The translations under genes were made by a program, and so were the position numbers. The notes beneath the pieces were generated by a model that saw nothing but the letters and a program-made list of their open reading frames with translations, searched no databases and was not told where the DNA came from. From contig CAJBER010000069.1 in the NCBI GenBank assembly GCA_903952135.1, forward strand, positions 1 through 44,866: a stretch of 44,866 nucleotides of DNA, in the 5' to 3' direction. The DNA is from an uncultured Algoriphagus sp. Its GTDB lineage: Bacteria; Bacteroidota; Bacteroidia; Cytophagales; Cyclobacteriaceae. Shown here piece by piece: positions 1 through 44,866 of the stretch. Position 1 is the stretch's first letter, and the number at the start of each line of letters is the position of its first letter.

Positions 1-1832
1 CGCGGATGCGCGTCTCCAACGGACCGCGCTGCCGTTGGTGGGAAGCCGACAACTGCTTCTGGACGGACATCCTCCCATTCGTAGCCATTTTTATACAATG
101 TGTTTTCGAGGATGTCTAATAGGCTATCGTCCATTGTAAACGGTTTGTTGTATGGGATCTCCAAGGTGAGGTTTAGTTTTTGGTCTCGGAAAGCACCCAA
201 GGTTTTCATGTCAAATCCCCGTTCAAAGGTGATGACGGAATCCTTTACAGCATAGCTATAAGCGATCTTTTTGATGTTTTCCTGTGCTTCTTTCTTGGTT
301 TGGCCTCTTGAGAAATATTCTTGATTTAGGGTAAGGACACTGTCTTCGGTGCCTTTAAGTTCAAGAACGGCATTTTGGTAAAACTCTTCCCATTCCCCAC
401 CTTCTACGGTTAAGAAGAGTACACCTGGACCCAAGGTGATTGGGGTGTTGGTAATCACGCGTTCTTCTTCTTTGAACTTGGCGATGACGCGTGGAATTTG
501 AAATCCTAGGGTAGCAATGCACATCAGCCATAGCGCGAGTACAGTTAATGCAAATTTGCTACCTACTAGATTTTTCTTGGAGAGGACACTCAATCCGAGC
601 ATTAGGATCAAAATCCCAGGTATCGCAAGAACTCCGAGGCCAGCAGCTGCTAGTCCTAAAGGAACTAATTCGGTAAACATGTCCAAGGGGAATGCATCCA
701 CTGTACCGTAATACATGGGGTCTATGATTCCGAGGTACAGCGTAAAGGTTACCAACGGTGCGCCGACCAGTACCATGCCGAAAAAGAAAATAACAACACC
801 AAAAAAGAGGCGTAATAGGGTAAGTAGAAATTTGCCTAAGGATCCGAGTGCAGAAATTAAGGCTTCGATCACCTGTCCTAATAATTGAATAGGTTTCATT
901 AGTATCATGACTGTATTTTTTACAGTAGAATCCAGCGTTGGTGGAGCTGGATTTATGGTTTCCTTGAGCGTGGAATCGATGCTATCTAAGGTGATTTCGC
1001 CCCCCTTCATTTTGATACGTTCTGTGATTGAACTCGCCAATGGGGTAATAATCCATAGAATCAGGTAAATCACTATGCCAGACCCACCTGCAATAGTCAG
1101 GATGACAAAAGCCAACCGAACATAGAGTACCTTGATTCCGAAGTACGCTGCTAATCCGCTGGCTACTCCACCTAGCGCTTTGTCGTCTGGATTTCGAAAT
1201 AGTTTTTTGATTTCCTTATTTTCTTCATTGGCGTAGGACACTGGAAGAATCACCCACAAGACGATGTAGGCGACCACAGCTATTCCTGCAAATCCAAAGT
1301 TGATGTCCATCCAGCCAAAAGGATTGAAATCAAAAATCTTGAAATTGATGTTTCCGCTAAAAAGAAGGAGGATTGCAATCAATCGAATCCAAAGGGCATC
1401 GATGGCGAAGTAATGTGCGATCCCTGCGCAGACCCCGCCCAAGATTTTCTTGTGCTCCATCCGCATGAGCTTTTTGTAGCCACCATCTGCAGTATTGGGT
1501 GGTGTCACGTATTTGTAAAAATCATCGCTTGCAGGATCTACCACTTCCTCTGCTTCTTCCTTCTCCTCCAAGGAACTGAAGTCCGCAATGGTTCCCATTT
1601 TTTCAATGAGGCGGGTGACATTCTCTGCGGTAATCACCTGATTGTTGTTTTTGAGGTAGGAAAGGAATATTTCCGCGATGCGATTTTCGATATCGGAAAC
1701 TATTTCCTTGCTATCAGGGTACCCGGAAAAGTGAGTATTGATGCTTTCTAGGTAGTTTTTGAGGGTATCGTATCCATCTTCTTCGATGTGGAATAAAATA
1801 CCGCTGATGTTGATGCTCAATGTCTTTTTCAT
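1..1832 (-). CDS. PspC-domain membrane protein, 3' end outside window
   Basis: Reading from ATG at 1832 toward the window edge gives about 610 open codons with no stop; the C-terminus lies beyond position 1. The product starts MKKTLSINISGILFHIEEDG. It carries two PspC-type segments, recognisable by KKILGGVCAGIAHYF (about residue 120) and DKALGGVASGLAAYFGI (about 220), each followed by hydrophobic helices. Three more membrane segments follow, then a soluble beta-rich tail. PspC domains are membrane-associated stress-response modules; the C-terminal part resembles the extracytoplasmic tails common in Bacteroidota PspC proteins. It starts 19 bp after the padR stop, so the two genes almost certainly form an operon, with PadR the likely repressor. 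The exact role is unknown. Confidence 0.85.
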   Translation of the reverse strand, partial: MKKTLSINISGILFHIEEDGYDTLKNYLESINTHFSGYPDSKEIVSDIENRIAEIFLSYLKNNNQVITAENVTRLIEKMGTIADFSSLEEKEEAEEVVDPASDDFYKYVTPPNTADGGYKKLMRMEHKKILGGVCAGIAHYFAIDALWIRLIAILLLFSGNINFKIFDFNPFGWMDINFGFAGIAVVAYIVLWVILPVSYANEENKEIKKLFRNPDDKALGGVASGLAAYFGIKVLYVRLAFVILTIAGGSGIVIYLILWIITPLASSITERIKMKGGEITLDSIDSTLKETINPAPPTLDSTVKNTVMILMKPIQLLGQVIEALISALGSLGKFLLTLLRLFFGVVIFFFGMVLVGAPLVTFTLYLGIIDPMYYGTVDAFPLDMFTELVPLGLAAAGLGVLAIPGILILMLGLSVLSKKNLVGSKFALTVLALWLMCIATLGFQIPRVIAKFKEEERVITNTPITLGPGVLFLTVEGGEWEEFYQNAVLELKGTEDSVLTLNQEYFSRGQTKKEAQENIKKIAYSYAVKDSVITFERGFDMKTLGAFRDQKLNLTLEIPYNKPFTMDDSLLDILENTLYKNGYEWEDVRPEAVVGFPPTAARSVGDAHP

Positions 1833-1851
1833 GCGTAGGTCGACGAAGGGA

Positions 1852-2181
1852 TTACTTCTTTTTGGTGATTTGATTGATGGATTGCACCAAGGCCTTCCAA
1901 GTTTCGGCTAGGCTCTTCAAGGTAGCCTGTCCCTCTTCCGTAATGGAATAGTATTTTCGAGGAGGGCCAGCCTCCGATTCTACCCAGCGGTAGCTAACTA
2001 ATGCAGCCGATTTGAGTCGGTTGAGTAGGGGATACAGGGTGCCCTCTACGACGATCATCTGCGCTTGGGTGAGTTCTTCAATCAGGTCAGAGGTGTAGAC
2101 TTCCCCCCTGGAAATGATGTGCAATACGCAGTACTCCAGGAGTCCTTTGCGCATTTGTACTTGGGTGTTGGTTTGATTCAT
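1852..2181 (-). CDS. PadR-family transcriptional regulator
   Basis: A 110-aa winged-helix protein. The start chosen is ATG at 2181 (MNQTNTQVQMRKGLLEYCVL); an upstream in-frame extension to 2256 exists but lacks family character. Family hallmarks are the GLLEYCVLHIISRGEVYTSDLIEEL helix-turn-helix region, VVEGTLYPLLNRLKSAALV (recognition helix region) and the wing GPPRKYYSITEEG. PadR proteins are dimeric repressors, often autoregulated. The gene precedes pspC by 19 bp, a common Bacteroidota pairing, so it probably controls that membrane protein and itself. Confidence 0.9.
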   Translation of the reverse strand: MNQTNTQVQMRKGLLEYCVLHIISRGEVYTSDLIEELTQAQMIVVEGTLYPLLNRLKSAALVSYRWVESEAGPPRKYYSITEEGQATLKSLAETWKALVQSINQITKKK

Positions 2182-2232
2182 GACTGTGGTAACTAGCTTC
2201 TTTGGGAAGGGGTAGATTCGCCTTCCTCGGTC

Positions 2233-2294
2233 TACTCTAAGAAAAAGTAATACCAAGTTTTAAGTAGAGTACCTTGTATAACCTAATTCTAGGT
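2233..2294. promoter_or_regulatory. Candidate PadR operator region
   Basis: Upstream of padR there is an inverted pair TACTCTA (2233-2239) / TAGAGTA (2265-2271) and, beside it, a tighter palindrome ACCTA-attc-TAGGT (2281-2294). They lie 50-110 bp before the padR start, where an autoregulatory site would sit. Assignment to PadR is inference from position only. I found no TAnnTTTG box on the minus strand here. Confidence 0.35.
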
Positions 2295-2515
2295 ATTCAA
2301 GAAAAAATAATTTCCACAAAAACCAATTAATCCATTGATAATGAGGTGAATTCATGTAATTTCAATAGCTGTAAAAAAATAAAAAATTTTAGCACCGGTA
2401 CTTTTTTAGGTTTTCGGGACTCCTACGTTGTTCAACTTTAGGACAGGGAAGTGACCGAAAATGTACATTTTTTGAGTTCGAGTTCCGTACAGTTTGAGGT
2501 TCATTTAGGTGAGCT

Positions 2516-2578
2516 GTGGTCTGTGGACAGCCTGTAGACCGAGGTCTATCGTCTGCCTGCAGGTTGAGCTATGTCGAC
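2516..2578. repeat. GTNNAC heptad array, degenerate copy
   Basis: Located in the 502-bp spacer (2182-2683) between padR and the C25 protein. GTGGTC (2516) and GTGGAC (2523) are 7 bp apart, followed by GTAGAC (2534) and GTCGAC (2573). It belongs to the same family as the arrays at 10420, 41522, 41614, 43805 and 43893 but is the least regular. I see nothing else in the spacer apart from the candidate PadR sites. Confidence 0.55.
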
Positions 2579-2683
2579 GATTATCCGCAGAAATTCAGGT
2601 ATGCTTTAAGCTACTAGTGAGATTTCGGATAATCCTATTCTATTTTTTTAATTCTGAGCTCGGCTCAACTTCCCCATTTTTTC

Positions 2684-4813
2684 ATGAGAAACCCCATCGT
2701 TCTTATTCTCCTAGGTTGTGGCCTGTGCAGTATTTCCATGGCCCAAGATTCGGTCTGGTACCGCTATGGCCAGACCTATTACAAAATTCAAACTGCTACC
2801 GATGGAATCTACCGGATTTACCCTGCAAGTATGGAGGCAGCTGGAATTCAACTTGAAGGGAAAGATCCTCGATGCTTTCGGCTCTACCACCGAGGAAGGG
2901 AAGTGGCTCTTCAAGTAGCTGGTGAGCAGGATGGGAGCCTGGATCCGGAGGATTACCTGGATTTTTTGGGGAAAAGAAACGAGGAGTGGAGGGATTCAGG
3001 GATTGCAATTCCAAATCCATACACCAACACCTATTCAGATACGACTGCCTTTTTCCTAGTTTATACCCCTGGAGAGCGAGGAAAGCGAATGGACCTCCGG
3101 GCTGCTATTCCTATTTCGGATCAGTTTGAAGAAGTAAAACTCCAGGTGTTTGCGGAGGAGTATTCCATGGGAGAAATGGCACGATGGGGGCTGCGCGCAT
3201 CAACACCTAAGGAGGGGCAGGGTTGGATGAGTTCTGTGATTGCATCCAGTAGGAATCTGGAGTTCCAACTGGATGCTGACTTTACAAAAGGGGATTCCCA
3301 ATCTATTTCACTCGAACTGGGCTGGGTTGGGCGCTCGACTATGGAGCATTTACCCTTACTTTGGATTGGAACTTCTTCTAAGGTCCTTCGTGCACTGCCG
3401 AGTCCTCAATTTTCTGGGTATGAATCGTACAGGCAGTTCCTGGTCCTTCAGCAAGAGGATTTCAAAGATGGAAAGCTCAAGCTCCATTTGGCTGTAGATC
3501 CTGCCCGTGAAGGAGATTATTTCTCGCTGGCTTTTGCTCGACTTACCTACCTGCTGCCCAAAACTAATGCGAATACAGGACCTGTTCCTCGTCGATTTAC
3601 AGTTGATGCGCTGCATGCGGTACGCTTTCGAGATTTCGCTAGCCTGCCCGCCAACTACCTGATTGTGGGGCATGGGCTGCTTGAGCAACCGAGCCAATCT
3701 TACCCAAACCCACTCTTAGCATATGCTGCATACCGTGCCACCGAGGCAGGTGGGAGTTACTCCACCTTGGTGCTTCGTATGGAGGACTTGTACGATCAAT
3801 TTGCCTTTGGTGAAAAAACTCCCTTGGCCCTGCATGCATTTTTGCAATCCTACTGGCCGAAACACCAACCCAAGTACTTACTCCTTGCTGGCCGTGCACT
3901 AGTTCCATCTTCCCAAATCAGGCAAAAGGATACTGCGGTTTTCCAGCGAAACGCACCGCAGGCATTTGCTTTCCAAGACCTTGTTCCTACAGGAGGATTC
4001 CCGCCATCAGACTCCCAGTTTGTAAGGGAATTGAATTTGGAGGATCCTGCTCTACCAGCGATGGCAGTGGGGAGAATCCCAGCCAAAAATGCGCAAGAGC
4101 TCGCCGATTACTTGGATAAAGTCAAGGATAAAGAGGTTTTGGAAACTTCCGGTACGCCAAAGGTGCTCCACCTGGTTGGCGGAATGAATCCCGTAGAAAT
4201 CGAGCGGCACCGTAGTTTTATGGATGAATTTGCCACTGTAGCAAAAAATGGAATTTCAGAAGTGGAAGTGATCACTAAGGTGAAGGGGCTTTCGGCTGAG
4301 GTACAGCACTTGGATTTGAAAAATGAAATCAATGCCGGTTTGGCGCTGCTCACTTACTTTGGACATGGATCCATGGGGTACAACGAACTGGATTTTGGCT
4401 ATGTGTCTGACCCCAGCTTGGGCTATGCCAATGGTGGCGCCTATCCCTTACTGCTCATAAATGGCTGTGAATACGGGAATGCCTTTGGTCCGAGCTACAG
4501 CCAAGGGGAGGATTGGCTAATCACTCCAAAGAAAGGAGCAATTGCAGTACTTTCTAATTCTAGCGTGGGAGTGGACATTTTGCTCAAGCGCTCCAGCGAA
4601 TTGCTGTATCTAGGGCTCTTTGACTGGGACGAATCTTCTTGCTCGCCGACGCTCGGCGAGATTCTCCTGAAGGCAGAACGAGAGTTTACGGATCGCTATG
4701 GGCAGCGTCCCGAATACCAGGCTCACTTGGTACAATTGATTCTCTTGGGTGATCCCGCGTTACGGCTTTTTTCTTGTAAAAGCCCAAATAACGCCATCCT
4801 TCAAGGAAAGTAG
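2684..4813 (+). CDS. Secreted C25 (gingipain-type) cysteine peptidase, PorU2-like, short form
   Basis: A 709-aa product with a signal peptide (MRNPIVLILLGCGLCSISMAQ). The N-terminal part (DSVWYRYGQTYYKIQTATDG) resembles the prodomain of T9SS sortase-like proteins. The C25 domain covers about residues 320-700 and keeps the catalytic pair: His561 in TYFGHGS and Cys595 in INGCEYG. Earlier conserved strands are LLAGRALVPS and MAVGRIPA, and the domain ends LLGDPALRLF. In PorU or PorU2 proteins the chain usually continues well past this point with beta domains. Here it stops 14 residues later with no T9SS C-terminal signal. It could be a trimmed sortase-like enzyme or a stand-alone secreted peptidase. 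No other T9SS gene is nearby. Confidence 0.8.
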   Translation: MRNPIVLILLGCGLCSISMAQDSVWYRYGQTYYKIQTATDGIYRIYPASMEAAGIQLEGKDPRCFRLYHRGREVALQVAGEQDGSLDPEDYLDFLGKRNEEWRDSGIAIPNPYTNTYSDTTAFFLVYTPGERGKRMDLRAAIPISDQFEEVKLQVFAEEYSMGEMARWGLRASTPKEGQGWMSSVIASSRNLEFQLDADFTKGDSQSISLELGWVGRSTMEHLPLLWIGTSSKVLRALPSPQFSGYESYRQFLVLQQEDFKDGKLKLHLAVDPAREGDYFSLAFARLTYLLPKTNANTGPVPRRFTVDALHAVRFRDFASLPANYLIVGHGLLEQPSQSYPNPLLAYAAYRATEAGGSYSTLVLRMEDLYDQFAFGEKTPLALHAFLQSYWPKHQPKYLLLAGRALVPSSQIRQKDTAVFQRNAPQAFAFQDLVPTGGFPPSDSQFVRELNLEDPALPAMAVGRIPAKNAQELADYLDKVKDKEVLETSGTPKVLHLVGGMNPVEIERHRSFMDEFATVAKNGISEVEVITKVKGLSAEVQHLDLKNEINAGLALLTYFGHGSMGYNELDFGYVSDPSLGYANGGAYPLLLINGCEYGNAFGPSYSQGEDWLITPKKGAIAVLSNSSVGVDILLKRSSELLYLGLFDWDESSCSPTLGEILLKAEREFTDRYGQRPEYQAHLVQLILLGDPALRLFSCKSPNNAILQGK

Positions 4814-4841
4814 AACCCTTTGGGTGGAATAGGTAAACTAG

Positions 4842-5201
4842 TTAGGGTAGCATCTGCCCAAAAGTAAGCAGGTTGTGGTCAGGATCGAGGAGGGAAAATT
4901 CCCGCATGCCCCAGGACTTAGTTTCCAAAGGTCCATTCGGGTGGATCGCCACCTTACGCTCCAAAAAGTACTGGTAGAGGCTATCAATAGCATCCGTTCT
5001 GAGGTAGATCTGTCCGTAGTTTTGTAGGGGATCCAGTCCAGGAAACAGGAAAAAATGGAGTTCAATCGCATCCTTTTTTACCATTAGGTATTCCGGGTAG
5101 TCCTGTGTGCCCACGAGTTGAAATCCCAGTTGCTCCACGTAATAGGCCTGGGTAACCGCTTTGTTGCGCATGGGCAACTTGGGGTGAACGGATAAAATCA
5201 T
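4842..5201 (-). CDS. VOC-superfamily (glyoxalase/bleomycin-resistance-like) protein
   Basis: A 119-aa single-module protein. The pattern is typical of a VOC half-site pair: an N-terminal beta-alpha-beta (AVTQAYYVEQLGFQLVGTQDY), central strand IELHFFLFPG, a second half beginning YGQIYLRTDAIDSLYQYF, and the closing MREFSLLDPDHNLLTFGQ. Members with this DPDHN(L)LTF ending include bleomycin-binding and dioxygenase-like proteins. The substrate cannot be told from sequence. It is convergent with the C25 gene and sits 48 bp downstream of the VTT gene on the same strand, so it may be co-transcribed with that gene. Confidence 0.8.
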   Translation of the reverse strand: MILSVHPKLPMRNKAVTQAYYVEQLGFQLVGTQDYPEYLMVKKDAIELHFFLFPGLDPLQNYGQIYLRTDAIDSLYQYFLERKVAIHPNGPLETKSWGMREFSLLDPDHNLLTFGQMLP

Positions 5202-5249
5202 AACTCGTAGATTTAGTTAGGCTAAGATTCGATTTTTGAGTGATCCAAA

Positions 5250-5945
5250 CTAGCTTTTTTTCTTGTTCCAGAAATGCCAAATTCCCCAGATACTTCCGAC
5301 CAGTAGGATGCCAATAGCCAACCACTGCTCTGGATCTTGCAACGTTGCTTGGGCATCCAAGAATGTATTCGCTGCCTTCCCAGTGGCAAAAGCCAGGATG
5401 GTTCTCGGAAGCATTCCTGGAAGTCCATAGCGGATGATTTGTTGCAAAGGGATCCCCAAGGAGGCAAATAGGAAATTGGAAATCGCGAAAGGAATCACCG
5501 GGCTGATGCGTACAAAGAAGACGAGTCCGGCAGGCTGGTCTGTTCTCCGCTCTATTTCCTCTTTCAAGCCAGGATGACGTGCATAGAGGAGGGTACGGAA
5601 ATCCGCATTGAGCCACTTGCCCAAGGAGTAGCCCAACACATTTGCTAGGAGGTAGGCAATCACCAGATGGGGAAATACGGCCCATCCCCAAAAGAAGCCT
5701 GAGGCTAGTGCCGTGAGCGTGGTGGGGAGAAAAGCGAGCCCAACTAGCAGGGCCAGAATTAGGATCAGCAGGATATGATCTCCAATTCCTGTCACCGTAA
5801 TTTGTTCCAGTTCCTGGTAGCGAGTGCTGAGCAAAAGCGAACCCAGCAGTGGGACAAAGCTGACCCAAATCCAGCCGAGCGTTGTGCTGGGATGGCTTCG
5901 GAAGTAGCGCACCAAGTCCTTGAAAATGCTGTCCTTTTTTGTCAT
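5250..5945 (-). CDS. TVP38/TMEM64-family (VTT/SNARE-associated) membrane protein
   Basis: The start MTKKDSIFKDLVRYF at 5945 is preferred; a longer frame begins with ATG at 6008, adding 21 residues unlike the family N-terminus. The 231-aa product has a first membrane helix (LGWIWVSFVPLLGSLLLS), then the VTT core with LPTTLTALASGFFWGW, AYLLANVLGYSLGKW and the re-entrant signature FFVRISPVIPFAISNFLFASLGI, and ends with a helix before KKK. DedA/TVP38 proteins are implicated in lipid scrambling or transport and envelope homeostasis. The partner and substrate here are unknown. Confidence 0.85.
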   Translation of the reverse strand: MTKKDSIFKDLVRYFRSHPSTTLGWIWVSFVPLLGSLLLSTRYQELEQITVTGIGDHILLILILALLVGLAFLPTTLTALASGFFWGWAVFPHLVIAYLLANVLGYSLGKWLNADFRTLLYARHPGLKEEIERRTDQPAGLVFFVRISPVIPFAISNFLFASLGIPLQQIIRYGLPGMLPRTILAFATGKAANTFLDAQATLQDPEQWLAIGILLVGSIWGIWHFWNKKKS

Positions 5946-6065
5946 CTTTGACTCGCTTTTGAAGTAAAAGCCAGCAAGTTTAGCACCTAGTATTGGAATT
6001 GCATTCATTTATCCAAAATAGGTTTTGAATTCTATGTAAACCCAACCCTCCTAAATCCACTTTAG

Positions 6066-7211
6066 ATGAAATTTGGTACCAAAGCCATTCACGCGGGAGT
6101 AGCCCCGGATCCTTCCACAGGAGCCATCATGACTCCCATCTTTCAGACTTCTACCTACGTTCAAAAATCTCCTGGAGACCATCTGGGTTACGAATACAGC
6201 CGAACACACAATCCTACCCGTACCGCTTTGCAGCAGAGTTTGGCAGCTTTGGAAAATGGGAAACACGGAATTTGCTTCTCTTCTGGCCTTGGCGCCATCG
6301 ATTCGGTCATCAAGTTATTTAACCCAGGAGATGAGATCATCTCGACAAATGACTTGTATGGCGGTAGTTACCGCTTGTTTACCAAGGTGTTCGAGCGCTA
6401 CGGCATCAAATTTCATTTTGTATCCATGGCCGATCCCGAGGCCCTTTCTTCCCTAGTCAACGAGCGTACCAAGATGGTTTGGGTGGAGACTCCTACCAAC
6501 CCGATGATGAACATCATCGACCTGAAGGCCATGGCGGCTTTCTCCAAGAAGCACGGCTTGCTTTTGGCGGTGGACAATACCTTCGCTTCTCCTTATCTAC
6601 AGAATCCACTCGACCTGGGGGCAGATATCGTGATGCATTCGGTGACCAAGTACCTGGGTGGGCACTCTGATGTCGTGATGGGAGCCTTGATCGTAAATGA
6701 CGATGAGCTTGCTTCTCGCTTGGTCTTCTTGCAAAACGCCTGTGGGGCGACTCCTGGACCTCAGGATTGTTTCTTGGTGCTTCGCGGCATCAAAACGCTT
6801 CACCTTCGCATGGAGCGTCACTGCCAAAATGGAAAAGTGATCGCTGAATACTTACGAAATCATCCCAAGGTAGCCAAGGTCTATTGGCCAGGCTTTGAAG
6901 ATCATCCCAACCATCAGGTAGCCAAAAGCCAGATGCGCGACTTTGGGGGCATGATCTCTTTTACCCTAGTAGGCAATCAACTTTCAGATGCCAAAAAGGT
7001 GATGGAAAATTTCCACCTCTTTGCCTTGGCAGAATCCTTGGGTGGAGTGGAGTCGCTTTGCGGACATCCAGCGAGTATGACCCATGCATCTATTCCAAAG
7101 GAAGAGCGTGAAAAGGTAGGTTTGGTGGATTCCTTGATCCGACTCAGTGTAGGGGTGGAGGATGTGGAAGATCTCAAAAAAGATCTTGCCGACGCCTTAG
7201 CAAAAGTTTAA
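6066..7211 (+). CDS. Cys/Met-metabolism PLP-dependent enzyme (cystathionine gamma-synthase/lyase type)
   Basis: A full-length 381-aa fold-type I enzyme. Seen in the sequence: YSRTHNPTR (44-52, phosphate/substrate contact), CFSSGLGA, DDLYGGSYRLF-type block at 96-105, WVETPTNPMMNIID, AVDNTF with Asp170 for the PLP ring nitrogen, and SVTKYLGGHSD with the Schiff-base Lys195. The C-terminus has the family's ESLGGVESL...HASIPKEER and LIRLSVGVED. It makes or breaks cystathionine in transsulfuration, or acts as a related gamma-lyase; motifs alone do not separate these. It is divergent from the VTT gene and ends in its own terminator, so it is probably monocistronic. Confidence 0.9.
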   Translation: MKFGTKAIHAGVAPDPSTGAIMTPIFQTSTYVQKSPGDHLGYEYSRTHNPTRTALQQSLAALENGKHGICFSSGLGAIDSVIKLFNPGDEIISTNDLYGGSYRLFTKVFERYGIKFHFVSMADPEALSSLVNERTKMVWVETPTNPMMNIIDLKAMAAFSKKHGLLLAVDNTFASPYLQNPLDLGADIVMHSVTKYLGGHSDVVMGALIVNDDELASRLVFLQNACGATPGPQDCFLVLRGIKTLHLRMERHCQNGKVIAEYLRNHPKVAKVYWPGFEDHPNHQVAKSQMRDFGGMISFTLVGNQLSDAKKVMENFHLFALAESLGGVESLCGHPASMTHASIPKEEREKVGLVDSLIRLSVGVEDVEDLKKDLADALAKV

Positions 7212-7230
7212 TTATCCAAGAATTTCTTAC

Positions 7231-7266
7231 AAATCCCTACTGCTAATCGTGGTGGGGATTTTTTTT
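7231..7266 (+). terminator. Rho-independent terminator of the PLP-enzyme gene
   Basis: Stem AAATCCCTAC (7231-7240) pairs with GTGGGGATTT (7252-7261) with one mismatch, an 11-nt loop, then a run of T to 7266. It lies 20 nt after the stop at 7211. Confidence 0.85.
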
Positions 7267-7279
7267 GATTCTGGATGAG

Positions 7280-8104
7280 TTAGTTCCCTACTTTTCGAAG
7301 AAGGTTAAGTGCTTGTTTTTCCAAGGTAGCGGTCAGGCTTTTCTTTTCCTCTTTCAACTCCTTCACCCAATCCAGGTATTTTTTGGATACTTCTTCCTGT
7401 TGTCCGATAAAGTGAGTCAAGCTTTGAAGATTGAGGTGGTTGGCATACCAGGGTTTTAAGCCATTTTTCAGACGTTCCAGTTCCTCGTGAATTTGAGGAA
7501 GGTAAATCGGATTGAGGCCGAGGTGAACCAGTAAATTTTCCAAAATGATCACCTTGCGCAGTCCCTCAAAAAGATCTCGGAAGCCTTGGGTAGACATGGG
7601 GGGAGTTACTTCCTTGCTTAGCGAATTCAATTCCTCTTGCACCAACTGGTGTATCGAGGTAGTCAGCACCAAGGGCTTAATGCCTTTACTGGCTTCAAAG
7701 GCTTTTTCTAGATAGTCTTCCCATATTTTCAAGGAGCTGCCCACCATCAGGTCAAAGGCTTCCTTTTGCATCCCCCTTTTTTGCTCGTTCAAATAGGTTT
7801 TGAAGCTCTCAAAGGTGAGCGATAAATTTTTTTCACGCTCTTTCATTCCTTTTTCCACGAGCTTGAGGTGGTGGATTTTTTTTAAGGACTTCTTTAGGGT
7901 TTTCAGTGGAAAAAATAAGGAATAGCCGAGGTGTTTTTGCTCAAAGTGAATCTTCTCCAGCAGTTCAGAATAGAGCTCTAAAAACTCCAATTGTTCCAAG
8001 AGGGCAATAGCCTTTGCAGACTTGATTTCTTTACCAAGTTCTAGAAAAAGGGCTTTGGCCTGTTGGTGTTGGTGTGAAAAGAGCTGAAATACAGGGGATT
8101 TCAT
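7280..8104 (-). CDS. Helical hypothetical protein in photolyase operon
   Basis: 274 aa, almost entirely predicted alpha-helical and rich in Lys, Glu and Leu, with no signal peptide or membrane segment. The N-terminal HQHQQAKALFLELGKEIKSAK and the later GLRKVIILENLLVHLGLN faintly recall alpha-helical histidine-containing (CHAD-like) proteins, but I cannot assign a family. It starts 12 bp after the DUF2027/Smr stop, which in turn overlaps the photolyase gene, so it is the third gene of that operon. Confidence 0.7.
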   Translation of the reverse strand: MKSPVFQLFSHQHQQAKALFLELGKEIKSAKAIALLEQLEFLELYSELLEKIHFEQKHLGYSLFFPLKTLKKSLKKIHHLKLVEKGMKEREKNLSLTFESFKTYLNEQKRGMQKEAFDLMVGSSLKIWEDYLEKAFEASKGIKPLVLTTSIHQLVQEELNSLSKEVTPPMSTQGFRDLFEGLRKVIILENLLVHLGLNPIYLPQIHEELERLKNGLKPWYANHLNLQSLTHFIGQQEEVSKKYLDWVKELKEEKKSLTATLEKQALNLLRKVGN

Positions 8105-8116
8105 TCTGAGGGTTGC

Positions 8117-9067
8117 TTAGGAAATTTTGACCAAGGTAGCACCATAGCCCCACTGGTCTTTCTGCGTGTCTTGAAAGTAGGAAATATTTCCAATTTGGCT
8201 CAATCGCTTGTGAATTTCTTTTCGAAGTACCCCGTTTCCGATGCCATGAATGAAGGTGATTTGGTCCATTCCTGCTGCGATGGCTTGGTTCAGGTTTTTC
8301 TCAAATACTTCCAATTGAATTCGCAGCTTCTCGGAGTTGCTCAGGCTATCCGGCTTCGGATGGATGGCTTCGATGTGGAGGTCGATGGAGGCTGCAGGTG
8401 CATGCACTTTTGAAGGTGTAGGTGCGGGACTAAGTTGGTTGAGTTCGGCATTCAGCCCGCGAATGTCCAGCTCCTTGGTCGTTTGCTCCAAGGCAAATAG
8501 GTACACATTCTTTCCGAGCAAGGGAGCCTTACTCAAGTGCTTGAAAAATTGGGTTGCCTTGAGTTTAAACTGCCGCTCAAAGGCAGGAATCGCTTTTTCT
8601 AACTTGGGTTGGATGGCAATAAAGCGCAGCAAAAAAGAGGGCCATTCGTCCAATTCTTTGAGGAGTCGGTCGTCTATTTTTTTTGCTTCTCCAGCGCCAA
8701 GGGTACCTGCATAGAGGGTACGGTGATTGGTTCCATACACTTCTGAAGCATGGCTGAGGTAGGCTTGACGGCTGTCGTTGATGAGGTAGAGACTGAGGTT
8801 TTGGTCATTGATCGGCAAGAAGGCCAGGTAGAGCCCTTGGTCTTTCGGCGCAGAGATGGGCATTGGCGTCTCGATCTCCTGGGAAGGATTGTGGGCCTCG
8901 CCGAAGTAATTTTTCTCCGCTTCCGCCACGAGCACCACCTCGGATTTGAGGACAGGAATCACAAAGCCATCTTCGATTTCTACCTCGATTCTGCCTCCTG
9001 CTGATACCTTCCGAATGATCCCCTCTTCTTTCCCGTGCAGGACGCGTACTCGATCTCCTATGTTCAT
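8117..9067 (-). CDS. DUF2027 protein with C-terminal Smr domain
   Basis: 316 aa. The N-terminus (MNIGDRVRVLHGKEEGIIRKV) is a KOW/Tudor-like beta barrel (about 1-50). The middle is the DUF2027 body (LAFLPINDQNLSLYLINDS). The C-terminus (about 228-316) is a Smr domain: IDLHIEAIH, then TFIHGIGNGVLRKEIHKRL and a closing GATLVKI. Smr domains, as in MutS2, bind or nick branched nucleic acids or act on stalled ribosome-mRNA complexes; this type is common in Bacteroidota. Its ATG overlaps the photolyase stop (ATGA, 9064-9067), suggesting translational coupling. Confidence 0.88.
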   Translation of the reverse strand: MNIGDRVRVLHGKEEGIIRKVSAGGRIEVEIEDGFVIPVLKSEVVLVAEAEKNYFGEAHNPSQEIETPMPISAPKDQGLYLAFLPINDQNLSLYLINDSRQAYLSHASEVYGTNHRTLYAGTLGAGEAKKIDDRLLKELDEWPSFLLRFIAIQPKLEKAIPAFERQFKLKATQFFKHLSKAPLLGKNVYLFALEQTTKELDIRGLNAELNQLSPAPTPSKVHAPAASIDLHIEAIHPKPDSLSNSEKLRIQLEVFEKNLNQAIAAGMDQITFIHGIGNGVLRKEIHKRLSQIGNISYFQDTQKDQWGYGATLVKIS

Positions 9068-10362
9068 GGTGTCAATGCTTTTTTGTAGGTTTCTATGGCT
9101 CGATTGCGCGCAAATTTATGATCTACAATTGGTTTTGGGTAGGCTGCTGTCCCAAATTCTGGAATCCATTTTTTGATGTAGGTAAGGTCCTTGTCAAACT
9201 TTTCGGTTTGGGAATCAGGGTTGAAAACCCGGAAATAGGGCTGCGCATCGGTACCTGTTCCTGCCGCCCATTGCCATCCTCCATTGTTGGAGGCCAGTTC
9301 AAAGTCCAGCAATTTCTTTGCAAAATAGGCCTCTCCCCAGCGCCAGTCGATGAGCAAGTGCTTGGTCAAAAAGGAAGCCACAATCATGCGCACTCGGTTG
9401 TGCATAAAGCCTGTAGCATTCAGTTCCCGCATGCCTGCGTCCACAATAGGATAGCCGGTGGTGCCTGCACACCAAGCGTCAAATTCGGCTTCATTATTTC
9501 TCCAAGGGATGCGGTCGTACTGGGGTTTGAAAGCCCGATCTACTACCTGAGGGGCATTTCCCAAGATCATCGCATAAAATTCCCGCCAGATCAATTCATT
9601 CATGTAGGTGGCGTTAAGCGAGATAGCCTTGAGGGCGAGTTTGCGGATGGAAAGCGTGCCAAATCGAAGGTGAATTCCTAAGCGGCTGGTACCCCGCTGA
9701 GCGGGAAAATTTCTGCGTTCCTCGTAGTGACGAACGATCTCCTCGTCGAGTTCGCTACTAGGAATTTCAATGGGAGAAGGAGCAAAACCCATGTCCGTTA
9801 GCGTAGGCATGGGTAGCGGGGAACTCTGAACTAAGTTTTTCCAATTGGCAGTGGGTAGGGGCTGTACGCGGGTGGTTCTAAATTTTTCCAACCAGTTTTT
9901 ACTGTAGGGGGTAAAGACCTTGTAAAACTCCCCGGATCCATTGACGATTTCTCCAGGTTCAAAGATGACTTGGTCTTTGAAGGATAGGAACGGAATGTTT
10001 TTTTCTCCAAGTAGGGCTTCTACTTGGCTATCCCGGGATTGGGCATAGGGCTCGTAATCCCGGTTGGTGTAGACAGACTGCACCTCGTATTCGGTGAGTA
10101 GCTTTTGAAAGATTTCTTCTGGATGTCCGTATCGAACGAGCATGGAACTTCCTTGCTGCTCGAAGTAAGCCTTCAAACGCGTAATCTGGGTATGTATAAA
10201 AGAGACACGGGCATCGGTTTTATCTTCTAATACATCCAAAATGTGCCGGTCAAAAATGAAAAGCGGGAATACCTGTTCCTCCTGTTGCAAGGAGTAAAAA
10301 AGTGCAGTCTGGTCTTCGATACGGAGGTCGCGCCGAAACCAGCACAGGCTAATTTTTTTCAT
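9064..10362 (-). CDS. phr: Deoxyribodipyrimidine photolyase
   Basis: 432 aa, full length for a class I photolyase. The N-terminal alpha/beta domain begins ISLCWFRRDLRIEDQTAL. The FAD-binding helical domain contains GTSRLGIHLRFGTLSIR, ELIWREFYAMIL, WCAGTTGYPIVDAGMREL, GFMHNRVRMIVASFL, DWRWGEAYFAKKL, DFELASNNGGWQWAAGTGTDAQPYFRVFNP. These contain the flavin-binding Asn (SNNGGWQW) and the electron-transfer tryptophans. It repairs UV-induced cyclobutane dimers in the cytoplasm using light. First gene of the three-gene operon running to 7280. Confidence 0.95.
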   Translation of the reverse strand: MKKISLCWFRRDLRIEDQTALFYSLQQEEQVFPLFIFDRHILDVLEDKTDARVSFIHTQITRLKAYFEQQGSSMLVRYGHPEEIFQKLLTEYEVQSVYTNRDYEPYAQSRDSQVEALLGEKNIPFLSFKDQVIFEPGEIVNGSGEFYKVFTPYSKNWLEKFRTTRVQPLPTANWKNLVQSSPLPMPTLTDMGFAPSPIEIPSSELDEEIVRHYEERRNFPAQRGTSRLGIHLRFGTLSIRKLALKAISLNATYMNELIWREFYAMILGNAPQVVDRAFKPQYDRIPWRNNEAEFDAWCAGTTGYPIVDAGMRELNATGFMHNRVRMIVASFLTKHLLIDWRWGEAYFAKKLLDFELASNNGGWQWAAGTGTDAQPYFRVFNPDSQTEKFDKDLTYIKKWIPEFGTAAYPKPIVDHKFARNRAIETYKKALTP

Positions 10363-10419
10363 ACATGTTCTTTAGGTAGAGAATACCGAGGAGATAGAAA
10401 TTGTTTAAAATTTTTAATT

Positions 10420-10446
10420 GTCGACAGTGGACCGTTGACAATTAAC
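10420..10446. repeat. GTNNAC heptad array (four units)
   Basis: GTCGAC, GTGGAC, GTTGAC and ATTAAC start at 10420, 10427, 10434 and 10441, exactly 7 bp apart. It also contains a 9-bp inverted repeat (10414-10422 with 10437-10445), so it can fold as a hairpin 9 nt past the TamB stop. There is no T-run typical of a terminator. Confidence 0.7.
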
Positions 10447-10454
10447 TTTGGCTT

Positions 10455-13400
10455 TCAATTTTCCTTGGGAGGAATTTTCTCCAAACGTACTGGTGGAATG
10501 TAATCGTCCTGAAGGGGAAGATTTTCGAGTTTAATCGGTTTCCAGTTTTCTTTTACCCCATAATCATCTCGTAAAAAGTCATCGGAATCCTGAAGATTGA
10601 GGCGCTCAGCCTTTCTGCGGGCGAGTTTTCGGAAGAGCTCGGATACCGAATTGAAGGATACGTTTTGCGTCACAGAAGCGCCATAAGAGAGCACGTTTTG
10701 CGATAGGGACAGCGAGGTAAAGGTGTTGAAATTATTGCGGTTGAAGATCCGAAGTCGGTAGACGCCATCTTCGGTAATCAAGTATTCTGCCTGCCAATCT
10801 CCAATGATGGATGCCGCGCTGGCGGACCCTTTGTTGTCCGTAAATCCACCATCTCGGGAAACGCGTAGTCGACCATCTAGGAAGGTTCGTGCCACGCTGA
10901 TTTGGAAATTTTCTAGGGCATTTTGATCCATGGTCGCCAAGTCTATGGATACCTCAAGATTTTTGTCCAGCTGTCCCATAAAGCGGTTGATTTGGGAAGA
11001 TAGCAAGTTTCCCAGGCTCGAGGATAGCGTGGATCCCCCAGAAAACTGCCCCTCAGGAGAAAAGCTTTGCGCGACGATAACCGAAAACACCTGCCGATTC
11101 ATCTCCTGTTCATCCGCAGCTACTCGATTTTGGAAGGCTGAAATGGTCGTTTGCACATCGCCACTGGAAGGGAAGGCGCTGAAGTCAAATCCAAATTTGA
11201 AAGTTGGGGAGAGCAGTTCTCCTTGCAGGTCCATGAGCACCTTCACGGGGAATCTTCTTCGCATCTGGCTATTTTCCTGTTCGGTGCTATTTGCATTGAG
11301 CAGGGGCTGGAGGGATACATTTTCTTGGTAGCTGGCCTTCAGGTTCATGATCCCTGTATAGGGGTCTCCATACCAAGTGATTCTTCCTCCAGGTTGGACG
11401 ATAAACTGTTTTTTGACCACGTTGTAGAGGGAGAAATTATATTTTCCTTCCACAATATCGTAGTTGCCAGCAAGCGAGAAATTACCCTGCGTATCCACGT
11501 TCATGTTGAGCGTTCCTCTTCCTCGCCCTTGGATACTTTCTTCTGTCTTTGGGTCGATGATGATCTCTGTAAATGCATCTGGGGTAATGTCCAGAATAAA
11601 ATTCATTCGAATGTTTTCAATCTCCAATCGCTTGACTTCCTCAGCCAAGGCACGAATGCGAACCGTGTCCTGCACGTTGATCACTTGAATGAAGTCTTCT
11701 TGGAATTGTTCCTTGGAACTCGTCAATGGAATTGAAATTCGGGTATTGGGCCGTGAAGTCACACGGGCGTTCACATCCAGGTTGCTCATACTTCCTTTGA
11801 TCGCTAAAGTACCCGTGGCGTAGGCCGTTCCAAAGAACAATTCGTTGTCCTTGGCACTCGTATTTAGGATCTGGAAATTGCTCAACTGGGAGTTGATGTC
11901 TAAGTAAATGGAAGAAAAATTTTGGTGATTAAGTCCTCCAGTGAAGGTGGCACGATTGCCATTCCCATCGCGAAAAGCAAGGTCTTGAAAACTGACTTGA
12001 GTAGGTCGGAAGAGTAGGCTGCCGTCCAATTGGTAGGAGGTATTTAGGTAATTGATGCGCAATTTACCTTGTTCAACACGAGCACTGCCGAGCAATTCTG
12101 GGTTATCTAAATTCCCTTGGAGTTGTAGGTTGCCTGATAAGGTTCCACCGAGATTGGAAATGTATTTGGATAGAAATGGCTCAAAAATCACCAAATTGGC
12201 TTGGGTGAGTTTGGCATCAAAGTCAAGGTTTTCGGAGTCCAAATCCACTGTTCCATCAATAGCAATTTTCTTCTGTTCATTGAAGAAATTTTCCAAGTTG
12301 AGTCTCAAGTCCCGTTCTTCCATGGCTGCGGAGAGATCCACTTCCCCAATTGGAAAATCGTTGATTTCTAGGCCTTCCACATGAAGCGATCCTGTGAGTT
12401 TGGCTTGATCTTGTAGCGAGGCAAGTTGGAAACGTCCATCTGCAATCCCTTCTACCTCCAGCGCACTGATGGTATTGAGCAGGTCCAGCGAGACGCCTTT
12501 GAGATCGAGTTCCAGGGATTCATTGGGATTGGAGGTGATTTTCCCTTCCAAACCAAGAGATTGCCCTTCATTGGCAATTCGAAGTTTGGAGAAAGTAAGG
12601 GCACCATCTTGCAGGCTGACTAGGTTATTCGGGTCAAACTGCCATTCACGATTCAAGACCCGAAGTAGGGAAGGCTTGAATTTGAGGAAAGTTCCTGCTT
12701 TGGTAAACTGGGTTTCCGCCTCAATTCGCGCCTTACTTTGCGTGGAATCCTGGTCCAAGCTGAGTAGCAAATCCAAGTTGGTTTGATCCCAGATTGCTTC
12801 TACCCCTAGGTTGGTAAACCCAAGCGTTTTTCCCACAGCCTGCTTCTTGGAGTAGACGTAAAAGGAGGCCAAAATATCTGAACTATTGATGATTTTGGAG
12901 GTATTGAAGTCGATGTTGGTATCAAAAGCGGTATTGCCATTGTAGGTGATGGTATCCACGGATGTAAAAAAGTTGAACACCGTATTCTCGGTGGTTTGGT
13001 AGAAGGCGCCTTCCAAAACGGTGTTCTTGGAGATGCTGAGTTGCGGTTCAACCAAGTGGATGAGGGGATTGATGTCCCGCATGCGGATGTTCAAGTCCAG
13101 GTTGTAGTTCTCTGAAAAATTCTCCTTCAGGTTTGCCAGCGGAGGAGTTTCATTGAGCAGGATGGAAAGGTATTGCTTGCCGAGTATCTGTAAATCTTTG
13201 CTCATCTGCTCCAGTTCAAACTGACCTGAAGCGGCCATGACCAGGTAGTCTGAATTTAGGGATAGAGTGCGAGTGCCTCCGGCAAATAAGGACTGCACAA
13301 AAAAATCGCCGGCATCCAAGGAGCGGTCTTTGTAGCCAACTTTCAGGTCCTTCACCCGAGCAATGCCTTGTACATCGTCTAAAGTGATGCCTTGGGTATC

Positions 13401-15065
13401 CATGTCTAGGTTTCCACTGAGATACACCGGGGTTTCGGTCAAGTTGAGGCGATCTAGAAATGCGGTATCCAGCTCAACCAAAAGCTTGACCGAGTCAATG
13501 CCTGGATTGAGGTTGAGCGTGCCCTTGACCCGCGATTTGAGGTTGGGGTCATTGATGGAGAGATTGCCTCGGAAAAGGTTGAGACCATAGATGGCGTCTG
13601 TTTGAATCCCAGTGTAGCGGTAGTTGTTGATCCCGATTTCACTGATACTCGCATTGAGGTCTACGAGGGCTGTTTCCAAGGATTCTCCCTTGGCTTGAAT
13701 GGTGCCTTCTAGGGAAAGTTTTTGGAATAACTCCTGATTTTCGGCGAGAATCCCTAAGTCCAAATTTTGGATGCGCAGTTTGGAAGTAAGAATGGAAATG
13801 GCTCCTTTTTGCTCGTAATCTAACCGGCCATTTAGGTTTCCAATACTGGTAGCAAAGGAGCCGTTGGTGGTAAAGCGATTCAGCATACCTGTCAGGTCAG
13901 CATCAAAACGAATGATATTGAACTTGTTCAGTTCTTTTTGAACCGCTGGCTGCAGGTAGGGGCTCAAGTCTTTTGCGGAGACCACCGAATTTTTTAAGTC
14001 CACTCGTAAGTAGGTGCTATCAACTTTGGGTAAGCCCTCAATGGAAAAAGAACCGAAAAGAGCTGTCTTTTCACCCATTCGAATCAAAAATTCTTCAGAG
14101 GTAAGGTCTGAAATCTTTCCAGTCACCGTGCCACTTAAACTTAAAACATCTTCGATTGGAGGTAGGGTAGGTGCAAATCGGCGAATGTCAGAAAGGTCTA
14201 GTACTGTTTCGTCGAAGGTGGCGGTAAGCTGGACTTGATTCACAAAATCACCGTAGCCTTTGGGTCCCTTGGGTTCAAATCGTAAGTAGTTTTGGATTCG
14301 GCTTTTGTCCGTTTGGAGGTCCAGATCTTTCAGCTCCAAGGACTCCGGACTGTAGGCAAGAAGGGTTTTCAATTGCTTCACCTGCAATCCTGTGAAGCGC
14401 TCTTTTCCGCTTAGGTTGCGAAGGTCTAGGCTCAAATTTGGCCCCTCCAATCGAAAATTGGAGGCATTGGCAGTCAGCTCGTTCCACTCCATGCGGGAAT
14501 AATCCCAGCCTTCCGTAATGGGTGCGGCCTGTAGGTTCGTGTAGGCAAAGGTGGTTTGCCGGAGTTCAAGTTCGTTGATGAAAAAACGTGCGGTCGGCTT
14601 TTCTGTCGGAACACTTCCAAAAGCCTGACCCAATGCGGTAATCCATTGGTTGATATTCAAGCTAGAGTCTCCTTTGTGGTTGATCAGGTGAATGCGTGCT
14701 TTTTCCAAACGAATATGATCCAGAAGTGGGTCTCCAGGTGGGAGGAGGGAGGAGATGGAAAAATCTGCGTAGAGCACGGCTGCTCCGATCATCAGACTAT
14801 CTTTTTGGTCGTAGATTGCTACATTTTCCAAGTTGAGTGCATCCCACCAGCTGAGGCTAATGGTCCCTATCTCGGTACGAAACTTGGTTTTTTCACTGAG
14901 CGAACTCGTGACTTTGTCGATGAGCCAGTTTTGAACAGGTGGGAGCTGGATAACTAGGCCGAGTGCTAAAAAAAGGAGTAGAATAGAAAAGACAGACCAA
15001 CTCACTACTCGGAAAGCTTTGTGTAAAAAATCCGTAACTTTGGCCTTATTTTCCAATGGGTACAA
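10455..15065 (-). CDS. TamB-like translocation/assembly module protein (AsmA-like, DUF490)
   Basis: 1536 aa. One N-terminal membrane anchor (SWSVFSILLLFLALGLVIQLP) follows the basic stretch KVTDFLHKAFR. Then comes a very long repetitive beta-rich body with N-terminal AsmA character (TKFRTEIGTISLSWWDALNLENV) and a C-terminal TamB/DUF490 domain (GRGRGTLNMNVDTQGNFSLAG...NFSLYNVVKKQFIVQPGGRITWYGDPYTG). Such proteins bridge the periplasm and are linked to outer-membrane protein insertion and lipid transport. An in-frame TAG lies just upstream at 15075-15077 and there is no ATG before the anchor, so translation must start at a non-ATG codon: TTG at 15065, or TTG at 15056. Confidence 0.9.
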   Translation of the reverse strand: MYPLENKAKVTDFLHKAFRVVSWSVFSILLLFLALGLVIQLPPVQNWLIDKVTSSLSEKTKFRTEIGTISLSWWDALNLENVAIYDQKDSLMIGAAVLYADFSISSLLPPGDPLLDHIRLEKARIHLINHKGDSSLNINQWITALGQAFGSVPTEKPTARFFINELELRQTTFAYTNLQAAPITEGWDYSRMEWNELTANASNFRLEGPNLSLDLRNLSGKERFTGLQVKQLKTLLAYSPESLELKDLDLQTDKSRIQNYLRFEPKGPKGYGDFVNQVQLTATFDETVLDLSDIRRFAPTLPPIEDVLSLSGTVTGKISDLTSEEFLIRMGEKTALFGSFSIEGLPKVDSTYLRVDLKNSVVSAKDLSPYLQPAVQKELNKFNIIRFDADLTGMLNRFTTNGSFATSIGNLNGRLDYEQKGAISILTSKLRIQNLDLGILAENQELFQKLSLEGTIQAKGESLETALVDLNASISEIGINNYRYTGIQTDAIYGLNLFRGNLSINDPNLKSRVKGTLNLNPGIDSVKLLVELDTAFLDRLNLTETPVYLSGNLDMDTQGITLDDVQGIARVKDLKVGYKDRSLDAGDFFVQSLFAGGTRTLSLNSDYLVMAASGQFELEQMSKDLQILGKQYLSILLNETPPLANLKENFSENYNLDLNIRMRDINPLIHLVEPQLSISKNTVLEGAFYQTTENTVFNFFTSVDTITYNGNTAFDTNIDFNTSKIINSSDILASFYVYSKKQAVGKTLGFTNLGVEAIWDQTNLDLLLSLDQDSTQSKARIEAETQFTKAGTFLKFKPSLLRVLNREWQFDPNNLVSLQDGALTFSKLRIANEGQSLGLEGKITSNPNESLELDLKGVSLDLLNTISALEVEGIADGRFQLASLQDQAKLTGSLHVEGLEINDFPIGEVDLSAAMEERDLRLNLENFFNEQKKIAIDGTVDLDSENLDFDAKLTQANLVIFEPFLSKYISNLGGTLSGNLQLQGNLDNPELLGSARVEQGKLRINYLNTSYQLDGSLLFRPTQVSFQDLAFRDGNGNRATFTGGLNHQNFSSIYLDINSQLSNFQILNTSAKDNELFFGTAYATGTLAIKGSMSNLDVNARVTSRPNTRISIPLTSSKEQFQEDFIQVINVQDTVRIRALAEEVKRLEIENIRMNFILDITPDAFTEIIIDPKTEESIQGRGRGTLNMNVDTQGNFSLAGNYDIVEGKYNFSLYNVVKKQFIVQPGGRITWYGDPYTGIMNLKASYQENVSLQPLLNANSTEQENSQMRRRFPVKVLMDLQGELLSPTFKFGFDFSAFPSSGDVQTTISAFQNRVAADEQEMNRQVFSVIVAQSFSPEGQFSGGSTLSSSLGNLLSSQINRFMGQLDKNLEVSIDLATMDQNALENFQISVARTFLDGRLRVSRDGGFTDNKGSASAASIIGDWQAEYLITEDGVYRLRIFNRNNFNTFTSLSLSQNVLSYGASVTQNVSFNSVSELFRKLARRKAERLNLQDSDDFLRDDYGVKENWKPIKLENLPLQDDYIPPVRLEKIPPKEN
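15035..15042 (+). promoter_or_regulatory. Possible tsaD -7 box inside the tamB 5' end
   Basis: TAACTTTG matches the Bacteroidota -7 consensus TAnnTTTG and ends 13 nt before the tsaD ATG. A TTTG sits at 15018-15021, but the 13-nt spacing is shorter than the usual 19-21, so this is only a partial match. If used, the leader would be about 7 nt. Confidence 0.35.
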
Positions 15066-16069
15066 CCGATATTTCTATACTTGCTATTGAGTCCTCTTGT
15101 GACGAGACTTCTGCCTCCATTATAGTCAATGGCAAAGTACTCAATAATATTGTGGCTACACAATCCGTACACGAAAAATATGGGGGTGTGGTTCCAGAAT
15201 TGGCTTCCCGAGCACATCAGGAAAATCTAATCCCTGTGGTTTATGAGGCACTTTCTGGTGCTGGAATTTCCAAAAAGGAGCTCAGCGCCATTGCCGTGAC
15301 TCGAGGCCCTGGATTGATGGGATCGCTGCTGGTTGGAGTAAGTTTTGCAAAGGCCTTTGCCAAAACCTTAAATCTCCCCCTGATTGATGTCAACCACATG
15401 CAAGCGCACGTGCTGGCCCATTTTATCGAAGAACCCCGGCCCAACTTTCCATTTATTTGTTTGACCGTCAGTGGAGGCCATACCCAACTCGTATGGGTGC
15501 GGGACCACTTGGACATGGAAGTGATCGGGGAAACTCAGGACGATGCGGTGGGAGAGGCCTTTGATAAGACGGCCAAGCTCCTTGGGCTTCCCTACCCTGG
15601 AGGACCCTTGCTCGACCGTTATGCAAAGCAGGGCAATCCCAAGGCTTTTTCATTTCCCATCACGCGCATGCCTGGGCTGAACTATTCTTTTTCAGGTATC
15701 AAAACGGCCGTACTTTACTTTTTGAGAGATCGTTTGGAAGAGAATCCCAATTTCATCACCGAAAACCTACCCGACTTGTGCGCCAGCATTCAGCACACTT
15801 TGGTGGAAATGTTGCTCATCAAGTTGAAGGAAGCCATGAAGCAGGTGGGCGTCACCGAAGTAGCCATAGCTGGCGGAGTGTCTGCCAATTCAGGATTGCG
15901 TAGCGCCTTGGCTGCTCTGGCCCAGCGCAAGGGTTGGAAATTGTATGTGCCCGAGTTTGAATATTGCACCGATAATGCAGCCATGATTGCGATGGCCGCA
16001 CATTACAAGTATCTTCGAAAAGATTTTGTCGGATACGACCTGGTTCCCTTAGCCAAATTAAAATTGTAA
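15056..16069 (+). CDS. tsaD: tRNA N6-adenosine threonylcarbamoyltransferase TsaD
   Basis: 337 aa, full length. Family signatures visible: ILAIESSCDETSASI at the N-terminus, KYGGVVPELASRAHQEN, AVTRGPGLMGSLLVG, the metal-binding HMQAHVLAHF, VSGGHTQLVWV, GEAFDKTAKLLGLPYPGG, FSGIKTAV, AIAGGVSANSGLR and CTDNAAMIA. With TsaB, TsaC and TsaE it makes t6A37 in ANN-decoding tRNAs. It heads the plus-strand operon tsaD-smpB-NlpC-like-HNH. Its ATG overlaps the 5' end of the divergent tamB gene by 10 bp. Confidence 0.97.
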   Translation: MGTTDISILAIESSCDETSASIIVNGKVLNNIVATQSVHEKYGGVVPELASRAHQENLIPVVYEALSGAGISKKELSAIAVTRGPGLMGSLLVGVSFAKAFAKTLNLPLIDVNHMQAHVLAHFIEEPRPNFPFICLTVSGGHTQLVWVRDHLDMEVIGETQDDAVGEAFDKTAKLLGLPYPGGPLLDRYAKQGNPKAFSFPITRMPGLNYSFSGIKTAVLYFLRDRLEENPNFITENLPDLCASIQHTLVEMLLIKLKEAMKQVGVTEVAIAGGVSANSGLRSALAALAQRKGWKLYVPEFEYCTDNAAMIAMAAHYKYLRKDFVGYDLVPLAKLKL

Positions 16070-16070
16070 C

Positions 16071-16541
16071 ATGTCTACCAAGTCCAATCGATTTGAAAAG
16101 GTCGTCAACATTCGAAATAAGAAGGCAAGCTTCGAGTTTGAATTCATCGACACCTATGTGGCTGGTTTGGTGCTGAAGGGAACCGAGATCAAGTCCATCC
16201 GAGAAGGAAAGGTGTCCTTGACCGAGGCGTTTTGTGTTTTTTTTGACGATGAACTTTTTGTTCGACAGCTGCACATTTCTCCCTACAGCATGGCGAGCAG
16301 TTACAACCACGAGGCCGTTCGGGATCGCAAGCTGCTTCTTCAGAAAAAAGAGTTGGTCAAACTCCAAACTAAGTCTGCTGAAAAGGGACTTGCAATTATT
16401 CCTGTTCGTATATTTATCAATGATCGAGGCAAAGCAAAATTGGAAATTGCTCTCGCTCGAGGAAAGAAAAATCACGACAAAAGGCAAGACCTGAAGGAAA
16501 AAGATGCGAAAAGGGAGCTCCAAAGAATGGCCTTTGATTGA
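16071..16541 (+). CDS. smpB: SsrA-binding protein SmpB
   Basis: 156 aa, starting one base after the tsaD stop. Contains the oligonucleotide-binding barrel with NKKASFEFEF, YVAGLVLKGTEIKSIREGKVSLTEAF, and the C-terminal basic tail (ARGKKNHDKRQDLKEKDAKRELQR) that enters the ribosome. It binds tmRNA for rescue of stalled ribosomes. The tmRNA gene itself is not in this window. Its last 38 bases overlap the next gene. Confidence 0.96.
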   Translation: MSTKSNRFEKVVNIRNKKASFEFEFIDTYVAGLVLKGTEIKSIREGKVSLTEAFCVFFDDELFVRQLHISPYSMASSYNHEAVRDRKLLLQKKELVKLQTKSAEKGLAIIPVRIFINDRGKAKLEIALARGKKNHDKRQDLKEKDAKRELQRMAFD

Positions 16542-17301
16542 TGCCTATGGCATCGTGAGGCAGACTGTACTGCCTGTTTACCTTCGTCCCAAAACTGATA
16601 CTGCTTTAGTCACCCAACTCCTTTTTGGAGAGTGTTATTTGATTACGGGCCTTACCTCCGACCGAGACTGGTTTAAGGTGTACCATGAGGATACCCAGAT
16701 GGGTGGTTGGGTATGGGCTAAGTCCATCAAGGAGATTACGGCGGAGGCCTACGATACTTTTCTCAACCAAGATTTTCAGGTAGTCACTAGTCCCATCGCG
16801 GCGATCGACTACCAGGGCACCCACTTGTACTTGCTGCCTGGAAGCAGACTCCATTTTTCAGAAAAAGAACTGTTCAACTGGCAGGACCATTTGGGCTTCA
16901 CCGGAACCTATAGACCCCATGCACTCAAGGCCAGCCGAGAAGAGTTGCTGGAGCTAGCCTTACGCTTTTTGCATGCCCCTTTTCAGGCTGGAGGGCGCAG
17001 CATTTTTGGAATGGATGCCCTTCATGTATTCCCTTTGATTTTCTCCATGGGTGGCTATGCTTGGCCGACTGAAAAGTTGCCAGGTCGCCCCATCGAGCCC
17101 GAAGAAGTAGCTCCTGGAGATATTTTGGTGGGGAGGGATGAAGTACAGGATCATACCTATTATGCCTTGTATCTGGGGGCCGAACAAGTTTTTTGGATGG
17201 ATCACCGCATGCAATCCGGGGATTTGGATGACTGGGAAGAATTTTTGAGTGAGGATACCCCCATGGATGTGGTGGTTAGCATGCATCGTTTACTGAATTG
17301 A
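16504..17301 (+). CDS. SH3 plus degenerate NlpC/P60 (C40-like) protein lacking the catalytic Cys
   Basis: 265 aa. An N-terminal bacterial SH3-like part (IDAYGIVRQTVLPVYLRPKT...LLFGECY...WFKVYHEDTQMGGWV, about 11-75) matches the architecture of Bacteroidota C40 peptidases. The C-terminal part (about 145-265) keeps the fold pattern LALRFLHAPFQAGGRSIFGMD and PGDILVG...HTYYALYLG. At the active site the usual D-C-S-G is D-A-L-H (Asp171-Ala172), so the nucleophile is missing. A His remains at 217. It is probably an inactive peptidoglycan-binding relative. No signal peptide is visible. The ATG at 16504 overlaps smpB by 38 bp; a TTG start near 16534 is possible. Confidence 0.75.
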   Translation: MRKGSSKEWPLIDAYGIVRQTVLPVYLRPKTDTALVTQLLFGECYLITGLTSDRDWFKVYHEDTQMGGWVWAKSIKEITAEAYDTFLNQDFQVVTSPIAAIDYQGTHLYLLPGSRLHFSEKELFNWQDHLGFTGTYRPHALKASREELLELALRFLHAPFQAGGRSIFGMDALHVFPLIFSMGGYAWPTEKLPGRPIEPEEVAPGDILVGRDEVQDHTYYALYLGAEQVFWMDHRMQSGDLDDWEEFLSEDTPMDVVVSMHRLLN

Positions 17302-17304
17302 GGG

Positions 17305-17826
17305 ATGGAAAAGCGGGTGTTGGTATTGAATTTGGATCATTATCCTATCGCTGTGGTATCGGTGCAGAAGGCAATAGTCTTGCTGCTTCTCGAAAAAGCC
17401 AATCTCCTATCTACCTATGAGCTGCTAGAAATCCGTACGGTGACTCGGACCTTTGCCTACCCTGCAGTAATCCGCTTGATCCAGTACAAACATATCCCGT
17501 ACAAGGGGGTGCTGCTGAATCGGGCCAACTTGTTTCGGCGAGACCGAGGAGAATGCCAGTATTGTGGGAGTACGCGACAGCTGACCATTGACCATGTCAT
17601 CCCGAGATCCAAGGGAGGCAAAACCTCCTGGACCAATTTGGTGACCGCCTGCAATCGCTGCAATGTGCTCAAGGGGGACAAGACCCCAGAGCAAGTGGGG
17701 ATGCAACTGCGAACTCCACCTTTTGTGCCTACGCTATCCTATTTTTTGGCGTCTTATGCCGAGCGCCAAGCCCAGGAATGGCTACCCTACTTGGAGACTG
17801 CTGTGGCACAATTGCAAAAGAAATAG
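17305..17826 (+). CDS. HNH endonuclease-family protein
   Basis: 173 aa. The HNH/zinc module is at about 73-127: RDRGECQYCGST (first Cys pair), LTIDHVIPRSKGGKTSWTNLVTACNRCNVLKGDKTP (catalytic His in DHVIPRS, the N residue, and the second Cys pair). The N-terminal region (VLVLNLDHYPIAVVSVQKAIVLLLLEKA) is the extension typical of stand-alone chromosomal HNH proteins widespread in bacteria. It starts 3 bp after the NlpC-like gene and ends the operon. Its cellular substrate is unknown. Confidence 0.9.
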   Translation: MEKRVLVLNLDHYPIAVVSVQKAIVLLLLEKANLLSTYELLEIRTVTRTFAYPAVIRLIQYKHIPYKGVLLNRANLFRRDRGECQYCGSTRQLTIDHVIPRSKGGKTSWTNLVTACNRCNVLKGDKTPEQVGMQLRTPPFVPTLSYFLASYAERQAQEWLPYLETAVAQLQKK

Positions 17827-17841
17827 GGTAAAAAGACTCCC

Positions 17842-19164
17842 TTACTTCTCAAATTCCACGATGTATTCTGAAAAATACCGTCCAAGGTCAGAGTACTTGA
17901 AGAATAGACGTGCACGCTTGCCCAGTTTGAGGCTGGTGTTTTTTGCCGCAATATCTTCGGGAGTGTTGAGTGGCTGCAAGGAAGGGTACCAGAGCACATG
18001 TCCTGGTTTTTGAACCAGGATTTGAGGGGTAGACCAGGCTTGGGAATTGTTGCCTTCCCCCAGATCTCGGTGTGGATTGAAGGAGATGTAAAGTTTGTCG
18101 CCAATCCAGCGCGGTCCTTCCACATGTCCCATCAGCATGACCCAGCATTCCAGGTAGGTGTTCCAACTCACGGATGGACCCCAGTGGAAGCCTCCCGCTC
18201 CTGAAGAGGCTGGTCCTCCGCCTTTTTCTTTAGGGATTTGTAGGGTAGAGATGGGTTTGCCAAACTCATTCCAGGGGGTATTAAATCCGGTGCCGTCCCA
18301 TCGCTTGGCCTTTCCTTGCGGTTGCTCCAAATCCGAAATCTTGACGCGGGCCACGCTGATGCACTGTCCTGATTGTTCGATAGCAGGGTCGTAGGTGGCC
18401 GAATCATAGGTACCAGGGTAGCCGTATTCCCCATAGAATAAGTACACATAGTCGCCTACTGCTACCGCACTCGGGTCGCCCACGCCTCCGGCAAAAGTTT
18501 TGGAACTGTTGTGCGGGTTGAGGATCATTCGGGATTGCTGATCTTCTAGAAGAAGGCCCTTGTTGTCCCAGTTCCAACCCCCATCGCTGGACTTCATGAC
18601 ACCAATTCGCGGTACCGCTGCGGGGGTGATGCGGTCGGTGAGCCCAAGGGGCCAATTTTTGTCCAAGTATCCTTCCCCTGTCTTTGGATTGTAGGGGAGG
18701 GTTTCTGGGTAATTTTCGTTGTGGTAGATGGCGTAGAGTGTTTTGCCAGAAGGATCCCGTTCGTCCTGGTAAACTGTCTCAAACCATATTGCTCCGTGGA
18801 GGCCGGGCTTACCAATGGGTGCGTTTTTGGGAAGGGTGGGAGCGATGTAATCCCTGGCTGGAGTACTGAAGACCACATCGGCGTTGGGGCCAGAGGCAAA
18901 TTTGAGGTCTCTAGCATAACCCCAGACCGGATCTTCACCGTATTTGCCCGGGAAAATGCGCAGCGTGTCCCCAATCCAGGCCTCGGCCATGTTGCAATCC
19001 ACAAAATTATTGAAGGGAAAGGTATCGGTTGGAATAAGGGTAAAGCGGGGAAGCGCTGTGCTGTCTTCCATGTTGACTTCTTCAGTGCTACCAGATTTGC
19101 AGGCAAAAAAAGATGCGAGTAGCAGAAAAAAGAGGGGGGTATTAGCAAATTGATAGTTAGCCAT
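17842..19164 (-). CDS. Predicted lipoprotein with beta-propeller (glycosidase-like) fold
   Basis: 440 aa from ATG at 19164 (an ATG at 19197 would add 11 residues before the signal peptide). The lipoprotein signal is TPLFFLLLASFFAC followed by KSGSTEE. The body has repeated Trp/Tyr/Gly-rich strands such as GAIWFETVYQDERDPSGKTLYAIYHNENYPE, AGGVGDPSAVAVGDYVYLFYGEYG, GGFHWGPSVSWNTYLECWVMLMGH and KLYISFNPHRDLGEG. This is typical of five-bladed propellers of the GH43/GH32/DUF4185 type. I cannot place it in a family, and no catalytic triad is assigned. It is convergent with the HNH gene (15 bp). Confidence 0.7.
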   Translation of the reverse strand: MANYQFANTPLFFLLLASFFACKSGSTEEVNMEDSTALPRFTLIPTDTFPFNNFVDCNMAEAWIGDTLRIFPGKYGEDPVWGYARDLKFASGPNADVVFSTPARDYIAPTLPKNAPIGKPGLHGAIWFETVYQDERDPSGKTLYAIYHNENYPETLPYNPKTGEGYLDKNWPLGLTDRITPAAVPRIGVMKSSDGGWNWDNKGLLLEDQQSRMILNPHNSSKTFAGGVGDPSAVAVGDYVYLFYGEYGYPGTYDSATYDPAIEQSGQCISVARVKISDLEQPQGKAKRWDGTGFNTPWNEFGKPISTLQIPKEKGGGPASSGAGGFHWGPSVSWNTYLECWVMLMGHVEGPRWIGDKLYISFNPHRDLGEGNNSQAWSTPQILVQKPGHVLWYPSLQPLNTPEDIAAKNTSLKLGKRARLFFKYSDLGRYFSEYIVEFEK

Positions 19165-19264
19165 ACAAGCCTGTGGATTTAAAGAAGAAATATACATTCA
19201 AAACACGTTTTTTGAAAGTAGGAATCTTGCTTTCTTCAGGTTTGTTGGCACAAAGAAGTTAGGC

Positions 19265-19702
19265 TCAACTCGAGGGTGAAAATTTTTGCTTCACCTTTGC
19301 TAGGAGTTGCTTTTCGCTCATTTTATCGGCGTCGATTACTTCTATTTTTAGTTTACTAAAGTGTTTATTTGCTTGGAGGTGATGGAAAAAATGGGTTTTG
19401 GTTACTCCAGGACCCATAAGTAGGAGTGCTTCCTTGTCCATTAGTTTTTTCTCCAGTTGGTGGAAGTAGGCATTGAGTTGGTTGCTGTGGATGTTGTTCT
19501 TCTTTTTCTCGTTGTTGCTCGCAGGACCAGGGGATGGTCCCAAGAGTGTGGTGTCACTTCCCTCTCCGGCAATTCTATACCGGGACACAATGAGCGAGGG
19601 GAAGTCTTCGAGGAGGGTAGCTTTTTCCTTGTCGTAGCCGAGGAATAGGGCATGGCTTTGGTCCATCCAAAGTCCGATTTTTTTAAAGGCAGTTGATTCC
19701 AT
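19265..19702 (-). CDS. Small eRF1-like/host-attachment-type protein (hypothetical)
   Basis: 145 aa. Pattern: FKKIGLWMDQSHALFLGYDKEK, a linker of low complexity (PGPASNNEKKKNN), then LNAYFHQLEKKLMDKEALLLMGPGVTKTHFFHHLQANKHFSKLKIEVIDADKMSEKQLLAKVKQ. The layout (actin-like strand, helix, LLLMGPG strand, and a final conserved D.MSE.QL.A.V) is that of small Bacteroidota proteins related to eRF1 domains. Function unknown. It stands alone between the lipoprotein and SusC. Confidence 0.65.
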   Translation of the reverse strand: MESTAFKKIGLWMDQSHALFLGYDKEKATLLEDFPSLIVSRYRIAGEGSDTTLLGPSPGPASNNEKKKNNIHSNQLNAYFHQLEKKLMDKEALLLMGPGVTKTHFFHHLQANKHFSKLKIEVIDADKMSEKQLLAKVKQKFSPSS

Positions 19703-20015
19703 GTGTACCTTAGTTTAGTGAAGGATTTGGACCCAAAATTGAATCGTTTGTTTCCAAGTCTTTCAGTCAAGGTAGCTAGTTTACAAGGAGATAATCTATG
19801 ATTTAAATCACCTTTAAGGTCCTAAATTTTCAAGTTTTTAACTAAATGTAAATTTAAGGTTACATACTGATGCGTACTTTGAATTTAGTCTTGCGCTTAA
19901 CTTAATATTTGTCCTTTGAAGGGTATCATAAGTTAATAGAACCATAATTTTTTAGTGAATGATTCTAGTTTTTAAGATTCCAATTTTGTTGGGAATCCAT
20001 AAAACTATTTTATTC
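19703..20015. other. AT-rich spacer before the SusC gene
   Basis: 313 bp without a gene, strongly AT-rich. Near-consensus TACTTTG at 19874-19880 has only one base between TA and TTTG, so I do not call it a promoter. No regulator gene or clear palindrome is seen. Confidence 0.5.
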
Positions 20016-23000
20016 ATGAAGAAAAATTTTACAAATGGTCTACAAGCAAAACTGAGCCTGTTGTTATGCACTGCGCTCGTGTTTGCCTTGCCTGAGATGA
20101 GCCAGGGAGCCACCGTATTAAAGACTGTTACTTCCGAAATTGAAAAATTCGAGAAGGTAACAGGGACCGTAATTGATGAAACAGGAGCAGCCTTGCCAGG
20201 AGCTTCGATTTTAGTTAAAGGAACCACCACAGGGACTGTCACTGACTTGGATGGTAAGTTTACCCTTGATGTAGCAGCAGATGCCATTTTGGTGATTTCC
20301 TACTTGGGCTATGACTCCAAGGAAGTTTCAGTGAATGGATTAACTACCTTATCCATCCAATTAACGCCAGACAGTTCTGAGCTGAACGAAATTGTGGTTG
20401 TAGGATACGGTATTCAGAAACGTGCCGACATTACAGGAGCAATTTCCTCCGTAAAAAGCGAAAATTTTAACAAGGGTGTGGTGAACAACCCAGGTGAACT
20501 ATTGCAAGGTAAATTGGCTGGTGTGGCCATCACCTCTGTCAGTGGTGAGCCAGGTGCGAACCAAAATGTGATCATCCGAGGTGTAGGTAGTTTGCGCTCA
20601 GGAACACAACCACTTTATGTAGTGGATGGTTTCTTGTTGGACAACTCCTCTACAGGTGTGGCTACAAACCCTTTGAACTTCATTAACCCAGCCGATATTG
20701 CCAGCATTGACGTCTTGAAAGATGCGAGTGCTACAGCAGTATACGGTTCAAGAGCATCCAACGGAGTAGTAGTAATCACTACCAAAAAAGGATCAGGTAA
20801 AGGACAGGTAAACCTTAATTTGTCTACTGGCTTCTCTTCTCTTCCAAACCAACTTCCTGTATTTGATGCGAACACTTTCCGTACGCAAGTAAAGGCTGTA
20901 GGTGGAACCTTGGTGGATTTGAAAGGAGATACCAATTGGCAAGACGAATTGACTCAAGTGGGTGTTGCTAAAAATGCAAACCTTTCCCTAAGTGGTGCAG
21001 CCAATGACAAGTTCTCCTATTTTGCTTCAGTTGGCTACCAGGATCAGGACGGTATCTTGAAGAATAGCAACCTAAAGCGTTACTCTGGTAAATTGAACAT
21101 CAACCAGAAGGCCTTAAATGGGAAGTTGAACGTGGACTACAACTTGACTGCTTCTCGTACTGAGAACTTGCGTCCAGCGATTACTTCTATCATCAGCGAC
21201 ATGCTGACCTTGAACCCAACGATTCCTGCGTATACCAATGGCCAGCCTACTGCGTTGCCAACCAATTCGCTTAATCCATTGCGAAGAAATATGATTTACA
21301 AAGATATAGCTACCAATAATAGAATATTGGCCTCTATTTCTCCTTCTCTTCAGCTTGCGAAGGGTTTGGTATACAAGTTGAACTTTGGTGTGGATTATTC
21401 AGCAACCAATCGTGATATACAGTACAAGCCATTTCCTTCTGTAGTAAACGAGGGTAATATTTCGAATGGTGCCTTGGATGCGATCTATGATCCCAACACC
21501 AATCAGCTCGTAGAAAATACCTTAAGCTACAACTGGTCTTTGAAGTCTCACAATTTGACCTTCTTGGCTGGACACTCTTACCAAGATTTGCGCGATGAAA
21601 GCAGGACCTATTCTTTCCAGGGTTTTGTAAATAACGCCGTAGAGCCAAGATACCAAGATCAGACTAGTACAGTGATATTTCCAACTGCTGCAAGTGTTGG
21701 TGCTGTACGAAATGAATTGCAATCCTACTTTGGCCGTGTGAATTACGCATATGCCAATAAGTACCTTGTCACCGCAACGTTTAGAGCTGACGGTTCTTCC
21801 AAGTTTGGGGCCAACAACAAGTATGGCTACTTCCCTTCCCTTGCTTTGGGATGGAACGTGACCAACGAAGGCTTTATGGCCAACTCTTTCTTCAATAACT
21901 TGAAGGTTCGTGCCAGCTACGGGGTTACAGGTAACCAGGAAATTCCTTCCAAAATCACACTTGCAAGTTTCTCCGAAAACAGATTAGCGACAGGTGCAGG
22001 AAGCTTAAATACCTACCCTATCGATCCAGCAGCAACAACGATTGACAAGTATCCTTACGGAATTACCTATACGCGATTGGCCAACCCAGATTTGCAGTGG
22101 GAAGTTTCTTCTCAGCTAGATTTTGGTGTTGACTTCGCCTTGTTCAACTTTAGATTGACAGGTACTTTGGATTATTTCAGCAAGGAGTCTTCCAACATTC
22201 TCTTGGAAGTGGTTCCAGCTGACCCTATTCAGCCTACCTCTACGTTCTGGAACAATATCCCAGACATGAAGATTGTAAACAACGGATGGGAATTGGCCTT
22301 GGATTACAACTCTGATCCAAAGGGTTCATTTACCTACAATGTGGGAGGTAACGTAACTTATATCCAAAACAAAGTGGTGGATTCTCCTTATGCTGTTTTG
22401 GTTACTGGTGCAGCTCAGGGTTCTGGACAGACCGGTGCTACCATCAACGGATACATCAACAATGAGCCGATTGGCGCTTTCTACATGTACCAGTTTGAAG
22501 GAATAAAGGATGGTATCAGTGTTTACAAGGATACAAACAAGGATGGTAAAGTGTTGGATACCGACAGAGCTGTTGTCGGTAGTGCGATACCAAAATTCAT
22601 CTACGGTTTCTATTCCAACTTCAACTACAAGGATTTCCAGTTGGGCTTAAACTTTAACGGGATGTCTGGAAGCAAGGTGTATAACCACACAAACATGACC
22701 TTATTCCCTAAGGCCTTGTTGGCACAGTCAAACAATACCACTGACTTTGCAGTGCAGTACCCGAATGAGACCTTGGCCAATGCCAACATTGTCTCTACCC
22801 GTTACCTAGAAGATGGATCTTTCCTACGATTGAATAACGCCACGCTTGCCTACAATGTACAGCCAAGTAAGGTAGGCTTAGGTAATTCATTTCAGAACAT
22901 TCAATTCTCTGTGACCGGTCAAAATCTATTCGTTTTGACAGACTATTCTGGATTTGATCCAGAAGTAAATACAGGTTCTACTTCAGGTGGAATTCAAACC

Positions 23001-23069
23001 TTCGGTATCGACCGATTTACGTATCCTAAGGCTAGAACCTTCTTGATTGGTCTCAACCTTACGTTCTAA
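20016..23069 (+). CDS. SusC/RagA-family TonB-linked outer-membrane transporter
   Basis: 1017 aa from ATG at 20016 (MKKNFTNGLQAKLSLLLCTALVFALP signal peptide); an ATG 57 bp upstream lacks this property. The N-terminus carries a carboxypeptidase-regulatory-like domain (VTGTVIDETGAALPGASILVKGTTTGTVTDLDGKFTLDV). Then follow the SusC-type plug (NEIVVVGYGIQKRADITGAISSV, VIIRGVGSLRSGTQPLYVVDG, DVLKDASATAVYGSRASNGVVVITTKKG) and a long beta barrel ending FLIGLNLTF. It imports ligands captured by the SusD partner 32 bp downstream. SusC proteins typically handle glycans, but the phosphoesterase neighbourhood points to a phosphorylated substrate (inference). Confidence 0.95.
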   Translation: MKKNFTNGLQAKLSLLLCTALVFALPEMSQGATVLKTVTSEIEKFEKVTGTVIDETGAALPGASILVKGTTTGTVTDLDGKFTLDVAADAILVISYLGYDSKEVSVNGLTTLSIQLTPDSSELNEIVVVGYGIQKRADITGAISSVKSENFNKGVVNNPGELLQGKLAGVAITSVSGEPGANQNVIIRGVGSLRSGTQPLYVVDGFLLDNSSTGVATNPLNFINPADIASIDVLKDASATAVYGSRASNGVVVITTKKGSGKGQVNLNLSTGFSSLPNQLPVFDANTFRTQVKAVGGTLVDLKGDTNWQDELTQVGVAKNANLSLSGAANDKFSYFASVGYQDQDGILKNSNLKRYSGKLNINQKALNGKLNVDYNLTASRTENLRPAITSIISDMLTLNPTIPAYTNGQPTALPTNSLNPLRRNMIYKDIATNNRILASISPSLQLAKGLVYKLNFGVDYSATNRDIQYKPFPSVVNEGNISNGALDAIYDPNTNQLVENTLSYNWSLKSHNLTFLAGHSYQDLRDESRTYSFQGFVNNAVEPRYQDQTSTVIFPTAASVGAVRNELQSYFGRVNYAYANKYLVTATFRADGSSKFGANNKYGYFPSLALGWNVTNEGFMANSFFNNLKVRASYGVTGNQEIPSKITLASFSENRLATGAGSLNTYPIDPAATTIDKYPYGITYTRLANPDLQWEVSSQLDFGVDFALFNFRLTGTLDYFSKESSNILLEVVPADPIQPTSTFWNNIPDMKIVNNGWELALDYNSDPKGSFTYNVGGNVTYIQNKVVDSPYAVLVTGAAQGSGQTGATINGYINNEPIGAFYMYQFEGIKDGISVYKDTNKDGKVLDTDRAVVGSAIPKFIYGFYSNFNYKDFQLGLNFNGMSGSKVYNHTNMTLFPKALLAQSNNTTDFAVQYPNETLANANIVSTRYLEDGSFLRLNNATLAYNVQPSKVGLGNSFQNIQFSVTGQNLFVLTDYSGFDPEVNTGSTSGGIQTFGIDRFTYPKARTFLIGLNLTF

Positions 23070-23101
23070 TAACAATTCAAGATTTATAAAATCGATATAA
23101 A

Positions 23102-24850
23102 ATGAAAAAATCACTAGTATTCAAATTGTTGCCGTTAACTGTGTTCTTCTTCGCATTTTTCGGTTGTACAACGCTAGAAGAAGAGATCATCGACGAATCC
23201 CTTTCGGGTTCTGGACAGGCTGAAGTAGTCAGCGGTTCAATTGGGCCAGTTTATGGCTTTTTGAGAGGAGCGATCTGGTTACATACGACGCAATTTGGTT
23301 TGCAGGAGATTGCCTCTGACGAAGCAATCCTTCCTTACCGTGGTGGTAGAGACTGGTTTGATGGAGGTAAGTTTATCGCAGTTCACCAGCACCTCACTAC
23401 CCCAGGTAACAGCTTAGTAGGAGATACTTGGACCAACATGACCATTGGATTGTCCCGAGCATTGACTGCAGAAGAGCGGATGAGATTGGAAGTGAAAGAG
23501 GGTAATGCTGCTGCTCAGGATGCGCTTTATGAGATGGTTGCCATGAAGGCTTACATCAACATGATGATTCTTGACAACTGGGGTTTGGTATTCAAGAAAG
23601 ATGCTTCTAACGCAAAATCTGAGATCTTGAGAGGACAGGAAGCCGTTACTTACCTTGAAAAAGAATTGCTTTCCGTAAGAGACGTAATCAAAAGTGATAA
23701 AGGTCCTGGTCGATTTAACCAGTTTTCTGTTAAAGCACTATTGGCGAGATTGTACTTGAATGCTGCGGTGTATCGTGCTCCTTATGGAACTCCTGTCTTC
23801 AAAAAAGAAGATATGGATAATGTGATCAAGTATACCAACGAAATCATTGCTGGACCTTATGCGCTTTCTGCAGAGTATTTCGACATTTTTGGAGACAACA
23901 ATAGCACCAACCGTGAGTTGATCTTCGCGATGGATCAGCGCGGTGTATTGCAGACGGAGCACCAAAGATGGCAGTACTGGTCCATCTCTGGTGACCAAGT
24001 TCCTCGACCTGAATTCCCAAATACCCGTGGTACTGATGCTGCGGCGATGACGACAGATTTTTACCAAACTTGGGTGGATGCCTATGGTTCGGTGGACCCA
24101 GCGGTGGCAGATGCTCGTTTCAGCATGAAGCAAACGATGGTTCCTGCAAACCTACAGAACTTGACAGGTATTACTCCTGCAAATGACACGGATCACTACT
24201 ATTGCGTAGACGCAAAGTCATTCCAAATTGACCGTGGTGTCATTCGTGGTGTGATTTGGGGTCCTAGAAAAGACGCAAGTGGAAAAATCATCCTTTGTCC
24301 TGATGGCAAAGTGAGAATTTATCCAGTAATCAATGCAAGAACCAGCGGTGCCAACAGAACCTATGTGAATCACAACTTGCAGGTGGACTTCACCGAACAA
24401 GGAAGCTTGCACAACACAGGTTACAGATTCTCAAAGTACCAGTTTAGCAGTACAGGTCCAGATTGCTGTTCTTACAGCAGTGTAGACTTGGTGTTGATTC
24501 GTTTGGGCGAAATTTACCTAATGCGTGCTGAAGCTAAATTGAGAAATGGAGACAATGCAGGTGCCTTGGCTGATGTCAATACCTTGAGAACTTCAAGAAA
24601 TGCACGTCCAAGCCAAACTCCTAAAGCGTTGACTTCTATTGATCTCAACTCTTTATTTAGAGAAGCTGGTTTTGAGTTGTATTGGGAAGCGTTCAGAAGA
24701 AACTACCAAATCCGTTTTGGAAAGTACGAGGGCTCCTGGACTGGTAAGACAAGCTCTGATCCAAACAAAAGATTGTTCCCGATTCCTCAGAGAGCCATTG
24801 ACGGTTCTTCTAACGAAAAAGGATATCTAGTTCAGAACCCAGGCTATTAA
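23102..24850 (+). CDS. SusD/RagB-family substrate-binding lipoprotein
   Basis: 582 aa. Lipoprotein signal MKKSLVFKLLPLTVFFFAFFG-Cys22. TPR-like helices of the SusD fold (AMKAYINMMILDNWGLVFKKD, FSVKALLARLYLNAAVYR) and the RagB C-terminal block (VLIRLGEIYLMRAEAKLRNGDNAGALADVNTLRTSRNA, LFREAGFELYWEAFRRNYQIRFGKYEGSW, LFPIPQRAID) are clear. It caps the SusC channel at the cell surface. The gene ends the operon at a strong terminator (24901-24933). Confidence 0.95.
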   Translation: MKKSLVFKLLPLTVFFFAFFGCTTLEEEIIDESLSGSGQAEVVSGSIGPVYGFLRGAIWLHTTQFGLQEIASDEAILPYRGGRDWFDGGKFIAVHQHLTTPGNSLVGDTWTNMTIGLSRALTAEERMRLEVKEGNAAAQDALYEMVAMKAYINMMILDNWGLVFKKDASNAKSEILRGQEAVTYLEKELLSVRDVIKSDKGPGRFNQFSVKALLARLYLNAAVYRAPYGTPVFKKEDMDNVIKYTNEIIAGPYALSAEYFDIFGDNNSTNRELIFAMDQRGVLQTEHQRWQYWSISGDQVPRPEFPNTRGTDAAAMTTDFYQTWVDAYGSVDPAVADARFSMKQTMVPANLQNLTGITPANDTDHYYCVDAKSFQIDRGVIRGVIWGPRKDASGKIILCPDGKVRIYPVINARTSGANRTYVNHNLQVDFTEQGSLHNTGYRFSKYQFSSTGPDCCSYSSVDLVLIRLGEIYLMRAEAKLRNGDNAGALADVNTLRTSRNARPSQTPKALTSIDLNSLFREAGFELYWEAFRRNYQIRFGKYEGSWTGKTSSDPNKRLFPIPQRAIDGSSNEKGYLVQNPGY

Positions 24851-24900
24851 TTAGAAAATACCAAATATAACTGCGAGGATAGATTAACTTTTTAAACTAA

Positions 24901-24933
24901 AAAACCGATCGGCATCAGTCGATCGGTTTTTTT
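24901..24933 (+). terminator. Terminator of the susC-susD operon
   Basis: An 11-bp stem AAAACCGATCG / CGATCGGTTTT with an 8-nt loop (24912-24919) is followed by T's to 24933. It lies 50 nt after the susD stop and 23 nt before the end of the convergent phosphoesterase gene, which it may also serve because the upstream flank is A-rich. Confidence 0.9.
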
Positions 24934-24956
24934 ATGTTCTTCAGACTAACTTTTGA

Positions 24957-26834
24957 TTAGTGGTTATTTTTGATCTCGAGGCTTTGGAGGTCAATTACAA
25001 AATCATCCGATGGCAAGCCTTGGATAAGGCTGGAAAAGATGCCTAGAAAGTCGGCTAGCTGACTTGAACGTGGATTAGATTTTGAGTCCTCTGCTTTTGT
25101 TACTGCAAAGAACTTCGAATAAACGTTCAATCGCTCCTGAGGAATCAAGGTCTTGCCCAGGTCTCCTCCATTTTTAATCAAATAAAAATCCTCCATCAAA
25201 CTTCCCATCTTAAACGCTTCAGCGGGCAACGCTTGTTGGTCAAGTAGGAGCTGATCCAGGTAGGCTTCTTTTTTTTCTGCAGGTAAAGCAGCCCACTGCT
25301 GTAGGGATGCGGCATTCAGGGCATTGACGAGGAGCCCAAGGTCTTCGGGCCAGTCTGATTTGATGAATCGCAAGCGAATCAGTTCCCGTAAATGAAATTG
25401 GGTATAGGCTAGAAAATCGGGAGCCTTGAGAATTTTCTTATTCCACAGGGACTTTGAATTGGCAGTAGTAAGCCAACGGTGCTCCATGCTGTAGAGCTCA
25501 AAAAACTCATCCATACGGTTGACCTCCTCCAAAATCTCCGTTTGAACATGAAGCTGTCCAGGTTGCTTTTCCTCCAGGATCTTGTAGGCAGGAGGGAAGG
25601 CCGCAAGGGAAGGGACCTGAATGTTGATCAGCTGCTCGCCTGTTTGCGTCTTGTGTGCGCTAGTTTGGTTGATATGCATGTGGCCTGCAAAATGAACTTG
25701 AAGGCCAGTCTGGGCGTAGGCCTCGCTCACGACCGTTTCGGGCACGCGGCTCAGTTGGAATTTTCCCTTTCCAAACAGGTCTTTCATGTCCTCGGAAGCA
25801 CCATTGTGAAAGTCGACCAAGGGATAGTGGCTAAAGGAAATCAGTCTTTTTCCTCGTTTTTTGGCTTCAGCCGCTATTTTTTCAATCCAGGCGAGTTGGT
25901 AGGATTTTACTTTTGAACTCAGGTTGACCCCGACGGAGGATCCGGACCAATCTTCCGGCTTTGGATTGCTTGTATTCGGTCCAGGACTGTAGGTATTGCC
26001 GTCTAGTGCCAGGATCCAGATTCCTTCCACAGGCTCTACCAGGTAGGAGGCATCGGGTACCCGAACCTGTGTCCCCGGGAGCAGGTAGGTTCTTTTGTCC
26101 AGGGAGGCCCCAGATTTTGCATTGGCCCAGGTGTAGCTATCGTAGTTGAATGCCTCAAAGGGATGGGTCCAAAACAGGTCTTTTTTGGCCGGAAAAAAAC
26201 CAAAATCAGCCAGTGCTTCGCAAATTTCGGCGTAGCCCCAATGGTAGATTTGGTCCGAAATGGCTGCATCAAGGCTAGGAAATACAGTTGCGTCGCTTGC
26301 TATCGCCTGGTTTTGCCCTTGGGTACCCAGAAAATCAGTTTTCCCGCCAGGACCCCCAAAAGGGGAGACCGGGTCATGGTTGCCCGTGGTGATGAAAAAG
26401 CGCATGTCGTACTTTTCCGCATATCCTTGGAGAATTTTCTGGAGGGCGAGTACGTTCATCGGCTGACCATCGTCCGTAAAGTCACCTGGGAGGACGACCA
26501 GTTTTACTTTTTTCTTTGCCAGCTCCTCCAAGGCCGCTAGCAAGGCAAAGTAATTCTCGTTGAAGAGTCGGGTCGAGTTGAGCTGACTACCCATGGTACG
26601 TATAGTAGCCAATTTCCCATTAGTGGGATGGGGAACACCCTTAAACTTTTCAGAATTTAAGTCCGCATACACCTCTTGAAGATGGATGTCCGAAAGAAAG
26701 GCAATCGCTGGGTTTCGCTGCGCAAAAACGAAACTGCCATAAAATTGGAGCGCCGTCCCAAGTGCTACTGGAACCCAAAATTTAGGTTTCAACTTATTTT
26801 TTACTTGGGTTAAGTACTGGATTGGCTCGTTCAT
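24957..26834 (-). CDS. Secreted calcineurin-like metallophosphoesterase
   Basis: 625 aa. Start ATG at 26834 (MNEPIQYLTQ); the frame extends to a TTG at 26849. A hydrophobic segment (FWVPVALGTALQFYGSFVFAQ) acts as signal peptide. All metal-binding blocks are present: FLSDIHL (Asp49, His51), LPGDFTDDG (117-123), TTGNHD (149-154), ISFSHYPLVDF and HFAGHMHINQT. Asp, His and Asn ligands of the two-metal site are thus intact. The last 200 residues are helical and unassigned. Its start overlaps the PI-PLC-like gene by 41 bp, so the two are translated from one transcript. Likely hydrolyses phosphomono- or diesters outside the cytoplasm. Confidence 0.9.
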   Translation of the reverse strand: MNEPIQYLTQVKNKLKPKFWVPVALGTALQFYGSFVFAQRNPAIAFLSDIHLQEVYADLNSEKFKGVPHPTNGKLATIRTMGSQLNSTRLFNENYFALLAALEELAKKKVKLVVLPGDFTDDGQPMNVLALQKILQGYAEKYDMRFFITTGNHDPVSPFGGPGGKTDFLGTQGQNQAIASDATVFPSLDAAISDQIYHWGYAEICEALADFGFFPAKKDLFWTHPFEAFNYDSYTWANAKSGASLDKRTYLLPGTQVRVPDASYLVEPVEGIWILALDGNTYSPGPNTSNPKPEDWSGSSVGVNLSSKVKSYQLAWIEKIAAEAKKRGKRLISFSHYPLVDFHNGASEDMKDLFGKGKFQLSRVPETVVSEAYAQTGLQVHFAGHMHINQTSAHKTQTGEQLINIQVPSLAAFPPAYKILEEKQPGQLHVQTEILEEVNRMDEFFELYSMEHRWLTTANSKSLWNKKILKAPDFLAYTQFHLRELIRLRFIKSDWPEDLGLLVNALNAASLQQWAALPAEKKEAYLDQLLLDQQALPAEAFKMGSLMEDFYLIKNGGDLGKTLIPQERLNVYSKFFAVTKAEDSKSNPRSSQLADFLGIFSSLIQGLPSDDFVIDLQSLEIKNNH

Positions 26835-27864
26835 ACCGGTTTCCTTCAAAAGAAACCTTGTACGTAGATTTGAATAGCTGGGACGGGAGATAGTAATCCG
26901 TTGAGATTACCTGTGCTCCTGAGGATTTTGCTTTTTCAAATTGGGAATAATCTTCCGTGCGTGCTTCTTCCGTTCCAGAGTCGGATCGGGTACGGATCAT
27001 GTAGCCCTTTCGAACCAGTTCTTGGATGTAGGTTTCGTTTTTCACAGGATCGTTGATGATGCGGAAACCAGCTTCTGGGTTGCCTTCTTTGAGGTTGACG
27101 AAAAATACGGCATTGGCTAAGCCAGGTTTTTTGGTCAAGTAGGTTCGGATTTTCTCTTCGCTTTCGTCCAATACAAACAAGAATTTGCCTCTTGCTTGAT
27201 CTAGCGCTGGCCAGTTGCCGTTGAGTACACCTTGCTCCAAGGAGGCAAAGCTTCCCTTTACTTGGTCTGGGATGATTAGCTTTTCTAGTCCGAGGTGCGT
27301 TCTGATTTCCAAGTCAATGCTATCCAAGGCCGTTGCGGTGAAGGGCAGGGGACGAACCGTATTGGGGACGGGAGCATCCTTGGCATTGACCAGAATAAAG
27401 ATGGGGTGGTGGTCTGGGTGTGCGTTGCTCCAAGTTTTTAATGCCTGAAGGGCTTCTGCAAAAACGAGGTAGTGCGATTGAAAATCAATGTCTTGCACAT
27501 GGAATAGTTTGAGTCCAGGGATGGCCAACTTATTCTCCTTATCGAAGGTAAAGTTGGGATTCCCTCCCTTTTTGATCATTTCGATCCCCTTGGGTTGCGT
27601 GTAGCGGCCTCCTTGAGGGTCATGAAAATCGTCCAGCTCGAGGTTCCGCAATCCCATGTCGAGTTGTTTTTCAAGCGGTGCATGCTCGTACTCCAGTCCA
27701 TTGGCCGTATTGGTACTCAGGCTGCGGAGGTAGGTAAGGATCTCAGGTGCCATAGCGCTTTTGTAGCTATTGTGGCTGCCAATGATTTGAGTTTGGTTGA
27801 GGGTTTGCGCAAGCATCGGAAAGCACAACACGAAAGAAAGAGTGAGTAAAAGTATGTTTTTCAT
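26794..27864 (-). CDS. Ca2+-dependent phosphoinositide phospholipase C-like protein (PI-PLC-C1 type)
   Basis: 356 aa with signal peptide MKNILLLTLSFVLCFPMLAQ. PI-PLC X-like features: IIGSHNSYKSA (His31), LEKQLDMGLRNLELDDFHDPQGG (second His plus acidic metal ligands), GLKLFHVQDIDFQSHY, HPIFILVNAKDAP and KFLFVLDESEEK. The C-terminal part IRTRSDSGTEEARTEDYSQFEKAKSSGAQVISTDYYLPS matches the family's closing TIM-barrel strands. Expected to cleave phosphoinositide-type head groups, or a related phosphodiester, extracellularly. First gene of a two-gene operon with the metallophosphoesterase. Confidence 0.85.
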   Translation of the reverse strand: MKNILLLTLSFVLCFPMLAQTLNQTQIIGSHNSYKSAMAPEILTYLRSLSTNTANGLEYEHAPLEKQLDMGLRNLELDDFHDPQGGRYTQPKGIEMIKKGGNPNFTFDKENKLAIPGLKLFHVQDIDFQSHYLVFAEALQALKTWSNAHPDHHPIFILVNAKDAPVPNTVRPLPFTATALDSIDLEIRTHLGLEKLIIPDQVKGSFASLEQGVLNGNWPALDQARGKFLFVLDESEEKIRTYLTKKPGLANAVFFVNLKEGNPEAGFRIINDPVKNETYIQELVRKGYMIRTRSDSGTEEARTEDYSQFEKAKSSGAQVISTDYYLPSQLFKSTYKVSFEGNRYERANPVLNPSKK

Positions 27865-27893
27865 GTCCTAGAGTTTAAGCAATGAAGTTCTCA

Positions 27894-27941
27894 TTAATTC
27901 GTATGAATTAAGTCAAAATTACATCATCATAGTGTTATGAT
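27894..27941. promoter_or_regulatory. Divergent control region: two palindromes and a minus-strand -7 box
   Basis: Between the divergent PI-PLC and alkaline-phosphatase genes lie TTAATTC-GTAT-GAATTAA (27894-27911) and ATCATA-GTGT-TATGAT (27926-27941), both with 4-bp centres. Between them the minus strand reads TAATTTTG (27914-27921), an exact TAnnTTTG box for the PI-PLC gene, though no good -33 TTG is seen at standard spacing. One palindrome would overlap the transcription start and the other the spacer, a plausible repressor or activator arrangement. The binding protein is unknown. Confidence 0.5.
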
Positions 27942-28025
27942 ACCATGTTTAGGGGATAACATTATTCTTTTGTTAACTATTGATTTTGAGTAGCTTGAGG
28001 TAACGTATTGCCAGTAGATTTGGGA

Positions 28026-29831
28026 ATGAAATTGCTCAAAAAACTCTTATTCTTCGTTGCTGTACTTGCCTCCTTTAGTGGGTATGCGCAAAACAAAGCG
28101 GCATTTGCGGTCCATTCGCACAACGACTACCTACAGCCTGTTCCTTTTTGGGATGCATTTAGTGCGGGCTGTGCTTCCATCGAAGTAGATGTGATTTTGC
28201 AGGAGGGAGGGCTGATGGTCGCGCATGAAAAAGAATCTATCCAAGCACCCCGCACTTTTGAAAATTTGTACTTGAAACCGATTCAGCAGGGGATTGAGCT
28301 TGGTTTGATTAAGGGGTTTAACTTTCATCTGTTGGTAGATATCAAAACCGAAGCGTACAGCACCCTTGATTTGTTGGTGAAGCAAACGCAGCCCTATGCG
28401 GCTATGCTTTATTCTCCAGAAAATCCTTCCGGCTTAAAACTCATCATTTCAGGAGGTAGGCCCAAGGCCGCTGACTATGTGAAGTACCCATCTTGGGTAT
28501 TTTTCGATTACCAAAGCAAGGAACTGACGGCAGATCTGCCCTGGGAGAAGATTGGAATGGTAAGTTTGAGTTTTCCGCGGTTTTCAGTGTGGAATGGGAA
28601 GGGTAGAATCGTGGAGTCCCAGCGTCAGCAGCTCCAGGCTTTTATCGACTTGGTTCATTCTTATGATCGCCCCGTTCGCTTCTGGGCTTCACCTGACGGC
28701 AAAACCGCCTGGCGTGCCTTTCATGAAATGGGAATCGATTACATCAATACCGACCGCCCGGCAGAGGCAAACAAGTACCTGCGTAGCTTAACAAAAAATG
28801 TCTATGCCAATCCTAGTCCACAGGAAGTTTATACCCCTAGCTATGTGGTGGATGGACAGGATTTTTCCGTGAAACAAATCCTCCTGCTTATCGGAGACGG
28901 CAATGGTCTGGCGCAGATTTCTGCGGGGCTGTTTGCGAATGGGGGGCAACTTTCCTTGACCCAAGTACGGAATATGGGATTGGTCAAAACGCAGGCAGCT
29001 GATGATTTTACGACGGATTCTGCAGCTGGTGCCACGGCCATGGCTACCGGTCAAAAAGCAAATAACCGGGCGCTAGGACTCAATGCGGCTGGGGATTCGA
29101 TCCCAAATCTTCCCTATTTCTTGAGCCTGAAGGGATTCAAGACTGGTCTTGTGACGAACGACGAGCTAACTGGAGCTACTCCAGCCGCTTTTTATGCACA
29201 CCATCCTGAGCGAGATGCTGTGCTGGAGATTGCGAGCTTCTTGCCTAACAGCGCCTTAAATTTGGTTATTGGAGGTGGAGGAAGGTCCTTTAACAAAGAA
29301 AAGTTGAGCCAAGCAGGATTTACCCTTGTGTCTGACTTGCAGGAGCTTGCGGCGGAAAAGGGACCGCGTGTAGCACATTTTGCAAGCGAAGGAGGAATGC
29401 CGAGTATGGAGGCGGGTAGGGGAAATTTCCTTTCTCAGGCCTTTTTGCAAGCAAGTTCCTACTTAGGGAAAGATAAAACTCCATTTTTTCTGATGGTGGA
29501 GGCTGCAAAAATTGACTCAGGAGGGCATTCCAATAGCCCTTCCACGATTGTTACGGAGCTGCTTGATTTTGACCGCACCATTGCGAAAGCCATCCGCTAT
29601 GCCGATAGGCATCCTGGAACCTTGGTCTTGGTGACTGCCGACCATGAAACAGGCGGTGTGACCCTCCCACAAGGAAATGTAGACAAGCGGGAAGTAGAGT
29701 TGGCGTTTCACAGTGATGATCATACCGGTATTTTGGTTCCCATTTTTGCCTATGGAGCGCGATCCGGAGAATTCAGAGGGGTGTATTCCAATACGGAGAT
29801 TTTCACGCGGATTTTAAAGGTGGTAAAGTAG
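28026..29831 (+). CDS. GDPD/PI-PLC-like domain fused to alkaline phosphatase
   Basis: 601 aa from ATG at 28026 (a TTG 18 bp upstream is in frame) with signal peptide MKLLKKLLFFVAVLASFSGYAQ. Domain 1 (about 25-255) is a GDPD/PI-PLC-superfamily barrel: HSHNDY (His32), SIEVDV (Glu53, Asp55), VAHE, and closing GIDYINTDRP. Domain 2 (about 283-601) is alkaline phosphatase: LLIGDGNG (Asp291), DSAAGATAMATG (nucleophile Ser332), TNDELTGATPAAFYAHH, EAAKIDSGGHSN (Glu492, Asp497, His501), TADHETGG (Asp539, His540) and DDHTG (His566). It would cleave a phosphodiester and then remove the phosphate in one secreted protein. Divergent from the PI-PLC gene. Confidence 0.9.
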   Translation: MKLLKKLLFFVAVLASFSGYAQNKAAFAVHSHNDYLQPVPFWDAFSAGCASIEVDVILQEGGLMVAHEKESIQAPRTFENLYLKPIQQGIELGLIKGFNFHLLVDIKTEAYSTLDLLVKQTQPYAAMLYSPENPSGLKLIISGGRPKAADYVKYPSWVFFDYQSKELTADLPWEKIGMVSLSFPRFSVWNGKGRIVESQRQQLQAFIDLVHSYDRPVRFWASPDGKTAWRAFHEMGIDYINTDRPAEANKYLRSLTKNVYANPSPQEVYTPSYVVDGQDFSVKQILLLIGDGNGLAQISAGLFANGGQLSLTQVRNMGLVKTQAADDFTTDSAAGATAMATGQKANNRALGLNAAGDSIPNLPYFLSLKGFKTGLVTNDELTGATPAAFYAHHPERDAVLEIASFLPNSALNLVIGGGGRSFNKEKLSQAGFTLVSDLQELAAEKGPRVAHFASEGGMPSMEAGRGNFLSQAFLQASSYLGKDKTPFFLMVEAAKIDSGGHSNSPSTIVTELLDFDRTIAKAIRYADRHPGTLVLVTADHETGGVTLPQGNVDKREVELAFHSDDHTGILVPIFAYGARSGEFRGVYSNTEIFTRILKVVK

Positions 29832-29838
29832 TGAATGG

Positions 29839-29866
29839 GCTTGCCCCGCAATGCTGCGGGGCAAGC
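29839..29866. repeat. REP-like hairpin / likely transcript end
   Basis: Perfect 12-bp inverted repeat GCTTGCCCCGCA / TGCGGGGCAAGC with a 4-nt loop, 7 nt after the alkaline-phosphatase stop. Related hairpins with loop ATTC occur at 30089-30104 and near 39377. It may end the mRNA although no T-run follows. Confidence 0.7.
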
Positions 29867-30344
29867 TTCCTTATTTGCCGCGGCGGACGAAAAGGAAAAC
29901 TCTCGCAAAGTCGCAAAGCAAGAAAGCCGCAAAGGATTGATTTCGATTCCCCTATTAAAAAAAGTTAATCGCGCAAAGCAGAAAAGCCGCAAAGGACTGG
30001 TTTTGATTCCTGACTCCAAAGAGATATTTAACACCCGAAAATCTTACTTCTTATTTAATGGCTGGGAAATCCAGGGATGCAACTCCCTCCCGCAATTCTG
30101 CGGGACAGGCTCTTGATAAGGGGGTTAGGGGGATTTTTTGCAAACGGTAGCAAAAGCCGCAAAGGACTGCTTTCGATACCCCTTTGCGTCTTGTCCGCCG
30201 CGGCGGACGTGAAAAAAAATAAATCTTCCTCCGCGGCGGAAAGGGGAAAAGGCCTTTAACCCTATTTGAAACCAGGTTTTAATCGAATTAGCCAATTTTT
30301 GGACTTCTCTAAAAAATATTAATTAGAAAAAGTCTAAATAAAAA
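29867..30344. repeat. Repeat-rich non-coding spacer
   Basis: No credible gene. It holds GCCGCGGCGGAC-type palindromes (29876 region, 30197 region as GTCCGCCGCGGCGGAC, 30230 region). It also has three copies of a GCAAAG-rich element whose core GCCGCAAAGG sits at 29926, 29986 and 30156, and the CCCGCA-ATTC-TGCGGG hairpin at 30089-30104. The same elements recur at 32860-33180, 39250-39430 and 40517-40670. Confidence 0.7.
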
Positions 30345-30375
30345 TTGACTCGTAAATCGGGTTGATGTATGTTTG
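30345..30375 (+). promoter_or_regulatory. Bacteroidota sigma-type promoter for the TonB receptor
   Basis: TTG at 30345-30347, 20-nt spacer, then TATGTTTG at 30368-30375, matching TTG-N19-21-TAnnTTTG. Transcription should start near 30382, 26 nt before the ATG at 30408. This rules out the longer reading frame whose first ATG (30369) lies inside the -7 box. Confidence 0.75.
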
Positions 30376-30407
30376 CGCTACTATTTTTAATAGGTCTAAA
30401 TAAGAAT

Positions 30408-32840
30408 ATGAAAACCCTTGGGTGCTGCTTCTTTTTTCTGGCTTTTGCGCTAGTTTCCTCCGGAAGTTTTGCGCAGAAAAACATCCTTTCAGGGACCATC
30501 CTGGATGAAAAACGACAGCCCTTGGCGGGTGTATCCGTGTACTTGCAGGGCACCGTTCGTGGCGTGCAGTCCGACCGTAGCGGTACCTATACCCTCAAGG
30601 ATATTCCAGCCGGGAATTACCAATTGGTGGTGAGCCTGGTGGGTTTCCAAACCTATACCCAGGAAATAAAATTAGAAGCAGGCGCTACTCAAGAGATTCC
30701 TATCACTTTGCAGGAGGCCACGCTAGAACTCGGAGAAGTTAGCATTTCCGCCAGCAGAGGGATTCAAGGACAGGGGCACCTCCCCGAAGTGGAAGATTAC
30801 CGCATCAATGCCGGAAAGAAAAATGAGGTGATCCGAATCGGGGAACTGAATGCCAACCTCGCCATGAACAACAGCCGGCAGATATTTGCCAAGACCCCGG
30901 GCATCAGCATCTGGGAGAATGACGGTTCGGGCGTGCAGCTCGGCGTAGCCAGCCGAGGGCTTAACCCCAACCGCTCCTGGGAATTCAATGTGCGCATGAA
31001 TGGCTACGACATCACTCCTGACCCCATGGGCTACCCAGAGGCCTACTTTACCCCTCCCATGGAGGTGGTAGAGCAAATCGAGATCGTACGGGGAGCCTCT
31101 TCCTTGCAGTACGGATCGCAGTTTGGCGGCTTGATGAACTTTGTGCTTCGCAAGCCAGACCCTTCCACCCGCTTCACTGCCGAGACGGTCAATACCGTGG
31201 GAAGCAATGGGCTGTTCAGTTCCTTCAACTACCTGGGTGGCACCGAAGGCAAGTGGAGCTACACCGCTTACTTTCAAAAGCGGATGGGGAATGGATGGCG
31301 AGAAAACGGTGCTTTTGACACCAATCACGCACATGTCGTGGTAAACTATGCTGCTAGCAACCGCCTCAAATTAGGCCTAGAGATGACCTCTATGACTGCA
31401 GATACGCAGCAGCCCGGAGGACTGACAGATGCACAGTTTGCCGCCGATCCCCAGCAAAGTACCCGAAGCCGCAACTGGTTTAGTACGCCCTGGTTTATCC
31501 CTGCAGTTACTGCCGAGTACTTGATCTCCCCCAAGACCAAAGTTAGCTGGAAGGCCTTTGGAACCTTTGCGGAGCGCAATAGTGTGGGTTTTGTCCGCCC
31601 CATCAACCTGGAGGATGACCTTGGAAACCGTCAGGTGGACCGGGATTATTACACCACCTACGGATCAGAGGTTCGCTTCAGTTCTTCCTATACCTTGTGG
31701 GGCCGAGAGCAATCCCTCGTAGGTGGACTTCGCTACTTCAATGGCCACATTGACCGAAAGCAGCTTGGAGTAGGAACCCGAGGTACAGACCTGGATTATA
31801 GTCTGGCAGCGGGATCTTTTGCCCGAGACCTGGATTTCTCGAATACGAATTTGGCGGCCTTCGTAGAGCAAGTCTTTCGCATCACCGATCGCTTCCTGAT
31901 GACAGGAGGCTTCCGTCTGGAGCAAATCCAATCTAGGATGCAAGGGCAGCTCAACCGAGTCAATGGCGTACCGCAACTCTTAGCACCCATCACCCGAAGC
32001 CGCTCTTTTGCGATTTTTGGGGTGGGAGCAGAGTACCATGTGACCAAGAATTCGGAGTTTTATACCAATTTCTCTCAGGCCTACCGTCCTGTATTGATCT
32101 CTGACCTTACGCCTCCTGCAACGACGGACATCATCGACCCCAACTTGACCGATTCCAAGGGATACAATTTTGACTTGGGTTACCGAGGCAGCTGGACCTC
32201 CGCACTGCAGTTTGACCTGAGCTACTTCCACCTGCACTATGCGGATCGGATCGGTAGCATCGCCCAATTGCAACCCAATGGACGCATCGCGCAGTACCGA
32301 ACCAATCTGGGTACCTCCATCAGCCGCGGGTTTGAAGGCTATGTGGAAGTGGATCCCATCACGGCGATATTTGAAAGTTCTCGCGTAGGTTATGTACACC
32401 TATTTGCTTCCCTGGCCTTGGTGGATGCTACCTATGGGGATTTTGATGTGACCACGGTGAGCAATGGACAGATTCAAACCCGTAACCTGAAGGGAAACCG
32501 AGTGGAGAATGCGCCGCGCAAGATCAACCGCTTTGGTGCTACCTACAGCTACGATACTTTTTCCATGACCTGGCAGTTGAGTGACATCGGCGAGGCTTAT
32601 GCGGATGCTTCGAATACCCTTGCTCCAAATACTGCGGCAACGGTGGGATTGATTCCTGCCTATCGAGTGCAGGATCTATCGGCCAGTTGGAATTTCTGGA
32701 AGCAGCATTCAATAAAGGCAGGGGTAAATAACTTGACCGATGCACGCTACTTTACGCGCCGAGCCGGCGGCTACCCTGGTCCAGGGATCTTACCTGCGGA
32801 TGGGCGCACGTTTTACTTAACCGCCGCACTTAAGTTTTAA
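30408..32840 (+). CDS. TonB-dependent receptor, FecA/siderophore-receptor-like
   Basis: 810 aa with signal peptide MKTLGCCFFFLAFALVSSGSFAQ. Residues about 25-110 form a carboxypeptidase-like domain (LSGTILDEKRQPLAGVSVYLQGTVRGVQSD). The plug follows (RQIFAKTPGISIWENDGSGVQLGVASRGLNPNRSWEFNVRMNGYDITPDPMGYPEAYFTPP, VEQIEIVRGASSLQYGSQFGGLMNFVLR). The barrel ends VNNLTDARYFTRRAGGYPGPGILPADGRTFYLTAALKF. The plug sequence style is that of Fe3+-dicitrate and siderophore receptors rather than SusC. No SusD, sigma or anti-sigma gene accompanies it. It sits between two repeat-rich spacers, so a mobile or recently rearranged location is possible. Confidence 0.92.
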   Translation: MKTLGCCFFFLAFALVSSGSFAQKNILSGTILDEKRQPLAGVSVYLQGTVRGVQSDRSGTYTLKDIPAGNYQLVVSLVGFQTYTQEIKLEAGATQEIPITLQEATLELGEVSISASRGIQGQGHLPEVEDYRINAGKKNEVIRIGELNANLAMNNSRQIFAKTPGISIWENDGSGVQLGVASRGLNPNRSWEFNVRMNGYDITPDPMGYPEAYFTPPMEVVEQIEIVRGASSLQYGSQFGGLMNFVLRKPDPSTRFTAETVNTVGSNGLFSSFNYLGGTEGKWSYTAYFQKRMGNGWRENGAFDTNHAHVVVNYAASNRLKLGLEMTSMTADTQQPGGLTDAQFAADPQQSTRSRNWFSTPWFIPAVTAEYLISPKTKVSWKAFGTFAERNSVGFVRPINLEDDLGNRQVDRDYYTTYGSEVRFSSSYTLWGREQSLVGGLRYFNGHIDRKQLGVGTRGTDLDYSLAAGSFARDLDFSNTNLAAFVEQVFRITDRFLMTGGFRLEQIQSRMQGQLNRVNGVPQLLAPITRSRSFAIFGVGAEYHVTKNSEFYTNFSQAYRPVLISDLTPPATTDIIDPNLTDSKGYNFDLGYRGSWTSALQFDLSYFHLHYADRIGSIAQLQPNGRIAQYRTNLGTSISRGFEGYVEVDPITAIFESSRVGYVHLFASLALVDATYGDFDVTTVSNGQIQTRNLKGNRVENAPRKINRFGATYSYDTFSMTWQLSDIGEAYADASNTLAPNTAATVGLIPAYRVQDLSASWNFWKQHSIKAGVNNLTDARYFTRRAGGYPGPGILPADGRTFYLTAALKF

Positions 32841-32861
32841 GAAGGTCCTTCCATCCAATCG

Positions 32862-33240
32862 ATCAGCGTAATTTTTCCTTAAAGATCAGCGTAAAAAAAA
32901 AGTAGGTCGTCCGACGTGGCGGACAGACTCAAAGAAAAAAAGAAATAACTCTCGCAAAGCAGGAAAGCCGCAAAGGACTGCTTTGGCGGACACGAACTTA
33001 TTTAACGCTGATTCAAGGAGAAAAGACCCGCAGATTTTTTGTTTTGTCTAACTAGTTTATCAGCGTTATTTTTCCTTATTGATCCGCGTAAAAAAAATAG
33101 TCGCGCAAAGACGCCAAGACGCAAAGGAATCCTCTTTGCGCCTCTGCGTCTTTGCGCGCAAAAAAAAATCTGCCGCGGCGGACGCAAAAAAAAGTAAATC
33201 TTCATCCGCGTGAACTATTTTTTACTTTCGGAATTTTAGT
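32862..33240. repeat. Repeat-rich spacer with long palindrome
   Basis: Non-coding. Two imperfect direct copies of an AT-rich element with ATCAGCG and ATC(C/A)GCGTAAAAAAA are at about 32862-32905 and 33059-33100. A GCCGCAAAGG core lies at 32967-32976. A large hairpin has 25-nt arms at 33102-33126 and 33134-33158 (13 + 7 bp paired around a 5-bp mismatch, 7-nt loop). A GCCGCGGCGGAC palindrome follows near 33172. No promoter for the sulfatase is obvious. Confidence 0.65.
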
Positions 33241-33317
33241 TCTTTTTCTGTAGGTTGAGGGTATTCCAAAGGATTCGTCAATTCTTTGGAAGCTTCGATT
33301 CAAGACTTCAGGCACCT

Positions 33318-35015
33318 ATGAAAATTTTACCCTTCCTCACCCTCACCCTCACACTTTTCATCCTCAACAGTTCGGCTTGGGCGCAGTCAAACCAAGCCCC
33401 CACCACCAAGAGGCCTAACATCGTCTTTATCATGTCCGATGACCATGCCTACCAAGCCATCTCGGCCTACAGCAATCGTCTCATCGAGACCCCCAACATT
33501 GACCGCATTGCAAAGATGGGCATGCTCTTTACGAATGCCACGGTGACCAACTCCATTTGCGCGCCAAGCCGAGCCACCATCCTCACCGGCAAGCACTCCC
33601 ACCTCAACGGTAAAATCGACAACGATTTCCCCTTCGATACCACCAATGTTACGTTTCCCCAGCTCTTTCAGGAGGCTGGCTACCAGACGGCCATGTTTGG
33701 CAAGCTCCACTTCGGTAATGCCCCCAAAGGCTTTGATCAATACAAAATCCTGCCCGGCCAAGGATCCTATTACAACCCTGACTTTATCACCAAAAACGAG
33801 GGCACCATCCGCGTAGAAGGCTATGTCACCGACATCATCACCGACATGACCTTGGACTGGCTCAAGGAGGAACGAAACCCATCCGATCCCTTTCTTTTAT
33901 TTTACCTACACAAAGCCCCCCATCGGGAATGGCTCCCTGCTGAGCGGCACTTGGAAGAGTTTACCCAGCGCACCTTCCCCGAGCCGGCCACGCTCTTTGA
34001 TGATTATTCCGGCAGAGGTCGTGCGGCCAAGGAAGCAGAGATGAACCTGCTGAAGCACATGAACTGGTCGGGAGATTCCAAGATTTACCCAGCCGTGATG
34101 CGGGAACTCGGTATCCCCGGAACATCCAATTGGGACACGCTGGCCTTTTCCCGCGAGGTGGGGAGATTGACTCCAGCGCAGCTGGCCAACTGGACTCGCT
34201 CCTACGATCAGGTAAATGCTGCATTAAAAGAATCCTACCCAAGTATGGATGACAAGGAAAAGATGCAATGGCGCTACCAACGCTACATGCAGGATTACCT
34301 GGGCACTATCCGTGCGGTAGATGAGAATGTGGGGCGCGTGTTGGATTACCTAGAGGCCAACAACTTGATGGACAATACGCTGATCGTCTACACTTCGGAT
34401 CAGGGCTTTTACCTGGGGGAGCATGGTTGGTTTGACAAGCGCTTTGTGTATGACGAAAGTTTCAAGACCCCACTTTTGGTGGCTTGGCCAGGAAAAATCG
34501 CACCCAAGAGTACCTCTACTACCATGGTGCAAAACTTGGATTATGCGCAAACCTTCCTAGAAGCCGCGGGTATCCCTGCACCCGCAGACATGCAGGGGGA
34601 ATCACTTCTTCCACTGCTTACCGGAAATTCCGAATCTTGGACCCGAGATGCAGTTTACTACCACTACTACGAGTACCCAGCGGTGCACATGGTGAAGCGG
34701 CATTATGCTGTCGTGACCGAACAGTACAAACTGGTGCATTACTATTACGACGTGGATGAGTGGGAACTGATTGACCGCATCAAAGATCCCCAAGAGCTAC
34801 GCAATGTCTACAATGACCCTACCTATGCCCCTGTGGTAGCGGAACTCCACCGCAAACTAGAGGAACTACGCAAGCAGTATGGCGATAGCGCAGAAATCTC
34901 CCAAGGCTACTTGGAAACCTATTTGGACCGATTGGAGAAAAATCCGGCTTATGGTACTAATGTGGAAGTAACCAAAAAGTTGCTGGAGGAGCGTAAAAAA
35001 TCCCGTCAAGACTAA
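33318..35015 (+). CDS. Secreted sulfatase (formylglycine type)
   Basis: 565 aa. ATG at 33318 gives the signal peptide MKILPFLTLTLTLFILNSSAWAQ; the open frame begins at a TTG 63 bp earlier without one. Sulfatase hallmarks: NIVFIMSDDHAY (metal Asp41-Asp42), the formylglycine site SICAPSRATILTGKH (Cys81 in C-x-P-S-R), FGKLHFG, LHKAPHREW, YTSDQGFYLGEHGWFDKRF and DIRDPQE-like ending IDRIKDPQELRNVY. The Cys must be oxidised by a maturase not present in the window. It removes sulfate esters from exported substrates such as algal glycans (family knowledge). It has no partner genes adjacent. Confidence 0.93.
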   Translation: MKILPFLTLTLTLFILNSSAWAQSNQAPTTKRPNIVFIMSDDHAYQAISAYSNRLIETPNIDRIAKMGMLFTNATVTNSICAPSRATILTGKHSHLNGKIDNDFPFDTTNVTFPQLFQEAGYQTAMFGKLHFGNAPKGFDQYKILPGQGSYYNPDFITKNEGTIRVEGYVTDIITDMTLDWLKEERNPSDPFLLFYLHKAPHREWLPAERHLEEFTQRTFPEPATLFDDYSGRGRAAKEAEMNLLKHMNWSGDSKIYPAVMRELGIPGTSNWDTLAFSREVGRLTPAQLANWTRSYDQVNAALKESYPSMDDKEKMQWRYQRYMQDYLGTIRAVDENVGRVLDYLEANNLMDNTLIVYTSDQGFYLGEHGWFDKRFVYDESFKTPLLVAWPGKIAPKSTSTTMVQNLDYAQTFLEAAGIPAPADMQGESLLPLLTGNSESWTRDAVYYHYYEYPAVHMVKRHYAVVTEQYKLVHYYYDVDEWELIDRIKDPQELRNVYNDPTYAPVVAELHRKLEELRKQYGDSAEISQGYLETYLDRLEKNPAYGTNVEVTKKLLEERKKSRQD

Positions 35016-35104
35016 TTTCGATTGCGGCCCTTTCCAGACTTCTTGTTCTATGCCTAAAAGATATGGAAGAAGATGCCTAACTTTCTTTTTCAATTCAGAT
35101 CCCC

Positions 35105-36016
35105 ATGGTGCCCATTACCCACAAATCGACTACCCTTCGTAAAGCCATCGCCCAGGCCATCGTGCGCGTCAGCAAGCCAGAAACGATTTTGGCCATTCGT
35201 GACCGAACCGTGCCCAAGGGAGAGGTGCTGGAATGTGCTCGGGTTGCAGGCCTTTTTGCAGCCAAGCGTACCGCAGACATGATTCCGGATTGCCATCCCT
35301 TGCCTATTGAATACACGGCCGTTCGCTACGAATTGGGTAAACTAGAAATACAGATCCAGGTAGAGATCCACACCATCTACAAGACTGGTGTGGAGGTAGA
35401 GGCCATGCATGCGGCCTCGGTGGTCGCCCTGACGATGTACGACATGCTCAAGCCCATCGACAAGGGGGTGAGCATCGAGCAGATCAAGTTGCTCGAGAAA
35501 AAAGGAGGCAAGTCCGATCGCAACGCTGCTTTGGGCCAAGCGAGAAGAGCAGCGATTCTCGTCTGCTCCGATACCCTAGCTTCTGGTCAGGGTCAGGACC
35601 GCTCTGGAGAAGTGATCCGGGAGAAGTTGGTTCAACTGGGCATCACCGTCGCCGAGAAGCGCATTGTGGCGGATGAGGTAAAGGCCATTCAAGAAGCGGC
35701 CAAGCATTTTGTAGCACAGGGGGTAGACCTCTTGCTCGTGACAGGAGGAACGGGCTTGTCTCCACGGGATGTGACCCCAGAGGCTTTGGAGCCCTTATTG
35801 GACCGTCGCATACCGGGTGTAGAAGAGGCGATTCGTGCCTACGGACAGCAGCGTTTGGCTACGGCGATGCTTTCGCGCTCCCTTGCGGGGCAGATGGGCA
35901 AGACGCTAGTTCTCGCGCTTCCCGGATCTCCTGCAGGAGCGGCAGAAGGAATGGATGCCGTATTTCCTGCCTTGCTGCATGCCTTTTCGGTGCTAGAGGG
36001 TGCAAGGCACGATTAA
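35105..36016 (+). CDS. Bifunctional MoaC-MoaB/MogA molybdenum cofactor protein
   Basis: 303 aa, a fusion of two enzymes. Residues 1-139 are MoaC (ITHKSTTLRKAIAQA, KGEVLECARVAGLFAAKRTADMIPDCHPLP, KTGVEVEAMHAASVVALTMYDMLKPIDK, LLEKKGGKSDR), which forms cyclic pyranopterin monophosphate. Residues about 148-303 are MoaB/MogA (AAILVCSDTLASGQGQDRSGEVI, LLLVTGGTGLSPRDVTPEAL, IPGVEEAIR, MLSRSLAGQ, LVLALPGSPAGAAEGMDAV), which adenylates molybdopterin. Such fusions are known in Bacteroidota. The other mo- genes are not in this window. It sits 89 bp after the sulfatase and is probably separately transcribed. Confidence 0.93.
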   Translation: MVPITHKSTTLRKAIAQAIVRVSKPETILAIRDRTVPKGEVLECARVAGLFAAKRTADMIPDCHPLPIEYTAVRYELGKLEIQIQVEIHTIYKTGVEVEAMHAASVVALTMYDMLKPIDKGVSIEQIKLLEKKGGKSDRNAALGQARRAAILVCSDTLASGQGQDRSGEVIREKLVQLGITVAEKRIVADEVKAIQEAAKHFVAQGVDLLLVTGGTGLSPRDVTPEALEPLLDRRIPGVEEAIRAYGQQRLATAMLSRSLAGQMGKTLVLALPGSPAGAAEGMDAVFPALLHAFSVLEGARHD

Positions 36017-36108
36017 ATGTTAGCAGTATTCTACTTGCTGAAAGCAATTCAAACCTCATTTTTCCGTTTTAGAAAGTAAAATTCCCAATTCACCCTTAAC
36101 TAGACCCA

Positions 36109-37578
36109 GTGAACTTCAAATCCCACTCGTTTTTCCGCTATTCCCTTCTTTTTGTTTTTTCCTTTTTCTTCTTTGTCTCTTGCCAAGAGCAAGAAGTAGC
36201 CCCCATTTCCAAGGGAGATGATGGGCAGGTCTTTGCTGTTGACACGGAGCAAAGTGAGTTGCCCTACCTAGTCATCGATACGCAGGGAAAAGAGGTACTC
36301 TACGAGCCTGCGGTCCCTGCGACGCTGAAGTTGTACAAACAAAAGAAGTTGGTGCAAACCCAAACCATCACCTTGGAATTCCGAGGCAAAACTTCCTTTC
36401 GACTCTCAGATAAAAAAGGCTACAATGTAGAGACCGTGGATGCTTCTGGTGCCGGGGTGGATGTGTCCTTTTTGGGAATGCCTGTGGAGGAAGATTGGCG
36501 CTTGATCGGGCATGTGGTGAACCTGAAGGAAAAAAGCCTGCAGGACCGAAGTTTGATTTACAATTACCTGGGCTACGAACTATCCCGTCGCATCGGGAAG
36601 TACGCCAGCCGGGGGCAGTTTGTAGAGATTGAGGTGAATGGAGAATACCAGGGGGTCTATTTTTTCTGTGAAAAGCTAAAGCGAGACAGCAAGCGTATTG
36701 ACATCAAGTCACTGAATGCTTCCTCGACCAACTTGACTGGGGGCTATATTTTGAAGATTGACAAGGCGGATGCGGGGCCAGAGCACAGTGGCAAGCCTAA
36801 TTCCTACTTTATGAATAATTGGGAGGACGATGCCCGCTACACGGCTGCCAACAGTTTCCGTAGCCGCTACGACATCTTGAAAAAGGAGATCACCTTCCCA
36901 GCCTATCAGGCCCCCTACCATCCTGATCAGTATTTGGAAACCTACTTCCTCTACGAGTATCCCAAGGCAGAGGAGATCACTGCTGCGCAAAAGACCTACA
37001 TCGCAGGTTATGTGGACCAGTTTGAACGGGCCTTGATCAACGATAATTTCACGGGCACGACACGCACCTATACCAACTTTATGGAGTTGTCTACCTTTGT
37101 GGACTTTTTTATTTTGACCGAGTTGACTCGAAATGTAGATGCGTACCGGATCAGTACTTTTTTACAAAAGGACCGAGATGGAAAGTTGGCCATGGGCCCG
37201 ATTTGGGACATGAACATTGGGTTTGACGAGGGGGGGAGGATTCCGATGAACGATTGGGTGGCCAATTACAACAAGTACGTGGACAAGGATCCCTGGATGG
37301 TGCCTTTCTGGTGGCCGCGTTTGCTAGAGGATCCTGTATTTCGTCAGGCGGTGAAGCTGCGCTGGCAAGCGCTGCGGGGCAATGAACTGAGTTCGGGTGC
37401 CATGCAACAGGTAGTAGACGATGCGGTACAGGTGCTAAACAAGAATGGGGCTGTGGCGCGTAACTACAAACGCTGGGATCAGGGCTTGAGCGTAAATCAC
37501 GATCAGGCTATCCAAAACTTGAAGACCTATTTGACTGCTCGTGCCGCTTGGATGGATGGGAAGATTGGGGCTTGGTAA
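36109..37578 (+). CDS. CotH-kinase-family lipoprotein
   Basis: 489 aa starting at GTG 36109, chosen because it yields the lipoprotein signal SLLFVFSFFFFVSC followed by QEQEV. CotH features: TITLEFRGKTSFRLSDKKGYNVE, DWRLIGHVVNLKEKSLQDRSLIYNYLGYELSRRIGKYASR, FVEIEVNGEYQGVYFFCEKLKRD, FILTELTRNVDAYRISTFL and LAMGPIWDMNIGFDEGG. These correspond to the kinase-like core and its Asp-containing metal loop. CotH proteins are atypical protein kinases in spore coats; in Bacteroidota they are surface lipoproteins of unclear role. Stands alone between moaC-moaB and tRNA-Asn. Confidence 0.88.
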   Translation: MNFKSHSFFRYSLLFVFSFFFFVSCQEQEVAPISKGDDGQVFAVDTEQSELPYLVIDTQGKEVLYEPAVPATLKLYKQKKLVQTQTITLEFRGKTSFRLSDKKGYNVETVDASGAGVDVSFLGMPVEEDWRLIGHVVNLKEKSLQDRSLIYNYLGYELSRRIGKYASRGQFVEIEVNGEYQGVYFFCEKLKRDSKRIDIKSLNASSTNLTGGYILKIDKADAGPEHSGKPNSYFMNNWEDDARYTAANSFRSRYDILKKEITFPAYQAPYHPDQYLETYFLYEYPKAEEITAAQKTYIAGYVDQFERALINDNFTGTTRTYTNFMELSTFVDFFILTELTRNVDAYRISTFLQKDRDGKLAMGPIWDMNIGFDEGGRIPMNDWVANYNKYVDKDPWMVPFWWPRLLEDPVFRQAVKLRWQALRGNELSSGAMQQVVDDAVQVLNKNGAVARNYKRWDQGLSVNHDQAIQNLKTYLTARAAWMDGKIGAW

Positions 37579-37693
37579 GGGAAGATTTACGGTTTTGTAA
37601 TTTTGTTTTTGGAGCTTGGAAGCAAATAAGTCATTGACTGCGAAGCAGAACCTCGAAAAGGGAAAGAAAAGCAAAGTTTTTTTACATCCTGCA

Positions 37694-37725
37694 TTTGGAA
37701 AAAATATCTCCTAGGTCTACATTTG
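37694..37725 (+). promoter_or_regulatory. Promoter of tRNA-Asn
   Basis: TTTG (37694-37697), 20-nt spacer, TACATTTG (37718-37725): a full match to the Bacteroidota TTTG-N19-21-TAnnTTTG pattern. Predicted start near 37732, leaving a leader of about 47 nt before the tRNA. Confidence 0.75.
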
Positions 37726-37778
37726 CAACACGATTCCCGAAAGGGTGCGTCATAACCATCCCCGGTAGGGGTAAAAAT

Positions 37779-37852
37779 TCCTCCTTAGCTCAGCTGGTTA
37801 GAGCACATGACTGTTAATCATGGGGTCCCTGGTTCGAGCCCAGGAGGGGGAG
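37779..37852 (+). tRNA. tRNA-Asn (anticodon GTT)
   Basis: 74 nt cloverleaf. Acceptor arms TCCTCCT (37779-37785) and AGGGGGA (37845-37851) pair with one T-G wobble. The D-arm begins TAGCTCAGC. The anticodon stem CATGA/TCATG encloses the loop with GTT at 37813-37815. The T-arm is CCTGG-TTCGAGC-CCAGG. Discriminator is G37852; CCA is not encoded. GTT reads Asn codons. Confidence 0.95.
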
Positions 37853-37853
37853 C
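37837..37853 (+). repeat. tRNA-side copy of 17-bp direct repeat (att-like)
   Basis: AGCCCAGGAGGGGGAGC spans the T-loop end to one base past the tRNA 3' end. An identical copy is at 39235-39251. The 1,398-bp period contains the complete Fic gene. tRNA 3'-end duplication is the usual scar of site-specific integration, but no integrase is present. Confidence 0.6.
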
Positions 37854-37856
37854 TTA

Positions 37857-37884
37857 AAACCTTGCAGAAATGCAGGGTTTTTTT
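37857..37884 (+). terminator. Terminator of tRNA-Asn
   Basis: AAACCTTGCA / TGCAGGGTTT stem (one G-T pair) with a GAAA loop, followed by T's to 37884. Confidence 0.85.
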
Positions 37885-37887
37885 GTG

Positions 37888-37931
37888 CCCTACTGGGTCC
37901 CGATGCAACGAAGTGAAATCGGGAAGCCCAG
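37888..37931. repeat. Hairpin repeat, copy 1
   Basis: A 44-nt element folding as CTGGG.TCCCGAT ... ATCGGGA..CCCAG around a 13-nt loop (GCAACGAAGTGAA). A second copy with four substitutions is at 39198-39241, inverted base changes breaking part of the stem. The two bracket the Fic gene. Confidence 0.7.
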
Positions 37932-37969
37932 TAAATTGACTTAAGTAGTTGAACTCCTCCGACAGCGGG

Positions 37970-39079
37970 CTAAAGTTTATCAAAATTTAGGTGATATCTG
38001 GTAGACCGTCCTTGCCCCTGAACAAGTAGGGCACCTACCTGAACAAGATCCGCTAGATGTCTTGTAGCCGTTGCTTTAGACACGCGGGTTAATCGACTGT
38101 ATTTAGATGCAGTCATACCGCCTTCAAATCCTGAAGGTCCTTCAGAAAACATCCGTTGAATCACTTTAAGTTGCATAGGGTTTAATTGCTTCGAATAGTG
38201 ATCAAAATACTTCGATTTTAAGAGTGTGAAATCGACCGTTTTTTGAGCAAACTTTAGCCCTTCAACGATGATGTTGACGAAGTATCTAATCCATTCAGAT
38301 AGTTCGTTACCACGTTGGGCCTTTTCAAGCTGCCTGTAGTATTCGTTTTTGTTTTGCTCTATCGTGTGGGACAAACTGGCCAATCCAGGGTAACCCGTGG
38401 TTTGTGCAAGTGCCTTTTCGGCAATGGCACGACCAATTCTACCGTTGCCATCTTCGAAAGGGTGTATCGTTTCAAAGTACAGGTGGGCTATTGCGGCACG
38501 CACCGGTGCGTGGACAAGGGCATGAGATCCATCGGGTGCGGTGTCATTAAACCACTGTATAAATGCATTCATCTCGTCTTCAAGATTAGCCGATGGCGGT
38601 GCTTCAAAATGCACACGTTCAAACCCAATGGCTCCAGATACAATCTGCATGGGCTCCTGGTGTGTTCGCCAACGACCTATTTCCAACGTTTTTTCATGTG
38701 CTAGTAATGAAGCGTGCCATTCGAGTAACATGGCTTTTGAGAGGGGTAAATCAAAAGTTTTTCGAGCCGAAACTAAGACTTGCGCGATGCCGACTGCTCT
38801 TTGGTCTTTACTGTGCTCACGAACGTCTAAACCGAGTTGCTTCCGAATGGAAGAGGCTACATCAGCCCTACTGATAAACTCGCCTTCGATCTCCGAGGTT
38901 TTAATGGCTTCAGAAATCAGAAGTTCACTAATGGACTCTTCACGCTCCATCTCCTTTAAACTCCTGAGCGCACCTTCTAACTTACCAGCATGCTGTAGAT
39001 AGAAGAATAGCAACTCCTCAATATCATGGATACTATAGTGGAAGTTAGGCCAGTCTTGTTGTTGCCAATTATACCTCAT
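37970..39079 (-). CDS. Fic-family protein with N-terminal inhibitory motif and C-terminal winged helix
   Basis: 369 aa. The N-terminal helical part (YNWQQQDWPNFHYSIHDIEELL) contains the class II inhibitory helix motif TSEIEG (61-66). The Fic core has HPFEDGNGRIGR (206-217) with catalytic His206, plus the upstream flap region. The C-terminus (about 320-369) is a winged helix-turn-helix (MTASKYSRLTRVSKATATRHLADLVQVGALLVQG). Fic enzymes transfer AMP or other nucleotide moieties to protein side chains; the motif implies intramolecular auto-inhibition. The DNA-binding tail and the TGAGCCG sites at its own start suggest autoregulation. It is flanked by the tRNA-derived repeats and looks horizontally acquired. 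Confidence 0.92.
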   Translation of the reverse strand: MRYNWQQQDWPNFHYSIHDIEELLFFYLQHAGKLEGALRSLKEMEREESISELLISEAIKTSEIEGEFISRADVASSIRKQLGLDVREHSKDQRAVGIAQVLVSARKTFDLPLSKAMLLEWHASLLAHEKTLEIGRWRTHQEPMQIVSGAIGFERVHFEAPPSANLEDEMNAFIQWFNDTAPDGSHALVHAPVRAAIAHLYFETIHPFEDGNGRIGRAIAEKALAQTTGYPGLASLSHTIEQNKNEYYRQLEKAQRGNELSEWIRYFVNIIVEGLKFAQKTVDFTLLKSKYFDHYSKQLNPMQLKVIQRMFSEGPSGFEGGMTASKYSRLTRVSKATATRHLADLVQVGALLVQGQGRSTRYHLNFDKL

Positions 39080-39132
39080 GAGCCGATTCGAACTTATTTA
39101 CGGCTCAAATATAGTAAAAATATGAGCCGATT
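39079..39132 (-). promoter_or_regulatory. fic promoter with three regularly spaced TGAGCCG sites
   Basis: TGAGCCG occurs at 39079-39085, its complement CGGCTCA at 39101-39107, and TGAGCCG again at 39123-39129, each exactly 22 bp from the next. The first overlaps the fic start codon. The minus strand reads TATATTTG (39106-39113), a TAnnTTTG -7 box overlapping the middle site. A repressor bound here would block transcription; the Fic protein's own winged helix is the obvious candidate (inference). Confidence 0.65.
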
Positions 39133-39197
39133 TAAACTAATTAGCAACTCATCAGCTAGTGTAAGGTTCCCTAAATTGAACCATTCAAAAGTTTATT

Positions 39198-39241
39198 CCC
39201 TATTGGGTCCCGCTGCAACGAAGTGCAATCGAGAAGCCCAG
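39198..39241. repeat. Hairpin repeat copy 2 joined to tRNA tail
   Basis: Copy of the 37888-37931 element. Its last CCCAG runs directly into the tRNA-Asn 3' tail, so the 17-bp repeat (39235-39251) overlaps its end. This junction is what one expects from recombination through the shared CCCAG. Confidence 0.65.
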
Positions 39242-39251
39242 GAGGGGGAGC
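39235..39251 (+). repeat. Distal copy of the tRNA-Asn 3'-end repeat
   Basis: Identical 17 bp to 37837-37853. It marks the far end of the Fic-carrying segment. Confidence 0.6.
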
Positions 39252-39255
39252 AAGC

Positions 39256-39425
39256 GGTCCGCCGCGGCGGATTGGATCAGGAGGCTATCGGATTTAGATC
39301 TGCTTCATCTGCGTGAGAAAAAATAGCTCGCATCCTCCACGGCGGACTTAAAGACGCGAAGCCAGTCCGCCGCGGCGGACCCGTAATTCTGCGGGGCAGG
39401 CCCGCCTGCGGCAGGCAGGCGGATA
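39256..39425. repeat. REP-like GC palindrome cluster
   Basis: Contains GTCCGCCGCGGCGGA (near 39258 and 39366), a degenerate CTCCACGGCGGAC (39337), CCCGTA-ATTC-TGCGGG (near 39379) and a CCTGCGGCAGG palindrome (near 39405). Non-coding and far more GC-rich than the flanking Fic genes. Confidence 0.7.
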
Positions 39426-39474
39426 AATACTTCGTCTTCGTCAAAATGATGGGTGTTTCCAATACTTGCTGCTA

Positions 39475-40353
39475 TCATTCTTCGTAGTAATAGGAATAGT
39501 CTATGCCTTTCATAAACATTTCCCTGTCATTAATCTTAGCAGTTAATGCGGTTTCTAAAAGTTGCTTTAAAACGCTACTATCAACTGTACTAATAATCAT
39601 AGCGTTCATGTAATTCTCTTTGCTGATTTTGCTCCAATCCACACATTTTTTCAGGTGTTTTTTGAGCATCATGTCCAGCCATATTCTTGTACTTCTGCCA
39701 TTGCCTTCCATAAAAGGATGTGCCTTGTTCATTTCGGTATATTTCAAACAAATTTCATCCCAGGTGGCTTGTGGTAGTTCATCAATTTTTTGCAGCGTGC
39801 TTTTTAGATGTTGTGCATAGACAAACTGGTAACCGCCTTTTGAAATACTTTTTTCTCGGATTTGCCCAGCAAAATCATACAAGCCCCCAAACAAATACGC
39901 GTGTATTTGTTGCAAACCCTTGCTCGTGCCTATTTCAAAGTCATTAATTAAATTGCTTTCAAAAAGTGTATATGCTTTTTTCTTGCTTTGCCCATCTATG
40001 CTGGTATCGCTGTATAAAAACCAATCCAAAAACTTGATTACCCGATTGTTGGGAAAATGTTTTGCCAAGGCAATTATACCGGCGCTATCTAAAGTGTCTG
40101 TTGCGTATTTTTTGCCATCTGCCGCCATGAATTTCAGTTGGGTAGTGGCACTAACCAACTGATTATTTTCTTTTTTTAGTTTGGCTTTTAGGTATTTCCA
40201 ATAGTTGCGGACCTTGGCATAGTCCGGTTCTTCGTTTAGGACCCCCACAATATCCAACACGTTAAACCACCATTTGGAATGTTTATCATCCCAAACAGCC
40301 CGTACCTCTCGGTCATTGAAAAAACGGATGGATAGTTTTGGTTGTGCTTTCAT
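39475..40353 (-). CDS. BRO-N-like domain fused to Fic domain
   Basis: 292 aa from ATG at 40353 (MKAQPKLSIRFF); an in-frame ATG at 40392 would add 13 residues. Residues about 5-110 resemble phage antirepressor BRO-N domains (SIRFFNDREVRAVWDDKHSKWWFNVLDIVGVL, TDTLDSAGIIALAKHFPNNRVIKFLDWF). Residues about 125-260 are a Fic domain with HPFMEGNGRSTR (212-223), the full HPFx(D/E)GNGRxxR motif, and the Doc-like GQIREKSISKGG region. No inhibitory (S/T)xxxE(G/N) helix is apparent before the core, unlike the neighbouring Fic. It is AT-rich relative to the sulfatase and CotH genes. Likely an accessory or phage-related gene. Confidence 0.85.
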   Translation of the reverse strand: MKAQPKLSIRFFNDREVRAVWDDKHSKWWFNVLDIVGVLNEEPDYAKVRNYWKYLKAKLKKENNQLVSATTQLKFMAADGKKYATDTLDSAGIIALAKHFPNNRVIKFLDWFLYSDTSIDGQSKKKAYTLFESNLINDFEIGTSKGLQQIHAYLFGGLYDFAGQIREKSISKGGYQFVYAQHLKSTLQKIDELPQATWDEICLKYTEMNKAHPFMEGNGRSTRIWLDMMLKKHLKKCVDWSKISKENYMNAMIISTVDSSVLKQLLETALTAKINDREMFMKGIDYSYYYEE

Positions 40354-40770
40354 TCCTTGTTTTCCCGTTGCTTTATAGGCTAATCCTCGCATTTCAATGC
40401 CGCCACAGCAGGAGCTTTTCGGTTGATTAAAAGGCTATTTTTTGAATTCTTATAGTTAAAGGTTGCGATTTTTTTTCATCCTTTCCAAAGCGTTTTAAGT
40501 CTTTAGGGCAGGTTTCCGCCGCGGCAGGCTAGTTTTCCTTACTTCTTCCTTCTTCACTTAGCGTTGGGCATTCGATATTGGGGAAGTATCCTGCCTTCCG
40601 CAGCGGATAGGCTAGAAGCGAGAGAAAAAAAGAATAAGTCTCGCAAAGACGCAAAGCCGCAAAGGCCTCCGGCTGTCAGGCTAGTTTTCCCCAATCTTCA
40701 TTCTTCACTCAGCGTTGGACATTCTACATTTGGAAAAATGTCGTATTTGGTAGTTTATCAAGTTCACCTT
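40354..40770. repeat. Repeat-bearing spacer
   Basis: No gene seen. Two imperfect direct copies of a 55-nt element lie at 40527-40581 and 40679-40733, both starting GGCTAGTTTTCC and containing TTCTTCACT(T/C)AGCGTTGG. Between them are a CGCAAAG-type element with GCCGCAAAGG at 40656-40665 and degenerate CCGCGGCGG palindromes near 40518 and 40592. Confidence 0.6.
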
Positions 40771-40932
40771 CTACTCCAATGGCTTCTTTTGTTTGATCTG
40801 TTCTAAGAACAGAATTTGTTGCTCTTTGGTCATTGCCTTAAAAAGAATCCGTTCCTCCATCGGAACCTTGTTCTTTACCTCTTCCATCATTTTGATTCTG
40901 AGCATCATTTCGGCCTTCTCTATTTCCTTCAT
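40771..40932 (-). CDS. Small charged protein, 53 aa (hypothetical)
   Basis: ATG at 40932 to TAG at 40771-40773 gives a 53-aa product, MKEIEKAEMMLRIKMMEEVK at the N-terminus, then KNKVPMEERILFKAMTKEQQ and ILFLEQIKQKKPLE. It is highly helical, one third charged, and has six Met. It is free of the repeat sequences on its left and ends 38 bp after the neighbouring lipoprotein stop on the same strand. No family recognised. The protein-like composition supports coding, but no homology check was possible. Confidence 0.5.
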   Translation of the reverse strand: MKEIEKAEMMLRIKMMEEVKNKVPMEERILFKAMTKEQQILFLEQIKQKKPLE

Positions 40933-40970
40933 ATATTTCTTTTAAATGTAAGTATCTCTAAAGCAAAAAC

Positions 40971-41471
40971 TTAGTAGCTCAAGTCGAAAATCTGATAACG
41001 CGTAAACTCCCAGAGCTGCCCCGAGCTACCTACACAGCCATCCAGTGTGTTCAGGGTATCGTACTTGCCGGCGAGCTGCTGGTAGTAGGGGATTTTGTTT
41101 TTTGGGTCTTTTTCCGACAAGCCCAGCAGCGCATAGTAACGCACATTGGGGGAGGGGTGGCGAAGGAGTAGGGCCAACTCCTCCAAGCTCGCCTGCTGCT
41201 GCAGCGCCTCGTAGGCTTGGTACACCTCTGAAAAGCTTCCCGAAAAACCGACTTGCTGGCTTTCCACTTGTTCCTGCATCGCTAAGTAGTGAGTTAAGGT
41301 ATTCAACTGCTGGTTTCCGAGGAACTTGACCTCGGGCTTGGTTCCCTCGAGAACCACCAAAGGCTTACAGGTATGTGGGTACCTTAGGTGACAGGGAATA
41401 TCGGGCGGTACTTCTTTTACTTCCTGACAAGAAGCGAGAAATAGCATGAGAAAAAAGAGGGAGCGATGCAT
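40971..41471 (-). CDS. Small lipoprotein with HEAT-like repeat
   Basis: 166 aa. Lipoprotein signal MHRSLFFLMLFLASC then QEVKEV. A single HEAT-like helix pair is visible (LEELALLLRHPSPNVRYYALLGLSEKDP). The N-terminal half has two Cys (CHLRYPHTCK). Function unknown; it may be a surface adaptor. Same strand as the 53-aa gene downstream. Confidence 0.75.
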   Translation of the reverse strand: MHRSLFFLMLFLASCQEVKEVPPDIPCHLRYPHTCKPLVVLEGTKPEVKFLGNQQLNTLTHYLAMQEQVESQQVGFSGSFSEVYQAYEALQQQASLEELALLLRHPSPNVRYYALLGLSEKDPKNKIPYYQQLAGKYDTLNTLDGCVGSSGQLWEFTRYQIFDLSY

Positions 41472-41521
41472 ACCCTTCCCAACGGATTTTGCGCCAACTT
41501 ATTTTAAGCCAAAAGCATTTT

Positions 41522-41548
41522 GTCAACTGTTAACGGTCCACGGTCCAC
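41522..41548. repeat. GTNNAC heptad array (four units), left arm
   Basis: GTCAAC, GTTAAC, GTCCAC, GTCCAC start at 41522, 41529, 41536 and 41543. The last 13 bases are the perfect inverted complement of 41628-41640. Confidence 0.75.
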
Positions 41549-41613
41549 AGCAAATCCTGCTCTACTTTGAAATTTGTCGTGAATTGCAAGTTTTATTTGA
41601 ATTCCAAATTGCA

Positions 41614-41640
41614 GTCGACCGTCGACCGTGGACCGTGGAC
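41614..41640. repeat. GTNNAC heptad array (four units), right arm
   Basis: GTCGAC, GTCGAC, GTGGAC, GTGGAC start at 41614, 41621, 41628 and 41635. With 41536-41548 it forms a 13-bp stem around a 79-nt loop, between two divergent genes. Confidence 0.75.
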
Positions 41641-41702
41641 TATTTCTTACCTCAGCAATACTAAAAATACCAGGTGTCCGTTTACTTTTCTCTTGCCCAC
41701 TT

Positions 41703-42818
41703 ATGCTCACTCAATTGGACCTTATTTTGGATTGCTTTGCCCGTCGGGATCGACTGGGCCTGGAGGACTTGCTCTCTCCAGAATACACCTATTACGAGGT
41801 GTCTAAGGACAATTTTCTAGATCGCCTGGAGGATTTCTGGCAGGAATGGGAAGCATCCTCCTCGCTCACCGACCCACTGCAAGTGATCCTCGGTTCCTGC
41901 TGCAACAAAGCCTGCCAAAACCACCTTGGCAAGTCTGCTTACCAATTTCGCTCCCCCGATGGCAAATGCCTGGATCTGCGCTTTGTGCTGGTTCCCAATC
42001 CCTGCGGAGGCTATGTGGTCAAAGACATCTACCCCTGTCATCAGCTGCTCACGTTCGAGCGAGTGGAGGGCCCGGACAGCCTGCTAACCTTCTGGGTCTA
42101 CGAGGACGACAAGCGCGGTACAGAGCTTCCGGAAAACTACCCCATCCTGCTCCACCAAGCGCAAGAAGGGTTGGCCAACTGGAAGGAATTGATTGGCCAT
42201 GGCCCGGTTGATTTTTCCCAACTCCACGACTGGCTGCATCGCTACGAGGTCACCTACCACGACTGCGGAGAATGGATCGACCTTGGGGAGATTGTCTGGA
42301 GATGGGATGGGTTTCTCCGAACTTACCATGACGTGGAACTCTTTGTCTCCTTTGTGGAAGAATTTGAAGCCGACCTGATCTGCTTCCAAGTGGGGGACTT
42401 TCTCGGCCTTCCGGAGGAGAAAATGATCCCCCTGATCTTGGATATCGAGCGGCGGATGGAGCTCCGCTACACGGTGATTCATGGCACGGATTTTGACATG
42501 GTGGACCACACCGATTTTGGAAAGCTGTGCATCAACTGCCGGACTTCGCTCACTCTGAAAGGCGACTTGATTCGGGTCCTGATGGACTTTCGAAGCTGGT
42601 TTGCCCAGGAGCGAAGTAGGCTCCTGTCCAAGTACTTTTCACTCACTGCTGGGGAGCGAGATGCCTTTCTGGAGACGGCCGAGAGCCCTTTTCAGCTGTA
42701 CCAGGTAGGCACGATGCTCTCCTTCCACCTCCAAACGCGCGAACGCTTTCGCAAGCAAGGAGTTTTTATTCCTTTTTACCCTGGAGGGGAGAGTAACCTT
42801 GTTTTTCCCTCGGAGTAG
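41703..42818 (+). CDS. Hypothetical cytoplasmic protein, 371 aa
   Basis: Start ATG at 41703 (MLTQLDLILDCFARRDRLGLED); the frame also extends to a GTG within the repeat arm at 41628, which is unlikely. Acidic, Trp- and Tyr-rich, with no signal or membrane segment. Cys-rich patches SCCNKACQNH (about 69-78) and LCINCRTS (about 278-285) could bind metal, and one long helical region follows (IRVLMDFRSWFAQERSRLL). No family recognised. It sits upstream of the M28 peptidase on the same strand (70-bp gap). Confidence 0.7.
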   Translation: MLTQLDLILDCFARRDRLGLEDLLSPEYTYYEVSKDNFLDRLEDFWQEWEASSSLTDPLQVILGSCCNKACQNHLGKSAYQFRSPDGKCLDLRFVLVPNPCGGYVVKDIYPCHQLLTFERVEGPDSLLTFWVYEDDKRGTELPENYPILLHQAQEGLANWKELIGHGPVDFSQLHDWLHRYEVTYHDCGEWIDLGEIVWRWDGFLRTYHDVELFVSFVEEFEADLICFQVGDFLGLPEEKMIPLILDIERRMELRYTVIHGTDFDMVDHTDFGKLCINCRTSLTLKGDLIRVLMDFRSWFAQERSRLLSKYFSLTAGERDAFLETAESPFQLYQVGTMLSFHLQTRERFRKQGVFIPFYPGGESNLVFPSE

Positions 42819-42888
42819 GCAGCCTCCCTTTTTGTTGCCATGATTCTTTTTCGCGTACCCTTTTTAGTTCAAGTCTTTTTCCCCATTT

Positions 42889-43761
42889 ATGAAAGCATCC
42901 CAAGAAAATCTCTACCGCCACGTGGACTTCCTGACCTCGATTAGGCCCTTCCGCAACTACCAGCAACTCGATTCCCTGAATCGGGTGGCGGCCTATATCC
43001 GACAGGCCTTTGAGGAATCTGGATTGGCTGTACGGGAGCAAACCTGGACCGTGAATGGACAGACCTACACCAATGTGATCGGGGTGTACAACGAGGCCGC
43101 GAGCGAGCGCCTCGTGGTCGGTGCCCATTACGATGTCTGCGGGGACCAGCCTGGGGCCGATGACAATGCCAGCGCCGTGGCGGGCTTGCTGGAGTCTGCT
43201 CGATTGGTGTGTAAGGAAAAGCCCAAGTTGGCCTACAGCATTGAGTTTGTGGCCTACTGCCTGGAGGAACCGCCCTTTTTCGGGACCAAACAAATGGGCA
43301 GCTACATCCATGCTGCCTCCCTACATGCGGAGCAGGCAAGCGTGCTGGGCATGATCTGCTACGAGATGATTGGCTACTTCTCGGATGAACCCGATTCCCA
43401 AACCTACCCCACCGAGGAACTGGAGCAGCTTTATCCGTCTACGGCCAACTTTATCATCGTGGTGGGCATTGAGCCCCATCGGGAATTTACCGAGCGGGTG
43501 CATCGCCTGATGTCTGCAAAGGCTGCCATCGATGTGCAAGTGGTGCATTTCCCGGAGAGTCACGCTTCGGCGGGCCTGGCAGGGCTTTCGGATCAGCGCA
43601 ACTATTGGGCTTTTGGCTATCCTGCGCTGATGATCAACGACACCTCCTTTATTCGCAATCCCCATTACCATGAGCCGACGGATACGATCGACACGCTGGA
43701 CTTTGCCAAAATGGCAGCCGTGGTCTCCGCTACCTGCCAGGCTCTGGTAAAGTTGAAGTAA
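42889..43761 (+). CDS. M28-family zinc aminopeptidase-like protein
   Basis: 290 aa. Two-zinc M28 ligands: VVGAHYDV (His80, Asp82), PGADDNASA (Asp91), YCLEEPPFFGTKQMGS (Glu126-Glu127), CYEMIGYF and the closing HYHEPTDT (last zinc His). No signal peptide is seen, so it is probably cytoplasmic, unlike many secreted M28 enzymes of Bacteroidota. It would trim peptides from the N-terminus or act as a related amidohydrolase. Confidence 0.9.
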   Translation: MKASQENLYRHVDFLTSIRPFRNYQQLDSLNRVAAYIRQAFEESGLAVREQTWTVNGQTYTNVIGVYNEAASERLVVGAHYDVCGDQPGADDNASAVAGLLESARLVCKEKPKLAYSIEFVAYCLEEPPFFGTKQMGSYIHAASLHAEQASVLGMICYEMIGYFSDEPDSQTYPTEELEQLYPSTANFIIVVGIEPHREFTERVHRLMSAKAAIDVQVVHFPESHASAGLAGLSDQRNYWAFGYPALMINDTSFIRNPHYHEPTDTIDTLDFAKMAAVVSATCQALVKLK

Positions 43762-43772
43762 AGAGTACCAAA

Positions 43773-43898
43773 AACACCTGAGTTGAAGTCCAAGTAAATG
43801 GGCTGTGGACTGTCGTCTTTAAACCTCGGTCTATCGACGATTTAAAAATAGTACCCACAGAACACCTGAGTTGAAGTCCAAGTAAATGGGCTGTGGAC
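43773..43898 (+). repeat. 38-bp direct repeat carrying GTNNAC arrays
   Basis: A perfect 38-bp sequence beginning AACACCTGAGTTGAAG occurs at 43773-43810 and 43861-43898 (88-bp period). The spacer contains GTGGAC (43805) and GTCGTC (43812). Each copy ends in GCTGTGGAC, the entry of a heptad array. Confidence 0.8.
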
Positions 43899-43919
43899 CG
43901 TGGACTATGGACCGTTAGC
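43893..43919. repeat. GTNNAC heptad array (four units)
   Basis: GTGGAC, GTGGAC, ATGGAC, GTTAGC start at 43893, 43900, 43907 and 43914, again at exactly 7-bp spacing. It lies 45 bp before the vWA start. Confidence 0.7.
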
Positions 43920-43964
43920 AATTCATAAACCGAATAATCTTTTTTACACACAAACACACACACC

Positions 43965-44636
43965 ATGAACAACACCCTTAATTCCGCCTCTGCTGACGCT
44001 ATCCAGCCCAAGAAAAAGACCACCTACTACCACCTCGTTTTGGATCGAAGTGGGAGCATGTCCTCCTGCTGGAGCGAAGTGAGGCAGGTGATCGACAAGC
44101 AACTACTTGACCTGAAGCGCGTGCAGGAGGAGAATTCCAGCTCTGAACTGATCTTTTCGTTTTGTGCCTTTGACAATGAACTTCGATTTTCTCAGGACCT
44201 GATGCCTGTCACCCAGGCGCGAATGGATTGGGAACTGATTTTTCCAAATGCTTCTACTTCCCTCAACGATGCCATCGGGGAGAGCATCTCCTACGTCAAA
44301 AACAAGGTGGGGCCTGCCTTGAGCGAGGCGGATGCAGATGTGATCGTACTGATCCTGACCGATGGCTACGAAAATGCATCCCGAATCTACAGCGCCAAGG
44401 CAGTCAAGGAACTCATGGAAGCCTGTGAGGAAACGGGCAAGTGGAACTTCCTCTTTCTGGGTGCTGGATTGGATGTCACCGAAGTGACCATGGCCTATGA
44501 CCGGGGCGACAAAAACTCCTACAGCTTTGCTAAGGAAAGCCTGGCCATGTCCTTTAAAAAGGTGAACAATGAGCTGGAGGACTATGTAAAGCAGAAGGAG
44601 CAGAACCAGAAAAAATCCAGCTTTTTCAAGTTTTAA
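43965..44636 (+). CDS. von Willebrand factor A-domain protein (TerY-like)
   Basis: 223 aa, cytoplasmic (no signal). MIDAS metal site: LVLDRSGSM (Asp27, Ser29, Ser31), then NASTSLNDAIG (Thr) and LILTDGYENAS (Asp). The C-terminal tail is a Lys/Gln coiled stretch ending SSFFKF. Stand-alone vWA proteins of this type (TerY-like) act as metal-dependent scaffolds. The leader just before the ATG is an unusual AC-rich tract (43946-43964). Confidence 0.88.
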   Translation: MNNTLNSASADAIQPKKKTTYYHLVLDRSGSMSSCWSEVRQVIDKQLLDLKRVQEENSSSELIFSFCAFDNELRFSQDLMPVTQARMDWELIFPNASTSLNDAIGESISYVKNKVGPALSEADADVIVLILTDGYENASRIYSAKAVKELMEACEETGKWNFLFLGAGLDVTEVTMAYDRGDKNSYSFAKESLAMSFKKVNNELEDYVKQKEQNQKKSSFFKF

Positions 44637-44659
44637 ACTTGGGAATTCACCCCATTCAA

Positions 44660-44687
44660 CCGGACTCTTTTTATCCAAGGAGTCCGG
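44660..44687. other. Hairpin between vWA gene and next gene
   Basis: CCGGACTC (44660-44667) pairs with GAGTCCGG (44680-44687), loop of 12 nt containing the only T-run. A terminator needs the T-run after the stem, so this is a hairpin of unclear role. Confidence 0.5.
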
Positions 44688-44702
44688 TATAGCCAAATCA
44701 TC

Positions 44703-44866
44703 GTGGAACAGCTAGTACGCCTGAAGCACCTACGAATCAAGAAAGAGGAAATTTTACTCACCCTTGGGGAGAAAAAGCAAATCAGATCCAGGTCCCTCCT
44801 GTATTTGGGGATCTTTGTGATCCTATTTATCGGGATGGTTACCCTAGATCCTAATCCGAATAGCAC
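44703..44866 (+). CDS. N-terminal part of a membrane protein, cut by window end
   Basis: GTG at 44703 opens a frame that stays open to the edge. The product starts MEQLVRLKHLRIKKEEILLT, contains basic residues, then a hydrophobic helix (LLYLGIFVILFIGMVTL). Looks like a single-pass or multi-pass protein with a cytoplasmic helix. No ATG is available just upstream. Same strand as the vWA gene. Only about 54 codons are visible, so no family is given. Confidence 0.5.
   Translation, partial: MEQLVRLKHLRIKKEEILLTLGEKKQIRSRSLLYLGIFVILFIGMVTLDPNPNS

Follow-up and report, generated by a model that had tools for sequence, protein, structure and literature searches.

Heptad arrays in an uncultured Algoriphagus genome as a probable module of MITE-like mobile intergenic elements

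The window analysed here is a 44,866-nucleotide stretch from an uncultured Algoriphagus sp. that carries intergenic arrays of GTNNAC hexamers with a 7-bp period. These arrays are probably the heptad module of short, non-coding, non-autonomous, MITE-like mobile intergenic elements. In relatives, the elements have inverted ends and target duplications, are dispersed, contain a 28-bp heptad block in most full copies, and show constraint on the G, T, and C of the block at the level of the element ends.

Heptad arrays in the window and the draft genome

An exact search of the window for GTNNACNGTNNACNGTNNAC, i.e. at least three GTNNACN units, gives five overlapping matches that make up three sites (Table 1), whereas 100 dinucleotide-preserving shuffles gave a mean of 0.00 and a largest count of 0. 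The original prediction had named six sites, four of them with four consecutive units. The arrays are real, but strictly only two sites hold four consecutive units, or three with mismatches tolerated at 43893, and the remaining sites hold only one or two exact units each: by reading of the sequence, two exact and two near units in register at 43893, one exact and one near unit at 43805, and one exact unit plus near units, without one clean register, at 2516. The observation was thus overstated and is partly confirmed. In the window, a lag scan that assumes no motif (at least 15 of 21 matches) returned four runs at lag 7, three corresponding to these arrays and one to a T-rich run; lags 4–6 and 8–11 gave zero to two runs each, and one mononucleotide shuffle gave one run at lag 7. 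At gathering thresholds, Rfam yielded a single tRNA in the window and nothing else.

Table 1. Array and element features of the window (positions on the forward strand)
Feature	Position	Strand	Basis
Candidate copy of the MITE-like ~150-bp element	2492..2637	+	nhmmer 48.6 bits, model positions 43-152 of 153; right part reads like consensus
Heptads GTGGTC t GTGGAC (one near, one exact) of the 2492-2637 copy	2516..2528	+	sequence
Internal end-motif copy GATTATCCGC	2579..2588	+	sequence; consensus
Right inverted end TCGGATAATC (consensus GCGGATAATC)	2625..2634	-	sequence; consensus
Array, 3 exact units (10420-10439) plus one near unit	10420..10446	-	exact search; orthologous sites compared
Two-armed element, oppositely oriented array at each end, ~65 bp between	41522..41640	.	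sequence
Left arm, 4 exact units	41522..41548	-	exact search
Right arm, 4 exact units	41614..41640	+	exact search
Putative element piece, one exact and one near unit	43776..43842	+	nhmmer 21.5 bits; sequence
Putative element piece, four heptads in register (2 exact, 2 near)	43850..43923	+	nhmmer 34.1 bits; sequence

The genome-wide scan for the pattern bears out its abundance, with 23 exact matches at 16 sites of the draft genome versus 0 for the pattern read backwards, and 66 versus 3 matches when one mismatch is allowed. The genome G025, from the same order, weakens this simple story with 27 matches versus 56 for the reversed control. By pattern search, heptad arrays are also present in many other phyla. 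The arrays are intergenic, as had been claimed: none of 28 falls in a called gene across 158 kb of the draft genome that is 87.9% coding, in stretches picked around arrays or element hits and with genes from a simple in-script caller. They are also unlike a simple microsatellite, again as anticipated, being degenerate arrays in which the inner two bases and the spacer differ from unit to unit; a simple sequence repeat of one fixed heptamer is ruled out on that ground.

Within the window, the copy at 2492–2637 appears to have lost its left ~42 model positions or to have diverged there. The 10420 array lies 8 nt past the stop codon of a minus-strand ORF (15065–10455). The two-armed element sits between divergent genes and occupies the same place in the relatives G065 and G006; G005 is without it, but the intergenic stretch there is too diverged, and no clean empty site was found. 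The 43850 piece is a second copy of the 43776 piece, with short dispersed matches in relatives. No window site has both element ends, as the 2492–2637 copy has the right end only and the 43776–43923 sequences are pieces; neither the sequence nor the element model reveals such ends at 10420 or 41522–41640. The window sites would then be diverged, truncated, or rearranged members of the family.

The intact element and its constrained positions

The intact element found in relatives is non-coding, measures ~148 bp, and has the ends TGNNTNTCCGC...CCAGTA. In copies from G016, a genome of the same genus, the ends form imperfect inverted repeats of ~24 bp, and the end motif also occurs in the G000 element L211. 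Between the ends lie a central block, usually made up of four GT-N-G-W-C-N heptads, and then an additional, internal occurrence of the end motif, GATTATCCGC. The G016 listing has 45 rows but 44 distinct copies with both ends, since one copy appears there in both strand readings; 28 rows measure 148 bp, 12 measure 147 bp, and 5 measure 146–184 bp. A likely target duplication flanks 36 of the 44 distinct copies (34 perfect, 8–11 bp), compared with 0.85 on average and at most 4 in a swapped-flank control, and is present in 33 of 39 copies with a GT block and in 3 of 5 with another heptad. Element matches occur in 42 of 60 same-genus genomes (E ≤ 1e-4), and G016 alone has 59 matches to the right-end pattern. 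Four hallmarks of a MITE are found in G016 and the same-genus genomes: a size of 70–300 bp without coding capacity, terminal inverted repeats, target duplications, and many dispersed copies.

The 28-bp block is ungapped in 42 of 49 aligned rows. These rows stem from 47 copies, some of which, including L222, are split into two rows; the column statistics omit the seven rows whose block is gapped or carries insertions, and three full-length copies with unrelated interior (L270, L272, and L273) were also dropped before counting. Among element copies, the mean pairwise difference is 0.026 for the G, T, and C columns of the block and 0.053 for the right end, as opposed to 0.512 for position 3 plus the spacer; the unconstrained loop gives 0.503. 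The G, T, and C are thus as conserved as the element ends, and the inner and spacer bases vary like the loop. In orthologous arrays, changes affect 3 of 66 G1/C6 positions, 6 of 66 T2/A5 positions, 11 of 66 NN positions, 13 of 25 spacers, and 418 of 1960 flanking positions; 5 of 13 array comparisons went unused because their alignment was gapped or non-contiguous, and a single window array was compared with two relatives. Of the proposed selection on GT..AC or on the 7-bp phase, what stands in both comparisons is GT..C in a fixed 7-bp phase, but the A shows no special conservation between element copies (0.316). The motif is directional and not palindromic. The palindromic units of the original prediction hold up only superficially: once arrays are oriented, G predominates at position 4 and position 3 varies.

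The heptad block may be retained because the element needs it, and would most simply be a row of putative binding sites for a mobilising transposase or a host factor. Its units may turn over in 7-bp steps through slippage or recombination, which would keep the phase while the inner bases drift. Across species, a single site can hold a lone array, a two-armed element, an array with other repeats, or nothing, and unit number differs by one between L153 and L011.

Several observations count against the element reading. With the arrays masked, the element model recognises the flanks of just 3 of the 28 arrays of this genome and of 6 of the 21 from G065, and the remaining arrays are assigned to the family solely by shared inner motifs, orientation, or position; the window holds no copy with both ends; many other phyla have heptad arrays as well; and a transposase was not found in the loci and families searched. 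In G016, the 30 loci and 20 stretches examined for the 59 right-end matches contain no autonomous partner, nor do the ORFs, read by eye, at three loci without a left end. None of the PF01609/PF00872 transposase genes of G016, G041, and G023 carries these ends. The search for a matching transposase or DNA-binding gene thus came back empty for two transposase families in three genomes.

Placement past stop codons and alternative readings

Strand and distance to gene ends, which the prediction had flagged, proved informative. Among the 50 arrays with both neighbours known (4 of 54 without a neighbour on one side were omitted), 21 are at most 13 nt away from a stop codon versus 4.80 expected from random placement in the same gaps (maximum of 12 in 5000 draws), with the cut-off chosen after the data were seen and some orthologous arrays shared between the two genomes involved (L144/L230 among the near-stop ones). 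One of the same arrays is near a start codon versus 2.66 expected. Orientation is the same in 20 of 22 near-stop arrays, with 2 ties and none opposite. This strong placement is not explained by mobility alone. It is conceivable, if rather doubtful, that the directional GT-N-G-W-C-N array in its 7-bp phase is a recognition array for a putative protein, carried by mobile elements and also placed or retained shortly past stops in one orientation; if so, one system would link element mobility with gene ends, and the degenerate heptad arrays of many other phyla could represent modules of this sort.

A rather unlikely rival reading takes the arrays 2–13 nt past stops as 3′-UTR or gene-end signals that act in mRNA or as DNA sites, e.g. 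in transcript stabilisation or as a termination aid, and that are kept for host benefit with mobile elements merely as carriers. The stop-codon excess and single orientation are consistent with this notion, as are the terminator-like hairpins seen in the sequence after several near-stop arrays. Besides the post hoc cut-off and the shared orthologous arrays, it is opposed by the 29 of 50 arrays that are not near a stop, by G016, where an end lies equally close to a stop in only 4 of 32 elements (element ends being measured there, not arrays), and by unit content at one site, which shifts fast between species.

That units are kept through pairing with each other, or of the left arm with the right arm, as RNA or single-stranded DNA, is improbable. 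A helix of units 2–4 pairs in 81.0% of cells versus 77.9 (sd 1.1) in shuffles (3 of 500), covariation is 0.129 versus 0.093 (2 of 500), window folds reach z = −4.08 (41522–41640) and −3.55 (10405–10455), and an inverted partner lies within 250 bp in 30 of 136 arrays of other bacteria versus 3 in the control. Such shuffle values can, however, come from related sequences. In alignment A1 (25 of 26 representatives, L222 omitted), both-side changes occur in only 2 of 8 pairs, where 10 and 12 of 25 sequences are unpaired. When the inner and spacer bases of oriented arrays are reshuffled, 187 of 200 reshuffles fold as well or better, and RNAalifold retains only the right-hand hairpin of the element. 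With weak covariation and no extra foldability, hairpin selection on the inner bases was rejected. The least likely reading, a neutral heptanucleotide repeat created by polymerase slippage and decayed by mutation, is already disfavoured: heptamers reportedly form the most abundant long-repeat class in most genomes studied (Mrazek 2007, quoted in PMC4679880) and unit number does shift in 7-bp steps, but decay should strike all seven positions alike, contrary to the column differences above, element copies were found through whole-element similarity and not the heptad, and the block keeps its 28 bp in most aligned rows.

Relation to known repeats and significance

The hexamer GTNNAC is itself a recognition sequence, and a role of the arrays in restriction or methylation would be another candidate reading. 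REP/RAYT repeats, with a 20–40 bp palindrome, a GTAG or CGTC foot, and a RAYT gene, differ from the present element in size and anatomy by inspection. The STRR heptanucleotides of Calothrix are likewise tandem and dispersed, but their unit sequences are fixed. Bacterial MITEs are given as 70–300 bp long, with 15–30 bp terminal inverted repeats and without coding capacity, in the available part of PMC3733652. The present element resembles them in size, inverted ends, absence of coding capacity, many copies, and, in G016, target duplications; it differs in its phase-constrained heptad block, in that no parent transposase was found in the families tried, and in being mostly truncated or rearranged in this genome, with many arrays just past stop codons.

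According to the available part of PMC4679880, TAACTGA direct repeats occur in Beggiatoaceae, Cyanobacteria, and some Bacteroidetes and, like the present arrays, are intergenic, of period 7, mixed with other heptamers, patchy, and subject to 7-nt indels between strains. Their heptamer is fixed, however, in the main genome described most of them sit immediately before start codons, and that part of the source does not describe inverted ends or target duplications. The GGGNATC repeats of Xanthomonas and Nostoc, as presented in the accessible portion of PMC4692102, share degenerate heptamers, intergenic location, a preference for four units, and frequent placement near stops on one strand; they differ in being G-rich and quadruplex-forming, as the present units are without such G-runs, and their membership in mobile elements is not described there. 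The same portion mentions the Calothrix STRR, names MITEs only as another repeat class, and states, as of 2015, that there was no detailed literature on heptamer repeats; our literature search, within the parts of the sources available, found no paper joining heptamer arrays with a MITE.

The original interpretation is partly supported. It foresaw neither the dispersed elements of ~150 bp, with their inverted ends and target duplications, nor the direction of the motif, nor the many arrays past stops. Among long repeats, heptamers are reported to be the commonest class in most of the bacterial genomes studied (Mrazek 2007, quoted in PMC4679880), and one heptamer family now has an anatomy: a constrained heptad block in a short, probably mobile element, with evidence of movement from target duplications in a relative. 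Constrained and free positions have been separated by measurement, which gives a concrete target for an assay of what binds the block, and the one-way placement past stop codons poses a testable question.

Heptad arrays in the window and in other genomes

The heptad-array finding is real, in that the exact three-unit GTNNACN pattern occurs at three window sites, 10420, 41522, and 41614, and at none in 100 shuffles. The original prediction of six intergenic arrays with an exact 7-bp period stands for these three, whereas 2516, 43805, and 43893, as read in the window sequence, carry one or two exact units accompanied by near units. In a motif-free scan of the window, lag 7 ranked top with four runs, three of which are these arrays; seven other lags gave 0–2 runs, and a mononucleotide shuffle gave one at lag 7. 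The draft genome to which the window belongs (own genome; 249 contigs, 2.84 Mb, 89.9% complete) contains 23 exact matches at 16 sites versus 0 for the reversed pattern, and 66 versus 3 if one mismatch is allowed.

The pattern is present in 24 of the 38 genomes searched (own genome included): 20 of 23 same-genus relatives and 3 of 14 same-order genomes, one of these three having more matches to the reversed control (56) than to the pattern (27). When a public genome collection was scanned for four-unit arrays, at least 114 stretches were returned, and the matches listed include Bacteroidota, Cyanobacteria, Acidobacteria, Gemmatimonadetes, Chloroflexi, Actinobacteria, and others; this spread over many phyla indicates that degenerate heptad arrays are widespread as a sequence pattern. 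The matches listed comprise 136 arrays: crude ORFs contain 32 of them, where 112.5 would be expected, and for 30 an inverted partner is present no more than 250 bp away, compared with 3 in the control.

The heptad block as a probable module of a MITE-like element

The best explanation of the GTNNAC arrays is that they form the heptad module of MITE-like elements and of what remains of such elements. With window 41640–43990 as query, short dispersed matches centred on the 43893 array were found in many relatives. Alignment of one own-genome repeat (L211) with six copies from relatives places the array internally, between ends TGATTATCCGC... and ...GCGGATAATCA. Of 60 same-genus genomes, 42 contain element matches (E ≤ 1e-4, many weak); at most 14 candidates were scored in any one genome.

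Element features in the window and own genome
Feature	Location	Remark
Element-model match	2492–2637	window
Element-model match	43776–43842	window
Element-model match	43850–43923	window
Weak element-model match	41520–41551	window; 14.8 bits, mostly array
Two-armed element	41522–41640	window; one array per end, opposite orientation
Dispersed repeat L211, ~155 bp		own genome; aligned with copies from relatives

In the relative G016, 45 copies with both ends were listed (28 of 148 bp, 12 of 147 bp), or 44 distinct copies on recount, one having been read on both strands. Target duplication was scored in 36 of the 44 (34 perfect, 8–11 bp); split by interior, these are 33 of the 39 GT-block copies and 3 of the 5 whose block is CATCGGA. 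Swapped flanks reach the score 0.85 times on average and at most 4. These near-identical copies are evidence of element mobility. Similar ends enclose other heptads (CATCGGA, CATCGGA, CACCCGA, CATCCGG) at six G016 loci (L302, L304, L315, L341, L342, and L343), and the period-7 interior is therefore not tied to one unit sequence.

A further period-7 stretch (CGGTCTT/CGGTCAT type) lies beside family elements or ends at L272 (1377–1527), L270 (1357–1526), and L327 (near its start), and 18-bp GC-rich inserts of the CGCCACGGCGCACAGG type sit within or at the edge of the block at L295, L299, and L311 in G016. Mixed heptad families (GTGGACN, AAGTAGC, ACTGCCA, CAGTAAG) are piled up intergenically, outside the MITE anatomy, at L131 (G016 contig C52, about 2200–6400).

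The two-armed window element lies between the same genes in the relatives G065 and G006 and is absent at the corresponding place in G005; another two-armed copy, on contig C60, has matches at four further own-genome places (E < 1e-4) besides the window arm. With arrays masked, the element model recognises the flanks of 3 of 28 own-genome arrays (0.30 at random positions) and 6 of 21 G065 arrays (0.75), and most own-genome arrays are therefore assigned, less firmly, as sister forms or remnants by inner motifs (AGC, TTGAACTTCAA, GATTCG), orientation, and position.

Position-specific constraint within the block

Element copies were picked up by whole-element similarity, without the heptad motif, and compared in 26 non-redundant rows whose block is ungapped, as it is in 42 of 49 rows overall. 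Mean pairwise difference is 0.019 at G1, 0.038 at T2, 0.551 at N3, 0.191 at N4, 0.316 at A5, 0.019 at C6, and 0.474 at the spacer, with 0.307 over all flank columns. The proposed selection on GT..AC thus fits G1, T2, and C6 but not A5, and the low differences at G1/T2/C6 versus N3/spacer bear out the view that the arrays are unlike a simple microsatellite. Broken down by region, the mean difference is lowest for the G, T, and C columns of the block (0.026), followed by the right end (0.053), the internal GATTATCCGC (0.066), and the left end (0.153), and it reaches 0.503 in the loop and 0.512 for N3 with the spacer. Orthologous arrays agree on the constrained positions, with changes, from 8 of 13 array comparisons, at 3/66 G1/C6, 6/66 T2/A5, 11/66 NN, 13/25 spacer, and 418/1960 flank positions. 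The heptad motif is directional: in oriented arrays of the own genome and G065, most NN pairs are GG, CG, or TG.

A pairing role would draw on the helix of units 2–4, in which pairing and covariation slightly exceed shuffles. However, of 200 oriented reshuffles, 187 matched or exceeded the arrays in stability, so the arrays show no folding advantage, and the RNAalifold consensus retains only the right-hand hairpin; for these reasons a putative role of the block in DNA-level recognition is preferred over a pairing role.

Placement relative to genes and turnover between species

No array lies inside a called gene among 28 in 158 kb of the own genome (coding fraction 0.879; the window plus 26 stretches picked mostly around arrays or element matches) or among 26 in the close relative G065, as predicted. 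Both neighbours are known for 50 arrays of these two genomes, and 21 of those have a stop codon no more than 13 nt away, a cut-off picked after the data were seen and applied to gene ends from a simple in-script caller, versus 4.80 for random placement in the same gaps (maximum 12 in 5000 draws); 1 lies within 13 nt of a start codon (2.66 expected). Some of these arrays are orthologous between the two genomes, near-stop ones (L144/L230) included. Of 22 near-stop arrays, 20 are oriented one way, 2 are ties, and 0 are opposite. In G016, which has recent-looking copies and where element ends were measured, a stop lies within 13 nt of an end in 4 of 32 elements. The array-adjacent genes look functionally unrelated, encoding a DNA photolyase (window 9064–10362, minus strand) and a peptidase C25 (2684–4813, plus strand); a peptidase M28 gene (42889–43761) is also beside arrays.

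Across five species (own, G041, G072, G005, and G006), what occupies the 10420 site varies from nothing to a lone array, a two-armed element, or arrays accompanied by other repeats. In the G041 ortholog of this site (L235), the array is flanked by ~600 bp of other repeats piled up between genes, CCGCCGCGGCGGA-type palindromes among them. At other sites, arrays differ by a single 7-bp unit (L153/L011), in unit identity (L145/L229), or in the presence of an arm (L204/L232, L207/L186).

MITEs and heptamer repeats are kinds already known; within the literature searched, a phase-constrained block inside a MITE seems to be new, as does the placement of arrays in a single orientation downstream of stop codons.
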